A DNA stretch of 64,000 bases from Chitinophagaceae bacterium (GTDB taxonomy: Bacteria; Bacteroidota; Bacteroidia; Chitinophagales; Chitinophagaceae), in assembly GCA_019638615.1 (NCBI GenBank), contig JAHBTL010000036.1, positions 1 to 64,000 on the forward strand, read 5' to 3'. The notes beneath the pieces were generated by a model. The model was given only the letters and a program-made list of their open reading frames with translations, made no database searches and had not been told where the DNA came from. The position numbers and the translations under genes were made by a program. Below, one piece after another: positions 1 through 64,000 of this stretch. Numbering within the stretch: the stretch's first letter is position 1; every line of letters begins with the position of its first letter.

Positions 1-410
1 GCACCACTACTGGGTTTGATCTACTGCTGGAACTTGTTTTTCTTAGCCGGGAAAGACAATTTTTAGCCATTTTTCCGAAGCCCTGCCTGACCGGCAGGGC
101 AGGCTTGATTTTTTGCTCCACTTTTTTATCAAGAAAAAAGTGGAATACCTTGTGGTAAGTGGGTCATGCGGTAAACTTTAATGAAATTCAGTACAGCGCT
201 GGCTTTGGTCGTTTCGATTAGCATTTTAACCGGACAACAATGGTCTACAGTCGTTAATTTTTAATAATATTATGTTAACATACCCCAATCTCTCAACCAT
301 CAGCAGGACGGGAGCGTAATTTGCATGAGAATTTACTGCGCATACTCAATAATCGGGCACGTAAATAGTTTATTATTATTTGCAAGCGTAATATTTCAAC
401 AATATAATTT
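1..410. other. Intergenic DNA upstream of the S41 protease, with palindromes
   Basis: No convincing gene is visible. The segment has a short GC-rich palindrome around 81-104 and a hairpin at 118-143 (CCACTTTTTT, 6-nt loop, AAAAAAGTGG). The latter resembles the T-run/A-run hairpins in the dispersed repeats at 1980 and 50081. A 27-codon reading frame at 181-264 begins like a signal peptide (MKFSTALALVVSISIL) but ends after Asn-Phe. It may be chance or the decayed start of a secreted-protein gene. Confidence 0.5.
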
Positions 411-1739
411 ATGCAATTAAAACATCTTGTCCCTTTCATCCTGCTGATACCCGCCGGTATCATCGGTTGCAAAAAAGACCCTGCCAATTCAAATACACAA
501 ATAAATAAGGAAGCCTGGGATTATGCCAAAGAAATTTACCTCTGGAATAATAACCTGCCATCCGGCTTTAACGCAGCATCGTACAGCGATCCTAACGCGG
601 TAATGGAAGCCATAAGAAAGTACAGCATAGAGCCAGGATTTACCAACCCGGTTGACAGGTGGAGCTTTGGCATAAAAAAATCGGAATGGGATGACCTGAG
701 CTCCGGTATTGGCAGCGACCTCGGGCTGAATATATTCTTCCGGTCTGAAAATGATTTACGGGTCTCCTATGTTGAGCCTGCCTCTCCTGCAGCCGCTGCA
801 GGCATTAAAAGAAGCTGGCGTATTATCTCTATCAACAACAATACTTCCATCCAAACAGACGATGCAAGCATCAGCCGGATCCAAAATGCTATTTTTTCCT
901 CTTCGTCGGCAACGATAGGATTCAAACGCCCCGGCAATGCCGATACCACCATAACCCTTACCGCTGCCTCTTACCAGGAAAAACCTGTGTACCTGGATAG
1001 TATTTATACCGTTGGCGATAAAAAAGCAGGGTATCTGGTGTATAACTCGTTCCTGGGAAATATGGACAACGTAAAGAGTATTTTCAGCACAGTGTTTAAT
1101 CATTTCAGCAACGAGGGCATCAATGACCTGATCGTTGACCTGCGGTATAACGGCGGGGGATACGTGGAATTGCAAAATGAGCTGGCCAATTACCTCGTTC
1201 CGTCCTCCGGCGATAAAGAAGTAATGCTTAAAGAACAATTCAACGACAATTACAAAAGCCGCTTCGATACTACTATTTATTACAGTAAAAAAGGTGCCCT
1301 TAACCTGGACCGCCTGTTTTTCATTACAACAAAAAATACGGCATCCGCAAGTGAGCTGCTCATTAACAGCCTTAAGCCATATATAAACGTAAAGCAGGTG
1401 GGCAGAGCAAGTCATGGAAAAGCCGTTGGGTATTTTGATATACCGGTTGGCGACTGGTATGTGTTTCCCGTATCATTCCGGACCGTTAATAAAAACGGAG
1501 AAGGAAATTATTTTGATGGCTTGCAGCCCGATGCAACGGTGAATGATGGTTTGGATAAGGACTGGGGCGATGTAACCGAAGATTGCCTGGCCAGTGCATT
1601 GGATTATATCCGTACAGGAAGTTTTTCACATATTGCTGCACGCACCCGGCAGGATATTACCACGGAAGACAACAACAGCATTTTAGGACAACACCTGTTT
1701 AAAGGAGCTGTTGAAAAGTACAGGAAAAAACCTGAATGA
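411..1739 (+). CDS. S41-family C-terminal processing peptidase, lipoprotein
   Basis: This 442-residue protein is a predicted envelope lipoprotein. A hydrophobic leader ends at a lipobox with Cys20 (GIIGC) followed by lysines. A PDZ-like region lies at about residues 100-190 (SYVEPASPAAAAGI). The S41 protease core is at about 200-400, with LIVDLRYNGGG and a TASASE motif. Ser312 and Lys337 are 25 residues apart, the spacing expected of the Ser/Lys dyad in tail-specific proteases, so it is probably active. Such proteins cleave C-terminal regions of envelope proteins, and many Bacteroidota carry several paralogues of unknown substrate. It is monocistronic, with repeat DNA downstream. The start is the only one that gives a complete lipoprotein leader. 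Confidence 0.9.
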   Translation: MQLKHLVPFILLIPAGIIGCKKDPANSNTQINKEAWDYAKEIYLWNNNLPSGFNAASYSDPNAVMEAIRKYSIEPGFTNPVDRWSFGIKKSEWDDLSSGIGSDLGLNIFFRSENDLRVSYVEPASPAAAAGIKRSWRIISINNNTSIQTDDASISRIQNAIFSSSSATIGFKRPGNADTTITLTAASYQEKPVYLDSIYTVGDKKAGYLVYNSFLGNMDNVKSIFSTVFNHFSNEGINDLIVDLRYNGGGYVELQNELANYLVPSSGDKEVMLKEQFNDNYKSRFDTTIYYSKKGALNLDRLFFITTKNTASASELLINSLKPYINVKQVGRASHGKAVGYFDIPVGDWYVFPVSFRTVNKNGEGNYFDGLQPDATVNDGLDKDWGDVTEDCLASALDYIRTGSFSHIAARTRQDITTEDNNSILGQHLFKGAVEKYRKKPE

Positions 1740-1810
1740 GGAATACCCGCTTCAACAGACAGGTCTGCATAAAGAAATACAGCAACTATTCCACGGGGGC
1801 TGACCGAAGC

Positions 1811-2224
1811 TGTTGGGACTGCTTCTCCCGCGCCAACATATCTTTAATTTAATACAACCCTATCGCGGTATGCCAATGACATATCATCCAGTTTGCTATT
1901 TATCAACTGGTTATGAACTTCAATTTGTTGTTCCACAAACCCGGTTTTCCTTTCAACTACAATCCCTCCGCTTTTTTCTGTTACTTTTTTGCGGAAAAAA
2001 GTAACCCAAAAGCCGCCGGGAAATTATTACCGCAATTTCCCGCAACGCTCTGATGAAGCTTTAGTACTACTGTGAATTCAGCAACAGAGCCCTGATACGT
2101 TTGCTGATAACTTAGCCGACTTAGGATACTTACAAATCAGAAAGCTGTGACAAACAAATGCAACTTGTCACGGCGCAATGATGGAGGCGCCGCCTAATTA
2201 GTAACTCGCAGTGACGAAAAAAAA
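1811..2224 (+). repeat. Long dispersed repeat, copy 1 (inverted partner at 49864-50274)
   Basis: About 410 bp reappear in reverse complement at 49864-50274 with only around a dozen differences counted by eye. The core is a hairpin at 1980-2005 (GTTACTTTTTT, GCGG, AAAAAAGTAAC). A 63-codon frame (1813-2004) exists in both copies, but it reads straight through the hairpin and resembles no protein, so I treat it as a by-product of the repeat. The right end runs into the 161-bp tandem units. Confidence 0.9.
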
Positions 2225-2532
2225 TTACCGTTATTGCGAGCCGCCAGATCAATTAAAGAGCATTACGAATGATGGGAGGAGAAGCAATCTCAACGATTGA
2301 TTTACATTGGGACTGCTTCTCCCGCCACAATATCCGCGTTCAATTCAAACGCTCATGTAGGCGGTATCGCAGTGACGAAAAAAAATTACCGTCATTGCGA
2401 GCCGCTGGATCAATTCAAAAGCATTATGAATGACGGGAGGAGAAGCAATCTCAACGATTGATTTACATTGGGACTGCTTCTCCCGCCACAATATCCGCGT
2501 TCAATTCAAACGCTCATGTAGGTGGTATCGCA
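2211..2532 (+). repeat. Two tandem copies of a 161-bp unit
   Basis: Unit 1 is 2211-2371 and unit 2 is 2372-2532. Both begin GTGACGAAAAAAAATTACCG and differ at only about ten positions. Each contains ATTGCGAGCCGC, a GGAGAAGCAATCTC motif and GGGACTGCTTCTCCCGCC. Related but diverged motifs occur near 13165-13245, 20420-20490 and 49780-49870, so the unit belongs to a dispersed family. The array ends just before the promoter region of the glycosidase gene. Confidence 0.9.
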
Positions 2533-2588
2533 GTGTCCTCAAAAGTGTTGTTGGTGGAACAATTCAAAGAGTTTCCATAAAATGTAAA

Positions 2589-2596
2589 TATGTTTG
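2589..2596 (+). promoter_or_regulatory. Possible Bacteroidota -7 box (TATGTTTG) for the glycosidase
   Basis: TATGTTTG matches the Bacteroidota TAnnTTTG -7 consensus and lies 49 bp before the chosen start at 2646. No good TTG -33 element is seen at the usual spacing, so this is tentative. Confidence 0.35.
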
Positions 2597-2645
2597 TACA
2601 TTTATGTTTTGGATATACCATCTTCTTCCATTCAATGTATTCAAC

Positions 2646-3938
2646 ATGCCCAGATCAATTTACACCCTGCTGCTTTTACCCCTGTGCTGTATGTGCTTTG
2701 CCCAGCAAAAAGCAACTGTTCCTGCCGGTCTTAAAACCAGTATCCGGAACGATCCATACTTTGCCTTTGTAAAAGAAAAGGCGCTGGAGGTAATGAAAAC
2801 GGGGTTTAACGCCGGGGATGGCTATCGCGAAGTATGGATTAGGGATTATAATACATTTATAGAGCTTGCCGCGGAAGTGAATCCGAAAGAAGTATTAAAA
2901 GAAAACCTGCTGGTGTTTTTCAGGATGCAGGGCGATGACGGGAATATCATTGACGGGTTTACTCCCGCAGAAAAAATAGGCAAAGGCGAAACTGATTTTT
3001 CTTATTCAAAGCTGGAGCCGCGGTATGCCGGTCATAAAAACACCGTGGAAACCGACCAGGAATCGTCGCTGATACAGGCGGTTTATAAATACATACAACT
3101 AGCCGGCGACAAAACCATCCTGGATGAAAGGATCGGCACCAGATCTGTTGCCGGCCGGATGGAATGGAGCATGGATTTTTTAATGCAGCACCGGTACAAT
3201 GAAAAATACGGGCTGCTCACCGGAGCTACCACCGCCGACTGGGGCGATGTGCAGCCCGAGCACGGCTGGGGCGTTGACCTCGATGCCAATACCCATCCGG
3301 CTATCGACATTTATGACAACGCCATGTTTATCATAGCGCTTGACAATATGATGGAACTACTGCCGGCTACAAAAGCCAAATGGCAGCCTGTAAGAAAGCA
3401 GATCGCTGACCACTCCATGAAATACTTATGGAATGAAAAAGAGCAGAAATTTATTCCTCATATTTATCTTAAGGATTCTCCATTCCCGGCAGACTTTGAT
3501 GAAAATACCATTTACTATTTCGGAGGAACCGCTATTGCCATTGAAGCGGGATTGCTGAATAAAAAAGAAATTAAAGCTTCGCTGGATGAAATGATAAAAA
3601 GAGTAAAACAGGCAGGCGCTCCATCCATAGGATTGACCCTGTACCCTCCGTATCCAAAAGGGTATTTTGCCAACCCGATCATGAACCCGGAATACAGCTA
3701 TCAAAACGGTGGCGACTGGACATGGTTTGGCGGAAGAATGATACAACAATTGATAAAGCATGACTTTATAAAGGAAGCATACGAGCAGATTCAACCGATG
3801 GTAAAAAGGGTAAAAGATAATAACGGGTTTTACGAATGGTATTCAATAGACAATAAGCCCCGAGGTTCCGGTACCTTCAGGGGGGAGGCTGGCGTATTGT
3901 ATACCGCCATCAGGATGTTTGAAAAAGCGACCCGGTAA
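2646..3938 (+). CDS. Secreted six-hairpin glycosidase-like protein
   Basis: The open frame extends upstream into repeat DNA, but the ATG at 2646 gives a clean signal peptide (MPRSIYTLLLLPLCCMCFAQ) and a 430-residue protein. The mature part reads as an (alpha/alpha)6-barrel, or six-hairpin, glycosidase. It has an acidic WIRDYNTF motif near residue 60, ETDQESSLIQAVYKY, LTGATTADWGD, and a C-terminal GSGTFRGEAGVLYTA segment. Such folds occur in glycogen-debranching, rhamnosidase and mannosidase families, and I cannot assign the substrate. It is convergent with the VCBS lipoprotein gene (7 bp between stops) and sits beside SusC/SusD, so it probably trims the glycan that the locus imports. Confidence 0.8.
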   Translation: MPRSIYTLLLLPLCCMCFAQQKATVPAGLKTSIRNDPYFAFVKEKALEVMKTGFNAGDGYREVWIRDYNTFIELAAEVNPKEVLKENLLVFFRMQGDDGNIIDGFTPAEKIGKGETDFSYSKLEPRYAGHKNTVETDQESSLIQAVYKYIQLAGDKTILDERIGTRSVAGRMEWSMDFLMQHRYNEKYGLLTGATTADWGDVQPEHGWGVDLDANTHPAIDIYDNAMFIIALDNMMELLPATKAKWQPVRKQIADHSMKYLWNEKEQKFIPHIYLKDSPFPADFDENTIYYFGGTAIAIEAGLLNKKEIKASLDEMIKRVKQAGAPSIGLTLYPPYPKGYFANPIMNPEYSYQNGGDWTWFGGRMIQQLIKHDFIKEAYEQIQPMVKRVKDNNGFYEWYSIDNKPRGSGTFRGEAGVLYTAIRMFEKATR

Positions 3939-3945
3939 CAACCCG

Positions 3946-6900
3946 CTAAAATTCCAGCGTTCTTGTTTTACCATTGGTGCCGGTAATTGTAACAGCTTTT
4001 ATGTTCTTATGCATGCTTAAAAACCGTGCAGATTGTGATAAAAAGGAAGATCCGTAATAAAATTCCTGTTTTTGTTTTCTGCCGTCTGTAAATAATAATT
4101 CGGCATTTACCTCTCCCGGCAGCAAGGGAATATGAACTGTTTCTTTTTTTAGTTTGAATACCTTTAGCGCCCCCCGGTTTTGCGCGGCAGCCAGTAAATA
4201 CCTGTCCTGCTTACCCGTTAATTTAACCAACGCCTTACCATTGGCAGGAATAAAAATGCCACTCTGTAATATTGACAAAGCTGTAAAGTTTCCTTTACCA
4301 TCTCCTTTCAGCAACAATCCATTCATGGCATCATACCTTCCTGTCGTTATTTCATTTCCATAATCATTGGTATTGATCACTATGTCAAGATTTCCATCAC
4401 CATCAAAATCATCCGCTACCATACCGTTCAAGGCCGACCATTGCGCCTCTTTCGGTAATGGTACCAGGGTAAATTTTCCCCCGCCATCGTTGCGGCAATA
4501 GCCTGAATTAAAGTTGTTCGCCTTCAGGATAAGCGCCCCATTTATTTGCTCCGGCGAAAGAACCTGGCCCATAGTAGCAGTGGCGTATGACTGATAGTCC
4601 TTGAACTTCGAACGCATCGACTCCATTTGCCTGATCATATCGTCACGCAAATGCACGGGAAATTCTTTCTTTACGGTATCCTGCAGGCTGGCCGGCAGGT
4701 ACAGGGAAAGAAACATATCATATACGTTGTTGTTATCAAAATCTTTGGCGTATATACGAACAGGGTATTGATCCGTAGCTTTATAAAAAGTGTTTTTGCC
4801 CAAATTACCAATTACATAGTCCATATCCCCGTCGTTGTCAAAATCGCCGGGCACAATACTCGTCCACCACCCCGCCTGGCCGTCAATACCTGTAGCCGAA
4901 GTAATATTTTTAAAGACCCCTTTTTCATTTTTTAAAAATGTCAGCGGCATCCACTCTCCCGCCAATAAGACATCCGTCCAGCCATCATTGTCAAAATCAG
5001 TAAACAGCGCGTCACTTACAAGCCCGATACGATCCAGGGCTCCGGCAACCTCATGCGTTACATCGGTGAATTTTACCTGTCCGTTTTGTGAGTCATTGCG
5101 ATAGATAAAGCAGGAAACCGGTTTGGGAAAATGCCAGGGATCTACCCTGCCCGCTACCAACAGGTCAGGATCGCCATCTCCGTCATAATCTGCCGCGCGC
5201 ACACATGATTTGCTGGTAAGATTTTGAGGGATGGCAGTAGTATCGGGTGTGAAATTTCCTTTGCCATCGTTTACCAAAAACAGATCCTGGTAAACAGCGG
5301 CATTGCTTTTGCTTTCATAACCTCCCCTTGCAATGTACAGATCCAGGTCGCCGTCGCCGTCGGCATCCAGCAATACCATTCCCATATCCCGGAAGCTGCC
5401 GGTTTTTATTTCCCGCGATGGAAGGACAGCCTTTTGAATAAAAGTTCCATTGGACTGTTGCAGGAAGGCGGTTGCTTCAGCAACATCGTTTCCGCCCGCG
5501 ATCATATCGTCCAATCCATCGCCATTGATATCTCCTGCCGCCAGGGAAGGGCCATACTCCGAAAACTTATGATGCAGTAACTTTTGAACAGCAAAGTCGT
5601 TGACGTCTGTTTGCCTGTGAACATACCCGATGCCCAGCTCATTGCTTATTTCTGTAAACAGGTTATTTTGGGCAAACGTCGGTGTTTGCCAGGAATAGGT
5701 TTCGCGTGCGTTCTTTTTATCAACCCGTAAAGTTTGGTTCGCCGCCACATTTTTGATCACTTCCCTTACGCCCCCGGGCCATTTGACAATTACCGAATCA
5801 ACAGTCTGCACATTTTTCAATCCAAAATAAGGCTCGAGCTGAACGGTGGACAAATAGCCCCGATAAGGCGTTTGCTCATATACCTGTAAGCTGTCTCCAT
5901 AATGTACTTCAATCCATGTCCCCAGCCCGTTTATATTGAGCGAATCGCCCGTTAAGTGCACAGACAGGTAATTCTTTCCCGGGGTTTTGGAATCAGCTAC
6001 CGTATTTTTATACACGGAAGCCTTATCATTGATATTGCTGATCACTATATCCAGATCGCCGTCATTATCAAGATCGGCATATACGGCGCCATTCGCGTAA
6101 GAAGCCTCCATCAACCCCCAGCCGGCCGATACATCCGTAAAAGTGCAGTCACCATTGTTACGGAAAGCATAATTGTGCAGCTTCACTTCAGGTATTTTAG
6201 AAAGAAAATAAGACTTATCGGGCACATACATGGATTGTTCCCGCAACATGATGAAATCATGATCGGTGATATCCTTTGGGAAACCGTTCGTTACTACCAG
6301 GTCCCTGTATCCGTCATTATCAAAGTCGGCCACCAGTGGCGCCCAGCTCCAGTCCGTTTCTGTTACGCCCGAAAAAAGGCCGATATCGGCAAAAACAGGA
6401 TCCCCGGTAGAATCGCCTGCATGTACGCGGGGTCCGAGATTCAGTTGCAGGGTATTTCTTACATACTGGTACTGGTATCTATAAAATTCATTCAGTTGGG
6501 ATATCCGGTAGTTACCGGGGTTCAGCATCATCTTCTTCCTGTAATTATCTTCAGGGTTCATATCCAGTTCAATGATATCCGCTAACCCGTCGTTGTTAAT
6601 GTCAGTCACATCCAACCCCATGCCATTGGCAGAAGTATGCTTCAGATAAGAAGAAGCTTTGTCTGTAAATGTTCCGTTGCGATTGTTAATGTATACAAGA
6701 TCGTTGGCGATAAAATCGTTGGCTACTATGATGTCTTTCCACCCGTCTTTGTTAATATCCGCTACAGATACACCATGACCATATCCTTCTATGGTAACCC
6801 CTGCCTGTTTGCTCACATCTGTAAACAATATGTTGCCGGTAACGCTGTCGCGGTCGTTCCTGTATAAACGCCCGGTACTGGGAAAAGAGCCGTCAACAAC

Positions 6901-7527
6901 TTTGGGTTTGAATACAGAAGGGTTCACCCCGGGTACTATTTCATTCACCAGCAAATACATGTCCAGGTCTCCGTCATTGTCATAATCAAAAAAAGCGGCC
7001 ATGGTAGAATGAGTTGTATCATCTAATCCATATTGCCTTGCCATCTCTTTAAAAACAGGAACTCCCTTTTCATTGTTTCCCTGGTTAATATACAGCAGGT
7101 TCCTTCTTCTCTCCGGGTCTTTATCCATCGAGGCGCAAACATACAGGTCCTGTTTCCCGTCGTTGTTAATATCAACTACTGCCACTCCCCTGCACCATTT
7201 TCCTTCACCGCTCACGCCCGCTTCAGCGGTAACGTCCTCAAACTTAAACGACCCTTTGTTTACATACAGTTTGTTCGAAACCATATTGCCGGTAAAATAT
7301 ATATCCTTCAGCCCGTCTCCGTTAAAATCGCCGATGCCTACGCCGCCGCCATTATAGAGATTGGTATTATCAATAGGGTTCAATGAGTCTGTTTCGCTGA
7401 TAGTATTATTAAAATGAATGCCCGAATAGCCGGCGTTTACCGGCTGGAACAAAGCGGAGTTTTGTTTGCAGGAGAAGAAAGAATTAGAAACAAACAGGAA
7501 GATCAAACCCGGAAAGAAAAATCTCAT
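3946..7527 (-). CDS. Giant VCBS/FG-GAP repeat lipoprotein with ASPIC/UnbV domain
   Basis: This 1193-residue protein has a leader ending in a lipobox (FFSC, about residue 20), so it is probably anchored in the outer membrane. It carries about fourteen calcium-binding-like FG-GAP/VCBS motifs of the form D-x-[ND]-x-DG-x-x-D, such as DFNGDGLKDIYF and DADGDGDLDLYI. They form two seven-motif groups, suggesting two beta-propellers. An ASPIC/UnbV segment lies between them at about residues 530-610 (VDSVIVKWPGGVREV). Proteins of this architecture are common next to SusC/SusD pairs in Bacteroidota and are thought to bind glycans, but their function is not established. It is transcribed divergently from the SusC gene across a 433-bp regulatory gap. 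Confidence 0.9.
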   Translation of the reverse strand: MRFFFPGLIFLFVSNSFFSCKQNSALFQPVNAGYSGIHFNNTISETDSLNPIDNTNLYNGGGVGIGDFNGDGLKDIYFTGNMVSNKLYVNKGSFKFEDVTAEAGVSGEGKWCRGVAVVDINNDGKQDLYVCASMDKDPERRRNLLYINQGNNEKGVPVFKEMARQYGLDDTTHSTMAAFFDYDNDGDLDMYLLVNEIVPGVNPSVFKPKVVDGSFPSTGRLYRNDRDSVTGNILFTDVSKQAGVTIEGYGHGVSVADINKDGWKDIIVANDFIANDLVYINNRNGTFTDKASSYLKHTSANGMGLDVTDINNDGLADIIELDMNPEDNYRKKMMLNPGNYRISQLNEFYRYQYQYVRNTLQLNLGPRVHAGDSTGDPVFADIGLFSGVTETDWSWAPLVADFDNDGYRDLVVTNGFPKDITDHDFIMLREQSMYVPDKSYFLSKIPEVKLHNYAFRNNGDCTFTDVSAGWGLMEASYANGAVYADLDNDGDLDIVISNINDKASVYKNTVADSKTPGKNYLSVHLTGDSLNINGLGTWIEVHYGDSLQVYEQTPYRGYLSTVQLEPYFGLKNVQTVDSVIVKWPGGVREVIKNVAANQTLRVDKKNARETYSWQTPTFAQNNLFTEISNELGIGYVHRQTDVNDFAVQKLLHHKFSEYGPSLAAGDINGDGLDDMIAGGNDVAEATAFLQQSNGTFIQKAVLPSREIKTGSFRDMGMVLLDADGDGDLDLYIARGGYESKSNAAVYQDLFLVNDGKGNFTPDTTAIPQNLTSKSCVRAADYDGDGDPDLLVAGRVDPWHFPKPVSCFIYRNDSQNGQVKFTDVTHEVAGALDRIGLVSDALFTDFDNDGWTDVLLAGEWMPLTFLKNEKGVFKNITSATGIDGQAGWWTSIVPGDFDNDGDMDYVIGNLGKNTFYKATDQYPVRIYAKDFDNNNVYDMFLSLYLPASLQDTVKKEFPVHLRDDMIRQMESMRSKFKDYQSYATATMGQVLSPEQINGALILKANNFNSGYCRNDGGGKFTLVPLPKEAQWSALNGMVADDFDGDGNLDIVINTNDYGNEITTGRYDAMNGLLLKGDGKGNFTALSILQSGIFIPANGKALVKLTGKQDRYLLAAAQNRGALKVFKLKKETVHIPLLPGEVNAELLFTDGRKQKQEFYYGSSFLSQSARFLSMHKNIKAVTITGTNGKTRTLEF

Positions 7528-7543
7528 ATACTGGTGGTTTTGG

Positions 7544-7553
7544 AAACCGGTTT
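7544..7553. promoter_or_regulatory. Candidate LacI-type operator, AAACCGGTTT
   Basis: A perfect 10-bp palindrome with a central CG lies 17 bp upstream of the VCBS gene start, in the gap shared with SusC. LacI/GalR regulators typically bind palindromes centred on CG. No LacI gene is in the window, so this is a pattern match only. Confidence 0.35.
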
Positions 7554-7638
7554 ATCGCATCGATACAAACAATATTACACGTGCAAAAACAGGTAATAAT
7601 AAAAGTAAATAAAAAATATGTTAATTGTTTTTTTTAAC

Positions 7639-7673
7639 TATATTTGGTCAATGTATGTATGTAAATACATACA
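7639..7673. promoter_or_regulatory. TATATTTG box followed by a 9-bp palindrome
   Basis: TATATTTG at 7639-7646 matches the -7 consensus on the + strand. Six bases later is a perfect inverted repeat, TGTATGTAT (7652-7660) and ATACATACA (7665-7673), with a GTAA spacer. It falls where the transcript would start, so it could be an operator or a 5'-UTR hairpin. The SusC start is about 300 bp further on. The rest of the 7528-7960 gap holds no credible gene. Confidence 0.3.
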
Positions 7674-7960
7674 CACTTACGCGCAGGATGGCACAGGACA
7701 GTGATCGAAAAGAAACACCGCATCTAACCTTTAAACAGCAACGGAACTGGCTCCGGGTAACGTGCTTAGCTGACTGTGAGGCTTTCGCCAGGGGGAATAA
7801 GTTTTATAATTCTGTATACTTCATTAACCAATAAAACAGCACTTGCATGCATACCAACACTTCCTGAGGGTGAGCTTCCCTTTTATAAGGTAATCTTTCC
7901 TACTCATTGTATTTATACTTAAGACTCCAAATCAACATTATTCATTATTAACGGCTTGAC

Positions 7961-10900
7961 ATGAAATCGAAACTGCTGCCATCTGTGTGGATCAGATCCA
8001 CATATGCATTTTTGGGATTCATACTTCCCTTCGTTTTCTTTTCCGCGGTACGGGCGAATAACAACCCGCCTTTATTAAAGCATGCTGAAAAGAATACTTT
8101 TCCGGAATTGAATAACCGGTTTTTCCAGGACACCACAGTGAAGGGCAGGATTACCGATGATACCGGTAATGGTATTGAAGGCGCCAATATACTGGAAAAG
8201 GGCACTACCAACGGAACACTTTCTGACGCAAACGGCAATTATTCACTGAGAGTAAAAAGCAGGAACAGCGTACTGGTAATATCATTTGTAGGATATACCA
8301 ACAGGGAGATCACGGCATCATCTGCCGCCCAGGCAAATGTGCAACTGGAGTCTCTCTCAAAAAGCCTGGAAGACGTGGTGGTGGTAGGCTATGGCACACA
8401 AAAACGTTCCGAGCTTACCAACGCGGTGGTACAGACCACGGGCGCCGAAATAAAAAAATCGACCAACCTGTCTGTTTCCAACTCCCTGGCCGGCAGATTG
8501 CCAGGCTTGTTTGTAGCGCAACAAAGCGCGTCGCCGGGCTTTGACGACGCACAGATACTGGTGAGAGGCGCCAAAACGTACAGGAATACTTCCGCCCTGA
8601 TCGTAATAGACGGGGTAGCCAATGCAGACCCGGACGGTTTGAACAGGCTCGATCCCAATGATATTGAATCCATTTCGGTATTGAAAGACGCTTCTGCCGC
8701 TATATATGGCGCACAGTCCGCCGGCGGTGTTATACTCGTTACTACCAAACGCGGTAAATCAGGAAAAGCTGCTTTTGATTTTTCCAGCACTTTTTCCTGG
8801 CAGTCGCCTACCATGAAGGTAAAGCCGGCAGACGTTTATGAATATATAGATGTGCTGAACAAACGCAGGGAACTGGAAGGCACTCCTCCTGATTTTCCAC
8901 AGGAAGTGATTGACGCCTTCAGGAACGGGACAAGGCGCGCTGAGAACTGGTACGACGCGCTGGTAGATCCACCGGTAGGACAAAACAGGCAATCGCTGAC
9001 CATGCGGGGCGGTACAGACAAAGTAAGATACTTTGTATCTGTTGGAACCGCTTACCAGGGTGGCATTATGCGGGGCGATGATAAAACCAAAGTAAAGCAA
9101 TACAATGTAAGAAGCAATATTGATGTTTCGGTAACCAGCAACTTTGAAGTTGGGCTCGACCTTTCCGGACGTGAAAAGGCAACAGAACTGCCTCAAAGCG
9201 GCCCCGGCGGCGACGTAGGCGCTTTTGCTTCCACAAGCCCGTTGCAGGAAGCCTATATCGGCGGAGACTACAGGTACCCCGGGGAAGGCTGGTCGCACTT
9301 AAACCCTGTGGCCAGGTTGCTCAGCCCGGGCTATCGCAGGTATAAAGCCGATGTTTTAAGTGGTACAGCTCGTTTCAAATGGAATATCCCTTATGTGAAG
9401 GGATTAACGCTCGATGGATTTACTTCTTTGGTTAAAACATACGAGTTCCGAAAAGTATTTAATTATGTTTGGCCATACTACGAAAAGGATCCCAATACTG
9501 GTGAAATAATACAAAAGCAGTCAAGAACCGTGGAAGACATTGGCTTAAGACAAGACTTTTACCAAAGTCAGCGGATTACCAATAACATCAAGCTGTCGTA
9601 TAATACAACAATAAACAATGATCATAAAATTGGTGTATTTGTAGCGTACGAACAAATGGATTTTAGAGCTGATACCATGTGGTACCAACGCCTGGGATAT
9701 GACTCTCCGTTACTTGATGAGCTTTTTGCAGGCAGCCCCAACCGCAATAACTGGCTGGGAGATGGCTGGCCGGCGGAAAATGCGAGGCGTAATTATTTTG
9801 GCAGGATAAGCTATGATTACAAGAGCAAGTACATGCTGGGCTTTAGTGCGAGGTATGATGGCTCTACCATCTTTCCCCAAAGCAGACGATATGGTTTCTT
9901 TCCCCAGGCATCCGCAGCATGGGTGGTTAGCAACGAATCCTTTATGCCCCAGAATATATTCAGCAATTTTAAGATCAGGGCTTCCTGGGGACAACTGGGT
10001 AACGACCGCGTAAATCCCTTCCAGTACCTTTCCGTATTTGGTTACGGAGCAGGATGGGTAGTGAACGGTGCAGATGCAAGGGGACTTACACAGATTGTGG
10101 ACGGGAACCCTAATATTACCTGGGAAGTAATGGAATCTACAGACCTGGGGATAGAGCTCGGTTTTTTACAAAACCGCCTCACTTTTGAACTTGACCTGTA
10201 TAAGAATAAAACATCCAATATCCTGGGAAGAAGACAGGCCTCCATTCCCGGCTATACCGGTCTGTCGCTGCCAGACGAGAACATAGGAAAGATGGATAAT
10301 AATGGATTTGAGATCCAGGCAGGTTACAGGCAAAACATCGGTAATGTAAGCATGCGCCTGAATGCCAACTTTGCTTATACACAAAATAAGATCGTATATT
10401 TTGATGAAACACCCCAGTCTGAACCTTACCAGAAACTGGAAGGTCAACCGCTGGGCTCCGGATTGTTATACAAGGCAATCGGCATTTACAGGAGCCAGGA
10501 CGACCTGGATAAAAATGTAAATTATCCCGGAGCAAGGATTGGTGGGTTGATCTTCGCGGACCTGAACAACGATGGAGAGATCAACAGCAGGGACAGGTAC
10601 ATGTTCAATACAACGCTGAACAACGGCGCATTGCTGGTACCAATGATGTTTGGGTTGAACATTGGGCTGGACTATAAGGATTTTGACCTGTCCATATTAT
10701 TAGCAGGTCAAAGCGGCGCCAAATGGAGGCTGTCAAACGGATTTAATTCAGGAGCGGGTGGTAACGGGCTCAGGTATGTAGCACTCAACAGCTTCGACCT
10801 GGATAACACGAATGCGGCGTTGCCTATGATCTCTCCTACAGGTTTTGCTGCGGAGAACAGTGATTTTTATTACCACAAAGCTACCTGGATGAGGTTGAAA

Positions 10901-11116
10901 TCCGCACAATTGGGATACACGCTACCCCGGAACCTGCTTACTAAATTCAGGATCTCCGCGCTGCGCCTGTACGTATCGGGCGATAACCTGTTCATGATCT
11001 TCAATAACCTTAGCAAGTACGGAGCCGGTGACCCCGAAACCGCGCCTCAAACCGGCAACGGTGGGGTATACCCGATGATGAGAACGATCAGCGCAGGTCT
11101 TAACATTACTTTCTAA
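7961..11116 (+). CDS. SusC/RagA-family TonB-dependent outer-membrane transporter
   Basis: This 1051-residue protein has the full SusC layout. A signal peptide (about residues 1-32) is followed by a carboxypeptidase-regulatory-like beta-sandwich at about 60-125 (KGRITDDTGNGIEGANI). Next come VVVGYGTQKRSELTNAV at about 140, the plug at about 150-265 (SISVLKDASAAIYGAQ, GGVILVTTKRGK), and a long beta-barrel ending in ISAGLNITF. It forms the pore that imports oligosaccharides or peptides when energised by TonB. The SusD partner starts 10 bp downstream. No ECF sigma, anti-sigma or hybrid two-component regulator is nearby, so its control cannot be read locally. Confidence 0.97.
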   Translation: MKSKLLPSVWIRSTYAFLGFILPFVFFSAVRANNNPPLLKHAEKNTFPELNNRFFQDTTVKGRITDDTGNGIEGANILEKGTTNGTLSDANGNYSLRVKSRNSVLVISFVGYTNREITASSAAQANVQLESLSKSLEDVVVVGYGTQKRSELTNAVVQTTGAEIKKSTNLSVSNSLAGRLPGLFVAQQSASPGFDDAQILVRGAKTYRNTSALIVIDGVANADPDGLNRLDPNDIESISVLKDASAAIYGAQSAGGVILVTTKRGKSGKAAFDFSSTFSWQSPTMKVKPADVYEYIDVLNKRRELEGTPPDFPQEVIDAFRNGTRRAENWYDALVDPPVGQNRQSLTMRGGTDKVRYFVSVGTAYQGGIMRGDDKTKVKQYNVRSNIDVSVTSNFEVGLDLSGREKATELPQSGPGGDVGAFASTSPLQEAYIGGDYRYPGEGWSHLNPVARLLSPGYRRYKADVLSGTARFKWNIPYVKGLTLDGFTSLVKTYEFRKVFNYVWPYYEKDPNTGEIIQKQSRTVEDIGLRQDFYQSQRITNNIKLSYNTTINNDHKIGVFVAYEQMDFRADTMWYQRLGYDSPLLDELFAGSPNRNNWLGDGWPAENARRNYFGRISYDYKSKYMLGFSARYDGSTIFPQSRRYGFFPQASAAWVVSNESFMPQNIFSNFKIRASWGQLGNDRVNPFQYLSVFGYGAGWVVNGADARGLTQIVDGNPNITWEVMESTDLGIELGFLQNRLTFELDLYKNKTSNILGRRQASIPGYTGLSLPDENIGKMDNNGFEIQAGYRQNIGNVSMRLNANFAYTQNKIVYFDETPQSEPYQKLEGQPLGSGLLYKAIGIYRSQDDLDKNVNYPGARIGGLIFADLNNDGEINSRDRYMFNTTLNNGALLVPMMFGLNIGLDYKDFDLSILLAGQSGAKWRLSNGFNSGAGGNGLRYVALNSFDLDNTNAALPMISPTGFAAENSDFYYHKATWMRLKSAQLGYTLPRNLLTKFRISALRLYVSGDNLFMIFNNLSKYGAGDPETAPQTGNGGVYPMMRTISAGLNITF

Positions 11117-11126
11117 TACTTTTTGT

Positions 11127-12965
11127 ATGAAAAATATTTTGCTTGATAAAACAATTAAAAAGGTAACGGTGATCATACTGGCAGGTGTCATTGCATCTGT
11201 TTCCTGTAACCGCGACCTGCTTAATAAAAAGCCTTTGAATGCAATATCGGAAGATGCTGTTTTCAATGATGCTACTTTTCTTCAGAACTACGTATACAAT
11301 GTGTACAATGGCATTAAACCGCCATGGAGCCCCGGCAGCGGCGGTTATGAAACATTAACAGATATTGCAGTGTCTCAGCCCGAAACACACGACAGGGCCG
11401 GAGGGATCCGCAATTATACTGATCGCATTATTACGCCCGATAATATTACCGGTCTTACCAATTTATGGAATGATGAATACAGCTATATCCGGAAAGCCAA
11501 TATCTTTTTTGAAAAAACAGCAACTTCCAGCATTCCTGAAGACAAGCTCAATCCCATGAAAGGAGAGGTTCATTTTTTAAGGGCCTGGATGTATTTTGAG
11601 CTGGTACGCACCTATGGCGGCGTTCCCCTCATCACCCAAAGCTTCAAGCTGGACGATGAAAGCTTTGACGTAGCCAGGAATTCTTTTAGCGACTGTGTAG
11701 CTTTCATCCTGCAGGAATGTGATAACGCCATCGGCTTCTTGGATGGCGTACCGGTGAACGAAGGAAAGATCAGCAAAAATGCCGCGCTGGCTCTAAAAGC
11801 AAGAGCGCTGCTGTATGCGGCAAGCCCGTTGAACAACCCGGCAAACGACCGGGCTAAATGGGAGGCCGCGGAAGCAGCTACCAAAGCGGTGCTGGATGCC
11901 GGTTACACGCTTCATGAAACCACCGACGATATATTCACCAAGCCGCTTAAAAACGACGAAACCATTTTCGGTAAATCGTATACCCCGTCAACAAGAATAC
12001 CCGACTGGGGATACAACTATGATTATTGGCCAAGCGGCTTTGACGCCAGGCAACGGTTGATGCCAACGCAGACCTTTGTGAACATGTTCCAGATGACCAA
12101 CGGCCAATATCCTTACCAGGCCGATGGGATTACTGTAAATGCCGCTTCCGGTTATGATCCTCAAAAACCGAATGAAAACAGGGACCCGAGGTATTATACA
12201 AGCGTTCTTTATCCGGGGGGTGGACCTGTATATATACAGGACGGATCAAAGACCACGCACCGGTTGTACGAATACTGGGAAGACGCAAACCCCAACCCGG
12301 ACAACGTCGCTCCTTATGCAAATCCCAACAAAGTAGACCCGGAGAATGGACAAACGTTGTTTGATTTTGGCAGGGATTCTAAAACGTATTGGGTAAAAGG
12401 ACTTACCCCTTTCCACTGGAGAGTACAAACAGGGTATACCTTCAGAAAGCTCATGGATTTTGACGGGCCGCGCGCCAGTTATGACTTTAATTACAACCAG
12501 GTAACTGTATTCATGAGGTTAACTGAATTTATCCTGAACTATGCTGAAATACAAATAGCCCTGGGCGATGAAGACAAGGCGCGCCAGTACATTAACATGG
12601 TCAGGAGCAGACCTTCTACCAATATGCCTGCTATTACCAGCAGCGGCGCCGACCTGGTACGCGACTACAGGAATGAAAGAGCGATTGAGCTGCACCTGGA
12701 AGATCAGCGTTTCTTTGATATCATGCGCTGGAAAGCCGCCCCTGGTATGATCGATATCCCGATCCGCGGGCTTACCAGCGTAAAGATGGACTGGACGGGC
12801 GCACAGGCAGGAGATCTGCTTGGTAAATTATCTTACACTTACGGCGAAATTCCTGAAGCTGAAAAAAGAGTGCCCTGGCCCGGAGACTATTATTATCTTT
12901 TTCCCATTCCAAACGATGAGGTAAGAAGAAGCAACGGAGCGCTGGAACAAAATCCGGGCTATTAA
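11127..12965 (+). CDS. RagB/SusD-family nutrient-binding lipoprotein
   Basis: This 612-residue protein is the lid partner of the upstream SusC transporter. A leader ends at Cys27 (ASVSC), followed by the typical SusD N-terminus with DLLNKKPLNAISEDAVFND. A helical TPR-like region follows (GEVHFLRAWMYFELVRTYGGVPL), and the conserved C-terminal portion includes ERAIELHLEDQRFFDIMRWK and FPIPNDEVRRSNGALEQNPGY. SusD proteins capture the ligand at the cell surface. The gene follows SusC by 10 bp and is closed by a terminator at 12996, so the pair forms a two-gene operon. The ligand is not predictable. Confidence 0.97.
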   Translation: MKNILLDKTIKKVTVIILAGVIASVSCNRDLLNKKPLNAISEDAVFNDATFLQNYVYNVYNGIKPPWSPGSGGYETLTDIAVSQPETHDRAGGIRNYTDRIITPDNITGLTNLWNDEYSYIRKANIFFEKTATSSIPEDKLNPMKGEVHFLRAWMYFELVRTYGGVPLITQSFKLDDESFDVARNSFSDCVAFILQECDNAIGFLDGVPVNEGKISKNAALALKARALLYAASPLNNPANDRAKWEAAEAATKAVLDAGYTLHETTDDIFTKPLKNDETIFGKSYTPSTRIPDWGYNYDYWPSGFDARQRLMPTQTFVNMFQMTNGQYPYQADGITVNAASGYDPQKPNENRDPRYYTSVLYPGGGPVYIQDGSKTTHRLYEYWEDANPNPDNVAPYANPNKVDPENGQTLFDFGRDSKTYWVKGLTPFHWRVQTGYTFRKLMDFDGPRASYDFNYNQVTVFMRLTEFILNYAEIQIALGDEDKARQYINMVRSRPSTNMPAITSSGADLVRDYRNERAIELHLEDQRFFDIMRWKAAPGMIDIPIRGLTSVKMDWTGAQAGDLLGKLSYTYGEIPEAEKRVPWPGDYYYLFPIPNDEVRRSNGALEQNPGY

Positions 12966-12995
12966 AGATTGCAGTTAATTGAGTGAAAATAATAG

Positions 12996-13026
12996 AAAAG
13001 GCTGTCTGATAGGGCAGCCTTTTCTT
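12996..13026 (+). terminator. Rho-independent terminator after SusD
   Basis: AAAAGGCTGTC and GGGCAGCCTTTTCTTT form a stem of about 10 bp around TGATA, ending in T-rich sequence, 31 bp after the SusD stop. Confidence 0.75.
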
Positions 13027-13062
13027 TGACCAGAACGGCGGGAGACGCAATTGTTGAACGGT

Positions 13063-13133
13063 TGTACTGAGAAAACCTATAAGGTTTGCAGCGCTGCAAT
13101 GCTGCCCGGCAAACCTTATAGGTTTATCCAACA
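13063..13133. repeat. Interspersed nested-palindrome repeat, copy A
   Basis: AAACCTATAAGGTTTG (13073-13088) and its exact complement CAAACCTTATAGGTTT (13110-13125) flank GCGCTGCAATGCTGCCCGG. Each 16-nt arm is itself nearly palindromic. A second copy with a larger centre is at 18026-18121. The rest of the 12966-13285 gap holds a diverged member of the ATTGCGAG repeat family at about 13165-13245 and no gene. Confidence 0.85.
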
Positions 13134-13285
13134 CTAAAACAAAGTATACATTAACTCAACCGCTCGCCCGTCTTTGCGAGTCCGCCCGGATAAGGGTTTG
13201 ATGTAAATGTATCTTGCGGCGGACGAAGCAATCCTCGCAGTTTGAAGAATGATGGTACAAAAGTTGAACATATAACCTACCTGTT

Positions 13286-14251
13286 TTAAAATTTAGCTAC
13301 TTTGTTTTTTACCGGCTTTACCGTACGGAGGTAATCATAGATGGCCCCAAGGTCTTTTTCACTCATGCTGCCATACGTTGTCCAGGGCATGGGCGTATTA
13401 AAGTCACTGGGCTTTGCTGCTGCTTTGGCATAACCGGGATCGCTATACATTTTAAAGCGCCTGATAAACATCTCCTTTGTCCAGCCTCCAATACCTGTTT
13501 CCATATCAGCCGTAATATTTGCGGAATACACTTTGCCTGATGGTATATGAAACCCGCTGCCTCCGCCAAACTCCGTGCCTGGTATTATATCACCTTTATC
13601 TTCCTTTGAATGGCATTGCACGCAACTCGCCATATTCACCAGGTATCTGCCGTATTCAACAGTATTGTTTGTATCGGGCTGCGCATTTAATTCAGCTTTG
13701 GCAGGAAATGTGTTCACGAGAATATTCAAAGGAAAATCAAGCTCACGTTCCGGAATATTACTTTCAACAGGTTTTAATGTTCTTATATAGGCAATAATGG
13801 AATAAATATCCTCCCGGCTCATTGCCGCATACCGCTCAAAAGGCATTAACGGAAAAATAGCGGAGCCATCTTTGCTTACCCCTTCCGTAATGGCACGCAG
13901 TATTTCGCCATCGCTCCAGTTGCCAAGCGCGTATGGTGTGATGTTTTTGGAGTAAAGATTACCGGGGAAATCCATCTCCCTCGTAAAACCCTCACCGCCG
14001 GCGCCAAAAGCGGAGGAGTCAACCGGGCCTGCAAAAAAGCTAAAATCACGCTTTGAATGACATGCCATGCATACAGCCGCACCGTTAGCAAGGTATTTAC
14101 CCCTTGTTACCCTTTGAGGTGTAATATCAATCTTTATATCCGGTGCGGTGTCAGCATGTGGCATTGCATATGCAACGTAGGCCGCTGCAATTATTATTAA
14201 TGCTGCAGGAATGGTAATGGATATAATGATAATTTTTAAAACCTTTTTCAT
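13286..14251 (-). CDS. Membrane-anchored di-haem cytochrome c
   Basis: This 321-residue protein starts with one hydrophobic helix (about residues 5-30) acting as signal or anchor. It has two covalent haem sites, CMACH at 61-65 and CVQCH at 210-214, each in its own cytochrome c domain. Downstream methionines (FPLMPFERY, TPMPWTTYGSM) could be axial ligands. It resembles the cytochrome c subunits of periplasmic alcohol or gluconate dehydrogenases, but no flavin or quinoprotein subunit is adjacent. It follows the 14264-15031 lipoprotein gene by 12 bp, so the two are probably co-transcribed. The likely role is periplasmic electron transfer. Confidence 0.88.
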   Translation of the reverse strand: MKKVLKIIIISITIPAALIIIAAAYVAYAMPHADTAPDIKIDITPQRVTRGKYLANGAAVCMACHSKRDFSFFAGPVDSSAFGAGGEGFTREMDFPGNLYSKNITPYALGNWSDGEILRAITEGVSKDGSAIFPLMPFERYAAMSREDIYSIIAYIRTLKPVESNIPERELDFPLNILVNTFPAKAELNAQPDTNNTVEYGRYLVNMASCVQCHSKEDKGDIIPGTEFGGGSGFHIPSGKVYSANITADMETGIGGWTKEMFIRRFKMYSDPGYAKAAAKPSDFNTPMPWTTYGSMSEKDLGAIYDYLRTVKPVKNKVAKF

Positions 14252-14263
14252 TTTTATAATGAA

Positions 14264-15031
14264 TTAATTAGCCTGCCTGTACACAAAATCCCTGAGGCTG
14301 ATGATAAGATCGCCATTGTTTTTACTTAGCGTATATTTTGTAGGATAATACCCGGACAGCTGAAACTTTGCAGGCTGCGGAATGCTGCGCTCAAAAACAT
14401 TGTTTGCGTCAATAAAAGCCTTGGTTATCATTGGCTCCAAAAAAGTTACCCTGCCGTCATAACTGCCATAAATAAACGTTTCTGTAAAAGGCTGCCCGTT
14501 CAGTTCCGGCGTAGTTGCATCAACCCAGTGTGTGCCCATTTTTTCAACACCACCCGGCACAGGAAAATAAGTGGCAGGGAAATAATCAGGTGCAGGAAAA
14601 ATGACAAACTTTGAGCTGTCTGTTTCAAAAGCAGGAATATTCAAACGACCTGCCTCGGTCTGCATATAAAAATGAAAATCAAAATGAGGCACTGTATAAA
14701 TAGGTGCAGGTTCATGCCCTTCAGGGTTCCAGTCAAGCAGGGCATGTGTGAACGGGAGTGATGTTATCTTGCTGTTAAACGAAAGCGAAACGCTGTTTAC
14801 ATGCTGATGCCCGCCACCGGAGCTTACCAGGCTTTCCATCGCTTCTTTATTTACCACGATCGAAGCTGTAAGCGGCTTACCGTCATGGCCCAATTGCACA
14901 GAAGTCCATGCTTTACCATGCTGAAATTCCAGCTCAGGGCCTTTTAATTCTTTGTAATGATTGTCTTTGTCTTTTTTACATGAAGTGAATACTGCTGCCG
15001 CAATGCAGCAAAGAATAAATAACCTTTTCAT
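14264..15031 (-). CDS. Lipoprotein resembling DUF5602/TTHB210-type proteins
   Basis: This 255-residue lipoprotein has a leader ending at Cys18 (VFTSC) and a lysine-rich linker. The body contains a histidine-rich stretch, VPHFDFHFYMQTE at about residue 125, plus GGGHQHV near 75 and THWVDATTPELNG near 170. The His-x-Asp-x-His layout suggests a metal site, and the overall pattern recalls the DUF5602/TTHB210-like family, which I name from memory with moderate confidence. Its partner 12 bp downstream is a di-haem cytochrome, which hints at a redox or copper/haem-linked role. The function is unknown. Confidence 0.7.
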   Translation of the reverse strand: MKRLFILCCIAAAVFTSCKKDKDNHYKELKGPELEFQHGKAWTSVQLGHDGKPLTASIVVNKEAMESLVSSGGGHQHVNSVSLSFNSKITSLPFTHALLDWNPEGHEPAPIYTVPHFDFHFYMQTEAGRLNIPAFETDSSKFVIFPAPDYFPATYFPVPGGVEKMGTHWVDATTPELNGQPFTETFIYGSYDGRVTFLEPMITKAFIDANNVFERSIPQPAKFQLSGYYPTKYTLSKNNGDLIISLRDFVYRQAN

Positions 15032-15188
15032 TGTTTGAATGTTTAAAATATGCCTGCCAATGCAGGCGTTTATTAATAAGAGTGCAAAATTGCTTTTGAA
15101 AAAAATGTATTACTATAACCGAAATGTCCAATGGACGTCACTACATCCGGGGATTCAAATTGGTCAATGTTTGAAATGGAACAAATGA

Positions 15189-17042
15189 TCACCTCACAAG
15201 AAGCATTTTCCTGCTCCCGGCCAGCTTGTTATCCACCAATAAGCTGTACGTATAATTACCAGGGGCAAATGCTGATGCATCTATATGTACAACACCTTTA
15301 CCTGCTCCTGGTAATGTTATTTGCCTGATTGTTTTACCGCTCATATCTGTGATAACAATTTGTGCATTATTACACCTGGCCGGTAAGGTATAGCTTACAA
15401 CAGTTGTATTACTGAAAGGGTTGGGTGTGTTTTGTTCAAGCGATGCACCGGGGATGCTTTTTACAGGTAACGGCCTACTATTCCCTGTTTCCGGGTTGCT
15501 TACTAATGCTTCAAGTTGCTCAATTCTTTGTTCCAGCAGCTCATTCTGTTTCGACAATTCCTGGACTGCTTTTACCAGCGGCACAACAAAATTATCATAC
15601 CGCAGTCCATACAAACCGTCTTTAGTTACTGGCTTATCAACACCGCTGAATTCAAAATTCAATTTCTTTGCGGCGGCCTCAACATCCTGCGCTACAAAAC
15701 CATCGTGAATGATTTTACCGGCCCCGTCAATTGACCTGGCGCTAATATCTTCGGCATTACTTCTTATATTGTCATTATGAATGCCCGAATTTTTATTAAG
15801 ATGAGCATGCAGGTTTCTTGTATCTACCGTGTAGGTTATCGGCTTTAATGCATTGATGAACGCCAGCCCGGGAACGTCTTCCTTAATATCTCTTTTATAA
15901 CGTCCGTCAGAAAAAGTAGTCCAGCCTACCTGCCCGCCGATTGAAGTAACAGCAGTATTACCCAGCCGCACCTGGTTTGAAGCCGTTGCCCGCGCCAGGT
16001 AACCGATGGAAGTTGAATTGCTCACAAGGTCGAAGCTGTTAGGACCGGAATAAGCGCCTAATGCCGTGTTTTGAATACCTGTTTTGTTGATCTGCAAAGC
16101 GCTGTATCCGATACCTGTATTATACTGCCCGGTGGTATTGCCGCTCATTGCGGTTACACCCATCGCGGTATTAAAAACGCCGCCTGTATTATGGTACATT
16201 GCGCTTACACCTATGGCAGTATTGACAGAGCCTTTTGTGTTGTTGTATAAAGCCCTCGTTCCGATTGCGGTGTTTTCATATCCGGATATAGTATTAAACA
16301 GCGCTTTCGATCCTACTGCCGTGGTATAGCTTTCATAACTATATATATCGCCTGTGAAGTTATACAATGCCGAATCGCCTATAGCGACTGTATTATTATT
16401 CCGTACGCTTTTAAACATTGCCATCGTGCCTATAGCCACATTAGAATAACCCCTGGTGTTGCTGTACATTACATATTTGCCTAAGGCCGTATTATCATTA
16501 CCGGTTTGGTTTTGCCACAGCGCAGAATACCCGTATGCTGTATTGTTATTACCACTAACGTTGTTGTAAAGCGACCATGTTCCTGCAGCGCTGTTATATG
16601 AGCCTGTTGTATTTAAGTAGATGGAAAAATGCCCGTTTGCAACATTATCCCTGCCTGAAGTATTGTTGTATAGCGCACTGTAGCCTGATGCCGTATTGTT
16701 AATGCCGCCGCTTAGTTTACCCAATGCATATGCTCCTATACCCGTGTTGTTATTTCCTGTTATACCTGTACTGCCGGCGTTGGCGCCCACAAAGATATTC
16801 GATGTCCCGGTAGCATGCAATGTTACCTGTTTATTCAGGTAAAGCCTGCCAGAGGCATATATGTTTCGCCATGCAAGCAAATCACTGCCCAGGTCTATAG
16901 CATTGCTGGTATTGGGCAAAAGGCTTTGATTTACAGCGGTTGGAGCGGTAAGATTAGATAATGATTTATTCGTTTGCGCGTTACTGTTATATTGACACAG
17001 CGCTGAAAACACTATGGCTGTTATGCATAATTTTGTTTTCAT
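15189..17042 (-). CDS. Secreted fibre protein: 23-residue repeats, S74 chaperone domain, T9SS sorting domain
   Basis: This 617-residue protein has a signal peptide (about residues 1-22). Residues about 85-370 form a run of roughly 23-residue repeats of the kind NTAxGxxALYNNTxG, likely a beta-roll similar to trimeric adhesin heads. Residues about 380-510 form a peptidase S74 intramolecular chaperone domain (FSDGRYKRDIKEDVPG), with a short coiled coil after it (ELSKQNELLEQRIEQLEAL). The last 80 residues are a T9SS type A sorting domain (TPNPFSNTTVVSYTLPA to the C-terminal arginine). It is probably a trimeric surface fibre. S74 domains come from phage tail spikes and occur in many Bacteroidota surface proteins. 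Confidence 0.88.
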   Translation of the reverse strand: MKTKLCITAIVFSALCQYNSNAQTNKSLSNLTAPTAVNQSLLPNTSNAIDLGSDLLAWRNIYASGRLYLNKQVTLHATGTSNIFVGANAGSTGITGNNNTGIGAYALGKLSGGINNTASGYSALYNNTSGRDNVANGHFSIYLNTTGSYNSAAGTWSLYNNVSGNNNTAYGYSALWQNQTGNDNTALGKYVMYSNTRGYSNVAIGTMAMFKSVRNNNTVAIGDSALYNFTGDIYSYESYTTAVGSKALFNTISGYENTAIGTRALYNNTKGSVNTAIGVSAMYHNTGGVFNTAMGVTAMSGNTTGQYNTGIGYSALQINKTGIQNTALGAYSGPNSFDLVSNSTSIGYLARATASNQVRLGNTAVTSIGGQVGWTTFSDGRYKRDIKEDVPGLAFINALKPITYTVDTRNLHAHLNKNSGIHNDNIRSNAEDISARSIDGAGKIIHDGFVAQDVEAAAKKLNFEFSGVDKPVTKDGLYGLRYDNFVVPLVKAVQELSKQNELLEQRIEQLEALVSNPETGNSRPLPVKSIPGASLEQNTPNPFSNTTVVSYTLPARCNNAQIVITDMSGKTIRQITLPGAGKGVVHIDASAFAPGNYTYSLLVDNKLAGSRKMLLVR

Positions 17043-17114
17043 TTGTTTTATTTTTATGGATTGATGATTTGATTTGCCAGGGGTAAAAACAACTTTTTTA
17101 AGTTGACTAACGTA

Positions 17115-17771
17115 TCAGCAGAATGCCGGCAGGGGGATGGGCTCAAGCATTATTGCCTGCACGCTGTTCCTGATTTCTTCTGTAACCGCGGTATAATTTT
17201 TTGCAAGCCCCGGTACAATGGTTTTGCTTTCCAGTAGCTGCCATATATCCCTTTTACTAAACCCCAGTTGCTGTAATGAGGTGGAAGGAATATTAATTTG
17301 CAATTCGTCTACGGCATGTATTACAGGTTTTCTAAAGGCAGGAGCATATACTTCCGCAATGGTGGCATAATGATAAACCTCATCTTTCCTGCGCACAAAA
17401 AATTCAATAACGCGGACTTTGGCAGTGTTACGCCCGCTTTTAAACGAATCCTGTAACCATAAGGGAATTGGCGTAATAAAGACATCCAGAACATTTTTTT
17501 GAATAGCAAATCCCTTTGCTTTAAAAGCCCGGCCAATGCCTGTTCCGCCTTTTATATCATTGTTTATGCTGCACATTTCTTCTGATTGTCGCCAGTCGTC
17601 ATTTTTGAAAGTGATGGCATACGTTGTCGTAACCATGTCTTCATTTACCAATAGCGCTTCTCTTACACGATCATCGTCATATAACACCTGAACAGTGATC
17701 GTTTTGTATTTTTGTTCAAGCATTTCCGTATGAAGCAAGCCGCCGGGGCTATAAGATACCTGCTGTTTCAT
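17115..17771 (-). CDS. Conserved-looking protein of unknown function
   Basis: I do not recognise this 218-residue protein. It has no signal peptide or membrane segment and is predicted soluble and cytoplasmic. The sequence is mixed alpha/beta with no cysteine pairs or obvious catalytic motif. Its reading frame is intact with a normal amino-acid mix, and it lies 72 bp upstream of the S74 fibre gene on the same strand, so it is probably expressed. A 26-codon hydrophobic frame ends one base before its ATG. Confidence 0.7.
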   Translation of the reverse strand: MKQQVSYSPGGLLHTEMLEQKYKTITVQVLYDDDRVREALLVNEDMVTTTYAITFKNDDWRQSEEMCSINNDIKGGTGIGRAFKAKGFAIQKNVLDVFITPIPLWLQDSFKSGRNTAKVRVIEFFVRRKDEVYHYATIAEVYAPAFRKPVIHAVDELQINIPSTSLQQLGFSKRDIWQLLESKTIVPGLAKNYTAVTEEIRNSVQAIMLEPIPLPAFC

Positions 17772-17772
17772 T

Positions 17773-17853
17773 TTATTTCAACATATAGCGGTTTAATAAA
17801 AAAGTAGCCAGTAACAGCACAGCATTTACAGAAAACATAGCTTGCATAAGCAT
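17773..17853 (-). CDS. Possible 26-residue hydrophobic peptide
   Basis: A short frame (MLMQAMFSVNAVLLLATFLL, then NRYMLK) encodes what looks like a single membrane helix with a positive tail. Its stop codon is one base upstream of the ATG at 17771, an arrangement seen in translationally coupled leaders. It has no clear ribosome site and could be chance, so confidence is low. Confidence 0.2.
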   Translation of the reverse strand: MLMQAMFSVNAVLLLATFLLNRYMLK

Positions 17854-17887
17854 CCTGATTTTTCTTCATTATAGTAAAATGGCTTAG

Positions 17888-18000
17888 CTGTTATAAAAAA
17901 ACTGTTCCCTGATAATCTTGTCATCTTTCCAGTGCTGAACGCTTACCTGTGTATAATTGCGTACGCCCAATGCGGCATGCGTGTAATCATATCTCCACAT
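17888..18000 (-). pseudogene. C-terminal remnant of a SnoaL/NTF2-like protein gene
   Basis: Read leftward from 18000, 37 codons begin MWRYDYTHAALGVRNYTQVS, then VQHWKDDKIIREQFFYNS, and stop at 17888. DYTH, QVSVQHWKD and KIxxEQFFY are typical of the last two strands of SnoaL-like/NTF2-family proteins, usually about 120-150 residues long. Two in-frame TAA codons lie just upstream, and the homology stops at about 18000, next to the interspersed repeat at 18026-18121. The rest of the gene appears deleted or replaced by the repeat. The family call rests on memory of motif patterns. Confidence 0.6.
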
Positions 18001-18025
18001 AACAAATGATTATTAAGAATGTAGC

Positions 18026-18121
18026 GCTGAGAAAACCTGTAAGGGTTGCAGCGCAGGTAATTTCCCCCTTTCGGGGGACTAAGGGGGGCTTGCCCGGCAA
18101 ACCTTATAGGTTTATCCGACA
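18026..18121. repeat. Interspersed nested-palindrome repeat, copy B
   Basis: This has the same ends as copy A at 13063: AAACCTGTAAGGGTTG (18033-18048) and CAAACCTTATAGGTTT (18098-18113), both with GCTGAGA/CTGAGA to the left and TTTATCC to the right. Its centre contains a C-run/G-run hairpin (CCCCCTTTCGGGGG) absent from copy A. It abuts the truncated SnoaL-like fragment. Confidence 0.8.
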
Positions 18122-18143
18122 TTACTCACCCAAAAGAACCAGG

Positions 18144-18455
18144 CTAACGCTTAGGGTATAAAATTGTGACGGTCTTACAATTGGTGATAGCTTTGGCGCC
18201 ATGCATTATTCCTGAGGGTACAAAGCTCATCATACCTGGTTTCAGTATGCCGGTTTCATTACCGATCCGCATTTCAAGCTCACCTTCCAGAATGATATCA
18301 ACAGCTTCGTTCACGTGATTGTGCAATGGGATTTCTGCCTCAGCTTCAAGTGTTGTATAAGCCACCGTAAAGTTTTCCGCCCCAAAATAAGATGCTGTTG
18401 CTCCCGGCAGCCTGTCTTTTATTTCAAGCCCGTGTAATGCAATAAAATTTTTCAT
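18144..18455 (-). CDS. Single-domain cupin protein
   Basis: This 103-residue protein is one small cupin barrel with the usual metal-binding motifs: HNHVNEAVDIILEGE for motif 1 (two His and one Glu) and the SGIMHGAK histidine in motif 2. It has no signal peptide. Its start codon overlaps the stop of the upstream peroxidase gene as ATGA, so translation is probably coupled. Such stand-alone cupins are enzymes, dioxygenases or sensors, and the substrate cannot be inferred. Confidence 0.88.
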   Translation of the reverse strand: MKNFIALHGLEIKDRLPGATASYFGAENFTVAYTTLEAEAEIPLHNHVNEAVDIILEGELEMRIGNETGILKPGMMSFVPSGIMHGAKAITNCKTVTILYPKR

Positions 18456-19399
18456 TGTTTTTTAAATTGTTTATCTGTTAAAGAGTTAAGAAATGCTTCC
18501 AGGTCATCTTTCTCCCGCTGTGTTAAGCCTAATGGTTTTGCCAGCACGCTGTCTATGTTAACAGCACCCGGAACCACCTTACGCGGATCATCATAAAACG
18601 CTATTACTTCTTTCAACGTTTTGAGCATACCGTTGTGCATATATGGCGCCGTAACGGCCACATTCCGCAACCCCGGTGTTTTAAACTTCCCTGCATCATT
18701 GGTGTTATGTGATATAACCGACCTTCCGCTGTCGTTCAGGTTTTTCCCGTCAAACAGCCCGATATTCCTGAACTCGTTTGTTGTGAAATTTGAGCCGAAA
18801 TGGCATTGAATACATTTGCCGGTTGTATTGAAAACAGCAAAACCACGTTTTACCGCATCGCTTACAGCGGTTGAATCATCATAAAACTTCCAGTTATCAA
18901 AGTCGCTGTCGCTTGTTTCTAAGGTGCGTTCAAATGCCGCAATGGCTGAAGCAAGATTTTCTTTTGTCGGCTCATTGTTAAATATCTTCTTAAAATAATT
19001 CCTGTATTGATTGCTTTGCCTCAACCGCTGTATAGCTTCCTCAAGCGGCAAATTCATTTCATCAGGATCTTCTATCGGCATCAATGCCTGCTGTTCCAGG
19101 TCTTTTGCCCTGCCATCCCAAAAAAATATGTTTTGCAAAGCCATATTCATTGAAGACGGCGTATTCCTCTTTCCTTTCTTTCTACCAACACCAATACTTA
19201 CTGCTGATGTATCAGCGAAGGCATGATCGGGCTTATGGCAGCTCGCGCAACTGATGGTTTTATCTCTTGAAAGTATCGGGTCAAAAAACAGCAGCTTGCC
19301 AAGCCCCGCTTTATCTGCAGGCTCTTCATGTTTAAAAGCGTTCAGCGAAATAAATACGGCTATTGCTAAAACAAAAAGTATAATAGCTTTCTTTTTCAT
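18452..19399 (-). CDS. Di-haem cytochrome c peroxidase (CCP/MauG family)
   Basis: This 315-residue protein has an N-terminal hydrophobic signal or anchor (residues 5-22) and two haem-binding motifs, CASCH at 51-55 and CIQCH at 196-200. Between them are the family signatures RDKTISCASCH, GKRNTPSSMNMALQ and FFWDGRA, and near the end KTPGLRNVAVTAPYMHNG. This is the layout of bacterial di-haem peroxidases, which reduce hydrogen peroxide in the periplasm. It begins 10 bp after the 19410-19769 gene and overlaps the cupin gene by 4 bp, so three genes form an operon. The di-haem cytochrome at 13286 could be its electron donor. Confidence 0.93.
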   Translation of the reverse strand: MKKKAIILFVLAIAVFISLNAFKHEEPADKAGLGKLLFFDPILSRDKTISCASCHKPDHAFADTSAVSIGVGRKKGKRNTPSSMNMALQNIFFWDGRAKDLEQQALMPIEDPDEMNLPLEEAIQRLRQSNQYRNYFKKIFNNEPTKENLASAIAAFERTLETSDSDFDNWKFYDDSTAVSDAVKRGFAVFNTTGKCIQCHFGSNFTTNEFRNIGLFDGKNLNDSGRSVISHNTNDAGKFKTPGLRNVAVTAPYMHNGMLKTLKEVIAFYDDPRKVVPGAVNIDSVLAKPLGLTQREKDDLEAFLNSLTDKQFKKQ

Positions 19400-19409
19400 T
19401 ACCGGGCGA

Positions 19410-19769
19410 CTACTTTTTTATTCTCCCAAGGATCAGCCTCGACATACCGGCATTTCGTTCCGCGCAGGTATCTTCAACAGGCTCAAACCGTATTGAATCG
19501 TTGTTACTGAAAAAATGAATAATGTAAATTCCCTTTGCGCCGTTGCACCCGTTATCGGTAAATGAAAAAGTGCTGTCCTGTAATTCGTAATTACCGCTTA
19601 CAAATGGCTTCTTGTTTATATAGCCTTCAAAGCTTCCGTCTTCTTTAAATACCACGCCTGTAATATTTCCTTTTTCTGATCGTTTTGATTCCCATCTGCC
19701 TGCAAGCTTTTTTTCGGAAGTAAAAGCCAGCAGTGCGATAAAAAAGGCTGAAATAGTCATTGCTTTCAT
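19410..19769 (-). CDS. Small secreted lipocalin-like protein
   Basis: This 119-residue protein has an N-terminal hydrophobic leader (MKAMTISAFFIALLAF) and a mature part with LAGRWES and alternating strands (GVVFKEDGSFEGYI, GNYELQDSTFSFTDNG). The GxW near the start and the strand pattern are typical of small lipocalin/calycin barrels in Bacteroidota. Two cysteines could form a disulphide. It is the first gene of the operon with the peroxidase and cupin. The ligand is unknown. Confidence 0.7.
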   Translation of the reverse strand: MKAMTISAFFIALLAFTSEKKLAGRWESKRSEKGNITGVVFKEDGSFEGYINKKPFVSGNYELQDSTFSFTDNGCNGAKGIYIIHFFSNNDSIRFEPVEDTCAERNAGMSRLILGRIKK

Positions 19770-19910
19770 ATTGCTTGTTTTAATTTTAAGAATGCAAAAA
19801 TGAAAAATGATTTACGCCTTTTCAATCCCTTAACCTGTGGGAATGCATCACCTACATAGGGGATTAATACAACATCAGGGCGGAATCGGAATACAAGCGA
19901 CAGGATGTAT

Positions 19911-20213
19911 ATTGATCAATCAATGTCGTTTCCTTAAGAAGATATAGCGTTTTTTAGGTTAGTTCTTGATTGCCTCAAGCCGGTCCCGCCACTTGGCGGG
20001 ATATCCGAAACGACCCTGCTTTTTGCTTTGAGGAGATCTGTCAGCTTCATATCATTGTTCATCAATCCCTTTGATCGGCAGTAGTACAAATCTCACGCAA
20101 AAAAGGTGGCTTATTCGGATACTGGTAACAGCGCGATAAATTTCTGCATTGCTGACTAATTAAAAATTTTATCATGATTCTTACCCTAAAGGAAACGACA
20201 TTGATTGAGCAAT
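19911..20213. mobile_element. Candidate non-autonomous element with 27-bp inverted ends (MITE-like)
   Basis: The left end ATTGATCAATCAATGTCGTTTCC (19911-19933, continuing TTAA) is repeated inverted at 20187-20213, with 25 of 27 bases matching. The 303-bp unit contains no gene. It holds one REP-like hairpin (CCCGCC-actt-GGCGGG, 19985-20000). No convincing target-site duplication is visible. The 19770-20678 gap otherwise contains a diverged copy of the ATTGCGAG-type repeat at about 20420-20490. Confidence 0.6.
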
Positions 20214-20678
20214 AGTAAAACATTCAACTATTGCATCAATACTGAACAATACACCACAGCATGTATGCCCCCGTGAACTGTTATGCCGAGTACCCAACCT
20301 GATTCAGGAAAAATATAAGGATGACATTTAAGTGGCTCGCAAAGACCTTTTGACTTGGAAAGAAGAATACTTTGTTTACAGAGCTGGTTGTAAAACCAAA
20401 ACACTCCAGCCACTATGTACGAGGATTGCTTCTCCCGCCGCAACATTGCTTCAACTTAAATGTTGATGCTGGCGGGATCGCAAAGACGAGCAAGTGATTG
20501 ATTGCAATATGCAGACTATGGTTAAAAACAAAAGTCTGATTTTCAATTCATCCGTAATGACGTCATTATAAGACACGAGGCATCTGTGCTGGCATTTGTT
20601 ACGATTTGCTTACGCCTGTAAGATTCTCACGTTTCACGATCAACTTAACAATAGCTATCACAATGCTTTGAATAATAT

Positions 20679-21476
20679 TCAATCGTGCTGTAAAGTATTG
20701 ACGGCATCCACCAGTTCAAGGGTATTCCTGACGTTTATTTTCCGGAACATAATGCTTTTGTGATTTTTGATAGTATGCACGCTGACAGACAGTTCGCTGG
20801 CAATTTCACTGTTCGTAAATCCTTTGGAAATAAGGTTGATGATATCAATTTGCCTGGGTGTTAGATTAGTTTGATGAAGCCGCGGGATATAGGTTTGTAC
20901 AAGCTTCATATCGTTTCCGGTATTTTGATAAATATGCAGCTTTACATTATACAGCTTTTCTTCTGCCGTAATATCCCTGAATGCATTGAGGTAAATGTAT
21001 TTTCCATCGGGGTTTTTAATTGCCATCTTTTCGTCAGCGATATTGATATAGCTGCCGTTTTTATGCTTTAGCCTGTAATGGAATTCAAAACGGAATAATA
21101 ACGGATCATAAGGTTCTAATGCATTGACAAAAGCAAAGCATTGGGCAACTTCTTCATAATCGTCTTTGTGAACCAGTGTCAGGAAATCGGGCAATGACAT
21201 TTTCCTGATTTCATCTGCACTATAACCAAATACTTTTTTGCAATTTGAGCTGGCATACTGAACGGAAGGTTGTTGCGACCGCTGGCATATTACAATAGCA
21301 TGCTGCGGGAACAACTGTTCTGTAAATTGCATCATGCTTACAAGCGCATGATCTGCGCCCTTAATTGCAATTGCAGGATAATCATGGATAATTGATTCAC
21401 TCTTTACAAATTGAAGCGGCGCCTGCATTCTTGATCTGTATGACATTGGGGAATATTTTGAACAGGCAACATACAA
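20679..21476 (-). CDS. PAS-domain LuxR-type transcriptional regulator
   Basis: This 265-residue protein has a PAS sensor at about residues 65-170 (SSNCKKVFGYSADEIRKMSL, ending FRDITAEEK). A LuxR/FixJ helix-turn-helix follows at about 203-262 (LTPRQIDIINLISKGFTNSE, SVSVHTIKNHKSIMFRKINV). There is no receiver domain or membrane segment, so it presumably senses a small molecule or redox state in the cytoplasm. A later Met (residue 11, SPMSYRSR) is an alternative start. It is divergent from the 21626 oxidoreductase gene, which makes that pair a likely target. Confidence 0.9.
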   Translation of the reverse strand: MYVACSKYSPMSYRSRMQAPLQFVKSESIIHDYPAIAIKGADHALVSMMQFTEQLFPQHAIVICQRSQQPSVQYASSNCKKVFGYSADEIRKMSLPDFLTLVHKDDYEEVAQCFAFVNALEPYDPLLFRFEFHYRLKHKNGSYINIADEKMAIKNPDGKYIYLNAFRDITAEEKLYNVKLHIYQNTGNDMKLVQTYIPRLHQTNLTPRQIDIINLISKGFTNSEIASELSVSVHTIKNHKSIMFRKINVRNTLELVDAVNTLQHD

Positions 21477-21574
21477 ACGCTTTCACCTGCAGGCTATCCC
21501 TCAATCTGGTATTACCCTCACCAAATATGGGGAGACAGGATCATTTTCACTAATGAAGTTGTGACTTTATTCCT

Positions 21575-21606
21575 ATTGCAATGCTGTATAGCCCCGGGTA
21601 ATTTTG
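21575..21606 (+). promoter_or_regulatory. Bacteroidota promoter for the 21626 gene
   Basis: TTG at 21576-21578 and TAATTTTG at 21599-21606 are separated by 20 bp, a good match to the Bacteroidota -33/-7 consensus. The start codon follows 20 bp after the -7 box. Confidence 0.6.
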
Positions 21607-21625
21607 CCACATCAAATTTTTAATC

Positions 21626-22261
21626 ATGGATATAATCATATTCGGTGCATCCGGAAGAACAGGATTGGCGTTAGTGCAACAGGCACTTTCCCTGGATCAT
21701 ACAGTTACAGCATTTGTAAGACAAAAAAGCAAGATGGGTACGATCAATCATAAAAACTTACACGTGATTGAGGGCGATATACTAAACCTGGAACAGGTTA
21801 AGGCGGCTATAGCCGGCAAAGATGCGGTGATAAGCGCATTAGGCGTATCGAAAACACTGCACCACGATCCGGTAGTGATTGATGGCATTGCCACGATAGT
21901 AAAAGCTATGAAGGATGAAGGTGTTAACCGTTGCATTTATCTCAGTGTTTTCCTGGCCTGTAATAAGTCGGGTCAGTTCAGCTTTTTTGCGGAAAAAATA
22001 CTTAAACGGATCATTGGCAAAGAGGTAAATGATCATCAAATAAAAGAGCAATTGATTCACCGGAAAGTAGATCACTATACAATTGTAAGAGCAGCCCGGT
22101 TAACCAATAAACCCTTTACGGGAAAGTACCGGCATGGTGAAAACCTGGAGTTGAAAGCATTTCTTCCTTCCGTTTCAAGAGCCAATGTTGCACATTTCAT
22201 ATTACAACAGCTTACACCAGCAGCATATATTAATAAAGCTGTGCTGGTTAGTGAAAATTAA
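21626..22261 (+). CDS. NAD(P)-binding Rossmann protein (NmrA/atypical SDR-like)
   Basis: This 211-residue protein begins with a nucleotide-binding loop, MDIIIFGASGRTGLALVQQA, followed by VIEGDILN and DAVISALG, the signatures of atypical SDR or NmrA-like NAD(P)H-binding proteins. No YxxxK catalytic pair is evident. The flavin oxidase gene starts 41 bp downstream, so the two are likely co-transcribed. It may be a reductase or a redox sensor; which one is unclear. Confidence 0.87.
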   Translation: MDIIIFGASGRTGLALVQQALSLDHTVTAFVRQKSKMGTINHKNLHVIEGDILNLEQVKAAIAGKDAVISALGVSKTLHHDPVVIDGIATIVKAMKDEGVNRCIYLSVFLACNKSGQFSFFAEKILKRIIGKEVNDHQIKEQLIHRKVDHYTIVRAARLTNKPFTGKYRHGENLELKAFLPSVSRANVAHFILQQLTPAAYINKAVLVSEN

Positions 22262-22302
22262 GGCCTGCCGCACAAAATCTATTATAAAAATATATAACGG
22301 AA

Positions 22303-23691
22303 ATGGAGATGGTATTTTTGAACAGAGATATAGAGACACTACGTTCCCGCATTAAGGGTATGCTGTTGCTGCCCGGGGATGAACAATACAACCGGTTTAA
22401 CAAAGCCTGGAATTTGATTGCTATACAAAAGCCTGCACTTATTGCAGTGCCGGTAACAGCAGAAGATATACAGGTTGTAGTACAATTTGCTAATGAACGC
22501 AATATTGGTATAGGTGTAATGGCTACAGGTCATGGTATTGGTGTGTTGTGTAATGGAGGAATATTGATCAACACGTCTTGTATGCGTGATGTAACAATTG
22601 ATCCAGTTGCAGGCCGGGCAACTGTTGGTGCAGGCGCTTTATGGAAAGATGTAATTGTGCCTGCGTCTGAATATGGATTTGCAACACTTGCGGGCTCTGC
22701 CCCGCATGTTGGTGTTATTGGCTATACTATGGGAGGAGGGTTTGGTTACCTGGGCAGAAAATACGGGCTTAATGCAAATGCTGTAACGGGCGCAGAAGTT
22801 GTAACTGCCAATGGTGGGCTTTTGCATGTTTCTGCCGAAGAAAATGAAGACCTCTTTTGGGGGGTGAAGGGAGGAGGAGGCAATTTTGGAGTGGTAACTT
22901 CTCTTACATTCCGGCTGTTCCCGGTAAAAACTGTTTATGGCGGCGCTGTTTTTTACGCGGTAGAAAACGGCTACGAGGCGCTTTCATGTTTTGCCAGATG
23001 GGCAGACACTCTTCCTGATGAAATAACAGCAGCATTTGCGTTTATGAATATCCCGAACCTCCCGGCAGCGCCGGAACCATTGCGGGGGCGGTCTGTAGTA
23101 GTAATCAAAGGTTGTTATTGCGGGGAACAGCCGGAACGGGGTGAACAATTTTTTGCGCCTGTACGTAATATCGCAGTCCCTATAGCTGATTCATTTTCAC
23201 TTATGCCTGTTACAGCTATGGACAGTATCAGCAAAGATCCTGTTGACCCGATGGGAGTAATGCAATATGGCGGTATGGTGGCAAGCCTTTTTTCTAAAGC
23301 AATAGAAACTATTGTTAATGTAGCAGGTAAGGATTCAGCATCTCCTTTATTAATGGTTGAGTTACGTCGGCTCGGAGGAATGCTGCAATGCAACCCGGGA
23401 GGAATACAGCTCATGGGTGATAAAAACGCTATGTTTTCAATTAACGCTGTTGGTGCAACTTTAACACCTCAAATGGCAACGAGCGTTCAATCTCATCTTG
23501 CGATGCTCAAAAGCGCTTTAGCACCATATGAGACCAATGAAGTTTTCCTGAATTTCCTGGAGGCTGAACCATCTGCAGAAAGAGTGCGTGCGGCATACAC
23601 AAAAGAACAATGGGAGCGGTTAAGAGTATTGAAAAGTAAATATGATCCTAAAAACGTATTCCGTTTTAACAGGAATATACCGGCAGCATAG
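22303..23691 (+). CDS. Berberine-bridge-type FAD-linked oxidase
   Basis: This 462-residue protein has a PCMH-type FAD-binding fold (IAVPVTAEDIQVVVQFANER, GYTMGGGFGYLGRKYGL, FWGVKGGGGNFGVVTSLTF) and the short C-terminal berberine-like tail (YDPKNVFRFNRNIP). His77 in ATGHGIG aligns with the histidine that covalently holds FAD. The second site has no cysteine (HVGVIGYTM), so any covalent bond is likely single. Relatives oxidise sugars, alcohols or alkaloids with O2. There is no signal peptide, so it is cytoplasmic. It pairs with the 21626 gene under a probable common promoter. Confidence 0.9.
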   Translation: MEMVFLNRDIETLRSRIKGMLLLPGDEQYNRFNKAWNLIAIQKPALIAVPVTAEDIQVVVQFANERNIGIGVMATGHGIGVLCNGGILINTSCMRDVTIDPVAGRATVGAGALWKDVIVPASEYGFATLAGSAPHVGVIGYTMGGGFGYLGRKYGLNANAVTGAEVVTANGGLLHVSAEENEDLFWGVKGGGGNFGVVTSLTFRLFPVKTVYGGAVFYAVENGYEALSCFARWADTLPDEITAAFAFMNIPNLPAAPEPLRGRSVVVIKGCYCGEQPERGEQFFAPVRNIAVPIADSFSLMPVTAMDSISKDPVDPMGVMQYGGMVASLFSKAIETIVNVAGKDSASPLLMVELRRLGGMLQCNPGGIQLMGDKNAMFSINAVGATLTPQMATSVQSHLAMLKSALAPYETNEVFLNFLEAEPSAERVRAAYTKEQWERLRVLKSKYDPKNVFRFNRNIPAA

Positions 23692-23791
23692 TCTTAGGTG
23701 ACGGGATCTCCAAGACGGTAAAAAGTTGGTAGCCCTGCAACTTTCGCGATCATTCAGGCTTACAAATCATCCATTCTCTCGCCAACCCATA

Positions 23792-23846
23792 AAGGTATAT
23801 CCCATGTTTTACAGGCACGCCTGCTTTGTTAATATGAAATGCGCCT
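23792..23846 (+). repeat. Dispersed repeat pair, member 1
   Basis: GGTATATCCCATGTTTTACA and the following ~35 bases match 41956-42008 (GGTATATCCCTTGTTTTGCA) with scattered differences. Both lie in gene-free spacers. The flanks share a GTTGG...CCCTGC motif, so the real element is probably longer and diverged. Confidence 0.6.
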
Positions 23847-23889
23847 GTTACTTTTGCCGCTGTCAAAAAATACAATTTCCCGGGCGCTG

Positions 23890-25494
23890 TCAGTTCTTAA
23901 GGATCGTAAACTCAACCCTCCGATTCAGTTGCCTGCCTTCATCGGTTTCGTTGGTAGCAACCGGTTTGCTTTCTCCATAGCCTTTTGAAGTGATGCGGGA
24001 CGGCGCAATGCCTTTGGAAAGAATATAATCCATTACGGATTTTGCCCTGTTATCACTGAGAACAAAGTTGTATTGATCGGAACCTTTGCTGTCGGTATGC
24101 GCGCTCATTTCGATTTCAATACCGGGGTTTTCATCCAGCAGTTTTACCACCCTGTCAAGTTCTACAAACGATTCGGGACGGAGGCTGGCTTTATCAAAAT
24201 CAAAAAACACATTGTTCAGCCGCACAACCTGGCCTATTTCAATGGGAACCAGGTACAGGTCTTTATGGATCTCCTTATACCCTGCTTTTACCAGCGAATC
24301 AAGATTCAGGTTTTCCGATTGTGCAAAAAATTTATCCGCGATGGCCCGTATCAGGTAGTTTTTGTCGTAAGGCAATACGATCTTAAAAGCGCCATCATTA
24401 GGGCTCGATAAGCCATTGCCCACCTCTATTCCATCAGGCAGAGTTTCATAAATCAGTGAGGCGCTCAGCGGTTGCTTTGTTTTGGCATTGAATACATTTC
24501 CACTTACCAAAACTACCGGGTCCGGCTTCTCACGCTCCATCAGGTTCACGCGAACAATATCGCTTCCGCCATAGGTGTTGAGGTTGGTGGTAAGATAAGC
24601 ATATTCCCCGCCCGCATCCAATGTAAAAAAGGCGTCCCAGTCTTCGGTGTTGATAGGGCTGCCCAGGTTGACGGGATCACTCCACTTCGTCCATGTCTGA
24701 TCCAGTCTTTTAGTCATCCATATATCGTTATCACCTAAACCGCCTTCCCGGTCGCTGCTGAAATACAGGGTCACTCCGTCGGCAGCCAGGTACGGGGCCA
24801 TTTCATCGGTTTCAGGCAGGTTTATTTTTTTACCCAGGCTTTTAGGTTCCGTCCATGTTCCATCCGCACTTAAAAAACAAACATAAATATCATTATAGGG
24901 ACTGCCCTGGTCGGATGTCATGTACAGCAATAATGTTTTCCCGTCGTGTCCCATTGAAGCCCCCGACTGTCGCCCCCGATCATATTTGTGATAGTTTTTG
25001 ATATACAGCATATTGGGTTCGCCCCATGTGCTGTCGGGCTGTATGACACACATGCTCACCCCTTTGCCTAAAAAAGCTCCCTCCTTAAAAGCGCCGCGTA
25101 TGAGCATTTTATTCTTATCAGGCGATATCCAGTACACTGCATTATAGTGAGTGGTATTAAGCGGATAGTCCATATGAACCGCCTCGCTCCACTTTCCTGT
25201 ACTGTCTCTTTTTGAATACCAGATGTCCTGTGAATTGGGAACAGAACGGTATTTGGTATTGGCAGGATGATTCTGGCAAATAAAAAAAAGTAAATTCCCG
25301 TCTGCTGATACAGTAGGTCTTAATTCCGGTAAGTCGGAGTTGATCTGAATGCCGAGGTTTTCAATTTTAACGATGGTGGTTGATTTGATAATATTTTCCT
25401 TTTGAACAACCAGTTCGCCGGCTGTATCCAGCATCGGCTGAGCTTTAGCGACACAAAAATATAAGCTCAGGAGTAAGGGTAGCGCTTTTTTCAC
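23890..25494 (-). CDS. OmpA-family envelope protein with PD40 beta-propeller
   Basis: This 534-residue protein has a signal peptide (residues 1-18). A WD40-like PD40 propeller spans about residues 55-310, with repeats such as LYFSSDREGGLGDNDIW and GGEYAYLTTNLNTYGGSDI. A short carboxypeptidase-like sandwich follows at about 330-395 (VSGNVFNAKTKQPLSASLIY). The C-terminal OmpA peptidoglycan-binding domain covers about 415-534 (FFDFDKASLRPES, GYGESKPVATNETDEGRQLN). This layout occurs in many Bacteroidota envelope proteins, including the T9SS-associated PorE type, and tethers the outer membrane to the cell wall. It appears monocistronic. Confidence 0.92.
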   Translation of the reverse strand: MKKALPLLLSLYFCVAKAQPMLDTAGELVVQKENIIKSTTIVKIENLGIQINSDLPELRPTVSADGNLLFFICQNHPANTKYRSVPNSQDIWYSKRDSTGKWSEAVHMDYPLNTTHYNAVYWISPDKNKMLIRGAFKEGAFLGKGVSMCVIQPDSTWGEPNMLYIKNYHKYDRGRQSGASMGHDGKTLLLYMTSDQGSPYNDIYVCFLSADGTWTEPKSLGKKINLPETDEMAPYLAADGVTLYFSSDREGGLGDNDIWMTKRLDQTWTKWSDPVNLGSPINTEDWDAFFTLDAGGEYAYLTTNLNTYGGSDIVRVNLMEREKPDPVVLVSGNVFNAKTKQPLSASLIYETLPDGIEVGNGLSSPNDGAFKIVLPYDKNYLIRAIADKFFAQSENLNLDSLVKAGYKEIHKDLYLVPIEIGQVVRLNNVFFDFDKASLRPESFVELDRVVKLLDENPGIEIEMSAHTDSKGSDQYNFVLSDNRAKSVMDYILSKGIAPSRITSKGYGESKPVATNETDEGRQLNRRVEFTILKN

Positions 25495-25684
25495 ATTAAC
25501 GGATTTTTACAAGAGCATAACGTAAAATCGCGGAAAAAATGCTACGAACAATGCATTAATCCTTTTACGGGCGGCGTTCATCCAAATCAATTAACATAGC
25601 TCAATTTGTACCATTAAAAATTGCATGATCGTTCAGCAAATGCTACCTCGTGTTACGATGATATTTTGCTGATCAGCTATAATG

Positions 25685-27193
25685 TTATTGTACGATTATT
25701 CTCCCCGCGAACCAGTTATTATCACTGCCTGTTATAGCTACTGTATACATGCCTTTTTTACCGGCAATAGCACTCGCCTCCACCTGCAATGGCTGCCCCG
25801 CAGCTATGTTACCTGCCGGTTGTTTAATAAGCATTCGTCCGTTGATATCGGTCACTGTAATTACGGCATTGCGAACTTGCCGAGTGCTTTTGATGTAAAA
25901 TCCATTACCGGTTACTATACTGGGATATATACGGATGTTCCTGTTGCCGGAAACTGCGATGTGAATGGTAATGACTTTAGAATAGGTAAGCACGCCATCC
26001 GCGTCCGTCATCTTTAACCTGTAATATGAAATTCCTTCAGCAACTGAAATGTCGGAAAATTTATAACCGGTAATCGCCCAGTTAACATTAGACGGAACCG
26101 TTCCCAATGATTTGAAAGAAATTCCGTCTGCACTTTTTTCTACTTCAAAAGAACGAGGGGAGCTGTTTGCCGATACCGTCCAGCTCAAATCCACCTTATC
26201 ATCTTTTGCGGCAGCGGTAAACGCTTCAACCGATATAGGCAGCATTGTAAGCGTTTGAAGCGCAAAGCTCACCCTGTTGTCGCCGCTGTTCTCATAATAC
26301 TCCAATACCAGGTTATACGAACCGCTTAATGAAAGCGTATTGGAAGTTGTGGTTGTATAGGATTGCAGGTTCCAACTGTTAATAAGCCAGGTTGAGCCGC
26401 CGTCTATGCTTAACCGGTAGCCATCATCTCCACCAACAATAAACCGGTAGGTACCGCCGGAGAAATTTTTAGTAAGACGGTAACGCATGCTGAAGGTTTC
26501 TGTTGGGGTACTGCAGGAACTGGTAGTATACGTTACATTGCTGCCGCCAAAACTCTCATCAAAATCAGGGTTACCGGCAAATCCTTCCGTTACCCTGCCT
26601 ATATAAGTATCAAAATTAGTTCCATCATATACATATCCATACCAAACATTGCCTGTGCCATAAACAGCCGGGTTGCCCGAAGGCGTGCAAACGGCGGCCA
26701 TAGAAAAAGAAATCCTGTTGGCGCCCCCGTTTTCATAAAATTCCAGCACCATATCGTAGCTGCCGTTTAGCGCTATGGTATAGGTTTGAGTAGTATAGCT
26801 TTGATCGTTCCAGCGATCAATTGCCCAGGTGTCACCGCCATCGAAGCTGAGCCTGAAACCATCGTCGCCTCCAACAACAAACTGGTAGGTCCCGTTTGCA
26901 AAGGTTTTCCGCAACTTATATCTTACACTGAAAGTAGAGGTTTGAACAGGGCATCCGTTTGTGGCATAGCTAACGTCATCTCCTCCAAAGTTCTGATCAA
27001 AATTGGGGCTACCGCTGCTTCCTTCGGTTACATACCCACGATAGTTCGTAAAATTGATATTATCATATACATATCCCCTCCATACATTATTGGTACCATA
27101 GCTGGTTTGATTACCGGCCGGTGTACACGATTGGGCATGAGTGCGATGTGTAAATACAACTAAACAAACAAAAACGGGTAAAAAGAGTTTCAT
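25685..27193 (-). CDS. T9SS-secreted protein with two PA14-like domains
   Basis: This 502-residue protein has a signal peptide (residues 1-20) and two homologous domains of about 145 residues (about 22-165 and 168-310). Each begins CTPxGN, has GYVYDxxNF and contains FVVGGDDGFRLSFDGG or FIVGGDDGYRLSIDGG followed by LVLEYYENxGxNR. That is the pattern of PA14-like carbohydrate-binding beta-barrels. A fibronectin-like linker follows (about 320-420), then a T9SS type A sorting domain (about 425-502, ending GRIIVQ). It is probably a cell-surface glycan- or cell-binding protein. Confidence 0.85.
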   Translation of the reverse strand: MKLFLPVFVCLVVFTHRTHAQSCTPAGNQTSYGTNNVWRGYVYDNINFTNYRGYVTEGSSGSPNFDQNFGGDDVSYATNGCPVQTSTFSVRYKLRKTFANGTYQFVVGGDDGFRLSFDGGDTWAIDRWNDQSYTTQTYTIALNGSYDMVLEFYENGGANRISFSMAAVCTPSGNPAVYGTGNVWYGYVYDGTNFDTYIGRVTEGFAGNPDFDESFGGSNVTYTTSSCSTPTETFSMRYRLTKNFSGGTYRFIVGGDDGYRLSIDGGSTWLINSWNLQSYTTTTSNTLSLSGSYNLVLEYYENSGDNRVSFALQTLTMLPISVEAFTAAAKDDKVDLSWTVSANSSPRSFEVEKSADGISFKSLGTVPSNVNWAITGYKFSDISVAEGISYYRLKMTDADGVLTYSKVITIHIAVSGNRNIRIYPSIVTGNGFYIKSTRQVRNAVITVTDINGRMLIKQPAGNIAAGQPLQVEASAIAGKKGMYTVAITGSDNNWFAGRIIVQ

Positions 27194-27850
27194 AAAATAA
27201 TGTTTGAACTTTGATTATTAAATAACGGAGTTAACTAAGTGGTATTGCTTAGTTGTTCATAGGTGGTTATATTGATATAGATAAATGCTTCGTCGGTCTT
27301 TTAGAGGAGGGAGCATAAAAATGAATATATATTCAACTGGTAATAGCATTCTTATGCTATTTTATTATTGACATATCTGGTTTCAGTTAACGCATGGTAG
27401 CAGCAGGGGTATCAAGGGGCTATGGACGGATGGATGGATTTACCCGGTAGACAGCATTCAAATTTCGCCCAAAATCAGAAGGCATTCAAGTATATAAAAA
27501 TCAAATAATTATAATTGGCATCTAAAATAAAAGGCTCTTTTCGAAAATACAATGCCCCCTATGGAAATAGGGGGCCACTCCAAAACCAGATGCATATGCA
27601 ATAACATATGCTCTGAGCGATCAAGAAATAGGTATGATTATTTTTTCACGCACCTGACAATACTATACTTTGTATGTGCAGGTGGCGGCCGGTTTGCTGA
27701 CAGAAGGATGGTCAAGCCCTAAACCAACTTCTCACTTCATTGATTATCAGCAACTTGATTTTTTAAGTACCTGTTCAATGGTTCTATTTTGATACACTCA
27801 GTGTACGTTTTTATTACAGCATGGTACATGATGCCGCTATGCACTACTGA
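27194..27850. other. Gene-free spacer with a perfect hairpin
   Basis: No credible gene is seen in this AT-rich spacer. GCCCCCTAT (27554-27562) and ATAGGGGGC (27567-27575) form a perfect 9-bp stem with a GGAA tetraloop. It is not followed by a T-run, so it is not a classical terminator. A 16-codon frame at about 27321 has a strong purine-rich leader (GAGGAGGGAG) but resembles nothing. Confidence 0.5.
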
Positions 27851-28495
27851 TCAGTTTAATTCCTGTATACGCATATCTTTAAAATGAATCTCAGCCTTAC
27901 CACCTCCATGGATCTGTAAGCCAATAATACCCGTTTGCGGAATGGAAACGTCAGGTTCTGTGTAATCCGCGGTCAGCTTGCCATTCAAAAAAACACGGAT
28001 CCTTCGCCCTTCAGCCCGGACTTCATAATCGTTCCAATCATTTTTTTTCACCAGTTTCTTCAATAAAACCGTATCCATGGGTGTAAGCGTTTTATTTCTC
28101 CGGGATTCATCATAAATACTTGCCCAGTACCCGTCGCCCAGGTCTGCCTGGTACCCTTCCATTTCATTGGGCGGATTGCTCAGCCGCTTGCTGCGAAACT
28201 GAACCCCGCCATTAATAAATCCTTCGGAGCCTAATAACTTAAATTTTGTCTTTAAAATAAAATTATCATAGCTTTTACGGGTACATAAAAAGTTATTCTC
28301 AGGTACAGTCTCAATTAAAGAACCTCCTATCAATACCCCGTTTTCAACCCTCCATAGCTTAACCGTATCTCCTTCCCAGCCGGTAAAATCTTTTCCGTTA
28401 AAAAGAGGCATGGTCTTATGCTGAGCCTCTGTTTTCAAACCAATGACGCATAGTAAAGCCGGGATCATCCATCTGAAAAAATACCTGGTATTCAT
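27851..28495 (-). CDS. Secreted DUF1080 (3-keto-disaccharide hydrolase-like) protein
   Basis: The frame is open from 28561, but the ATG at 28495 gives a proper signal peptide (MNTRYFFRWMIPALLCVIGL, cleaving near KTEAQ), leaving 214 residues. The body is a single DUF1080 beta-sandwich with LFNGKDFTGWEGD, FILKTKFKLLGSEGFINGGV, WNDYEVRAEGRRIRVFLNG and a closing IHGGGKAEIHFKDMRIQEL. Family members fold like concanavalin lectins/glucanases, and some have been linked to hydrolysis of 3-keto-sugar glycosides. It stands alone but lies close to the sugar-oxidation cluster starting at 30102. Confidence 0.9.
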   Translation of the reverse strand: MNTRYFFRWMIPALLCVIGLKTEAQHKTMPLFNGKDFTGWEGDTVKLWRVENGVLIGGSLIETVPENNFLCTRKSYDNFILKTKFKLLGSEGFINGGVQFRSKRLSNPPNEMEGYQADLGDGYWASIYDESRRNKTLTPMDTVLLKKLVKKNDWNDYEVRAEGRRIRVFLNGKLTADYTEPDVSIPQTGIIGLQIHGGGKAEIHFKDMRIQELN

Positions 28496-29544
28496 GGCAA
28501 AGTTTTTTTCAAAATACAAATTTATAATCAATAGGAGTGCCGGAATTTGATTGAGGCGCATTTATCTTCCGTGAGAACTATTTTCATTGCGGCAGAATCA
28601 TAAATAAGCACATACCGCAATAAAGTTCAATTTTCGCTCCACTCACAACATTCCGTACGGTGTTTCACTAAACTTATACCGGGCGGGCCTGAACCGCGCC
28701 TGTGGCAGGCAGGTTTGAATAGTTATTTCAGGTAGGTAATGCTGGCATTGGGATGAAATATTTTCCTGTATTTAACTGATCACTTTGCATTAAGGGTAGT
28801 CCGCCGCGACGGACAAATAAATAAAATGGCCGGCTCTTTTTACAAACAGGTAGGGAGTGACCAAAAAGGTTACTAAATAAATAATTTATTCGGGTAGGTG
28901 ATGGAGACTAATAGTCGTTTATGCGATTCTCAACGCCTTCATTTACCTTTTTGGTCAGCCCCATGTTTCAAATGCATATCCCTCGTGGATGCAATACTTT
29001 TAGTTCAGTTGACCCATCATACAAAATGCTGTTGGATATACCGGGTTTTCTGTGCCATCTGCACAACCTGTTTGTAGAAAAAGAGAGTAATTTTCAATGA
29101 TGCGCCATCGGCACTACACTGAATTATATAAAGAGGACCACCTCCGAAGGAGGCTTTGAATGAGCAGCCAAAATCCCAAACCCGCTTAACATGTATATTC
29201 CTTAACTAAATGGTTTTGCCTCTCAGGTATATTTTATTGCTATTATTTCTTAAGTTGACGCGGCTATAGTGAGATACCCGTATCAGCGGGACCGGAATAC
29301 ACACCGGAGAACATATGTTTAACAATGGTACAAATGCTGAACATATGCTTGTCGTCATGCCGGGCTTGTTCGCCGGGGCATCTGCACAAGATTACCCTAC
29401 CTGCGAAAAATAGCGGGGCCGGATTTGAATGATCAATGGCAGCAACGATGTATCAAAACGTATAAAAAAGACGCTATTTTGACCATTTTTTTCACAATGA
29501 TTTTAAAATAATTTTGTTGTCAAATGGTAAATGATAATGTGTTC
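28496..29544. other. Gene-free spacer
   Basis: No gene-like frame or RNA gene was recognised. Small structures include an inverted pair TGACCAAAAAGGT (28858-28870) with its complement at about 28944-28956, and a CCTCCGAAGGAGG palindrome near 29142. Near 29251 AAGTTGACGCGGCTAT resembles part of the element at 29545-29850. Confidence 0.45.
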
Positions 29545-29850
29545 ATTTAAAATTGTCGCTGGTTGGCGAAAACACCATAGCCGTCAACTTAAGCCCGAAG
29601 GGCTTGAATTTGAATAGCCCCCAACTTTGTTGGGGGACAACAATGCCGAAGTTTTGTTGAACCCCTACGGGGTTCAATGTAAAATTGTCGCAAATATACC
29701 ACCGGTTACACCGATGGCTATTCAAATTAAACCCCATTCGGAGTATTTAAGCGCCAGATTTCCTAAGTTGACGGCTATGGCGAAAACACCAACCAGGGCG
29801 TGCGCCGTGGGCGATGAGACACCGCCCACTCCAGCCCGACAATTTTAAAT
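29545..29850. repeat. 306-bp palindromic element with perfect 14-bp ends and flipped 12-mer
   Basis: The ends ATTTAAAATTGTCG (29545-29558) and CGACAATTTTAAAT (29837-29850) are perfect complements. Inside, a second inverted pair (29559-29591 and 29763-29795) matches except that the 12-mer GGCGAAAACACC (29565-29576 and 29779-29790) is in direct orientation. Between them are three hairpins: AAGCCC-gaa-GGGCTT (29591-29605), CCCCCAAC-ttt-GTTGGGGG (29618-29636) and TTGAACCCC-tac-GGGGTTCAA (29657-29677). No gene is present. Confidence 0.8.
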
Positions 29851-30101
29851 ATACCGATGATAACCAGGGATGTTAAAGTTGTTAAATGAAACCAGTACGG
29901 AACAGGATAGAAAACCCGTATTAAACCCTACTTTCGGTGTGACCGGATTTTTCGCCGGATAAGACCGGACAGGAAGGTAACATTTCAGCAAAGCAAAGGA
30001 CATATTTTTCAAATATGTTATTATGTATACACATTTGTATTTACTTGGTAAAAAATGAGTAATTTGCTTAAAATTTTAAACGCGCATTGCTTCATAGTGA
30101 T

Positions 30102-32423
30102 ATGAAAATCTTCACAAAAATTGCATACCTGGTATGCATACTGATTGTAGCTGTATTTGCCCTGGAGGCTTGCAAGAATAGTGACGCTTCAGCTTCTGAA
30201 GAAAAAATCCCGGACCGCATCAGTTATAACTTTGATATTCGTCCTATCCTTTCAGATAAATGTTTGGCCTGTCATGGCCCCGATGCCAATAAAAGAGAAG
30301 CGGGGCTGCGGCTGGATGTAGAAGAAAGCGCATTTGCCGCATTAAAAGAAAATCCCAAAGCGCATGCGGTCGTTGCCGGCAAACCGGAAGTATCACAGGC
30401 TTTTTTGCGCATCACCACGAAAGATTCTTCCTTGCTGATGCCTCCCCCGGCATCGAACCTGAAGTTGACCGAACGCGAGATAGCGCTGATTGAAAAGTGG
30501 ATACAGCAGGGTGCCAAATACGAAAAACACTGGGCATTCGTAGCGCCGGTCAAACCTGCACTTCCAAAGGTTACATTAAAGGATTGGCCAAGAAATGATA
30601 TTGATTATTTTATCCTGGAAAAAATGGAGCAAAAAGGCTTCCAACCCAGTGAAGAAGCAGATAAAGAAAGGCTGTTAAAAAGATTAAGCCTGGACTTAAC
30701 CGGTTTGCCTCCTACACTGGAAATGATGGATTCCTTTTTGGCAGACAACAGTGTGGACGCTTACGAAAAAATGGTAGACAAGCTGATGCAGCTTCCGTCG
30801 TATGGGGAAAAGATGTCGTTGCACTGGCTTGATCTTGCCCGTTATGCCGATTCTCACGGGTATCAGGATGATGGTTACCGTACACAATGGCCCTGGAGAG
30901 ACTGGGTGATACATGCGTTCAATAACAACATGCATTATGACGAGTTTGTAACCTGGCAGCTTGCCGGTGATCTTTTACCCGAAGCTTCCAAAGAGCAGTT
31001 GCTGGCTACAGGATTCAACAGAAATCACAAAATTACGGAAGAGGGAGGCGTGATTCCTGAAGAGTACCGCATCAGCTATGTTACCGACAGGAACGATTTA
31101 TTCGGCAAAGGTCTTTTAGGCATTACCCTGGAATGCGCACATTGCCACGACCATAAATACGATCCTTTTTCCATGAAGGAATATTACCAGCTCTTCGCAT
31201 TTTTCAACAATGTAAAAGAAGTGGGAATAGAATCGGTGATCGGCGGACCTGAAACCTATGCCAAGAAACCATTAATGGAGATCAGCAATGAAGACATCAA
31301 AACCGTGCTCAGGTTTGTGAACAAGCCGGATACAGAGCGGTTGATCGTATCCGTTATGGGCGATCTTGATACGATCAGACCAACACATATTCTACAAAGA
31401 GGTCAGTACGACGCCCCTGGCGAAGAAGTGCGGCCTGCAACGCCCGCTGCCATACTTTCGTTTGATGAATCGTATCCCAAAAACAGGCTTGGACTTTCAA
31501 AGTGGTTGTTTGATAAGCGAAACCCGCTTACAGCCAGGGTATATGTTAACATTTTGTGGCAGGAGTTTTTTGGCAGGGGCATTGTTAAAACTTCCGGGGA
31601 TTTTGGAATGCAGGGCGATCTCCCTTCCCACCCGCATCTGCTGGATTGGCTGGCGGTTGACTTCCGCGAAAACAACTGGGACATCAAACGACTGGTAAAG
31701 ATGATGGTGACCTCCGCTACTTACAGGCAGTCGGCCGTTGTAACCCCCGAAAAGCTGGCCACCGATCCTGAAAATATTTACCTCGCACGTGGGCCACGCT
31801 ATCGCATACACGCAGAATTTGTAAAAGACCTGGTACTGGCAAGCAGTGGTTTATTGAGCCCGGCCATAGGCGGACCAAGCGTTAAGCCCTATCAACCGGC
31901 AGGTTTGTGGGAAGGTGCTACTTCTGGAAGAGGGCTGCTTTCGATGTATGTGCAGGATCATGGAGAAAATCTTTATCGCAGGGGAATGTATACGCTGATC
32001 AAGCGTACGGTTCCCCCTCCTACCATGGCCATTTTTGACGCAAGCAACAGGGATATGTGTGAAGTAAAACGCCTGCGGACAAATACTCCTCTGCAGGCGC
32101 TGGTAATGATGAATGATCCGGCTGTGCTGGAAGCCTCACGTGTGCTGGCGGAAAAGCTGCAGAAGGAGCAAACAGACGTTAAAGACAAGCTTATTAAAGC
32201 ATTCCGGCTGATCGTTTCCAGGAAGCCGAAGGAAAAGGAGATGGAAGTGCTTACGAATTATTACAATGCGCAGCTGAATAAGCTGCAGCCGCCGGAAATC
32301 AATAAAACCCTGGAAATAGGTGAATATCCTCTTGGAGAACAGATAGACAGGAAGGCTGTAGCTGCCATGGCAAGGGTCATATCCACCATTTATAACCTTG
32401 AAGAAACAATAACAAAAACCTGA
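30102..32423 (+). CDS. Planctomycete-type cytochrome lipoprotein (PSCyt1-DUF1549-DUF1553)
   Basis: The ATG at 30102 gives a lipoprotein leader ending at Cys24 (FALEAC), a better start than the upstream TTG. The 773-residue protein has a PSCyt1 haem domain at about residues 45-140 (CLACH at 54-58, GPDANKREAGLRLD). A DUF1549/PSCyt2 domain follows at about 150-360 (WLDLARYADSHGYQDDGYRT, CAHCHDHKYDPF), then DUF1553/PSD1 at about 440-740 (NPLTARVYVNILWQEFFGRG, RLRTNTPLQALVMMNDP). CAHCH may be a second haem site. These proteins are abundant in Planctomycetes and also found in Bacteroidota, and their biochemical role is unproven. It is the first gene of a three-gene set. Confidence 0.93.
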   Translation: MKIFTKIAYLVCILIVAVFALEACKNSDASASEEKIPDRISYNFDIRPILSDKCLACHGPDANKREAGLRLDVEESAFAALKENPKAHAVVAGKPEVSQAFLRITTKDSSLLMPPPASNLKLTEREIALIEKWIQQGAKYEKHWAFVAPVKPALPKVTLKDWPRNDIDYFILEKMEQKGFQPSEEADKERLLKRLSLDLTGLPPTLEMMDSFLADNSVDAYEKMVDKLMQLPSYGEKMSLHWLDLARYADSHGYQDDGYRTQWPWRDWVIHAFNNNMHYDEFVTWQLAGDLLPEASKEQLLATGFNRNHKITEEGGVIPEEYRISYVTDRNDLFGKGLLGITLECAHCHDHKYDPFSMKEYYQLFAFFNNVKEVGIESVIGGPETYAKKPLMEISNEDIKTVLRFVNKPDTERLIVSVMGDLDTIRPTHILQRGQYDAPGEEVRPATPAAILSFDESYPKNRLGLSKWLFDKRNPLTARVYVNILWQEFFGRGIVKTSGDFGMQGDLPSHPHLLDWLAVDFRENNWDIKRLVKMMVTSATYRQSAVVTPEKLATDPENIYLARGPRYRIHAEFVKDLVLASSGLLSPAIGGPSVKPYQPAGLWEGATSGRGLLSMYVQDHGENLYRRGMYTLIKRTVPPPTMAIFDASNRDMCEVKRLRTNTPLQALVMMNDPAVLEASRVLAEKLQKEQTDVKDKLIKAFRLIVSRKPKEKEMEVLTNYYNAQLNKLQPPEINKTLEIGEYPLGEQIDRKAVAAMARVISTIYNLEETITKT

Positions 32424-32450
32424 TACGCTTAACATATAAATGATTGTAAG

Positions 32451-33908
32451 ATGGAAAAAGAAATTCTGGAACACGGTTTTACCTGGAACAGGCGGCGTTT
32501 TCTTTCCGCTATGAGTTTAGGCGTAGGCAGTGTTGCCCTTGGCTCATTGCTGATGCCCGACCTTTTCGGCAGGGGCAACAGTGTGGGCGATGAAGCTTTT
32601 AAGCCGGGTATCCCTCATTTTGCGCCCAGGGCAAAGCGGGTAATATACCTGTTCCAGAACGGAGCGCCCTCTCAACAGGAATTATTCGACTACAAGCCTA
32701 AGTTGCGCGAAATGACAGGACAGGAAATTCCTCCTTCCGTCCGCGGCAACCAGCGGCTTACGGGCATGACAGCCAACCAGAGCGCTTTCCCCCTGGTAGG
32801 AAGCTTTGTTGATTTTAAACAATATGGAAACTCACGGGCATGGGTAAGCGATCTTATGCCCTATACGGCCAAGATCGTGGATGAGCTTTGCATCGTTCGC
32901 TCCATGTATACCGAAGCCATCAATCACGACCCGGCTTTAACATTCCTGCAAACCGGTTCGCAACAGGGCAATCGTCCCAGCATGGGCGCCTGGCTGAGTT
33001 ACGGGCTGGGTAATGAAAACAAAAACCTTCCCAATTTCACGGTATTGCTTTCCCGCGGAATTGGCAACGGGCAGGGAGTGTATTCAAAATTATGGTCAAA
33101 CGGGTTTTTAGATTCGGTACACCAGGGTGTACAGTTCAGCAAAGGAGAAGATCCTGTATTGTATCTGCGCGACCCGGATGGCATGGACCGGAAAGCCCGT
33201 CGTGAAATGCTGGATAACCTGTCTGAGCTGAACGAAATGGCGTATAAAGAAATGGGCGATCCTGAAATTACAGCCAAGATACAGCAATATGAAATGGCTT
33301 ACCGCATGCAGATGGCAGTGCCCGAAGTAATGGACCTTTCCAAGGAGCCTGATGATATAGTGAAGCTGTATGGCCCGGACTGTTTGGTTCCCGGCACATT
33401 TGCAGCCAATTGCCTGCTTGCCCGTAAACTTTCAGAAAATGGTGTACGCTTCGTACAATTGTACCACCAGGGATGGGATCAGCATGGCAATCTTCCGTTT
33501 GAAATAGCCAAACAAGCCAAAGACGTTGACCAGGCATCTGCCGCGCTGGTGATTGATCTCAAGCAGCGCGGACTGCTGGATGAAACACTGGTAATATGGG
33601 GTGGTGAATTCGGCCGCACCAGTTACACACAAGGCAGGCTGACACAGGACAATTATGGGCGCGACCATCACCCACGTTGCTTTACCATATGGATGGCAGG
33701 CGGTGGCATTAAACCGGGTATTGTGTATGGAGAAACCGACGAATTAGGGTACAATATTATAAAAGATCCTGTACATGTGCACGATTTCCAGGCTACCGTA
33801 TTGAACCAGTTGGGATTGGATCACGAAAAACTGATTTTCAAACACCTGGGCCGGAGGTATCGACTTACCGATGTATCAGGCAAAGTAGTAAAAGATCTTA
33901 TTGCATAA
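32451..33908 (+). CDS. Tat-exported DUF1501 protein (sulfatase-like fold)
   Basis: This 485-residue protein starts with a twin-arginine signal (NRRRFLSAMSLGVGSVALGS), so it is exported folded, probably with bound metal. The DUF1501 body has RVIYLFQNGAPSQQELFDYK, VDELCIVRSMYTEAINHDPA, LVIWGGEFGRTSYTQG, DNYGRDHHPRCFTIWMAGGG and HDFQATVLNQLGLDH. DUF1501 belongs to the alkaline phosphatase/sulfatase superfamily, although the usual sulfatase cysteine motif is absent. It almost always accompanies PSCyt1/DUF1549/DUF1553 proteins, as here (27 bp downstream), so the two probably act on one substrate in the periplasm. Confidence 0.93.
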   Translation: MEKEILEHGFTWNRRRFLSAMSLGVGSVALGSLLMPDLFGRGNSVGDEAFKPGIPHFAPRAKRVIYLFQNGAPSQQELFDYKPKLREMTGQEIPPSVRGNQRLTGMTANQSAFPLVGSFVDFKQYGNSRAWVSDLMPYTAKIVDELCIVRSMYTEAINHDPALTFLQTGSQQGNRPSMGAWLSYGLGNENKNLPNFTVLLSRGIGNGQGVYSKLWSNGFLDSVHQGVQFSKGEDPVLYLRDPDGMDRKARREMLDNLSELNEMAYKEMGDPEITAKIQQYEMAYRMQMAVPEVMDLSKEPDDIVKLYGPDCLVPGTFAANCLLARKLSENGVRFVQLYHQGWDQHGNLPFEIAKQAKDVDQASAALVIDLKQRGLLDETLVIWGGEFGRTSYTQGRLTQDNYGRDHHPRCFTIWMAGGGIKPGIVYGETDELGYNIIKDPVHVHDFQATVLNQLGLDHEKLIFKHLGRRYRLTDVSGKVVKDLIA

Positions 33909-33979
33909 TAATTTCCATTTTCTGTAATTACTATTTACGCTATAGTGTAAGCGGCTCAACTTTAATTGCCCTGTTTTAA

Positions 33980-36130
33980 ATGAAGATAAAATTCAATGTT
34001 CTGGGTGCACAATTACTCCTGGTACTCAACATATTCGTTGCTTTCCTGCTGCTGTTTGAAAACAAACTGGTAGTACCCGCATGGCTCCAGCCCGCCGGAC
34101 GCATGCATCCCCTGGTACTGCACTTTCCTATTGTAATACTGGTAATGGCCATGTTCCTTGAGTTTTTCCGTAGCAGGAGCAATTCCTTTTATCTTCAGGC
34201 TTCTCATTATCTTTTACTGCTGGGCGCTTTGCTGGCAGGCATTACAGTTATTATGGGGTTGCTCCTTTCGAAAGAAGAAGGATATGCCGGCGATACGCTG
34301 TTCTGGCATAAATGGACAGGAATAGCCATATTCTTTATTTCTTCTTTCATTTATTTTATCAGGAATACGCAATGGTATTCTGCCCCCGCAGCCAAAGCAG
34401 GAGCCGTTGTTACGGTACTGGTGGTAATTATAAGCGGGCATTATGGCGCGAGCTTAACGCATGGCGAAAACTTCCTGACCGAACCTTTGGCTGTTTATTA
34501 TCAGCCCGACCCGGTGGCATTTGACCAGGCATTGGTATTTGACCACGTTGTAAAACCGATACTGGAAAAAAAATGTACAGGCTGCCACAATGCCGATAAG
34601 CTGAAGGGAGAATTGATGCTGACAGATTCTGCATCGATCGTGAAAGGCGGGAAATCCGGGAAGTTGTTTATTGCCGGCGACCCGGATATGAGTTTGCTGT
34701 TGCAACGGGTACACCTTCCCCTGGAAGATAAAAAGCATATGCCTCCTGCCGGCAAAGCGCAGCTGACAGAACCGGAAATAGCTTTACTCACGGCATGGAT
34801 AAAAACCGGTACCACATTGTTTTCTGCAAAAGTATCCGAACTGCCTGAGCACGATTCACTGCGCATGGCCGCTGCAGGCTTTTTACAACCTGCACAGCCG
34901 GCAGAAGAAAAATACGATTTTTCAGCGGCTGACGAAAAAACGATCAACGCGCTCAGTACGGATTACAGGACCATCCTTCCGCTTGCCAAAGAATCTCCTG
35001 CCCTGGCTGTAAATATTTATAACAGGGAAGAATGGTCCGGCAAACAACTAGAAGAACTGGCTCCTCTGAAAAAACAGGTGGTGGCGCTTAACCTTAACAA
35101 ATTACCTGTAAAGGATGGAGATCTGAAGAGCATTAGCCAGTTCCAGAGTTTAAGACATGTTTACCTCAACTTTACAGATATCACAGCCGCCGGACTTAAG
35201 GAGCTGAGCATATTGCCCCATTTGCAGACATTGGCTGTATCGGGCACTAAAATCAGTTACAACGACCTTAAAGCCCAGTTGCCGGCTTTAAAAAGCTTAA
35301 AATCGATAGCGATCTGGAACACACCCATTACCCCGCAGGAAGCACAGGAACTGAAAAAAGCCAACACCGGCATCACATTTATTGAAGGATTTAAAGACGA
35401 TGGCACGAATCCGCTTAAGCTCAATTTGCCCGAGGTAAAGAACAAGTCAATGGTGTTCACACAATCAACACAATTGCAGCTTAGTCATCCCATAAAGGGA
35501 GTGGATATTCGTTTTACCACCGATGGAACAGAACCAGATAGTACGACTTCCTTTTTATTCGATGGCAAAACAGAGCTAAAAGAGAATACTTACATCAAAG
35601 CAAAAGCATATAAAGAGGGATGGTATGCCAGCGATGTGGCGGAATTTTATTTCCTGAAGTGCAGCATCAAGCCAGACAGCACGCACTTGCTGTATAAGCT
35701 GAACAGCGTTCACCAGGCGGAAGGAGCCAAAAGCTATTTCGATAATAAACTGGGAGTGATTGGAGCAAATAACCCCGCCTGGGCCAACAACTGGACCGGA
35801 GTAAGACATACGGACATGGGGCTGTTGTGTTATTTTAATAACCCCGCAACCATAAGTTCCGTTGGTTTGCATTATATGCTTGAAGAAGTAACCGGTATTT
35901 ATCCCCCAGGCTCGCTGCAGGTTTGGGGAGGTGAAAGTGAAGAGCAACTCAAATTACTGGCCAGCCTGCGTCCGCCGCCGCCTCCAAAAGGTGGTAAACC
36001 CTCTTTGGAAACCGTGGAAGTATCGTTTAAACCACACAAAGTGTCCTGTCTTAAAATAGTGGCTGTGCCTCAAACCAATGAAAAAGGCGACAGGCGCCTG
36101 TTGCTGGTTGATGAAATGTACCTCAACTAA
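33980..36130 (+). CDS. DUF2231 membrane protein fused to cytochrome c, LRR-like and chitobiase-C-like domains
   Basis: This 716-residue protein begins with four to five membrane helices (about residues 10-165, DUF2231-like, with MHPLVLHFPIVILVMAMFLE). A PSCyt1-type haem domain follows (CTGCH at 199-203, HMPPAGKAQLTEPEIALLTA). Residues about 325-480 are leucine-rich-repeat-like. Residues about 490-560 resemble the chitobiase/beta-hexosaminidase C-terminal domain (DIRFTTDGTEPDSTTSFLFD). The last 150 residues look like a discoidin-type sandwich (LHYMLEEVTGIYPPGSLQVW). It follows the DUF1501 gene by 71 bp. It could pass electrons from the other two proteins into the inner membrane. Confidence 0.88.
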   Translation: MKIKFNVLGAQLLLVLNIFVAFLLLFENKLVVPAWLQPAGRMHPLVLHFPIVILVMAMFLEFFRSRSNSFYLQASHYLLLLGALLAGITVIMGLLLSKEEGYAGDTLFWHKWTGIAIFFISSFIYFIRNTQWYSAPAAKAGAVVTVLVVIISGHYGASLTHGENFLTEPLAVYYQPDPVAFDQALVFDHVVKPILEKKCTGCHNADKLKGELMLTDSASIVKGGKSGKLFIAGDPDMSLLLQRVHLPLEDKKHMPPAGKAQLTEPEIALLTAWIKTGTTLFSAKVSELPEHDSLRMAAAGFLQPAQPAEEKYDFSAADEKTINALSTDYRTILPLAKESPALAVNIYNREEWSGKQLEELAPLKKQVVALNLNKLPVKDGDLKSISQFQSLRHVYLNFTDITAAGLKELSILPHLQTLAVSGTKISYNDLKAQLPALKSLKSIAIWNTPITPQEAQELKKANTGITFIEGFKDDGTNPLKLNLPEVKNKSMVFTQSTQLQLSHPIKGVDIRFTTDGTEPDSTTSFLFDGKTELKENTYIKAKAYKEGWYASDVAEFYFLKCSIKPDSTHLLYKLNSVHQAEGAKSYFDNKLGVIGANNPAWANNWTGVRHTDMGLLCYFNNPATISSVGLHYMLEEVTGIYPPGSLQVWGGESEEQLKLLASLRPPPPPKGGKPSLETVEVSFKPHKVSCLKIVAVPQTNEKGDRRLLLVDEMYLN

Positions 36131-36183
36131 GATCCGGGAAAAATGGCGGTTTCCTGAGCTATACATTCCCCCGCCTTGCGGGC

Positions 36184-36462
36184 CTATAAAGTTATTTTTA
36201 TTAATCCCAGGAAGTCAAGCACCAGTATTCCGCAAAAGCAGAGGATAAACAACACAAGGGTAAATTCAACTCCCTTTTTATATGTCCGGCGAAGCGTTGA
36301 TCTTAAAAGCAGGTTGGCTGTTACCTGCATTAACAACCCCAGGATGAATACGGATGCGCCCAGGAATAAAAATTCTGCAAATGTAAACACGGCAATGCAA
36401 ACGCCTGAACACATCAGCAATATACCAGACAACTTAAGCGGCGAATTAAAAAACTGGACCAT
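36184..36462 (-). CDS. Small membrane protein, three predicted helices
   Basis: This 92-residue frame has three hydrophobic stretches (about residues 10-29, 30-50 and 68-90), with charged LLLRSTLRRTYKKG between helices 2 and 3. The opposite-strand frame over the same DNA has no protein-like character, which favours this one. I recognise no family. It lies convergent to the DUF2231 fusion gene, 53 bp from its stop. Confidence 0.5.
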   Translation of the reverse strand: MVQFFNSPLKLSGILLMCSGVCIAVFTFAEFLFLGASVFILGLLMQVTANLLLRSTLRRTYKKGVEFTLVLFILCFCGILVLDFLGLIKITL

Positions 36463-36679
36463 AGGAATGAACGGATGCGATTATTTAAACAACAATGTTG
36501 AACGCTAAAATATTAAACCTATAGAACAGATTTATCATTACAAAGGATTCATTTACAGAATATTACCCTTTGTTAACTTAACTGAATGATAAAATGAGAT
36601 CAATAGATTTTTGTCATTTTATCCGGTAAATGCACCCGGGTTGATTTATACCATCTGCAAACCGTAACTTAGCGACCAC

Positions 36680-37519
36680 ATGAAAAAAGAAGCAACCATC
36701 AAAAAAAGTTTTTTACTCTTAACTGCCATACTATGTATCTGCACGGCCACCGCTCAAAAGTCCGGGCATTATAAAACAAAGTGGAAAAAAGTCCGCGCAT
36801 TGGTATATACCAAAAACGGTAAGGGCTATGTGCATGAAAACATTGCCGCTGCATCCAACGCTATTTTGCAGATGGGCAATCAATATGGTTTTGCCGTAGA
36901 TACATCATCAGACCCACGTGTTTTTACAGAAGAAAATCTGAAAAAATACAGCCTCGTTATTTTCAACAATACGAATAACGAGGTTTTTGATACAGACCGG
37001 CAAAAGGTTGAATTTATGCGCTATATACAGGCGGGTGGCGGCTTTGTCGGGCTTCATTCCGCAACCGGAACCGAACGGCAATGGCCCTGGTATAAAAGAC
37101 TGATTGGCGCTTCCTTCCTTCGTCATGCGAATCATCAGCGCTTTAAGGAAATCATTATTGACGCGGATCATCCTTCTACCTCCTTCCTGCCTGCAATATG
37201 GGAGAGAAATGATGAATGTTACTTCTTTAAAGAATACAATCCTGATATTCGCGTACTGGTAGTGCACGACCTGGCGCCGCTGGCTGACGGGGATAAGCCT
37301 GCATATTATGGCGGAACCTCTTCGCCTTCGGTATGGTGTCATGAGTTTGATGGTGGCAGGCAATGGTATACTTCGCTGGGGCACGACGCGGCGACCTATG
37401 ATACACAGGAATTCCGCAAGCATATTTTAGGAGGGATCATTTGGGTAATCGGTCCGCAAAAGGCATTGGATTATTCAAAAGCAAGAGCTCAGCGTCCCGA
37501 TGACCCCCTGCCCTATTGA
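36680..37519 (+). CDS. Secreted ThuA-family protein
   Basis: This 279-residue protein has a signal peptide (about residues 8-26, ending ATAQ). The ThuA glutamine-amidotransferase-like fold shows RALVYTKNGKGYVHENIAAA, LVIFNNTNNEVFD, YIQAGGGFVGLHSATGTE and VWCHEFDGGRQWYTSLGHD. ThuA proteins are tied to use of trehalose and other disaccharides by way of 3-keto intermediates. It starts an apparent operon with two Gfo/Idh/MocA oxidoreductases and mannonate dehydratase, with gaps of 61, 35 and 27 bp. The signal peptide places this step in the periplasm. Confidence 0.92.
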   Translation: MKKEATIKKSFLLLTAILCICTATAQKSGHYKTKWKKVRALVYTKNGKGYVHENIAAASNAILQMGNQYGFAVDTSSDPRVFTEENLKKYSLVIFNNTNNEVFDTDRQKVEFMRYIQAGGGFVGLHSATGTERQWPWYKRLIGASFLRHANHQRFKEIIIDADHPSTSFLPAIWERNDECYFFKEYNPDIRVLVVHDLAPLADGDKPAYYGGTSSPSVWCHEFDGGRQWYTSLGHDAATYDTQEFRKHILGGIIWVIGPQKALDYSKARAQRPDDPLPY

Positions 37520-37580
37520 TCGATTGCATAAACGATATTTATAAAATCAAATTGATTCATCAAGCGCTAAATACCAGGCG

Positions 37581-39008
37581 ATGGCAAAAAATAAAGTTAC
37601 ATCTACACGCAGAAGCTTTATCAGCAATACCATTAAAGGCACAGCAGGCGTTGCCATATTAACCGGTGCGCCAACCATTGTTCCTGCAACGGTTTTTGGA
37701 AAATATGCCCCCAGCAACCGCATTAATGTAGGCGCCATCGGCGCAGGCAGGATAGCCAGGGACTGGGACATACCCGGCGTAATGAAACAGGAAGCCGCCA
37801 GGGTGTTAGCCGTGTGTGATCTTGACAGGAACAGGCTGCAACTGGGGAAAAAAATGATTGATGATTTTTACATTAACAAGGGACAGTCCGGCTATAACAG
37901 CACCAAAACCTTTGAACATTATGAAGCATTGATTGCCGATAAAGACATCGACGCAGTCATTATAGCCACACCCGATCACTGGCATGTATTGCCCGCCATC
38001 CTGGCTGTACGTTCAGGCAAACACGTATATATGGAAAAGCCTGCTTCCCTGTGTATAAGCGAGGGAAGAAGGTTAAGCGATGAAGTACACGCTTCCGGCA
38101 AAATACTGCAGGTAGGAAGCCAGCAACGCTCCATGCCCCAGTTTAAAAAAGCCTGCGAGTTGGTGCGCAACGGCCGCATCGGGAAACTGCATACCATTTA
38201 TGTAGGGCTCCCGATTGATAAGCCCGAAGAAAGTACTGTAGAAAAAGAAATGCCGGTCCCCGCCAACCTCAACTTTGAAAAATGGCTGGGTGCAACGCCT
38301 TATGTGCCATACACCGAAAAATTAGTACATCCTCAAAAGGATTTTTCACGCCCCGGCTGGCTGCGCTGCGAGCAATTCGGCGCCGGCATGATCACAGGTT
38401 GGGGATCGCATCATTTTGATATAGCCAATTGGGGAATGGGAACGGAAAAAACCGGCCCTGTTGAAATTTCGGGAACCGCAGATTGGCCTGCCAAAGAAGC
38501 GCTGTGGGATGTGCACGGCAACTTCAAAACAGAAACTGTGTTTGCCAACGGCGTGAAAGTACTGGCAAGCAACGAATATCCCAACGGTGTAAAATTCGTT
38601 GGTTCCGACGGATGGATATTTGTGACCAGGGGCAACTATACCGTAACAGCAAGCGATCCTGTAAAAAAAGCCGACAATAACAAAGCGCTTGAAGCAAGCA
38701 ATCCTAAAATACTGGATTCCGTAACAGGCGAAAATGAAATTCATCTTATCGACAGCAAAGATCATCATGCCAACTGGATCAACAGCATACTTACGGGGCA
38801 GGAAAATATTGCCCCGATAGAAGCCGGTCACAGGGCATGCTCGGTATGCCTGCTGAACAATATCGCCATGAAGCTTAAAAGAAAGCTGTATTGGGATCCG
38901 GTATTGGAGCGATTTAAAAACGACGACGAAGCCAATTTCATGCTTCGCCGCTCCGAACGATGGCCCTACCAGATAGATAAAGGATTTAACATTAAGACCA
39001 CGGTGTAG
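37581..39008 (+). CDS. Tat-exported Gfo/Idh/MocA-family oxidoreductase
   Basis: This 475-residue protein begins with a twin-arginine signal (TRRSFISNTIKGTAGVAIL), so the NAD(P)-dependent enzyme is exported with its cofactor. The Rossmann domain has VGAIGAGRIARDW at about residue 53, VIIATPDHWHVLPAI and the family signature YMEKPASL (EKP lysine). The C-terminal alpha/beta domain has GMITGWGSHHFDIANWGMG. Family members oxidise sugar hydroxyls, often at C3. It lies directly between ThuA and a second family member, suggesting sequential oxidation/epimerisation of a sugar in the periplasm. Confidence 0.93.
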   Translation: MAKNKVTSTRRSFISNTIKGTAGVAILTGAPTIVPATVFGKYAPSNRINVGAIGAGRIARDWDIPGVMKQEAARVLAVCDLDRNRLQLGKKMIDDFYINKGQSGYNSTKTFEHYEALIADKDIDAVIIATPDHWHVLPAILAVRSGKHVYMEKPASLCISEGRRLSDEVHASGKILQVGSQQRSMPQFKKACELVRNGRIGKLHTIYVGLPIDKPEESTVEKEMPVPANLNFEKWLGATPYVPYTEKLVHPQKDFSRPGWLRCEQFGAGMITGWGSHHFDIANWGMGTEKTGPVEISGTADWPAKEALWDVHGNFKTETVFANGVKVLASNEYPNGVKFVGSDGWIFVTRGNYTVTASDPVKKADNNKALEASNPKILDSVTGENEIHLIDSKDHHANWINSILTGQENIAPIEAGHRACSVCLLNNIAMKLKRKLYWDPVLERFKNDDEANFMLRRSERWPYQIDKGFNIKTTV

Positions 39009-39043
39009 AATTTGAAATTCGAGATTTGAAATTTGAAATTAAT

Positions 39044-40435
39044 ATGATGATGCTTAGAACAACAATTATTCTCGGTGCCGTATTGGCCTTTGCAGGCTGC
39101 CAGGCGCCTTCAGGCGAAAAAACAGGAACTGAAAAATCAGACAGCATGGTAAAACTTTTAGTACTGGACCCCGGGCATTTTCATGCCGCACTGGTGCAAA
39201 AAACCGGCTATCCGGATATTGATACTACCGTGCATGTATATGCGCCGGATGGGCCTGAAGTGAAAGCACACCTGAATCTAATTGAGCAATATAATACAAG
39301 GGCGGAAAATCCTACGCACTGGAACGAGGTAGTATATAAAGGAAATGATTTCGCTGAAAAAATGTTTGCCGAAAAGAAAGGCAACGTAGTAGTGTTGTCC
39401 GGCAATAACCGCTTAAAAACAGATTATATACAACGCTCGGTTGAAGAAGGTTTGAATGTACTGGCAGATAAGCCCATGGCGATCGATACAGCCAATTTTA
39501 GCAGGTTAACAGCCGCCTTTGACAAGGCGGCCGCACAAAAAGTATTGCTGTACGATATTATGACCGAACGTTCGGAAATAACGAACCTGCTTCAAAAAGA
39601 GTTGATGCACATGCCTGCGCTGTTTGGCGAATTGCAAAAAGGAACGGAAAAGGATCCTGCGGTAATGATAGAAAGCATACATTATTTCTCTAAAAATGTT
39701 TCCGGCAAACAGCTCATCCGCCCCGACTGGTTTTTTGATCCCGGTCAGCAGGGCGATGCCATCGCAGATGTAGGCACGCACCTGGTAGATATTGTACAAT
39801 GGCAATGTTTTCCGGAAGAAGTGCTGGACTATACAAAGGATATACAGATCAACCGTTCAAGAATATGGCCGACACCGCTTACGTTGTCGCAGTTTTCCAA
39901 CCTAACGGGTAAAACCTCCTACCCTGATTTCTTACACCCCTACGTTGTAAAGGATTCCATTTTAAATACACATGCCAACGGGGAAATGAATTATGCGCTG
40001 AGGGGGATTCACGTAAAAATAATTGTCCGCTGGGATTATAAGGCCGAAGAGGGAGGAGATTCCCACTATGCCGTTGCCAAAGGCACCAAAGCCATGCTGG
40101 AGATCAGGCAGACAAAAGCGGAGCACTTTAAACCGGTTTTGTATATTAAACCGGCTACTTCGGGCCAGGCTGATGCAATCGACGCTTCTGTACAGGAAGC
40201 CATTGCCCAGATCAATAAAACATACCCGGGTATTTCGGTCGAAAAAAACAACAACGAATGGAAAGTGATCATATCCGCCAAATACGATGTGGGACATGAA
40301 GCGCATTTCGGGCAGGTAATGGAACGGTACCTCGGCTATTTAAAGCAGGGAAAGCTCCCCGAATGGGAAGTGCCGGCCATGCTTACAAAATATTATACCA
40401 CCACCCGGTCGCTGGCCAAGGCAGTGAAAGAATAA
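39044..40435 (+). CDS. Gfo/Idh/MocA-type lipoprotein with oxidoreductase C-terminal domain
   Basis: The ATG at 39044 (MMMLRTTIILGAVLAFAGC) gives a lipoprotein of 463 residues anchored at Cys19; an upstream ATG at 39026 would spoil the leader. The N-terminal part is a diverged Rossmann fold (VKLLVLDPGHFHAALVQKTG). ADKPMAID replaces the usual EKP motif, keeping the lysine. The second half fits the putative oxidoreductase C-terminal domain family (ADVGTHLVDIVQWQCFPEE). The standard GxGxxG loop is missing, so it may bind NAD(P) differently or not at all. It sits 35 bp after the exported oxidoreductase and 27 bp before uxuA. Confidence 0.87.
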   Translation: MMMLRTTIILGAVLAFAGCQAPSGEKTGTEKSDSMVKLLVLDPGHFHAALVQKTGYPDIDTTVHVYAPDGPEVKAHLNLIEQYNTRAENPTHWNEVVYKGNDFAEKMFAEKKGNVVVLSGNNRLKTDYIQRSVEEGLNVLADKPMAIDTANFSRLTAAFDKAAAQKVLLYDIMTERSEITNLLQKELMHMPALFGELQKGTEKDPAVMIESIHYFSKNVSGKQLIRPDWFFDPGQQGDAIADVGTHLVDIVQWQCFPEEVLDYTKDIQINRSRIWPTPLTLSQFSNLTGKTSYPDFLHPYVVKDSILNTHANGEMNYALRGIHVKIIVRWDYKAEEGGDSHYAVAKGTKAMLEIRQTKAEHFKPVLYIKPATSGQADAIDASVQEAIAQINKTYPGISVEKNNNEWKVIISAKYDVGHEAHFGQVMERYLGYLKQGKLPEWEVPAMLTKYYTTTRSLAKAVKE

Positions 40436-40462
40436 CATACTTTACAACACAATATTTTCAGG

Positions 40463-41635
40463 ATGTATTTAAAAAACTTATTACAAACATGGCGCTGGTT
40501 CGGACCCAATGATCCCGTGTCGCTCAGGGATATTAAACAAGCCGGCGTACAGGGAATTGTTACTGCATTACACCATATTCCCCACGGCGAACTATGGACG
40601 AAAGAAGAAATAAACAAGAGAACAGACGAGCTGAAAAAGGAAGGTTTTAAATGGAGTGTGGTAGAAAGCTTAACCGTACATGAAGATATCAAGCAAAGGA
40701 ACGGCAACTATAAACTGTATATCGATAAATACAAACAGTCGCTCGCTAACCTTGCCGCCTGCGGTGTACGCATTATTACCTACAATTTTATGCCTGTTAA
40801 CGACTGGACGCGTACCGACATTAATTATACCATGCCTGATGAATCGCAGGCGCTGTATTTTAACTGGAGCGACCTGGCACTGTTTGATATTTATTTGTTA
40901 GGCAGGAAAGACGCCGCAAAAGATTATCCTCCCGCGATACTGGAAAAAGCAGCTCAAAAAAACAATGACTTCACCCGGGCACAAAAAGACACGCTGGTTG
41001 ATACCGTTCTGTTCGGCATTCCCGGTGAGGAAAAAAGAACAACGGAAGGAATGAAAAGAGAATTAGAGAAATACAAGGATATGGACCGGGAAGCGCTTAA
41101 ATCAAATCTGGCGTATTTTCTTCAGGAAGTGGCGCCGGTTGCCGCAGAGCTGGGCCTGAAATTAGCCATCCACCCGGATGATCCTCCGTTTGACATATTG
41201 GGATTGCCGAGAATTGTTTGTAACAGGCAGGACCTGCTGGACATTCTTTCCTACTCCAGTGCTCCATCCAACGGCATCTGTTTTTGTACCGGTTCGTTGG
41301 GTGCAAACCCCGGCAATGACCTCCCGGATATGATCAATGAAATAAACACAAAGATTCACTTCGCCCATCTGCGCAACACCAAAAGAGATGCAGAAGGAAA
41401 TTTCTACGAAGCGGATCACCTGGATGGGGATACAGACATGTATGCTGTAATGAAAGCTTTGTTGAATGTACAACAGCTTTCTTCATTGCAAATACCCTTC
41501 CGCCCCGATCACGGCCACCAGATGCTGGACGATATGGGCAAGGTCAACAACCCGGGTTATTCTGCCATCGGGCGTTTAAGAGGGCTGGCTGAATTAAGAG
41601 GATTGGAGTTAGGGATTCTACGGGGAATGCAGTAA
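40463..41635 (+). CDS. uxuA: Mannonate dehydratase
   Basis: This 390-residue cytoplasmic enzyme converts D-mannonate to 2-keto-3-deoxygluconate in hexuronate breakdown. The full length matches the family. Signatures are TWRWFGPNDPVSLRDIKQAG at the N-terminus, HPDDPPFDILGLPRIV, CFCTGSLGANPGND, IHFAHLRNTKR and PFRPDHGHQMLDD; their Cys, His and Asp residues bind the metal. It is the last gene of the ThuA operon. It links the envelope oxidation steps to central metabolism, although the kinase/aldolase and UxuB partners are not in the window. Confidence 0.96.
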   Translation: MYLKNLLQTWRWFGPNDPVSLRDIKQAGVQGIVTALHHIPHGELWTKEEINKRTDELKKEGFKWSVVESLTVHEDIKQRNGNYKLYIDKYKQSLANLAACGVRIITYNFMPVNDWTRTDINYTMPDESQALYFNWSDLALFDIYLLGRKDAAKDYPPAILEKAAQKNNDFTRAQKDTLVDTVLFGIPGEEKRTTEGMKRELEKYKDMDREALKSNLAYFLQEVAPVAAELGLKLAIHPDDPPFDILGLPRIVCNRQDLLDILSYSSAPSNGICFCTGSLGANPGNDLPDMINEINTKIHFAHLRNTKRDAEGNFYEADHLDGDTDMYAVMKALLNVQQLSSLQIPFRPDHGHQMLDDMGKVNNPGYSAIGRLRGLAELRGLELGILRGMQ

Positions 41636-41842
41636 AAACAAGTGGTAATACTTATAAGCAACTCATCCCGATCCGCTTAAAGAGAAAAAATAACCAGTTA
41701 AGGGATTGACATCATCAATTGTATTTATTAAATTTATGACAACAAATTTTTAAACCGCGCACTTACAGCGCTTAAAAATGTAACCCGTAGCATACTCCTG
41801 CCTAAATAACCAGGGGATGGGTTAGTGTCAATCAACTTCAAG

Positions 41843-42008
41843 CACAACCTTCCAGTATTAGTGGAAGGTTGTGACTTTTAAAGCATGTCTCGTTTCAATA
41901 TCGGAAAAGGGTTTCTAACCTTTTGAAGGTTGGAAACCCTGCGCCTGAAAAGCGAGGGTATATCCCTTGTTTTGCAGGCCTGCCCGCTGGGCTAATTTGG
42001 AATGCACC
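41843..42008. repeat. Hairpin cluster and dispersed repeat member 2
   Basis: CACAACCTTCCA (41843-41854) and TGGAAGGTTGTG (41862-41873) form a perfect 12-bp stem with a GTATTAG loop. It is followed by ACTTTT and may terminate the uxuA operon about 200 bp downstream of its stop. A second stem, GGGTTTCTAACCTT with AAGGTTGGAAACCC, spans 41909-41939 with one T-G mismatch. 41956-42008 pairs with 23792-23846. No gene is visible in 41636-42100. Confidence 0.65.
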
Positions 42009-42100
42009 CAACTCGGCATTAGAAGCTTCTTAAGGAAAATGTAAAATAGTGATCCTATAAAATGAAATACCTAATTTGCCCCATATTTTCATGAAATGAT

Positions 42101-43702
42101 ATGAACTATACTGCTCAATGGATTACATACGAGCGTACCGGGGCTTTTTCACAATTGGTTACCGACTATGTTCAACAAAATGCGTCTTTACAGCCTTTTT
42201 TTTCTCATACTCCTGATATAAACGGGATAAAAGCCGCGTTACAAAACCGTAAATCGTTTGCCACCAATCGTTTATTGCTTACTGCGGTGCTTCAAAGGCA
42301 ATACGAAGGACTACAGCCCCCTCAACAGGTGAAAGACAATATCCGGAAATTATCTTCCGAAACCACATTTACTGTTTGCACAGCCCACCAACCTAATATT
42401 TTCACCGGGTATTTGTATTTTATCTATAAAATTTTACATACCGTAAAACTGGCGGAGGAGCTAAAACAATCTTTACCCGGTTATGATTTTGTTCCTGTAT
42501 ACTACATGGGCAGCGAGGACAATGACCTGGAGGAGCTCAACCATATTTACCTGGGTGGCGACAACCTGGTGTGGCAAACCGGCCAAACCGGGGCAGTAGG
42601 ACGGATGAAGCCCGAAGGCATGAATACGCTGATAGAGAAAATCAGCGGACAGCTAAGTATTTTTGAGTTTGGCGCTGAATTGATCGATTTGCTTACAACC
42701 TGCTATACCAAAAGCAATTCCATACAGGAGGCCACCCTGAAATTTGTAAATGCATTGTTTGGCGAATATGGTCTTGTCATCCTGATACCTGACCATGCCG
42801 GTCTCAAAAAGGAAATGATCCCGGTTTTTGAAGATGATATTTTCAATCATACGGCCTTTTCTGTGGTAACGCAAACCGCCGCTGCATTGTCCGGTCAGTA
42901 CCACGCGCAGGTAAATCCCAGGGAGATCAACCTTTTTTATATGAAGGACGGGATAAGAGAACGGATCATAAAAGACGGCAATGCGTACATGGTAAATAAC
43001 ACCGGCATTTCTTTTTCAGCCGATACGCTTAAAGAAGAATTACACCAGTATCCGGAAAGATTCAGTCCCAATGTTGTATTGCGCGGGTTGTACCAGGAGA
43101 CTTTATTACCTAATCTTGCATTTATAGGGGGCGGCTCTGAATTAGCGTACTGGATGGAGCTGAAAAAAATGTTTGAGCATTACGGTGTACCCTACCCTGT
43201 TTTGCTGCTGCGCAATTCTTTTTTAATAATAAACGAAAAGGAAGCCCGGCTCCGGCAAAAACTGGACATTGCTGCAGAGGATCTTTTTAAAGACGAAGCA
43301 ATTATATTGAACGGGATTGTAAAAGCAAAAAGCGACCACCAGCTCTCTTTGCTGGATGAAAAGCAGCAGCTTGATCAATTGTATGGAACAATAGAAACCA
43401 TTGCAGGCATAGTAGACATTACCCTGAAAAACCATGTAAAAGCGTTACAAACAAAAGCTGCAAAAGCATTGGACAACCTGGAGAAGAAAATCGTAAAAGC
43501 GGAAAAAAGAAAGTTTGAAATCCAGCGGGATCAGCTCCATACACTAAAAACCTCGCTTTTCCCCAAAGGGAACCTGCAGGAAAGAGTTGAAAACATACTT
43601 CCGTACTATGCCCAAAAAGGAAAGGGGTTTATAAAAATGATTTACAAAAACTCACCGCCTTGCGGAGGTAAATTTGGAATTTTGACAGAACAATACGATT
43701 AA
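42101..43702 (+). CDS. bshC: Bacillithiol biosynthesis cysteine-adding enzyme BshC
   Basis: This 533-residue protein is a full-length BshC, the putative ligase adding cysteine to glucosaminyl-malate in the last step of bacillithiol synthesis. Signatures are VCTAHQPNIFTGYLYFIYK starting at residue 92, VPVYYMGSEDNDLEELNHIY, PNVVLRGLYQETLLPNLAFI and GGGSELAYW. A coiled coil follows (about 430-490, rich in Lys/Glu). Bacillithiol is the main low-molecular-weight thiol of many Bacteroidota. bshA and bshB are not nearby, which is usual. It is followed 42 bp later by a hydroxyacyl-CoA dehydrogenase gene. Confidence 0.97.
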   Translation: MNYTAQWITYERTGAFSQLVTDYVQQNASLQPFFSHTPDINGIKAALQNRKSFATNRLLLTAVLQRQYEGLQPPQQVKDNIRKLSSETTFTVCTAHQPNIFTGYLYFIYKILHTVKLAEELKQSLPGYDFVPVYYMGSEDNDLEELNHIYLGGDNLVWQTGQTGAVGRMKPEGMNTLIEKISGQLSIFEFGAELIDLLTTCYTKSNSIQEATLKFVNALFGEYGLVILIPDHAGLKKEMIPVFEDDIFNHTAFSVVTQTAAALSGQYHAQVNPREINLFYMKDGIRERIIKDGNAYMVNNTGISFSADTLKEELHQYPERFSPNVVLRGLYQETLLPNLAFIGGGSELAYWMELKKMFEHYGVPYPVLLLRNSFLIINEKEARLRQKLDIAAEDLFKDEAIILNGIVKAKSDHQLSLLDEKQQLDQLYGTIETIAGIVDITLKNHVKALQTKAAKALDNLEKKIVKAEKRKFEIQRDQLHTLKTSLFPKGNLQERVENILPYYAQKGKGFIKMIYKNSPPCGGKFGILTEQYD

Positions 43703-43744
43703 CTTGTTATAACAATCCGCTTTATAATCACAGCATTCAACTCC

Positions 43745-44740
43745 ATGAATAAAAAACTAAAACCCTCAGAAATTAAAACAGGCGTTGTGGGACTGGGGCT
43801 CATGGGCTGCAGCATCGTTACCTGCTTTTTAATGGCGGGTCACCCGGTTGTGGCAGTAGCAGGCATTCCCGCAGACCTGTTGCATGCCCTCAAACGCATC
43901 ACTGCGCATCTTAAGCGATCTCAAAAGGAAAAGCTGGTCAGGCATCCCCCCTCCCATTACCTCCGCAACCTTATTATTACTGAAGACTATACAGCATTAA
44001 AAGGCTGTAAGCTGGTGGTAGAATGCACACTCGAAAATATAGACATTAAAAAGCAGGTATACCGGAAAATTGAATCGGTGATAGCCAGGAATGCTTTGAT
44101 GACAAGCAATACCTCCGCTATCCCAATCAGTTTGTTGCAGGAGCAAACCCTACACCCCGAACGGTTTTTAGGGCTTCATTGGGCTGAGCCCTCGCATACT
44201 ACCCGCTTCCTGGAAATAATATGCGGCAACAAAACAAACATTAAGAACGGCGAGTTCTTATACGCGCTATCGCATTCATGGGGTAAAGAGCCTACCCTGG
44301 TACGCAAAGATATCAGGGGCTTTATTACCAACCGGATAATGTATGCCATGTATCGCGAAGCGATATATCTTGTTGAAAATGGATATGCCACGGTGGAAGA
44401 CGTTGACCGCGCCTGTCGCAACAATGCCGGTTACTGGATGACACTGATGGGCGTCTTCCGCTGGATGGATCTTACAGGCGTACCCGCCTATCATACGGTA
44501 ATGAAAGATCTTTTTCCTACGTTAAACAACAGTACCGCTGTGCCGGCTTTGATCGACGATATAGTAAAAAAAGGAGGCAAAGGTGTATCCAATGCGCATG
44601 GATTTCATTCCTATACTCCGGAGGAAGCAAAATTGTGGGAAGAGACTTTTACTGCTTTTAGCTATGAGATCAGGAAGCTGGCGCTGAAATACCCCGAAGA
44701 TGTTGTAAAAAGGAAATTAAAGACCAAACGAAAAAAGTAG
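43745..44740 (+). CDS. 3-hydroxyacyl-CoA dehydrogenase-family protein
   Basis: This 331-residue protein has an N-terminal NAD-binding domain (VVGLGLMGCSIVTCFLMAGH at about residue 14, VVECTLENIDIKKQ, TSNTSAIPI) and a C-terminal helical domain (RGFITNRIMYAMYREAIYLV, GVFRWMDLTGVPAYHTVMKD). The catalytic region reads LHWAEPSHTTRFLEI where fatty-acid enzymes have HFFNP, so the substrate may not be a typical acyl-CoA. Sugar- or hydroxy-acid dehydrogenases of this superfamily are plausible given the neighbourhood. The M19 dipeptidase gene begins 3 bp after its stop. Confidence 0.88.
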   Translation: MNKKLKPSEIKTGVVGLGLMGCSIVTCFLMAGHPVVAVAGIPADLLHALKRITAHLKRSQKEKLVRHPPSHYLRNLIITEDYTALKGCKLVVECTLENIDIKKQVYRKIESVIARNALMTSNTSAIPISLLQEQTLHPERFLGLHWAEPSHTTRFLEIICGNKTNIKNGEFLYALSHSWGKEPTLVRKDIRGFITNRIMYAMYREAIYLVENGYATVEDVDRACRNNAGYWMTLMGVFRWMDLTGVPAYHTVMKDLFPTLNNSTAVPALIDDIVKKGGKGVSNAHGFHSYTPEEAKLWEETFTAFSYEIRKLALKYPEDVVKRKLKTKRKK

Positions 44741-44743
44741 CAT

Positions 44744-45820
44744 ATGCTGATTATAGACGCGCACCTCGACCTGAGCATGAATGCGCTGGAATGGAACCGT
44801 GATCTGAAACGAACGGTAACGGATATACGAAAACGGGAAAAAGGACTAACGGATAAGCCCGACCGCGCAAAGGGAATGGTATCGCTGCCTGAGCTCAGGA
44901 AAGGTAAAATTGGATTGGTTGTAGCCACTATGATAGCAAGATATGTAGCTCCGGACAGCACGCTCCCGGGCTGGCATTCTCCCGAGCAGGCATGGGCTCA
45001 AACCCAGGGGCAACGTTCGTGGTATGCGGCGATGGAGGACATAGGTGAAATGATACAGATCACCAATAAGCAACAGCTTCATCATCATATACAGTTGTGG
45101 AACAACGATAGCATACCCGATACACAGAAGCCTGTAGGTTATATCCTCAGTCTTGAAGGAGCGGACTCGCTGGTCAACCTGTCTTATCTTGAAAAATCAT
45201 ATCAATACGGGTTACGGGCATTAGGCCCGGCCCACTACGGCCCCGGAAGGTATGCGCCGGGTACAGGTCTGCAGGGACCCTTAACCGCCGAGGGCATAAC
45301 ATTGATCAGGGCAATGGATGAGCTGAAAATGATCCTGGACGTAACCCACTTAACCGATGAAGGTTTTAAGCAGGTGGTGAATTTGTATAAAGGTCCCGTG
45401 TGGGCCAGCCATCACAATTGCAGGGCGCTGGTAGATTACCAGCGGCAGCTGACCGATGAACAAATTAACATACTGATTGAACGGGGAGCCGTAATAGGCG
45501 GTGTGCTGGATGCATGGATGCTGAAACCTGGCTGGATACGCGGTAAAAATGATCCGGTAAAAGACAATATTACACTGGAGCTGCTGATAGATCATTATGA
45601 TCATATCTGCCAGATTGCAGGCAACTCCGATCACATTGCCATTGGGAGCGACCTGGATGGGATGTTTGGCAAAGAACAGGCGCCTTACGACATGGATACA
45701 ATAGCCGACCTGCAGATGCTGCAACAGCTATTAGCCAAACGGGGATATACGCAGGAAGATACCAGGAAAATATTCCATGGCAACTGGCTCAACTTCCTGG
45801 AAAGAGCATGGAAATCTTAG
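44744..45820 (+). CDS. Peptidase M19 (renal dipeptidase-type) hydrolase
   Basis: This 358-residue protein has no signal peptide. The M19 metal-site motifs are in order: IIDAHLDLS (His-x-Asp), LSLEGADSL (bridging Glu), DVTHLTDEG, WASHHNCRAL and IAIGSDLDG. It has the normal family length. M19 enzymes hydrolyse dipeptides, often with D-residues, or beta-lactam-like bonds. The gene is tightly linked to the 43745 gene (3 bp). Its 3' end overlaps the open frame of the next gene, but the proper start of that gene lies after its stop. Confidence 0.93.
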   Translation: MLIIDAHLDLSMNALEWNRDLKRTVTDIRKREKGLTDKPDRAKGMVSLPELRKGKIGLVVATMIARYVAPDSTLPGWHSPEQAWAQTQGQRSWYAAMEDIGEMIQITNKQQLHHHIQLWNNDSIPDTQKPVGYILSLEGADSLVNLSYLEKSYQYGLRALGPAHYGPGRYAPGTGLQGPLTAEGITLIRAMDELKMILDVTHLTDEGFKQVVNLYKGPVWASHHNCRALVDYQRQLTDEQINILIERGAVIGGVLDAWMLKPGWIRGKNDPVKDNITLELLIDHYDHICQIAGNSDHIAIGSDLDGMFGKEQAPYDMDTIADLQMLQQLLAKRGYTQEDTRKIFHGNWLNFLERAWKS

Positions 45821-45884
45821 CCTGCCCGTTCAATCGTTTAACTATTCGTACATTCATCACAAATCTCAAAAACAGCTTGCCCGC

Positions 45885-48800
45885 ATGAAGTTTTTATATC
45901 CCCTTTTCCTGGTTGTATTGATTGGTTTCAATGCATGTAATACTGCCGGTAACAAAGCTGCTCCCGGCTCCGTAAAAAATTTAAAACTGGTTCAGGACGA
46001 AAAAGAAGGAACCATTTCCGTATACAGCTACCGCTCAGGCGATCCTGTGCTTGTTCAGCATGCCCGACCCGATTTCCGGCCTTTCATTCATCCCATCATA
46101 GCGCCCGATGGCAAAGGGGTATTGACTGAAAACAGCCCGGGTCATCACAAACACCAGAACGGCTTATATTGGGGATTTACCCGGGTAAATGGCAGGGATT
46201 ATTTCCATCATCCCGCAGATGGATACTGGAAACGCGTTGCTGCCAATATACTGGAAGCGGAAGGCGAGCAGGTAAAATGGCAGACCGTTTACAACCTGCT
46301 GGATTCAACAGGCACGCCGGTGATGACCCAAACACAAACCTGGAGCATGACGCAGGATAGCGGCCGGTATTTTATCACATTGGAATGGAAAGGCGAAGCC
46401 CAAACAGATATTACCATTGGCAAATATGATTACGGTGGGTTGTTTTTGCGCATGCCGTGGAAAGAAGGAATAAACGGGGAAGTAGTAAACGCGGCACGTC
46501 AGAAAAATGAAAAAGCGGAGGGGCAGCGGGCCATGTGGGTAGATGTAGGCATGCAGGTAGAAGACCGGAACGATCTTGCCCATATTGCCCTGTTCGATCA
46601 TCCCGAAAACAGGGGCTACCCCCAGCATTGGAGAGTAGACGGACAAATGGGTGTGGGCCCGGCTACGGCGCGCGATACAAGCTGGACAATTAAAAAAGGC
46701 GATACGGAAACATTCAAACACCGGTTAATGGTATATACCGGAGCGCTCGATGATAAGGAAGTAACGGGCCAGTGGGCTTTGTATACCGGGAAAACTTCTC
46801 TATACAACACCACGGAATTGTGGGCTATGGCGCAACAGGAAGCGCTGGAAGCAAAATTCCTGAATCCCGAAGAAGCAGTAGCGGCGATGACGCTTAAGGA
46901 TGGCAACAAAGCCAACGTATGGGCGGCAGAACCCATGATGACCCAGCCCATGGCTTTTTGCTGGGACGACCGGGGACGGCTATGGGTAGCCGAAAATAAA
47001 GACTACGAGTCCCGCGGCGCCGGCTTTTCAAATGCGGGCGACAGCCGCATCGTAATACTGGAAGATACAAACCACGATGGCAAAGCGGATAAACGCAAAG
47101 TATTTATGGAAGGCATTGCCTTCCCGGCGGCGCTGGCAGTAGGCTTTGACGGTGTGTTTGTAGGCGCCCCGCCTAATTTATTATTTGTGCCCGATCGCAA
47201 CCACGATGATGTAGCAGACGTGAAGGATATTGAAGTAAGGTTAACGGGATGGGGTATACGCGACCGCCACGAAACGCTGAACAGCTTTCATTGGGGGCCC
47301 GATGGGTGGCTGTATGGCTGCCAGGGATTTGCCACTCCTTCTAAAGTAAGAAAGCCAAAAGGAAAAGGTAAGTTGTACAAACATAAAGACCCCTTTCCTG
47401 AAAATATTCTCGAAGGCGACGGGGTAGATATCAACGGGGGCGTTTGGCGCTATCATCCGTTAAAAGACAAATTTGAAGTGGTGGCACACGGCTTCAGCAA
47501 TCCCTGGGGTATTGACTACGATGCGAAAGGACAGCTTTTTATCAGCGCCTGCGTGATACCGCACATGTGGCATGTAATACCGGGAGGGATTTATCACCGG
47601 CAGGGCGGCCAGCATTTTAACCCCTATGTATACGACGATATCAAAACCATTGCCAATCACAGTCACCGTTCTGCGCATGGGGGTGCCCGTATATACCAGT
47701 CGGATGCATTTCCCGCTGCTCAGAAAGGCAGGATCTTTATGTGCAATATCCATGAGCATGCGGTATTGTCGGATATTTTACAAAAAGAGGGATCTGGCTT
47801 TGTTGCGCAGCATGGCGATGATTTTATGCTGGCCAACAACGGGCAATGGGTAGGCTTCAGCATGGAAATAGGACCTGACGGTGGCATATATGCACTTGAC
47901 TGGCATGACGCGGATATATGCGGACAAACAGTACGCAACAGCGAAACAGGACGTATTTTCAGGATCATGCCTGCCCGGTCAGAAGCTGTAAATTTCCCGG
48001 GACGCTATGAAGACCTCAATAAGCTGTCCGATCAACAATTGGCCGGACTGCAAACCAGCAGCAGCGACTGGCATGCACGCAGGGCGAGGATAATATTGCA
48101 GGGACGTGCCGTTAAAAACAAACTGGATCCCGGCGCATATACGGTACTGTCAGACCTCTTCCGTTCTTCCTCCAACAGCGATCACCGGCTGAAAGCGATG
48201 TGGACATTGTATGTAACCCAAAGTCTTTCAAAAGAGCTGCTTGTTGCATCGCTTTCCGATAAGGATGAATACATCAGGGCATGGGCCATCCAGCTTTTGT
48301 GTGAAGATGCCTCGCCCGCGGGCGATGTAACCGCTGCATTCATAACGATGGCGCAGAAGGACCCCTCTCCTGTTGTACGGCTCTATCTTGCTTCTGCCAT
48401 ACAACGCGTTGATGAAGCCACAGGCTGGCAGCTCGCAGCGGCATTAAGTCAGCATGGAGAAGACGAGGCGGATCACAATCTGCCCAAAATGATCTGGTTC
48501 GGGTTTGAGAAGCTGGTAAAAAATGATCCTCAGAAAGCATTGGCGATAGCGGCTTCATCCAAGCTATCGTTGATCACCCGTTTTACCGCACGCAGGGCCA
48601 TTGACGGAGGAGCCATCAAAGAATTGGCAGATGCCATTGGTACACAACCTGCCCCGCTCAACGAGCTTTTGCAGGGAATGCTGGCCGGTATGGAGGGACG
48701 TGTTGATTTGAAACCGCCTGCCAACTGGAACAATGTGCTGGCCGCTTTAAAAAAGAGGAATGACAAAACATCGCAGATGGCGGAAGACATTACTGCCCTG

Positions 48801-49694
48801 TTTGGCGATGCCGCTTCCGCCCAGCGCTCCCTTGCCATAGCAGCAGATAAAAAAGCACCTGCCGACCAGCGGATCAAAGCGTTGCAGGCGTTGTCGGCAC
48901 AGCAACGCAAAGAGCTTGCACTGCTGTTACCCCAGTTGCTGGAAGAGCCTTCGTTGCGCCTGGAAGCGATCAAATCGATCGCGGCTTTCAACAACCGCGA
49001 CCTGGGGGTCTTGCTGCTGAAAAAATACCCGGCATTGAATGATACGGAAAAATTACAGGCTATGAATACCCTGAGCTCCCGGCCGGTATATGGCTGGTTG
49101 CTTGCCGAAGCGATCAAAAACAAAACAATGCTTAAAAACCAGGTACCCGCTACGGTGGCCCGGCAACTGCGCAGGGTGGTAGGCAGCGGCTTCGTGGAAA
49201 TTTGGGGGCCGATAGACGATCAGCCTGCCGACAGCAAAGAATTTGCCCGTTACAAAAGCCTGGTAACCGGCAAAAACGCTTCATCGCCCGATCTTGCAAA
49301 CGGGGAAAAGCTTTTCGCCAGGACCTGTGGCGCCTGTCATAAATTACTGGGCAATGGTGGTAATATCGGCCCCGATCTGACCGGCTCCAACCGTTCTGAT
49401 ATTGATTATTTATTGTTCAATATTTTAAGTCCCAGCGAGGAAATACAGGACGCCTATAAAATGGTGGTGGTAACTACGCGGGACGGCAGAACCTACTCTG
49501 GCAATGTGGTATCTGAAAACGAGCGGCAGATCACATTGCGGGTAGTGGGTCAAAACGATGTGGTGCTTAATAAATCATCCATTCAGTCGCGTGAAACCAC
49601 TTCCACTTCCATGATGCCGCAGGGGCTGCTCGGCACGCTAACCGATAAAGAAGTAACAGACCTGTTGTTCTACCTGATGAAGGCTGGGAAATAG
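45885..49694 (+). CDS. Large fusion lipoprotein: DUF6807, sorbosone-dehydrogenase-like propeller, HEAT repeats, cytochrome c
   Basis: The frame is open from 45777, but that part overlaps the M19 gene. The ATG at 45885 starts a lipoprotein leader (MKFLYPLFLVVLIGFNAC, Cys18) and a 1269-residue protein. A DUF6807/PmoA-like domain covers about 40-310 (ENSPGHHKHQNGLYWGF). A PVC-type membrane-bound dehydrogenase propeller covers about 340-720 (MAFCWDDRGRLWVAENKDYE, HRSAHGGARIYQ). HEAT-like helices follow at about 730-1110, then a C-terminal haem domain with CGACH at 1148-1152 (LLGNGGNIGPDLTGSNRSD). It could oxidise a sugar lactone or alcohol and pass electrons to its own haem. The role is inferred. 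Confidence 0.92.
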   Translation: MKFLYPLFLVVLIGFNACNTAGNKAAPGSVKNLKLVQDEKEGTISVYSYRSGDPVLVQHARPDFRPFIHPIIAPDGKGVLTENSPGHHKHQNGLYWGFTRVNGRDYFHHPADGYWKRVAANILEAEGEQVKWQTVYNLLDSTGTPVMTQTQTWSMTQDSGRYFITLEWKGEAQTDITIGKYDYGGLFLRMPWKEGINGEVVNAARQKNEKAEGQRAMWVDVGMQVEDRNDLAHIALFDHPENRGYPQHWRVDGQMGVGPATARDTSWTIKKGDTETFKHRLMVYTGALDDKEVTGQWALYTGKTSLYNTTELWAMAQQEALEAKFLNPEEAVAAMTLKDGNKANVWAAEPMMTQPMAFCWDDRGRLWVAENKDYESRGAGFSNAGDSRIVILEDTNHDGKADKRKVFMEGIAFPAALAVGFDGVFVGAPPNLLFVPDRNHDDVADVKDIEVRLTGWGIRDRHETLNSFHWGPDGWLYGCQGFATPSKVRKPKGKGKLYKHKDPFPENILEGDGVDINGGVWRYHPLKDKFEVVAHGFSNPWGIDYDAKGQLFISACVIPHMWHVIPGGIYHRQGGQHFNPYVYDDIKTIANHSHRSAHGGARIYQSDAFPAAQKGRIFMCNIHEHAVLSDILQKEGSGFVAQHGDDFMLANNGQWVGFSMEIGPDGGIYALDWHDADICGQTVRNSETGRIFRIMPARSEAVNFPGRYEDLNKLSDQQLAGLQTSSSDWHARRARIILQGRAVKNKLDPGAYTVLSDLFRSSSNSDHRLKAMWTLYVTQSLSKELLVASLSDKDEYIRAWAIQLLCEDASPAGDVTAAFITMAQKDPSPVVRLYLASAIQRVDEATGWQLAAALSQHGEDEADHNLPKMIWFGFEKLVKNDPQKALAIAASSKLSLITRFTARRAIDGGAIKELADAIGTQPAPLNELLQGMLAGMEGRVDLKPPANWNNVLAALKKRNDKTSQMAEDITALFGDAASAQRSLAIAADKKAPADQRIKALQALSAQQRKELALLLPQLLEEPSLRLEAIKSIAAFNNRDLGVLLLKKYPALNDTEKLQAMNTLSSRPVYGWLLAEAIKNKTMLKNQVPATVARQLRRVVGSGFVEIWGPIDDQPADSKEFARYKSLVTGKNASSPDLANGEKLFARTCGACHKLLGNGGNIGPDLTGSNRSDIDYLLFNILSPSEEIQDAYKMVVVTTRDGRTYSGNVVSENERQITLRVVGQNDVVLNKSSIQSRETTSTSMMPQGLLGTLTDKEVTDLLFYLMKAGK

Positions 49695-49863
49695 AGGTAT
49701 AGGGCTGTAAGCTGTCAGCTATGAGCCTTCAGCTTTGGGTATGAGTATGGGGTATAAGGAGTAAGGTAAGGGGTTGTGGGTTATACTGCAAAGATCATTG
49801 CGATACCGCAATAGGGTTGCATTAAAAAAGATATGTCGGTGCGGGAGAAGGAGTTCAAAACAT

Positions 49864-50274
49864 TTTTTTCGTCACTGCGAGTTACTAATTAGGCGGCGCC
49901 TCCATCATTGCGTCGTGACAAGTTGCATTTGTTTGTCACAGCTTTCTGATTTGTAAGTATCCTAAGTCGGCTAAGTTATCAGCAAACGTATCAGGGCTCT
50001 GTTGCTGAATTCACAGTAGTACTAAAGCTTCATCAGAGCGTTGTGGGAAATTGCGGTAATCATTTCCCGGCGGCTTTTTGGTTACTTTTTTCCGCAAAAA
50101 AGTAACAGGAAAAAGCGGAGGGATTGTAGTTGAAAGGAAAACCGAGTTTGTGGAACAACAAATTGAAGTTCATAACCAGTTGATAAATAGCAAACTGGAT
50201 GATATGTCATTGGCATCCCGCGATAGAGTTGCATTAAATTAGGGATATGTCGACGCGGGAGAAGCAGTCCCAAC
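49864..50274 (-). repeat. Long dispersed repeat, copy 2 (inverted relative to 1811-2224)
   Basis: This is the reverse complement of the repeat at 1811-2224 with about a dozen differences, including its hairpin core at 50081-50106. It also carries the same 63-codon non-genic frame (50082-50273). The segment to its left (about 49780-49863) contains a diverged piece of the 161-bp unit family. 49695-49780 is a low-complexity tract with no gene. Confidence 0.9.
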
Positions 50275-50489
50275 GCCAGTTACACGGCGAGTCCGGCAGC
50301 CAACGCACAAGGCTATGCGCCGAGACTACGCCTGGGAATATTTTTTATGTCAGCCTCGCAGGTCTGCATTTTCCCACTGTAAGGACTGCCCGACTGATAT
50401 TAATAAAATCATAATATTGAATCCGGTTCACATAAGCCTGACCTGTTATTTTTCGAAAAAAAAGCTTTTCTTATTCGTTTTAAGCATAT

Positions 50490-50545
50490 TTTATATACCT
50501 TTGCCACCCGTTTTAAAACGGGCATGCTGTAAATACAGCATGAGT
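50490..50545 (+). promoter_or_regulatory. Promoter -7 box and leader hairpin of the L35-L20 operon
   Basis: TACCTTTG (50496-50503) fits the Bacteroidota -7 consensus; the -33 region is weaker (ATTCG near 50473). About 20 bp downstream, in the predicted leader, CATGCTGT (50523-50530) and ACAGCATG (50535-50542) form a perfect 8-bp stem with an AAAT loop. The start of rpmI is about 80 nt further. A role in L20 autoregulation is possible but unproven. The rest of 50275-50489 holds no gene. Confidence 0.5.
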
Positions 50546-50620
50546 ATTGCCCCAAAGGCCCCATAAGTGTTTCGTCTGTTCGGAACCGCCCCACGGGTAT
50601 CACAATAATACATTACTGAA

Positions 50621-50818
50621 ATGCCAAAGGTTAAAACCAATTCGAGCGCAAAGAAAAGGTTTAAAGTTACCGCTACCGGCAAGATCACTCACCAGAAATC
50701 TTTCCGCCGTCACCTGTTGACAAAAAAATCAAAAAAACGTAAACGCGCTATGAATATCGATGGCGAAGTTCATAAATCGAATATGAATTTTGTGAAGCGC
50801 CTGCTGCGTTTAAAGTAA
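50621..50818 (+). CDS. rpmI: 50S ribosomal protein L35
   Basis: This 65-residue protein is very basic and matches L35 over its full length: [20 protein letters not shown], then [19 protein letters not shown]. It is a small component of the large ribosomal subunit. It sits 63 bp upstream of rplT as in most bacteria, but translation factor gene infC, which normally precedes it, is not present upstream in this window. Confidence 0.98.
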
Positions 50819-50881
50819 ACCCATTTAAAAACAGTTGCCGGTAGGTTTACCTAAGCACTACCAGCTCAAAACTCAGTAAAT

Positions 50882-51226
50882 ATGCCTCGTTCAGTAAATG
50901 CAGTTGCTTCCAAAGCGCGCAGAAAAAGAATATTAAAAGCCGCTAAAGGTTATTACGGTAAACGTAAAAATGTATTAACCGTTGCCAAAAACGTAGTAGA
51001 AAAAGGGCAAACGTACAGCTATGTAGGTCGCAAATTAAAGAAAAGAGACTATCGTGCATTGTGGATTACCCGTATCAATGCTGCGGTTCGCGAAGAAGGG
51101 CTTACCTATTCGGAGTTCATTCATAAATTAAACCAGAAGCAGATTGGGTTAGACCGCAAGGTGCTGGCTGATCTGGCTATGAACGAACCTGAAAGCTTTA
51201 AAAAGCTGGTAGCTTCTGTAAAATAA
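50882..51226 (+). CDS. rplT: 50S ribosomal protein L20
   Basis: This 114-residue protein matches L20 in full: [59 protein letters not shown] and [14 protein letters not shown]20 binds 23S rRNA early in large-subunit assembly and in several bacteria represses its own operon. A terminator follows at 51280. Confidence 0.98.
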
Positions 51227-51279
51227 CAGGTAAAACCCGGGGCAGGTTGAATATAATTTACTCCAGGAATACCAACAAG

Positions 51280-51310
51280 CCGGTAGTGAAAAAATCACCA
51301 CCGGTTTTTT
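51280..51310 (+). terminator. Rho-independent terminator after rplT
   Basis: CCGGTAGTGA and TCACCACCGG pair as a 10-bp stem with one mismatch around an A-rich loop, followed by six T residues. Confidence 0.85.
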
Positions 51311-51311
51311 A

Positions 51312-51339
51312 TTGGATACAATCCAAAAAATTACCTTTG
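51312..51339 (+). promoter_or_regulatory. Bacteroidota promoter for the PLP decarboxylase
   Basis: TTG (51312-51314) and TACCTTTG (51332-51339) are 17 bp apart, close to the consensus spacing. The start codon is 41 bp beyond the -7 box. Confidence 0.5.
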
Positions 51340-51380
51340 CATTCATTTGCTCACCCTTATAACAACCGGCACTCAGTAAA

Positions 51381-52781
51381 ATGAATAAATCATACACCGA
51401 CCTGGTGAAACAAACCTTCTATTTCCCGCAGGAAGGTTTTGATGTACAGGATGGTTATCTTCGTTTTAACGGATTAGATCTGAAAGCGCTTATTGATAAA
51501 TACGGCACTCCTCTTAAGCTGACCTACCTGCCTAAAATAGGCATGCAAATAGACAAGGCCAAAAGGATGTTTAAAGATGCTTTTAAAAAACACCGTTACG
51601 AGGGTAAATATTTTTACTGCTACTGCACCAAAAGCTCACACTTTTCTTTTGTGGTGGAAGAAGCGCTAAAGCATGATATTCATCTTGAAACCTCTTATGC
51701 ATACGATATCGAGATCATTAACAGGCTGTACGAAAAAAGAAAGATCACCAAGGATATTCACATCATCTGCAACGGGTTTAAACAAAAGGGATATACTTCG
51801 CGCATCGCCCGCCTGCTGAACAGCGGTTTTAAAAACGTAATGCCGGTACTGGATAACAAAGACGAACTGGAAGCATACCGCAAATCGGTTAAAGTTCCTT
51901 TTAAGCTGGGGATACGCGTGGCGGCAGAAGAAGAGCCTACCTTCCCCTTTTACACTTCCCGCCTGGGTATACGTGCAAGAGACATCCTGGAATATTATGT
52001 AGATAAGATCGAAGGCAACGAGCACAAGTTCCAGCTAAAGATGTTGCATATTTTCCTTAACAAAGGAATCAAGGATGATATCTATTACTGGAGTGAACTG
52101 AACAAGATCATTCACCTGTACTGCCAGCTAAAAAAGATTTGCCCTGAGCTGGACTCCATCAATATCGGCGGGGGATTTCCCATAAAACACTCCCTGGGCT
52201 TTGAATACAACTACCAGTTCATGATCAATGAAATTGTGAGGAATATAAAAAGTGCATGCAAAAAGGCCAAAGTGCCCATGCCGAACATTTACACTGAGTT
52301 CGGCAGTTTTACCGTGGGCGAAAGCATGGCGCATATATACAGCGTGGTGGGGCAAAAAGTACAGAATGACCGCGAAACCTGGTACATGATCGATTCATCG
52401 TTTATTACCACCCTGCCGGATACCTGGGGCATCGGGGAACGGTTTTTATTGCTTCCCATTAATAAATGGGAGGAGGAATACCAACGGGTAGTATTGGGCG
52501 GCATGACCTGCGACAGTCACGATTATTATGATTCGGAAGAGCACATCAACGAAGTATTTCTTCCCAAGATAACCAACGGGGAGCCGCTTATTCTCGGCTT
52601 CTTCCATACCGGCGCCTACCAGGATCAGATCAGCGGGTACGGAGGAATTAAACATTGCCTTATCCCCTCTCCCAAACACGTAATTGTTGAATACGACAAA
52701 AACGGTAAACTGGTAGACTGGTTGTACGCCAAAGAACAATCAGCCCAAAGCATGCTGAAGATACTGGGATATATAAAATAA
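51381..52781 (+). CDS. Fold-type III PLP-dependent decarboxylase, probable arginine decarboxylase
   Basis: This 466-residue protein belongs to the alanine racemase/ornithine-DAP-arginine decarboxylase fold. YCYCTKSSHFSFV at about residue 80 supplies the PLP lysine (Lys84). LDSINIGGGFPIKHSLGF is the glycine-rich phosphate loop, and VLGGMTCDSHDYYD carries the C-terminal Cys-Asp pair that completes the dimer active site. Bacteroidota homologues are usually called biosynthetic arginine decarboxylases, the first step to polyamines, though this form is shorter than E. coli SpeA. Carboxynorspermidine or diaminopimelate decarboxylase is less likely. It is monocistronic with its own promoter. Confidence 0.85.
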   Translation: MNKSYTDLVKQTFYFPQEGFDVQDGYLRFNGLDLKALIDKYGTPLKLTYLPKIGMQIDKAKRMFKDAFKKHRYEGKYFYCYCTKSSHFSFVVEEALKHDIHLETSYAYDIEIINRLYEKRKITKDIHIICNGFKQKGYTSRIARLLNSGFKNVMPVLDNKDELEAYRKSVKVPFKLGIRVAAEEEPTFPFYTSRLGIRARDILEYYVDKIEGNEHKFQLKMLHIFLNKGIKDDIYYWSELNKIIHLYCQLKKICPELDSINIGGGFPIKHSLGFEYNYQFMINEIVRNIKSACKKAKVPMPNIYTEFGSFTVGESMAHIYSVVGQKVQNDRETWYMIDSSFITTLPDTWGIGERFLLLPINKWEEEYQRVVLGGMTCDSHDYYDSEEHINEVFLPKITNGEPLILGFFHTGAYQDQISGYGGIKHCLIPSPKHVIVEYDKNGKLVDWLYAKEQSAQSMLKILGYIK

Positions 52782-52858
52782 ACGAATCAATACGCTCTCA
52801 GGCTATTGTACGATACTTGTTTAAAATGTAAAGTCATTCATTAAACCCCAAACACAAA

Positions 52859-53743
52859 ATGAAAAAACAAACTGGTTTACTCTGTCTTATCCTTTTTGCA
52901 GGAATGATAATTTTTAATGCCTGTAAAAAAAATGATTCCGGCGGCGACCCGCCACCGGCAGCCGAAAATCCTCTGTATAAAAACGCAATAGGCAAATGGA
53001 ATATTAATACAACCCCGGGCAGAACGAAGCAGCCAAATATGGTATCTTCCAAAATACAGGATGCTGCAGATTTGGTTTCTATTGAGTTTTTAAGCGATAC
53101 TACCTATGTTATCGTTTCTAAAGATAACGATGTTTTCACCGGTACTTTTTCGGCACCGGACAGTTCATCGATCAACCTAAGTAATTTTGGCAAGCTGACC
53201 GAAATTAAAATTGCCGGCGGGACAATGAACTTCAAACTTTCAAAAGATGGTAATACCATCCTTATTACAGCCAACAAAGCCGAAACCATACCATTAACTG
53301 TCAATACAGAGCTCTTATGTAAAAACTGGTATCTTACAGAAGAGGATTTCGGTGAAGATTTGTATGACGAAGATATTGATAAGGTAACCGTGCTTTTTTC
53401 TACGGCCGGCACCTACCTTGTTCAATCCTTTAATAAAGGAATAGTTATTGAGGCTGAAATTGCCAATTGGAAATGGCATCCTACCGAACCCAATACTTTT
53501 ATATATTGGTGGGAAGAATTACCGGATGAGGATGATAAAGTAAAAATCACTGAGCTGAGTAAGAATAAACTCAGAATGGAAGAGTCATATTACGAATACG
53601 ATGACGATGACAACCCTACGCTTATTACGCAAAAATATGTTCTGATCCCAGCCAGCCAGGTGAGTGGAAGAATTGCAGGTACTGCTTTTATAAAGCACGA
53701 TAAAACTGCCCCCAAAACGAAAGGAATATTCAGAAGAAGATAA
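52859..53743 (+). CDS. Lipoprotein of unknown function, two lipocalin-like halves
   Basis: This 294-residue protein has a leader ending at Cys22 (IIFNAC), followed by KKNDSGG. Two regions (about residues 40-145 and 150-280) each look like a small antiparallel beta-barrel, the second starting LLCKNWYLTEEDFGED. It is very acidic with clustered Asp/Glu (YEYDDDDNP). I do not recognise a named family beyond a weak lipocalin-like pattern. A 14-bp perfect hairpin begins 7 bp after the stop. Confidence 0.75.
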   Translation: MKKQTGLLCLILFAGMIIFNACKKNDSGGDPPPAAENPLYKNAIGKWNINTTPGRTKQPNMVSSKIQDAADLVSIEFLSDTTYVIVSKDNDVFTGTFSAPDSSSINLSNFGKLTEIKIAGGTMNFKLSKDGNTILITANKAETIPLTVNTELLCKNWYLTEEDFGEDLYDEDIDKVTVLFSTAGTYLVQSFNKGIVIEAEIANWKWHPTEPNTFIYWWEELPDEDDKVKITELSKNKLRMEESYYEYDDDDNPTLITQKYVLIPASQVSGRIAGTAFIKHDKTAPKTKGIFRRR

Positions 53744-53749
53744 TTTATA

Positions 53750-53780
53750 GTGTTCCGAACCTTCGAAAGGTTCGGAACAC
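53750..53780. repeat. Perfect 14-bp hairpin after the lipoprotein gene
   Basis: GTGTTCCGAACCTT and AAGGTTCGGAACAC pair perfectly around CGA. There is no T-run, so it is not a classical terminator, although it may protect the transcript end. The AACCTT/AAGGTT core recurs in the hairpins at 41843-41939. Confidence 0.8.
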
Positions 53781-53823
53781 TGCTTAAATAGAGCAGCCGG
53801 TCGGAAATCATACAGGAGTGTTT

Positions 53824-53831
53824 TACCTTTG
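53824..53831 (+). promoter_or_regulatory. Possible -7 box (TACCTTTG) for the SDR gene
   Basis: TACCTTTG lies 31 bp upstream of the SDR start. It is identical to the boxes before rpmI and the PLP decarboxylase, but no clear TTG -33 element is visible. Confidence 0.4.
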
Positions 53832-53862
53832 CAGGTAACACTACTTATTTTAAACGGCTTTC

Positions 53863-54603
53863 ATGGAAAAAATTGCTATCGTAACAGGCGGCGGATCCGG
53901 GATTGGATTGGCTATTACTGAAAAATTCGTACAGCATCGGATCCGGACAATTGTAATCGGCAGGGATGAGCAAAAGCTCACTGCCGTTAAGCAAAACTTA
54001 GGGACATTGTGCGAAACCATCCGCTTCGACCTTGCCGCACTTCCAGCTATTCCTGCACTCGTAAAACAAATTATTCAATGCTTCGGCCACATTGATATAC
54101 TCGTTAACAATGCAGGCATCAATATGAAAAAGGAATTTACAGAAGTGACGGATGAAGACTTCCAAAAAGTGATAACAACAAATGTAAACAGTGTGTTTGG
54201 CTTATCGAGGGAAGTGGTGAAGCAGATGCTTGCGCAAAACAACGGAGGCGCTATTATCAACATCAGTTCAATGGCATCGCAATACGGCATTCCCAAAGTA
54301 ATTGCTTACACTGCATCCAAGGCGGCTATTGAAGGAATGACGAAGGCAATGGCCGTTGAGCTCTCTCCCAAAGGCATCCGGGTCAATTGTATTGCCCCTG
54401 GTTTTATTGCCACAGATATGAGCGCAAAAGCGTTGAACAGCGATCCTGAAAGAAAGCAAAAAGCATTGGGTAGAACACCCATGGGCTACCTGGGACAACC
54501 GGCGGATATTGGCGAAGCAGCTTTATTTCTTGCTACCGAACCATCTAAATACATTACGGGAGTGGTGTTACCTGTAGACGGCGGCAATTCAGTGGGGTTC
54601 TAG
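53863..54603 (+). CDS. Short-chain dehydrogenase/reductase (FabG-like)
   Basis: This 246-residue classical SDR has every hallmark: AIVTGGGSGIGLAI for cofactor binding, DILVNNAGINMKKEF, the serine in INISSMASQYG, and the YTASK motif with Tyr149 and Lys153. The end, GVVLPVDGGNSVGF, is typical of FabG-like reductases. Substrates range from 3-oxoacyl-ACP to sugars and cannot be read from sequence. It is convergent with the Omp85-like gene, 36 bp between stops. Confidence 0.93.
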   Translation: MEKIAIVTGGGSGIGLAITEKFVQHRIRTIVIGRDEQKLTAVKQNLGTLCETIRFDLAALPAIPALVKQIIQCFGHIDILVNNAGINMKKEFTEVTDEDFQKVITTNVNSVFGLSREVVKQMLAQNNGGAIINISSMASQYGIPKVIAYTASKAAIEGMTKAMAVELSPKGIRVNCIAPGFIATDMSAKALNSDPERKQKALGRTPMGYLGQPADIGEAALFLATEPSKYITGVVLPVDGGNSVGF

Positions 54604-54639
54604 CCAACAAGAAAATCAAGGCTATGATAATGTTACTTA

Positions 54640-57057
54640 TCAGAACGGGTATCCTATACCAAACTGGAAAGTGGGTCTCCGCATATTGGTAGAAATGAAC
54701 CACCCGTCTTTTTCAGAATGCAGGTATCCATCCGATGAGTAAAGCGGATCTTTCAGCCGCCATCCCAGGTCAAACCGCAGGAGGAAGAATTTAAAATCAA
54801 GCCGCAGCCCCCCCCCTCCTGCCACAGCAACATCTTTATACATCCGGCTCAAATCAAAAACACCATATTTAAACACCGGGTCATCCGACCTTCTTATCCA
54901 AACATTCCCGACATCTGTAAACAAAGCGCCTTTCAGCCAATAGCCATATACAGGAAGAATATCAAACCTGTATTCTACATTCGCTTCCAGCTGAATATCC
55001 GCATAGCGGTCATCAAATCGCTTTTCAACAACGCCGGGGGGATCTGATGTAATAGTACGATAACGGATCGTATCATAGAAAACACTGGAACCGGGGCCCA
55101 GTTTTCGCAACTGCCAGCCCCTCATGCTATTGGGCCCTCCTGCAAAAAACTGCCTGAAAAAAGGAAGCGATACATCACCTTTCCGGCTTTCCGTATCAAA
55201 GCCAATACCATATCCTGCAAAAAAGCGGAATGCCCACATGGTTTTAGGATTAGCAAGATAATGCCTGAAATCAGCGCTTACCTTAATGAACCTGTATAGC
55301 CGCTGCAATACTTTTCCTGTATCGGTTTGCGTCTTGAATAACGCTCCCATTAAAAGACCTGATTCTTCACCATATACTCTCACCATGCTGAATGTGCGGG
55401 GATTGGCCCAGTTAAATCTGCGTGTATAAGTAGCGTTTACCCCAATAATCAATCCATCATTATACGAATAACGAAGCAACGGATAATCGTCTGTCAACCT
55501 GGTAAACCCTGTATCCCTGTCGTATATCCTGGTAAATTCGATGTTGGGAAATTTTAACTGCCAGGTTACATTTGCTTTTTTCTGAAACTCATATCCCAGG
55601 TAAGCGTTCAACGTATTTATTTTATAATACAAATACCGGTCAATATACGATCCGTCAAGACCAATATAAGTTCTTGCATTTAAAAAATCCTGTTCATTCT
55701 TCAACTTAAAAAAAGGAGTGAGCAGGTGTGGAAAGACCAGGCGGTTGACCAACCCGATTTCTGAAGAAAGGATTTTCCTGAAATCAGTGAACTCTATGCC
55801 TGTACGTAAGGTATTTTCAAGCTGCAAAGCCTGCCGGGCTACATTCCTGTTCTTTAAATGAAAGTTAAGCGCCAGTCCTTTGTTGCCTGAATAAAATATC
55901 TGGTTTTGGGCCGTAAGAATGCTGGAGCCTTCAAAATCTACACTGAAAAAATATTTTTTAGCAGGCACCATCCGGATAAAAAAATCCACTACCGCTGCCG
56001 AATCCTGTGGTCTGCTGTTAATATTTACATTTTGCCAGGCTTCAATACGATTGAAATTTAACAGGGTACGGTTGTAATCAGACAACCGGTACATTGCTCC
56101 CGGCTTCAAAGAGATCCGCTTGGCTAAAAAAGACGGCTTAAATAAATTATATCTGCTGAAAAAAGTATATCCTTTGTATTCTATCCGCTGCATGTCCTCT
56201 CTTCTGCCAATTTGCAGATCAGCGGGCTCATCGGGAAACACGTTCACCCGCCCGATCACATAGGGAAGCACAATGGTTGTATCTCTTACAGGCACCTGTA
56301 ATATGGAAACATCAATGGTAGGGTTTTCATTCCTTGCCTTTGCTTCCAGTTGCAGGCGTATCTGTTCAAAAGGATCGGCAGACGGATCGATCAGCGATAC
56401 ATTCACCGTATCCAGTTGCGCTTTGATCATCTCACGATTGATCTTATAGTAACCGTTGTCTCTAAAAATATCGATCAGCCGGTTCAGTTCCTCGTCTATT
56501 TTTTGCCTGTTAAACGGCTCCGATTTTTTAAGCAGCGACTTATTTAAGCTTTGTAATGCCAGCTGCTGCAGGGTGGTATCTTTAAAGCTGTAGCTGATGG
56601 AATCAATCTTAAAAGCTTTACCAGGATCAGCCGTATAAACCACTTTCAGGCGATATTGATCGGGCTTATTTTTTTTAGGTGCCCTTGACCAGTTTGCAGT
56701 AACATTGCTGCGGTAATAACCTGTATTGTGCAGCAGGTTGTTCATATTCTGCAAAGTTTGTTTTATATAATTACTGTCAAAAACAGCAGGCCTGCTTAAG
56801 CTTTTAAAGAAAAAAAGAATATTTTTCAACGCGGGCTTTACGCTATCTTCTATCTGCCCCTCCAGTTTTGCTTTCAAATCTTTTTTTTCGCCCACGCTTA
56901 CCTCCCCTTCAACCCTTATCTCATTTTCAAAAACAAAAGGCTTATTGGACTGGTACTTCCTCACCACAGTACATGATGACATCATGCAAATAATACTGAG
57001 GACAAAAAAGAGAGGGATAAAAAAAGAAGAATGTATTTTCGTTGGTGAAACAGACAT
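54640..57057 (-). CDS. Omp85-family (BamA/TamA-like) outer-membrane lipoprotein
   Basis: The open frame reaches 57105, but the ATG at 57057 gives a leader ending in a lipobox (IICMMSSC), hence an 805-residue lipoprotein. Residues about 90-330 contain POTRA-like units (KNILFFFKSLSRPAVFDSNY, DNGYYKINREMIKAQLD). The C-terminal half is a 16-strand-type barrel of the surface-antigen family (FFAGGPNSMRGWQLRKLGPG, ending FGIGYPF with a terminal aromatic). It likely inserts or translocates outer-membrane proteins, resembling the lipid-anchored TamA-like proteins of Bacteroidota rather than essential BamA. It starts 15 bp from the divergent methyltransferase gene. Confidence 0.92.
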   Translation of the reverse strand: MSVSPTKIHSSFFIPLFFVLSIICMMSSCTVVRKYQSNKPFVFENEIRVEGEVSVGEKKDLKAKLEGQIEDSVKPALKNILFFFKSLSRPAVFDSNYIKQTLQNMNNLLHNTGYYRSNVTANWSRAPKKNKPDQYRLKVVYTADPGKAFKIDSISYSFKDTTLQQLALQSLNKSLLKKSEPFNRQKIDEELNRLIDIFRDNGYYKINREMIKAQLDTVNVSLIDPSADPFEQIRLQLEAKARNENPTIDVSILQVPVRDTTIVLPYVIGRVNVFPDEPADLQIGRREDMQRIEYKGYTFFSRYNLFKPSFLAKRISLKPGAMYRLSDYNRTLLNFNRIEAWQNVNINSRPQDSAAVVDFFIRMVPAKKYFFSVDFEGSSILTAQNQIFYSGNKGLALNFHLKNRNVARQALQLENTLRTGIEFTDFRKILSSEIGLVNRLVFPHLLTPFFKLKNEQDFLNARTYIGLDGSYIDRYLYYKINTLNAYLGYEFQKKANVTWQLKFPNIEFTRIYDRDTGFTRLTDDYPLLRYSYNDGLIIGVNATYTRRFNWANPRTFSMVRVYGEESGLLMGALFKTQTDTGKVLQRLYRFIKVSADFRHYLANPKTMWAFRFFAGYGIGFDTESRKGDVSLPFFRQFFAGGPNSMRGWQLRKLGPGSSVFYDTIRYRTITSDPPGVVEKRFDDRYADIQLEANVEYRFDILPVYGYWLKGALFTDVGNVWIRRSDDPVFKYGVFDLSRMYKDVAVAGGGGLRLDFKFFLLRFDLGWRLKDPLYSSDGYLHSEKDGWFISTNMRRPTFQFGIGYPF

Positions 57058-57072
57058 AATTAAGTATACAGG

Positions 57073-57825
57073 ATGCTCAGCAAATCCAGGGTCAAATATA
57101 TTCAAAGTTTATACCATAAAAAATTCCGTGATGAGGCGAATAAATATGTTATTGAAGGTCCCAAGGTTTTAGCAGAATTTCTCCGAGAAACTCCCCATCA
57201 TATACAGGAAATATATTGTATTAAAACATGGTTCAATAACAACCGTCATCTTCTCTCAGCTATCAGCCCTGATATCATATTCGTTATTGAAGATCACGAA
57301 CTCGCCAGAATATCCTCTTTATCAACCCCCAACCAGGTACTTGCCGTAATAATAAAAAATGCCTCAAAAGAAGTTTCTCCTGCCGGCAGGCTTTCGCTGA
57401 TGCTCGACAATATACAGGATCCCGGCAACCTGGGAACGATTATACGCATTGCAGACTGGTTTGGAATAAAAACAATTTTTTGCAGCGAAGATTGTGTTGA
57501 CATGTATAACCCCAAAGTCATTCAATCTACAATGGGCAGTATTTTGCGGGTAAATACTGTATATGCCGACCTTGAACAGGTGTGCCGTGCGCATGCGGAA
57601 ATAAGAGTGTACGGCGCTACGTTAAACGGGCAGTCGCTGTTTACAGTACCCCCGCCTGTTACCGGTATTTTGCTGATAGGGAATGAATCAAAAGGCATCC
57701 GGCAGCAACTGCTGTCCTTTTGTACTTCCAGGATTACGATACCACGACTGGGCAATGCAGAATCCTTAAATGCAGCCGTGGCAACGGGTATCATTCTTTC
57801 ACATTTTACCCAACAGCCCGGTTAG
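57073..57825 (+). CDS. SpoU/TrmH-family RNA 2'-O-methyltransferase
   Basis: This 250-residue protein has an N-terminal RNA-binding substrate domain (KYIQSLYHKKFRDEANKYVI, EGPKVLAEFL) and a knotted SPOUT catalytic domain. The latter has motif 1 LDNIQDPGNLGTIIRIADWF, motif 2 LLIGNESKGI and motif 3 RLGNAESLNAAVATGIIL. It is expected to methylate a ribose 2'-OH in rRNA or tRNA with S-adenosylmethionine. It is divergent from the Omp85 gene with only 15 bp between start codons, so promoters must overlap the coding regions. Confidence 0.94.
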   Translation: MLSKSRVKYIQSLYHKKFRDEANKYVIEGPKVLAEFLRETPHHIQEIYCIKTWFNNNRHLLSAISPDIIFVIEDHELARISSLSTPNQVLAVIIKNASKEVSPAGRLSLMLDNIQDPGNLGTIIRIADWFGIKTIFCSEDCVDMYNPKVIQSTMGSILRVNTVYADLEQVCRAHAEIRVYGATLNGQSLFTVPPPVTGILLIGNESKGIRQQLLSFCTSRITIPRLGNAESLNAAVATGIILSHFTQQPG

Positions 57826-57881
57826 CAGAAATGGATACATTTCAATTAAACCTTAGTTTTATTTTTTGAAAACCAATTATT

Positions 57882-58787
57882 ATGTCTCTACAATGGAAGG
57901 GCGTGTTTCCGGCACTCACAACAAAATTTACAGCAGGCGATACGCTGGATCTCGACCTGTTTGGTAAAAACCTGGATGCCCAGCTCAAAGCGGGCGTAAG
58001 CGGGGTTATTGTAGGCGGATCCCTGGGTGAAGCAAGCACCATTACCGAAAAAGAAAAAGAACAACTGGTAAAGTTTGCCATAGATGCATTACAGGGCAGC
58101 ATTCCTGTAATAGTAAATATTGCGGAAGGATCAACGCGCGAAGCGGTACGGCAGGCACAACTGGCTCAAACCTGGGGAGCCAATGGCTTAATGTTGTTAC
58201 CGCCTATGCGCTACAAAAGCGATGAAAGGGAAACGGTAACCTACTTTACCTCAGTAGCCCATTCGACCGGTCTCCCTATTATGCTGTATAATAACCCGGT
58301 TGATTATAAAATTGAAGTAACGCTGGATATGTTTGACGAGTTATCGGCAGTGAAAAATATTGAAGCCGTAAAAGAATCAACACGCGATGTTACCAATGTA
58401 ACGCGTATGATCAATCGGTTTGGCGACCGGTTTAAGATTTTATGCGGCGTTGATACCTTAACATTTGAAGAACTGTCGCTGGGCGCCGATGGTTTGGTGG
58501 CAGGCCTGGTTTGCGCATTCCCAGCAGAAACGGTGACTTTATACAACCTGATAAAAGCAGGCCGTTTTTCCGAAGCCATTCCTTTGTACAGGTGGTTTAT
58601 GCCTTTGCTGGAACTGGATATTCATCCTAAACTGGTTCAATATATAAAGCTTGCCGAAGCGCAGACAGGGCTCGGCAGTGAATACGTAAGACCTCCCCGG
58701 CTGCCCCTGGCCGGCAAAGAACGACAAGATATTTTGAATGTAATTAACAGCGCCTTGCTTACCAGGCCTGCTTTATTGGCAAATTAA
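57882..58787 (+). CDS. DapA-family lyase, probable pyrroline-4-hydroxy-2-carboxylate deaminase
   Basis: This 301-residue protein has the DHDPS/N-acetylneuraminate lyase barrel, with GGSLGEASTITEKEKEQLVK, catalytic Tyr136 (PIMLYNNPVDY) and Schiff-base Lys164 (AVKESTRDV). Its neighbours are an aldehyde dehydrogenase and a 4-hydroxyproline epimerase. The likely reaction is therefore deamination/dehydration of 1-pyrroline-4-hydroxy-2-carboxylate to 2-oxoglutarate semialdehyde, rather than lysine synthesis. The role is inferred from context; the family itself is clear. Confidence 0.9.
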   Translation: MSLQWKGVFPALTTKFTAGDTLDLDLFGKNLDAQLKAGVSGVIVGGSLGEASTITEKEKEQLVKFAIDALQGSIPVIVNIAEGSTREAVRQAQLAQTWGANGLMLLPPMRYKSDERETVTYFTSVAHSTGLPIMLYNNPVDYKIEVTLDMFDELSAVKNIEAVKESTRDVTNVTRMINRFGDRFKILCGVDTLTFEELSLGADGLVAGLVCAFPAETVTLYNLIKAGRFSEAIPLYRWFMPLLELDIHPKLVQYIKLAEAQTGLGSEYVRPPRLPLAGKERQDILNVINSALLTRPALLAN

Positions 58788-58864
58788 ACCTGTATTTGCT
58801 GTTTACAGTTCACCTTTAAAAGTGTTGTATATTGCCCGTCCTAAAACAAACAAACAAGCAAATA

Positions 58865-60328
58865 ATGAACAATATTGACATTGTAATGCAGGATGCCCGG
58901 GAGGCATTCGAAAGTTTCAGGCTATTATCCCCTTCGGAGAGATCGTCTTTTTTACAGAAATTGGCTGCAGAGATAGAAGCAGCCCGCGAAACGCTGGTGC
59001 AAACAGCCCACGAAGAAACCAATCTTCCCTTACCACGGTTAAACGGTGAATTAAGCAGAACGACCAACCAGCTTAATTTGTTCGCCCGGCTTATTGAGGA
59101 AGGAAGCTGGGTAGAAGCGGCCATAGATACGGCTGATAAAAACAGAACGCCTCCCAAGCCCGACACCAGGAAAATGCTATTGCCGGTAGGTCCTGTTGTA
59201 GTTTTTGGAGCGAGCAACTTCCCTTTTGCGTTTTCAACAGCAGGAGGAGATACTGCAAGCGCATTGGCTTCCGGATCAAGCGTGGTCATTAAAGGACATT
59301 CAGCCCATGCAAAGACCTCCCAGCTCGTTTTTGAAGCCATGCAAAAAGCGATATCCAAAGCCGGCATTCACCCTTTTACGGTGCAGCATGTGCTGGGCTC
59401 CGGCAGCACGGTGGGCAAAGCGCTGGTACAACATCCCCTTACGGCCGGTGTAGGATTTACCGGTTCATTCGCAGGCGGAAAAGCCTTGTGGGAGCTGGCT
59501 AATCAAAGAGAGCAGCCGATACCTGTTTTTGCGGAAATGAGCAGTATTAACCCGGTAGTTTTGTTGCAGCATACCTTGCAGGAAAACGCAGCCGCACTCG
59601 CAAAAACATATGCAGCCTCCATTTGCCTGGGCATGGGTCAGTTTTGCACCAACCCGGGATTGCTGCTGGCAGTAAAAAGTGATGCGCTTGACCAGTTTTT
59701 AACATTACTTGGAAAAGAAATAGAGCAAACCGCTCCCCAGAAGATGTTGCATAGCGGTATCCATGCATCTTACACTAAGGGATTGAGTGAAGTCCTCGCG
59801 CAAAAGGGGATTGAAAAAATAGCCCAGTCTGCACAACAGCCCGGCAATGGAGAAGCCTTTCCAACGGTTGCTAAGGTAAATGCCTCCGTATTTATGCAGA
59901 ACCCACATTTCAGGGAAGAGGTTTTTGGTCCCTATTCACTGGCGGTGGTATGCGCCGACAAAGCTGAATTGATGAACGTTTTGCAGTCACTCAAAGGACA
60001 GCTGACCACAACCATAATGGCTACTGATGCAGATGTAGAAGCAAACGCAGATATTATCGCGCTTCAAACCACGCTGGCAGGACGGATCATTTTGAACGAT
60101 GTTCCTACCGGCGTAGAAGTATGCGCCAGCATGGTGCACGGCGGGCCATTCCCTTCTACTACCGATGGTCGGTTTACGTCTGTAGGAACCACTGCCATTA
60201 AACGCTGGGTTCGCCCGGTATGCTTCCAGGGATTTAAAGACACCATGCTTCCGGATGCGTTAAAAAATAATAACCCGCTGCATATATGGAGAATTGTAAA
60301 CAATGAATGGACGAAAAATGGCATCTGA
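58865..60328 (+). CDS. Aldehyde dehydrogenase, probable 2-oxoglutarate semialdehyde dehydrogenase
   Basis: The ATG at 58865 (MNNIDIVMQDAREAFESF) is preferred over 58832; the product has 487 residues. It is a full ALDH with GPVVVFGASNFPFAFSTAGG, catalytic Glu224 (FAEMSSINPV) and catalytic Cys261 (GMGQFCTNPG), plus the C-terminal MVHGGPFPSTTDGRFTSVG typical of the NADP-type 2-oxoglutarate semialdehyde branch. In this cluster it would oxidise 2-oxoglutarate semialdehyde to 2-oxoglutarate, the last step of hydroxyproline breakdown. It lies 77 bp after the DapA-family gene. Confidence 0.93.
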   Translation: MNNIDIVMQDAREAFESFRLLSPSERSSFLQKLAAEIEAARETLVQTAHEETNLPLPRLNGELSRTTNQLNLFARLIEEGSWVEAAIDTADKNRTPPKPDTRKMLLPVGPVVVFGASNFPFAFSTAGGDTASALASGSSVVIKGHSAHAKTSQLVFEAMQKAISKAGIHPFTVQHVLGSGSTVGKALVQHPLTAGVGFTGSFAGGKALWELANQREQPIPVFAEMSSINPVVLLQHTLQENAAALAKTYAASICLGMGQFCTNPGLLLAVKSDALDQFLTLLGKEIEQTAPQKMLHSGIHASYTKGLSEVLAQKGIEKIAQSAQQPGNGEAFPTVAKVNASVFMQNPHFREEVFGPYSLAVVCADKAELMNVLQSLKGQLTTTIMATDADVEANADIIALQTTLAGRIILNDVPTGVEVCASMVHGGPFPSTTDGRFTSVGTTAIKRWVRPVCFQGFKDTMLPDALKNNNPLHIWRIVNNEWTKNGI

Positions 60329-60382
60329 CCGTTGAAAAACGGGGCGCTTCCTTTCTATCCAAAACGAAATACACTCCGGCCG

Positions 60383-61384
60383 ATGAAAAAAACATTTTTT
60401 TGCATTGATGCGCACACATGCGGCAATCCTGTAAGGTTGGTTGCCGGTGGAGGGCCCGTGCTGGAAGGCAATACCATGAGCGAAAAACGCCAGCACTTCC
60501 TGAAGGAATACGACTGGATAAGAAAAGGATTGATGTTTGAACCGCGCGGGCACGATATGATGAGCGGAAGCATTCTTTACCCACCCCACGACCCGGCGAA
60601 TGATGTATCGGTTTTGTTTATAGAAACCAGCGGATGCCTGCCTATGTGCGGGCATGGTACGATAGGCACTATTACCATAGCCCTGGAGGAAGGACTCATT
60701 GTTCCTAAAACACCAGGCATTGTACGAATGGAAGCGCCGGCGGGACTGGTAATGATAAAGTATGTGCAGGAGGGCAAAAAAATAAAAAGCGTACAACTTA
60801 CCAATGTGCCTGCATTTCTAGCTGCCGAAGGTATTACAGTCGGGTGCCCTGAACTGGGTGAGCTGGTGATGGATGTTTCATACGGCGGAAATTTTTATGC
60901 CATTGTAGATGTACAGAAAAACTTTAAAGGGCTGGAACATTATCCCGTTGATAAACTGATAGCCTGGGCAAGAGAAACACGGAAACGCATCAACGAAAAA
61001 TATCAGTTTATACACCCCGATGATCCTACCATTAGCGGATGCTCGCATATATTATGGACCGGCGCTGTCATGAATCCCGGAGCTACTGCCCGCAATGCAG
61101 TGTTTTACGGCGATAAAGCGATTGACCGCAGCCCTTGCGGCACAGGCACCTCCGCGCGCATGGCACAATGGTACACTAAGGGAAAATTAAAAAAAGGAGA
61201 CGAATTCATTCATGAAAGCATTATCGGGTCCAGCTTTACAGGAAGGATAGAGGAAGAGCTGGTACTCAACGGAAAGCCTGCCATCCGCCCCAGCATTGAA
61301 GGCTGGGCGCGTATTTACGGATACAATACGATTTCGATAGACCCCGATGACGATCCCTACGCTTACGGGTTCCAGGTAATATGA
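60383..61384 (+). CDS. 4-hydroxyproline epimerase (proline racemase family)
   Basis: The ATG at 60383 (MKKTFFCIDAHTCGNPVRLV) gives a 333-residue protein of normal family length. Both catalytic cysteines are present, Cys89 (PMCGHGTIG) and Cys252 (DRSPCGTGTSARMA). This fits a racemase/epimerase and argues against the trans-3-hydroxyproline dehydratase subgroup, which has Thr at the second site. It would convert trans-4-hydroxy-L-proline to cis-4-hydroxy-D-proline, the entry step of the pathway. The D-hydroxyproline dehydrogenase expected next is not in this window. Confidence 0.94.
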   Translation: MKKTFFCIDAHTCGNPVRLVAGGGPVLEGNTMSEKRQHFLKEYDWIRKGLMFEPRGHDMMSGSILYPPHDPANDVSVLFIETSGCLPMCGHGTIGTITIALEEGLIVPKTPGIVRMEAPAGLVMIKYVQEGKKIKSVQLTNVPAFLAAEGITVGCPELGELVMDVSYGGNFYAIVDVQKNFKGLEHYPVDKLIAWARETRKRINEKYQFIHPDDPTISGCSHILWTGAVMNPGATARNAVFYGDKAIDRSPCGTGTSARMAQWYTKGKLKKGDEFIHESIIGSSFTGRIEEELVLNGKPAIRPSIEGWARIYGYNTISIDPDDDPYAYGFQVI

Positions 61385-61396
61385 TCCATAGTTTGC

Positions 61397-61812
61397 CATA
61401 TCATCCATCTGACTGTTTATCAATGAGTATGAACTGCGAGTTTGTTGCTTATAAAACTCGCTTTCTTTTCAACCACAATGCCTGGTGCTGGTTTCTTTGT
61501 TACTTTTTTGCGGAAAAAAGTAACCAAAAAGCCGCCCGACTTGAACGTCGTTCGCCTGCCTGAACTGCCGAACGGCAGGCAGGGGCGGGCGTCCGAAATC
61601 TCAGTCAGCCGGCAGGCTGGGACTACGGCCGATTTCATCCCGCAAAAAGCGGGACTGATTGAACTTTGATACTACTGTAAACTCAGCAACAGAACCCTGA
61701 TACGTTTGCTAATAATTCAACTGACTCAGGACGCCTGCAAATCCCAAAGCTACGAACAAAAAAATGCAACATGTCACGGCTCAATGATTAAGCCCTCTAA
61801 TTTGTTAACTCG
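61397..61812 (+). repeat. Long dispersed repeat, copy 3 (diverged)
   Basis: This segment follows the same order as the repeat at 1811-2224 from its ATATCATCC...GTTTATCAA block to its TGTCACGGC...GTTAACTCG end. It has many substitutions and a different middle (a GCCTGCC-rich palindrome near 61550-61585). The hairpin core GTTACTTTTTT-GCGG-AAAAAAGTAAC is intact at 61499-61524. The rest of 61385-61954 holds no gene. Confidence 0.75.
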
Positions 61813-61954
61813 AAACAGCAGACTTGTTAACCGTTTGGAATAATTTCTGCACATATAGTATGATCCCCTGTTTTACATCTCAGAGTTCTGCGATTCCTTG
61901 CCTATATTTATTATTTCATACCAGGCAACAACACGACGCTCATAAAAAAAATCT

Positions 61955-63070
61955 ATGGCAATTACTACAGGCAGCACTTCAGAACGACTTTATTCCCTGG
62001 ACGCATTGCGCGGCTTTGACATGTTCTGGATTTTAGGTGCAGAAGAAATATTTCATGCATTGGCCAAAGCCACTCATTCTCCATTCTGGCAAACAATAGC
62101 CGAAGAGCTGACACACCCCGAATGGAATGGCTTTCATTTCTACGATCTCATTTTCCCTTTGTTCCTGTTCATATCAGGGGTTACTACCCCTTTTTCGGTG
62201 GGACGCGAGCTGGAAAAAGGAAAATCAAGACAGGAAATGCTGAAGCGCGTTGTTAAGCGCGGGCTTATACTTGTGTTGCTGGGCATTGTATACAACAACG
62301 GGCTGGAATTAAAGCCGCTTGCTGAAATACGTTTTGGCAGCGTGCTGGGGCGCATCGGGCTTGCCTATATGTTTGCCAATATTATTTACCTGTACACGAA
62401 GGAAAAAGGGCAGATAATATGGTTTTGCGGTTTGCTGATCGGGTACTGGCTGCTGCTAAAATTTAATTCGGCTCCCGGGTATCCTATGGGTGACCTTACA
62501 ATGGAAGGTAATTTTGCTTCCTATATCGACCGGTTGATCATGCCGGGAAAATTATACCTGGGCATCCATGATCCTGAGGGATTAACAAGCACCATTCCCG
62601 CTATCGGTACCGGGCTGCTGGGCATTTTAACAGGTACATTTTTAAAGCGCAAAACTTTCAGCGGATCCAAAAAGTCGTTGTACATGCTGGTTACCGGTAT
62701 CGCTTTTGTAGCGCTGGCCCATGTATGGGATCTCGATTTTCCCATTAATAAAAATTTATGGAGCAGCTCATTTACGTTGAATGTTGGCGGTTACAGTCTT
62801 ATTCTGCTGGCTGTTTTTTATTATATCATAGATGTGAAAGGCTTCAAAAGCTGGGCCTTCTTTTTTAAAGTGATCGGCATGAATTCCATTCTTATTTATA
62901 TGAGCGAAGGCTTTATTAACTGGGGTTATACCAACAATGCCTTGTTTGGATGGGTAGGTCAGCTGGCAGGCAACCCCTTTAATATAGTGGCTATGGCTAT
63001 TTGTTATGTTATAACAAAATGGCTGTTCCTTTACTTCATGTACCGCAAAAAAGTCTTTTTACGCGTATAA
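61955..63070 (+). CDS. DUF5009/NagX-type multi-pass membrane protein
   Basis: This 371-residue protein opens with RLYSLDALRGFDMFWILGAE, the signature of the heparan-glucosaminide acetyltransferase-like/DUF5009 family. It has about nine to ten hydrophobic helices (for example FHFYDLIFPLFLFISGVTTP and MNSILIYMSEGFINWG). Relatives such as NagX are linked to amino-sugar or peptidoglycan-fragment handling at the inner membrane. A dipeptide epimerase gene follows, consistent with cell-wall recycling. The exact activity is uncertain. Confidence 0.9.
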   Translation: MAITTGSTSERLYSLDALRGFDMFWILGAEEIFHALAKATHSPFWQTIAEELTHPEWNGFHFYDLIFPLFLFISGVTTPFSVGRELEKGKSRQEMLKRVVKRGLILVLLGIVYNNGLELKPLAEIRFGSVLGRIGLAYMFANIIYLYTKEKGQIIWFCGLLIGYWLLLKFNSAPGYPMGDLTMEGNFASYIDRLIMPGKLYLGIHDPEGLTSTIPAIGTGLLGILTGTFLKRKTFSGSKKSLYMLVTGIAFVALAHVWDLDFPINKNLWSSSFTLNVGGYSLILLAVFYYIIDVKGFKSWAFFFKVIGMNSILIYMSEGFINWGYTNNALFGWVGQLAGNPFNIVAMAICYVITKWLFLYFMYRKKVFLRV

Positions 63071-63082
63071 TTCCGCTTGTCC

Positions 63083-63129
63083 GCCGCAGATTCGCAGATT
63101 GAATCAGCGTATCTGCGGCACGTTTTTTT
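63083..63129 (+). terminator. Rho-independent terminator after the DUF5009 gene
   Basis: GCCGCAGAT (63083-63091) and ATCTGCGGC (63111-63119) pair, and the inner CGCAGAT/ATCAGCG extends the stem with mismatches. T7 follows at about 63122-63129. Confidence 0.8.
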
Positions 63130-63268
63130 CTCAGGCGGACAGGCACCAGGACGCCACCCATAGCTCACGGCTGATAGCTGATGCCTCCTGCGAAAAATTG
63201 AACCTTTTCACTGAAAGTAAATGCTTCCTGATCTGCGCATCTGCGGCATGATTGCGTATTTTCGCTTT

Positions 63269-64000
63269 ATGGCAATATCAATACAATACAGCAGGCATCA
63301 TTTAAAGTTCCGATACCCTTTTACCATTTCAAAAGGCACTAAAACACATCAGCCCTCTTTACTGGTAGAGTTAAATTTTAACGGGATCAAAGGATACGGG
63401 GAAGCACCTGCAATAGCCTACTACAATATTCCTGTTGAGAAGATGATTGAAGATATTGAGGCAAAAAAAACATTCATCGAAAAATTTTCTTTCACCCACC
63501 CCGACCGGTACTGGCATTACCTGCATCACCTTTTTCCTCAAAACTCGTTCCTGGTAGCCGCGCTGGATATTGCCGCCTGGGATATTTTCGGGAAATTGAA
63601 AAAGCAGCCATTATACCAATTGTGGAATACCCAAATGGCAACGGCTCCCGTAACGGATTATACGATTGGCATTGATACGATTGATGTAATGATAGCCAAA
63701 ATGAAAGAAAAGCCATGGCCTGTTTATAAAATAAAACTGGGCACTAAAGAAGACATTCCCACCATGGAAGCACTGCGTAAAAATTCCGACGCTGTGATCA
63801 GGGTAGACGCCAATGCCGGCTGGAAAGTGGAAGAAGCGCTGGAAATACTGCCCGTATTACAGGCACTCAAGGTGGAGCTGGTTGAACAACCTTTGGCAAA
63901 AGACGATTGGGAAGGAATGAGAATACTGTATGAAAAATCGCCTTTGCCTTTATTTGCCGATGAAAGTTGCGTATCGGAAACTGATGTAAAAAAATGCCAC
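63269..64000 (+). CDS. Dipeptide (L-Ala-D/L-Glu) epimerase, cut by the window end
   Basis: The first 244 residues are present. It belongs to the mandelate racemase/muconate lactonising (enolase) superfamily: an N-terminal cap (YPFTISKGTKTHQPSLLVEL), the KxK pair at Lys154/Lys156 (YKIKLGTKED), and metal ligands Asp180 (RVDANAGW), the Glu in VEQPLAKDDW and the Asp in LFADESC. KxK plus these ligands fits dipeptide epimerases that recycle L-Ala-D-Glu from murein peptides. The C-terminal third lies beyond the window. The ATG at 63269 follows a 198-bp gap that contains the terminator. Confidence 0.9.
   Translation, partial: MAISIQYSRHHLKFRYPFTISKGTKTHQPSLLVELNFNGIKGYGEAPAIAYYNIPVEKMIEDIEAKKTFIEKFSFTHPDRYWHYLHHLFPQNSFLVAALDIAAWDIFGKLKKQPLYQLWNTQMATAPVTDYTIGIDTIDVMIAKMKEKPWPVYKIKLGTKEDIPTMEALRKNSDAVIRVDANAGWKVEEALEILPVLQALKVELVEQPLAKDDWEGMRILYEKSPLPLFADESCVSETDVKKCH

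Follow-up and report, generated by a model that had tools for sequence, protein, structure and literature searches.

Three probable modules, among them a conserved haem cassette, in place of a single sugar-oxidation system in a Chitinophagaceae genome

The region 30102-49694 of the window (the whole 64,000-nucleotide stretch of Chitinophagaceae DNA that was analysed) appears, with a probability of about 0.9, to comprise three separate modules, here called A, B and C (Table 1), and not one system. Judged by gene order in relatives, it would very probably be a species-specific side-by-side placement of three modules that are each conserved independently. The sequence-only reading had joined these genes into one envelope pathway of sugar oxidation ending in 2-keto-3-deoxygluconate (KDG), and its inventory of parts proved sound: Pfam and NCBIfam profiles recover the ThuA (36680), Gfo/Idh/MocA (37581), Oxidoreduct_C (OxC, 39026) and UxuA (40463) proteins, the DUF1080 gene is found upstream of A on the opposite strand, and the three CxxCH proteins occupy the open reading frames 30087-32423, 33980-36130 and 45777-49694. 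These proteins hold four haem c sites, two of them in the first, and CxxCH occurs eight times in the 37 open reading frames of at least 150 aa in the window, against 0.027 expected from composition shuffles. The claims of export agree with the ThuA leader, the twin-arginine (Tat) motifs of the Gfo and DUF1501 proteins and the lipoboxes of the others, all as read by eye only. What failed is the treatment of the named genes as one set, since gene order in relatives splits the region into three; sugar oxidation falls as a description of a single system and stands for B as a likely glycoside-oxidation operon, in which KDG is a fair end point, given that its UxuA clearly belongs to the mannonate dehydratase family. 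Scanning the window for Rfam families and tRNAs gave no matches.

Table 1. Features of the region and its surroundings, in window coordinates.
Feature	Coordinates	Strand	Description
DUF1080 (3keto-disac_hyd)	27851-28561	-	also upstream of A in G002; unlabelled at A in the 7 remaining genus mates
Module A	30102-36130	+	PSCyt1-PSCyt2-PSD1 lipoprotein, Tat-type DUF1501, DUF2231-cytochrome c membrane protein
A1	30102-32423	+	lipoprotein PSCyt1-PSCyt2(DUF1549)-PSD1(DUF1553), two haem c sites
A2	32451-33908	+	DUF1501 protein with twin-arginine motif; PF07394 505 bits
A3	33980-36130	+	DUF2231 membrane domain, PSCyt1 haem c, LRR-like, Fn3_assoc/CHB_HEX_C_1, CBM32/discoidin-like beta domain
A/B junction	36131-36679		similarity to G002 C7 ends at 36131; to G002 C34 starts at 36743
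Module B	36680-41635	+	ThuA, Gfo/Idh/MocA, Oxidoreduct_C lipoprotein, UxuA
B1 ThuA	36680-37519	+	PF06283 219 bits; N-terminal leader by eye
B2 Gfo/Idh/MocA oxidoreductase	37581-39008	+	Pfam; twin-arginine motif by eye
B3 Oxidoreduct_C protein	39026-40435	+	PF16490 400 bits; lipobox by eye
B4 UxuA mannonate dehydratase	40463-41635	+	TIGR00695 482.9 bits, cut-off 199.55
BshC, 3-hydroxyacyl-CoA dehydrogenase, M19 peptidase	42101-45820	+	Pfam; intervene between B4 and module C
Module C	45885-49694	+	lipoprotein (by eye): DUF6807, DUF7133(TIGR02604) propeller, HEAT, TIGR02603 haem c
SDR	53863-54603	+	55-69% identical to the SDR inside B of relatives

Alignment to the sister species G002 (blastn) places 26763-36131 on contig C7 and 36743-45812 on contig C34, and module C aligns to contig C45. 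Eight genus mates have an orthologous A, with B on another contig in seven and 87 kb away in one, and C and B are on separate contigs in 9/9 genus mates, the draft contigs showing non-adjacency and not distance; direct adjacency of A and B, or of B and C, is absent in the relatives examined. A single operon was rejected because BshC, 3-hydroxyacyl-CoA dehydrogenase and M19 peptidase genes intervene and synteny is interrupted at 36131-36743 and at about 45820. These three genes, absent from the sequence-only reading, belong to unrelated families and are syntenic neighbours of B on G002 C34. An assembly misjoin, instead of a true rearrangement, might also have brought A next to B: 36131-36743 is without a match in the loci compared (nor has 36100-36760 any at E 1e-3), and the assembly is a draft of 87 contigs with a contamination of 3.79. 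Yet the loci compared show no repeat at the junction, and the 412-bp repeat that is common lies at 49.9 kb, downstream of C; a misjoin is considered very unlikely.

In module A, the numbering of A1 runs from a TTG at 30087, with the ATG at 30102 as the likely start. Its haem sites, C59xxCH63 and C350xxCH354, are both kept in 41/41 aligned sequences and, by its Pfam scores (PSCyt1 55.1 bits, cut-off 22; PSCyt2 283.4, 29.8; PSD1 328.3, 28.5), A1 is a member of the PSCyt/PSD1 planctomycete-type cytochromes with predicted haem attachment. By fold comparison it has no evident relative apart from matches to its cytochrome domain, a family outside the match list being conceivable. The DUF1501 protein A2 is part of the haem set and is also absent from the earlier reading; R14 and R15 as well as D343, H345, E386, D405, H406 and H407 are invariant in 25/25 aligned sequences, and phmmer found no significant relative among solved structures. 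It is likely of a metal-dependent kind, within a family that we take to be alkaline-phosphatase-like. The DUF2231 domain of A3 has five invariant histidines in 39/39 aligned sequences, and in 20/20 with more distant paralogues added, all five of which, by helix order and with PSCyt1 placed in the periplasm, would point to the periplasmic face. For the last domain of A3, in a comparison that covered mainly residues 491-716 and barely included DUF2231, the best fold match is BT0459; the next is the DDR1 discoidin domain, so that sugar binding by this tail is only putative.

The spread of the cassette was followed by a pattern scan yielding the best 80 of at least 469 relatives, in which distant forms of the cassette, and other phyla, are poorly represented. 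Within these Bacteroidota loci, an A3-type DUF2231 gene is preceded by PSD1 and DUF1501 on the same strand in 73/80, the other seven being cut by contig ends. The cassette occurs in Dyadobacter, Spirosoma, Mucilaginibacter, Pedobacter and Chitinophaga, and six copies are present in the source genome. One of the six is a natural fusion of 810 aa, DUF2231-PSCyt1-PSCyt2-PSD1, with DUF1501 after it, and this fusion speaks for A1 and A3 acting in one complex. Orthologues of A are found in 8/11 genus mates, and the genes downstream of them differ. Near the same best 80 loci, SusC matches were found at 12 and Gfo at three, and ThuA, Oxidoreduct_C or UxuA beside none of the 80; GH92, GH97, GH9, GlcNAc-2-epimerase-like or GSDH-like genes are present in A loci examined. 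DUF1080, one of whose 30 PF06439 matches in the source genome is the gene upstream of A, lies near 5/80 loci against about 4.5 expected, and this background density rules it out as a special partner of A.

We infer from these features the substrates, electron direction and quinone coupling discussed here for all modules. Module A would oxidise, or reductively process, a periplasmic substrate, probably carbohydrate-linked, and electrons would pass through the haems and the DUF2231 domain to the quinone pool; the chances that it is a periplasmic quinone-linked oxidoreductase are about even, and action on carbohydrate is a reasonable possibility. A more specific proposal, speculative and on balance unlikely, is that A represents a novel type of periplasmic, quinone-linked oxidase complex for glycans or glycosides. 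In it, DUF1501 and the two-haem PSD1 protein would oxidise carbohydrate bound to the CBM-like end of A3, and the five histidines of DUF2231 would bind haem b or a metal and pass electrons to menaquinone. Were this true, the planctomycete cytochromes, whose first description dates from 2004, would acquire a function and could be studied in a host amenable to genetics. The multi-haem, multi-copy design of A, with no Pfam match to a dehydrogenase cofactor domain, would also suit a detoxifying or reductive system for peroxide, oxyanions or metals, and among solved structures the PSCyt1 domain comes nearest in fold to FoxE, which is a putative iron oxidase, and to hydrazine synthase; these matches, however, come from the generic cytochrome c domain, and the CBM-like domain and the SusCD and GH neighbours favour carbohydrate, which leaves detoxification doubtful.

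In module B, ThuA, Gfo and OxC are contiguous in 10/12 genus genomes (in the remaining two the contig ends beside Gfo), and UxuA is found no more than 8 kb from OxC in just 5/12, source genome included. The best NCBIfam match of B2, BT_2158_fam at 116.9 bits, falls short of the equivalog cut-off of 750. Among solved structures, B2 matches PDB 8tdf (E 3e-20), B3 the 'hypothetical protein' 4oo3 (E 3.6e-144) and B4 4eac (E 3.7e-128, query residues 6-388 aligned). By gene content, B is a trimmed LacI-DUF6807-ThuA-Gfo-OxC-SDR-SusCD-UxuA operon, the extra genes in relatives being identified by Pfam from one representative each, and with its BT2158-like Gfo and ThuA, and with SusCD and DUF6807 in relatives, it looks like a glycoside-oxidation operon. 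SusCD is present in B of several relatives; in the window neither SusC nor SusD lies beside B, which is thus not counted as a PUL, and the best SusC match in the source genome is 37% (150 of 168 candidates scored). The SDR downstream of C is possibly the displaced counterpart of B's SDR, and UxaC is located elsewhere in the source genome (C3:147314). The pathway would begin with outer-membrane uptake via SusCD, in relatives, followed by an oxidation that the exported Gfo protein would carry out together with ThuA and the OxC lipoprotein, and then by the action of cytoplasmic SDR and UxuA; the conversion of mannonate into KDG is sound as a step, and KDG is a rather probable product of B. A literature search combining ThuA, mannonate dehydratase and Bacteroidetes gave nothing relevant among the titles listed.

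The open reading frame of module C begins at 45777, and the ATG at 45885 is the likely start. Its scores for TIGR02604 (318.5 bits, cut-off 122.2) and TIGR02603 (122.3, 68.15) identify it as a PVC-type haem protein; HEAT_2, at 26.2 bits, is slightly below the Pfam cut-off of 27.7. Full-length orthologues are found in nine genus mates, each on a contig other than that of B, a number that may be an undercount as 11 candidates were scored per genome (G008 has no match listed, G001 a partial one only). C is a separate DUF6807/propeller/haem c fusion and probably, by a small margin, acts on sugars. Propellers of the GSDH/TIGR02604 type also lie in 16 of the best 80 A loci, six with CxxCH, against a rough expectation of 2, the count being Dyadobacter-dominated and made by a more sensitive method than its expectation; a link between A and propeller proteins is thus conceivable. 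The module C protein itself was rejected as a neighbour of A elsewhere, since 10 of the 16 lack CxxCH and none is a C orthologue (at most 33% identical). One of these 10 is cut by the stretch end, and the one scanned (L088) scores for GSDH; a Dyadobacter relative gives 40.6 bits for DUF7133 versus 40.5 for GSDH.

Co-occurrence had been proposed as a check, and it bore out presence across the genus and largely failed for neighbourhood. With presence read by hand at our own thresholds (for A, a match over the full length scoring at least about 480 bits), the modules associate in 35 family genomes including the genus (A-B p = 0.0004, A-C p = 0.00004, B-C p = 0.0005), of which the genus mates are not independent. 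In the 23 family genomes outside the genus, both A and B are present in 3, A only in 2, B only in 4 and neither in 14 (one-sided Fisher p = 0.14, not significant), and C has no match, so that its association with A and B is drawn from the genus genomes. A functional link in trans is possible, given that the three modules are found together across the genus. A single envelope pathway of often scattered genes, in which the haem proteins of A and C would re-oxidise or extend the 3-keto-sugar chemistry of DUF1080, Gfo and ThuA and which would end in KDG, could draw on this co-occurrence, on the DUF6807 common to module C and to B of relatives, and on two Spirosoma loci (L096, L097) in which SusCD, A, SusCD, a haem propeller and DUF1080 lie in line on one strand. 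It is nevertheless unlikely, considering the separation of A and B in the eight genus mates, the empty count for ThuA, OxC and UxuA and the background level of DUF1080 at the best 80 A loci, and the A-B result outside the genus; moreover, Gfo enzymes use NAD(P) and are not known to use haem. With three modules as the preferred reading, a sugar role of the haem proteins is plausible, and the haem set may burn sugars outside the cell.

Module B shares an exported Gfo/Idh/MocA dehydrogenase with the BT2157-BT2158 3-keto-glycoside pathway and the Caulobacter LacABC/DUF1080 system, and DUF1080 is a further common theme in the available portions of PMC9007349 and PMC11300592. It differs from the BT2156-2160 type in that its Gfo is far below the BT_2158 cut-off (117 of 750 bits) and that DUF1080 was not found in 20 module-B stretches (L051-L070) at E 1e-3, by a single-sequence search of moderate sensitivity that recovered 3/5 of the genes found by profile in A loci. 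The UxuA hexuronate branch to KDG is represented by a clear UxuA in B, with UxaC distant and UxuA near OxC in a minority of genus genomes.

Module C resembles Lac161_ORF7, a TIGR02604-HEAT-cytochrome protein that, in the part of PMC5342196 available, is reported to have released glucose from lactose after expression in E. coli BL21(DE3)pLysS. Both have the order TIGR02604-HEAT-TIGR02603, and DUF6807 is fused in C and a separate nearby gene there, the PF14100 (DUF6807) gene possibly belonging to the Lac161_ORF7 operon (PMC5342196, same part). Haem loading of Lac161_ORF7 as produced is doubtful. The expression host carries lacZ, and contamination is therefore possible in the assay.

For module A, the PSCyt1, PSCyt2 and PSD1 families of Verrucomicrobia and Planctomycetes have the same domains and haem motifs as A1, and the accessible text of PMC5615132 reports such genes in large numbers in some Verrucomicrobia genomes, with function not known, PSCyt2 genes usually adjoining another unknown family, some with CBMs, and a carbohydrate role suggested. 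A literature search retrieved no work treating DUF1501 together with DUF1553. Cultured Bacteroidota would make the function of PSCyt/PSD-type genes testable. A strictly conserved three-gene haem cassette is now isolated in this phylum, with a fusion tying two of its proteins together. Unlike the families in that portion of PMC5615132, A is a fixed Bacteroidota cassette of three genes in which the partner is a DUF2231 membrane protein bearing haem c, and its two haem genes also occur as a natural fusion.

Family scans of the window found the genes named in the sequence-only reading, which had joined them into one candidate sugar-oxidation system feeding 2-keto-3-deoxygluconate (KDG). The single system itself was not borne out and is unlikely: the region consists of three modules of real genes, each placed differently in relatives, one of which (module A) is an orphan cassette of interest. 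The draft genome comprises 7.18 Mb in 87 contigs, of which C30 carries the window.

Features of the window, with positions
Feature	Position	Remark
Module A	30102-36130	PSD1 lipoprotein (A1), DUF1501 (A2), DUF2231-cytochrome c membrane protein (A3)
Module B	36680-41635	ThuA, Gfo/Idh/MocA (Gfo), Oxidoreduct_C (OxC) lipoprotein, UxuA
Module C	45885-49694	DUF6807-DUF7133 (TIGR02604) propeller-HEAT-haem c protein
SDR	53863-54603	55-69% identical to the SDR missing from the window's module B
Consecutive genes for DHDPS-family, aldehyde dehydrogenase and proline racemase-family proteins	57882-61384	
Double cytochrome c and MauG/cytochrome c peroxidase	13286-14251, 18452-19399	two CxxCH each; apart from the A/B/C region
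FG-GAP/ASPIC-UnbV protein	3946-7527	1193 aa; beside TonB-receptor/SusD pair (7961-12965)
209-bp element	29572-29780	ends inverted, as judged by eye; directly upstream of A
412-bp repeat	49863-50275	intergenic; copies at 1812-2223 and, diverged, 61394-61812

One-protein queries from each part were run against 58 relatives, and those from A, B and C landed at different places. Orthologues of A3 (57-89% identity) occur in eight of 11 genus mates, where the order PSD1-DUF1501-A3 is kept and the downstream genes vary; among these eight, G010 is the one genome with A and B on a common contig, and there 87 kb separate them. ThuA, Gfo and OxC stand together in 10 of the 12 genus genomes, and the contig stops beside Gfo in the remaining two. 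Full-length orthologues of C are present in nine genus mates, in every one on a contig different from that of B. In the sister species G002, contig C7 aligns with window positions 26763-36131 and C34 with 36743-45812, the outer limits of both alignments being the ends of the fetched stretches, and C matches a third contig, C45.

One scan of named genomes gave at least 469 relatives of A3, of which the best 80 loci were analysed. PSD1 and DUF1501 lie upstream of A3 on the same strand in 73 of these 80, the other seven being contig edges; PSD1 and DUF1501 are a median of 5 bases apart (81 pairs), the cassette genes abut or overlap in locus L098, and an NHL-type propeller gene joins the cassette in 27 of the 73. 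ThuA, OxC and UxuA were each found in none of the best 80 loci and Gfo in three, and the same searches in module-B loci recovered 12 ThuA, 18 OxC, 6 UxuA and 18 Gfo. DUF1080 was found in five of the 80 by iterated profile and in three by single-sequence search, with an expectation of about 4.5 in 1.52 Mb of loci (based on 258 PF06439 matches across 15 genomes, about 86.5 Mb in all). The module-C propeller superfamily appears in 16 of the 80, six with CxxCH, more than the roughly 2 expected (12 genomes with about 70.8 Mb in all have 96 matches) in a comparison where the methods differ and Dyadobacter dominates. Because the window's genome alone holds 30 PF06439 matches and 24 stretches matching the propeller, it is hardly surprising that either turns up near A.

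Spirosoma supplies the best natural case of the proposed grouping: its loci L096 and L097 carry, in line and all on one strand, SusCD, two PSD1-DUF1501 pairs, the DUF2231 gene, a further SusCD, a propeller with haem motif, and DUF1080. Contig C7 of the window's genome encodes a natural fusion, DUF2231-PSCyt1-PSCyt2-PSD1 (L035:9519-11951). Next to it downstream come DUF1501 and a PKD-repeat protein of 1492 aa that bears a type IX secretion signal domain. The 209-bp element, which may be MITE-like or regulatory, has a 99.5% copy in L033, where it precedes a paralogous PSD1 gene, a partial copy where another such gene begins in G002 (L048), and further copies in L181 (83%) and L076. A literature search that reached few subscription papers found no publication on the A cassette with DUF2231. 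PSCyt/PSD genes have been described in Verrucomicrobia, and the paper on them states that no function is known for them and suggests carbohydrate use (PMC5615132).

Elsewhere in the window, the gene row with the DHDPS-family gene resembles a hydroxyproline breakdown set. The 412-bp repeat, which had no Rfam match, has copies of 96-98% identity on several further contigs, and at least a partial match was present in 10 of 20 sampled 20-kb genome stretches.

The sugar theme survives for module B. The operon of relatives comprises a divergent LacI, DUF6807, ThuA, Gfo, OxC, SDR, SusC, SusD, UxuA and BshC, with some genes missing in some species (one representative of each additional gene was scanned). 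LacI, DUF6807, SDR and SusCD are absent beside the window's copy; a relative's DUF6807 protein had no match at E 1e-10 in the whole genome, in a search that also missed the DUF6807 domain of module C, and the best SusC match is 37% identical. UxuA lies within 8 kb of OxC in five of the 12 genus genomes; in the others, the two are about 50 kb apart in one and on different contigs in three, and three gave no UxuA match at E 1e-30. UxuA scores above its equivalog cut-off, its residues 6-388 align with the mannonate dehydratase 4eac, and UxaC is encoded elsewhere in the genome; B therefore plausibly ends in KDG. The nearest solved structures to Gfo are the dehydrogenases 8tdf and 8tdh, and its nearest family is that of the glycoside 3-dehydrogenase BT_2158, yet at 117 bits against a cut-off of 750 it is a non-member.

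Among the listed named genomes, relatives of the module-C propeller with 79-83% identity (frames of 1276-1313 aa) belong to two Dyadobacter, one Algoriphagus and one Cytophagaceae genome, and none of 23 family genomes outside the genus has a match at E 1e-100. Between 46 and 49 kb the GC content is 0.50-0.53, and the remaining kilobases of 26-51 kb have 0.38-0.49. These Cytophagales relatives at about 80%, the lack of a strong match in the family genomes and the raised GC suggest that C may have been acquired by horizontal transfer.

A sugar theme is plausible for C as well. Where E. coli BL21(DE3)pLysS is the production host, beta-galactosidase from the host and poor haem loading are concerns. 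They apply to Lac161_ORF7 because the protein was produced in that strain, with glucose release from lactose reported at a Km of 1.8 mM; cosmid complementation succeeded in S. meliloti and not in E. coli (PMC5342196). Without its DUF6807 domain, C has the architecture described there for Lac161_ORF7, and what may be the operon of the latter includes a PF14100 (DUF6807) gene (PMC5342196).
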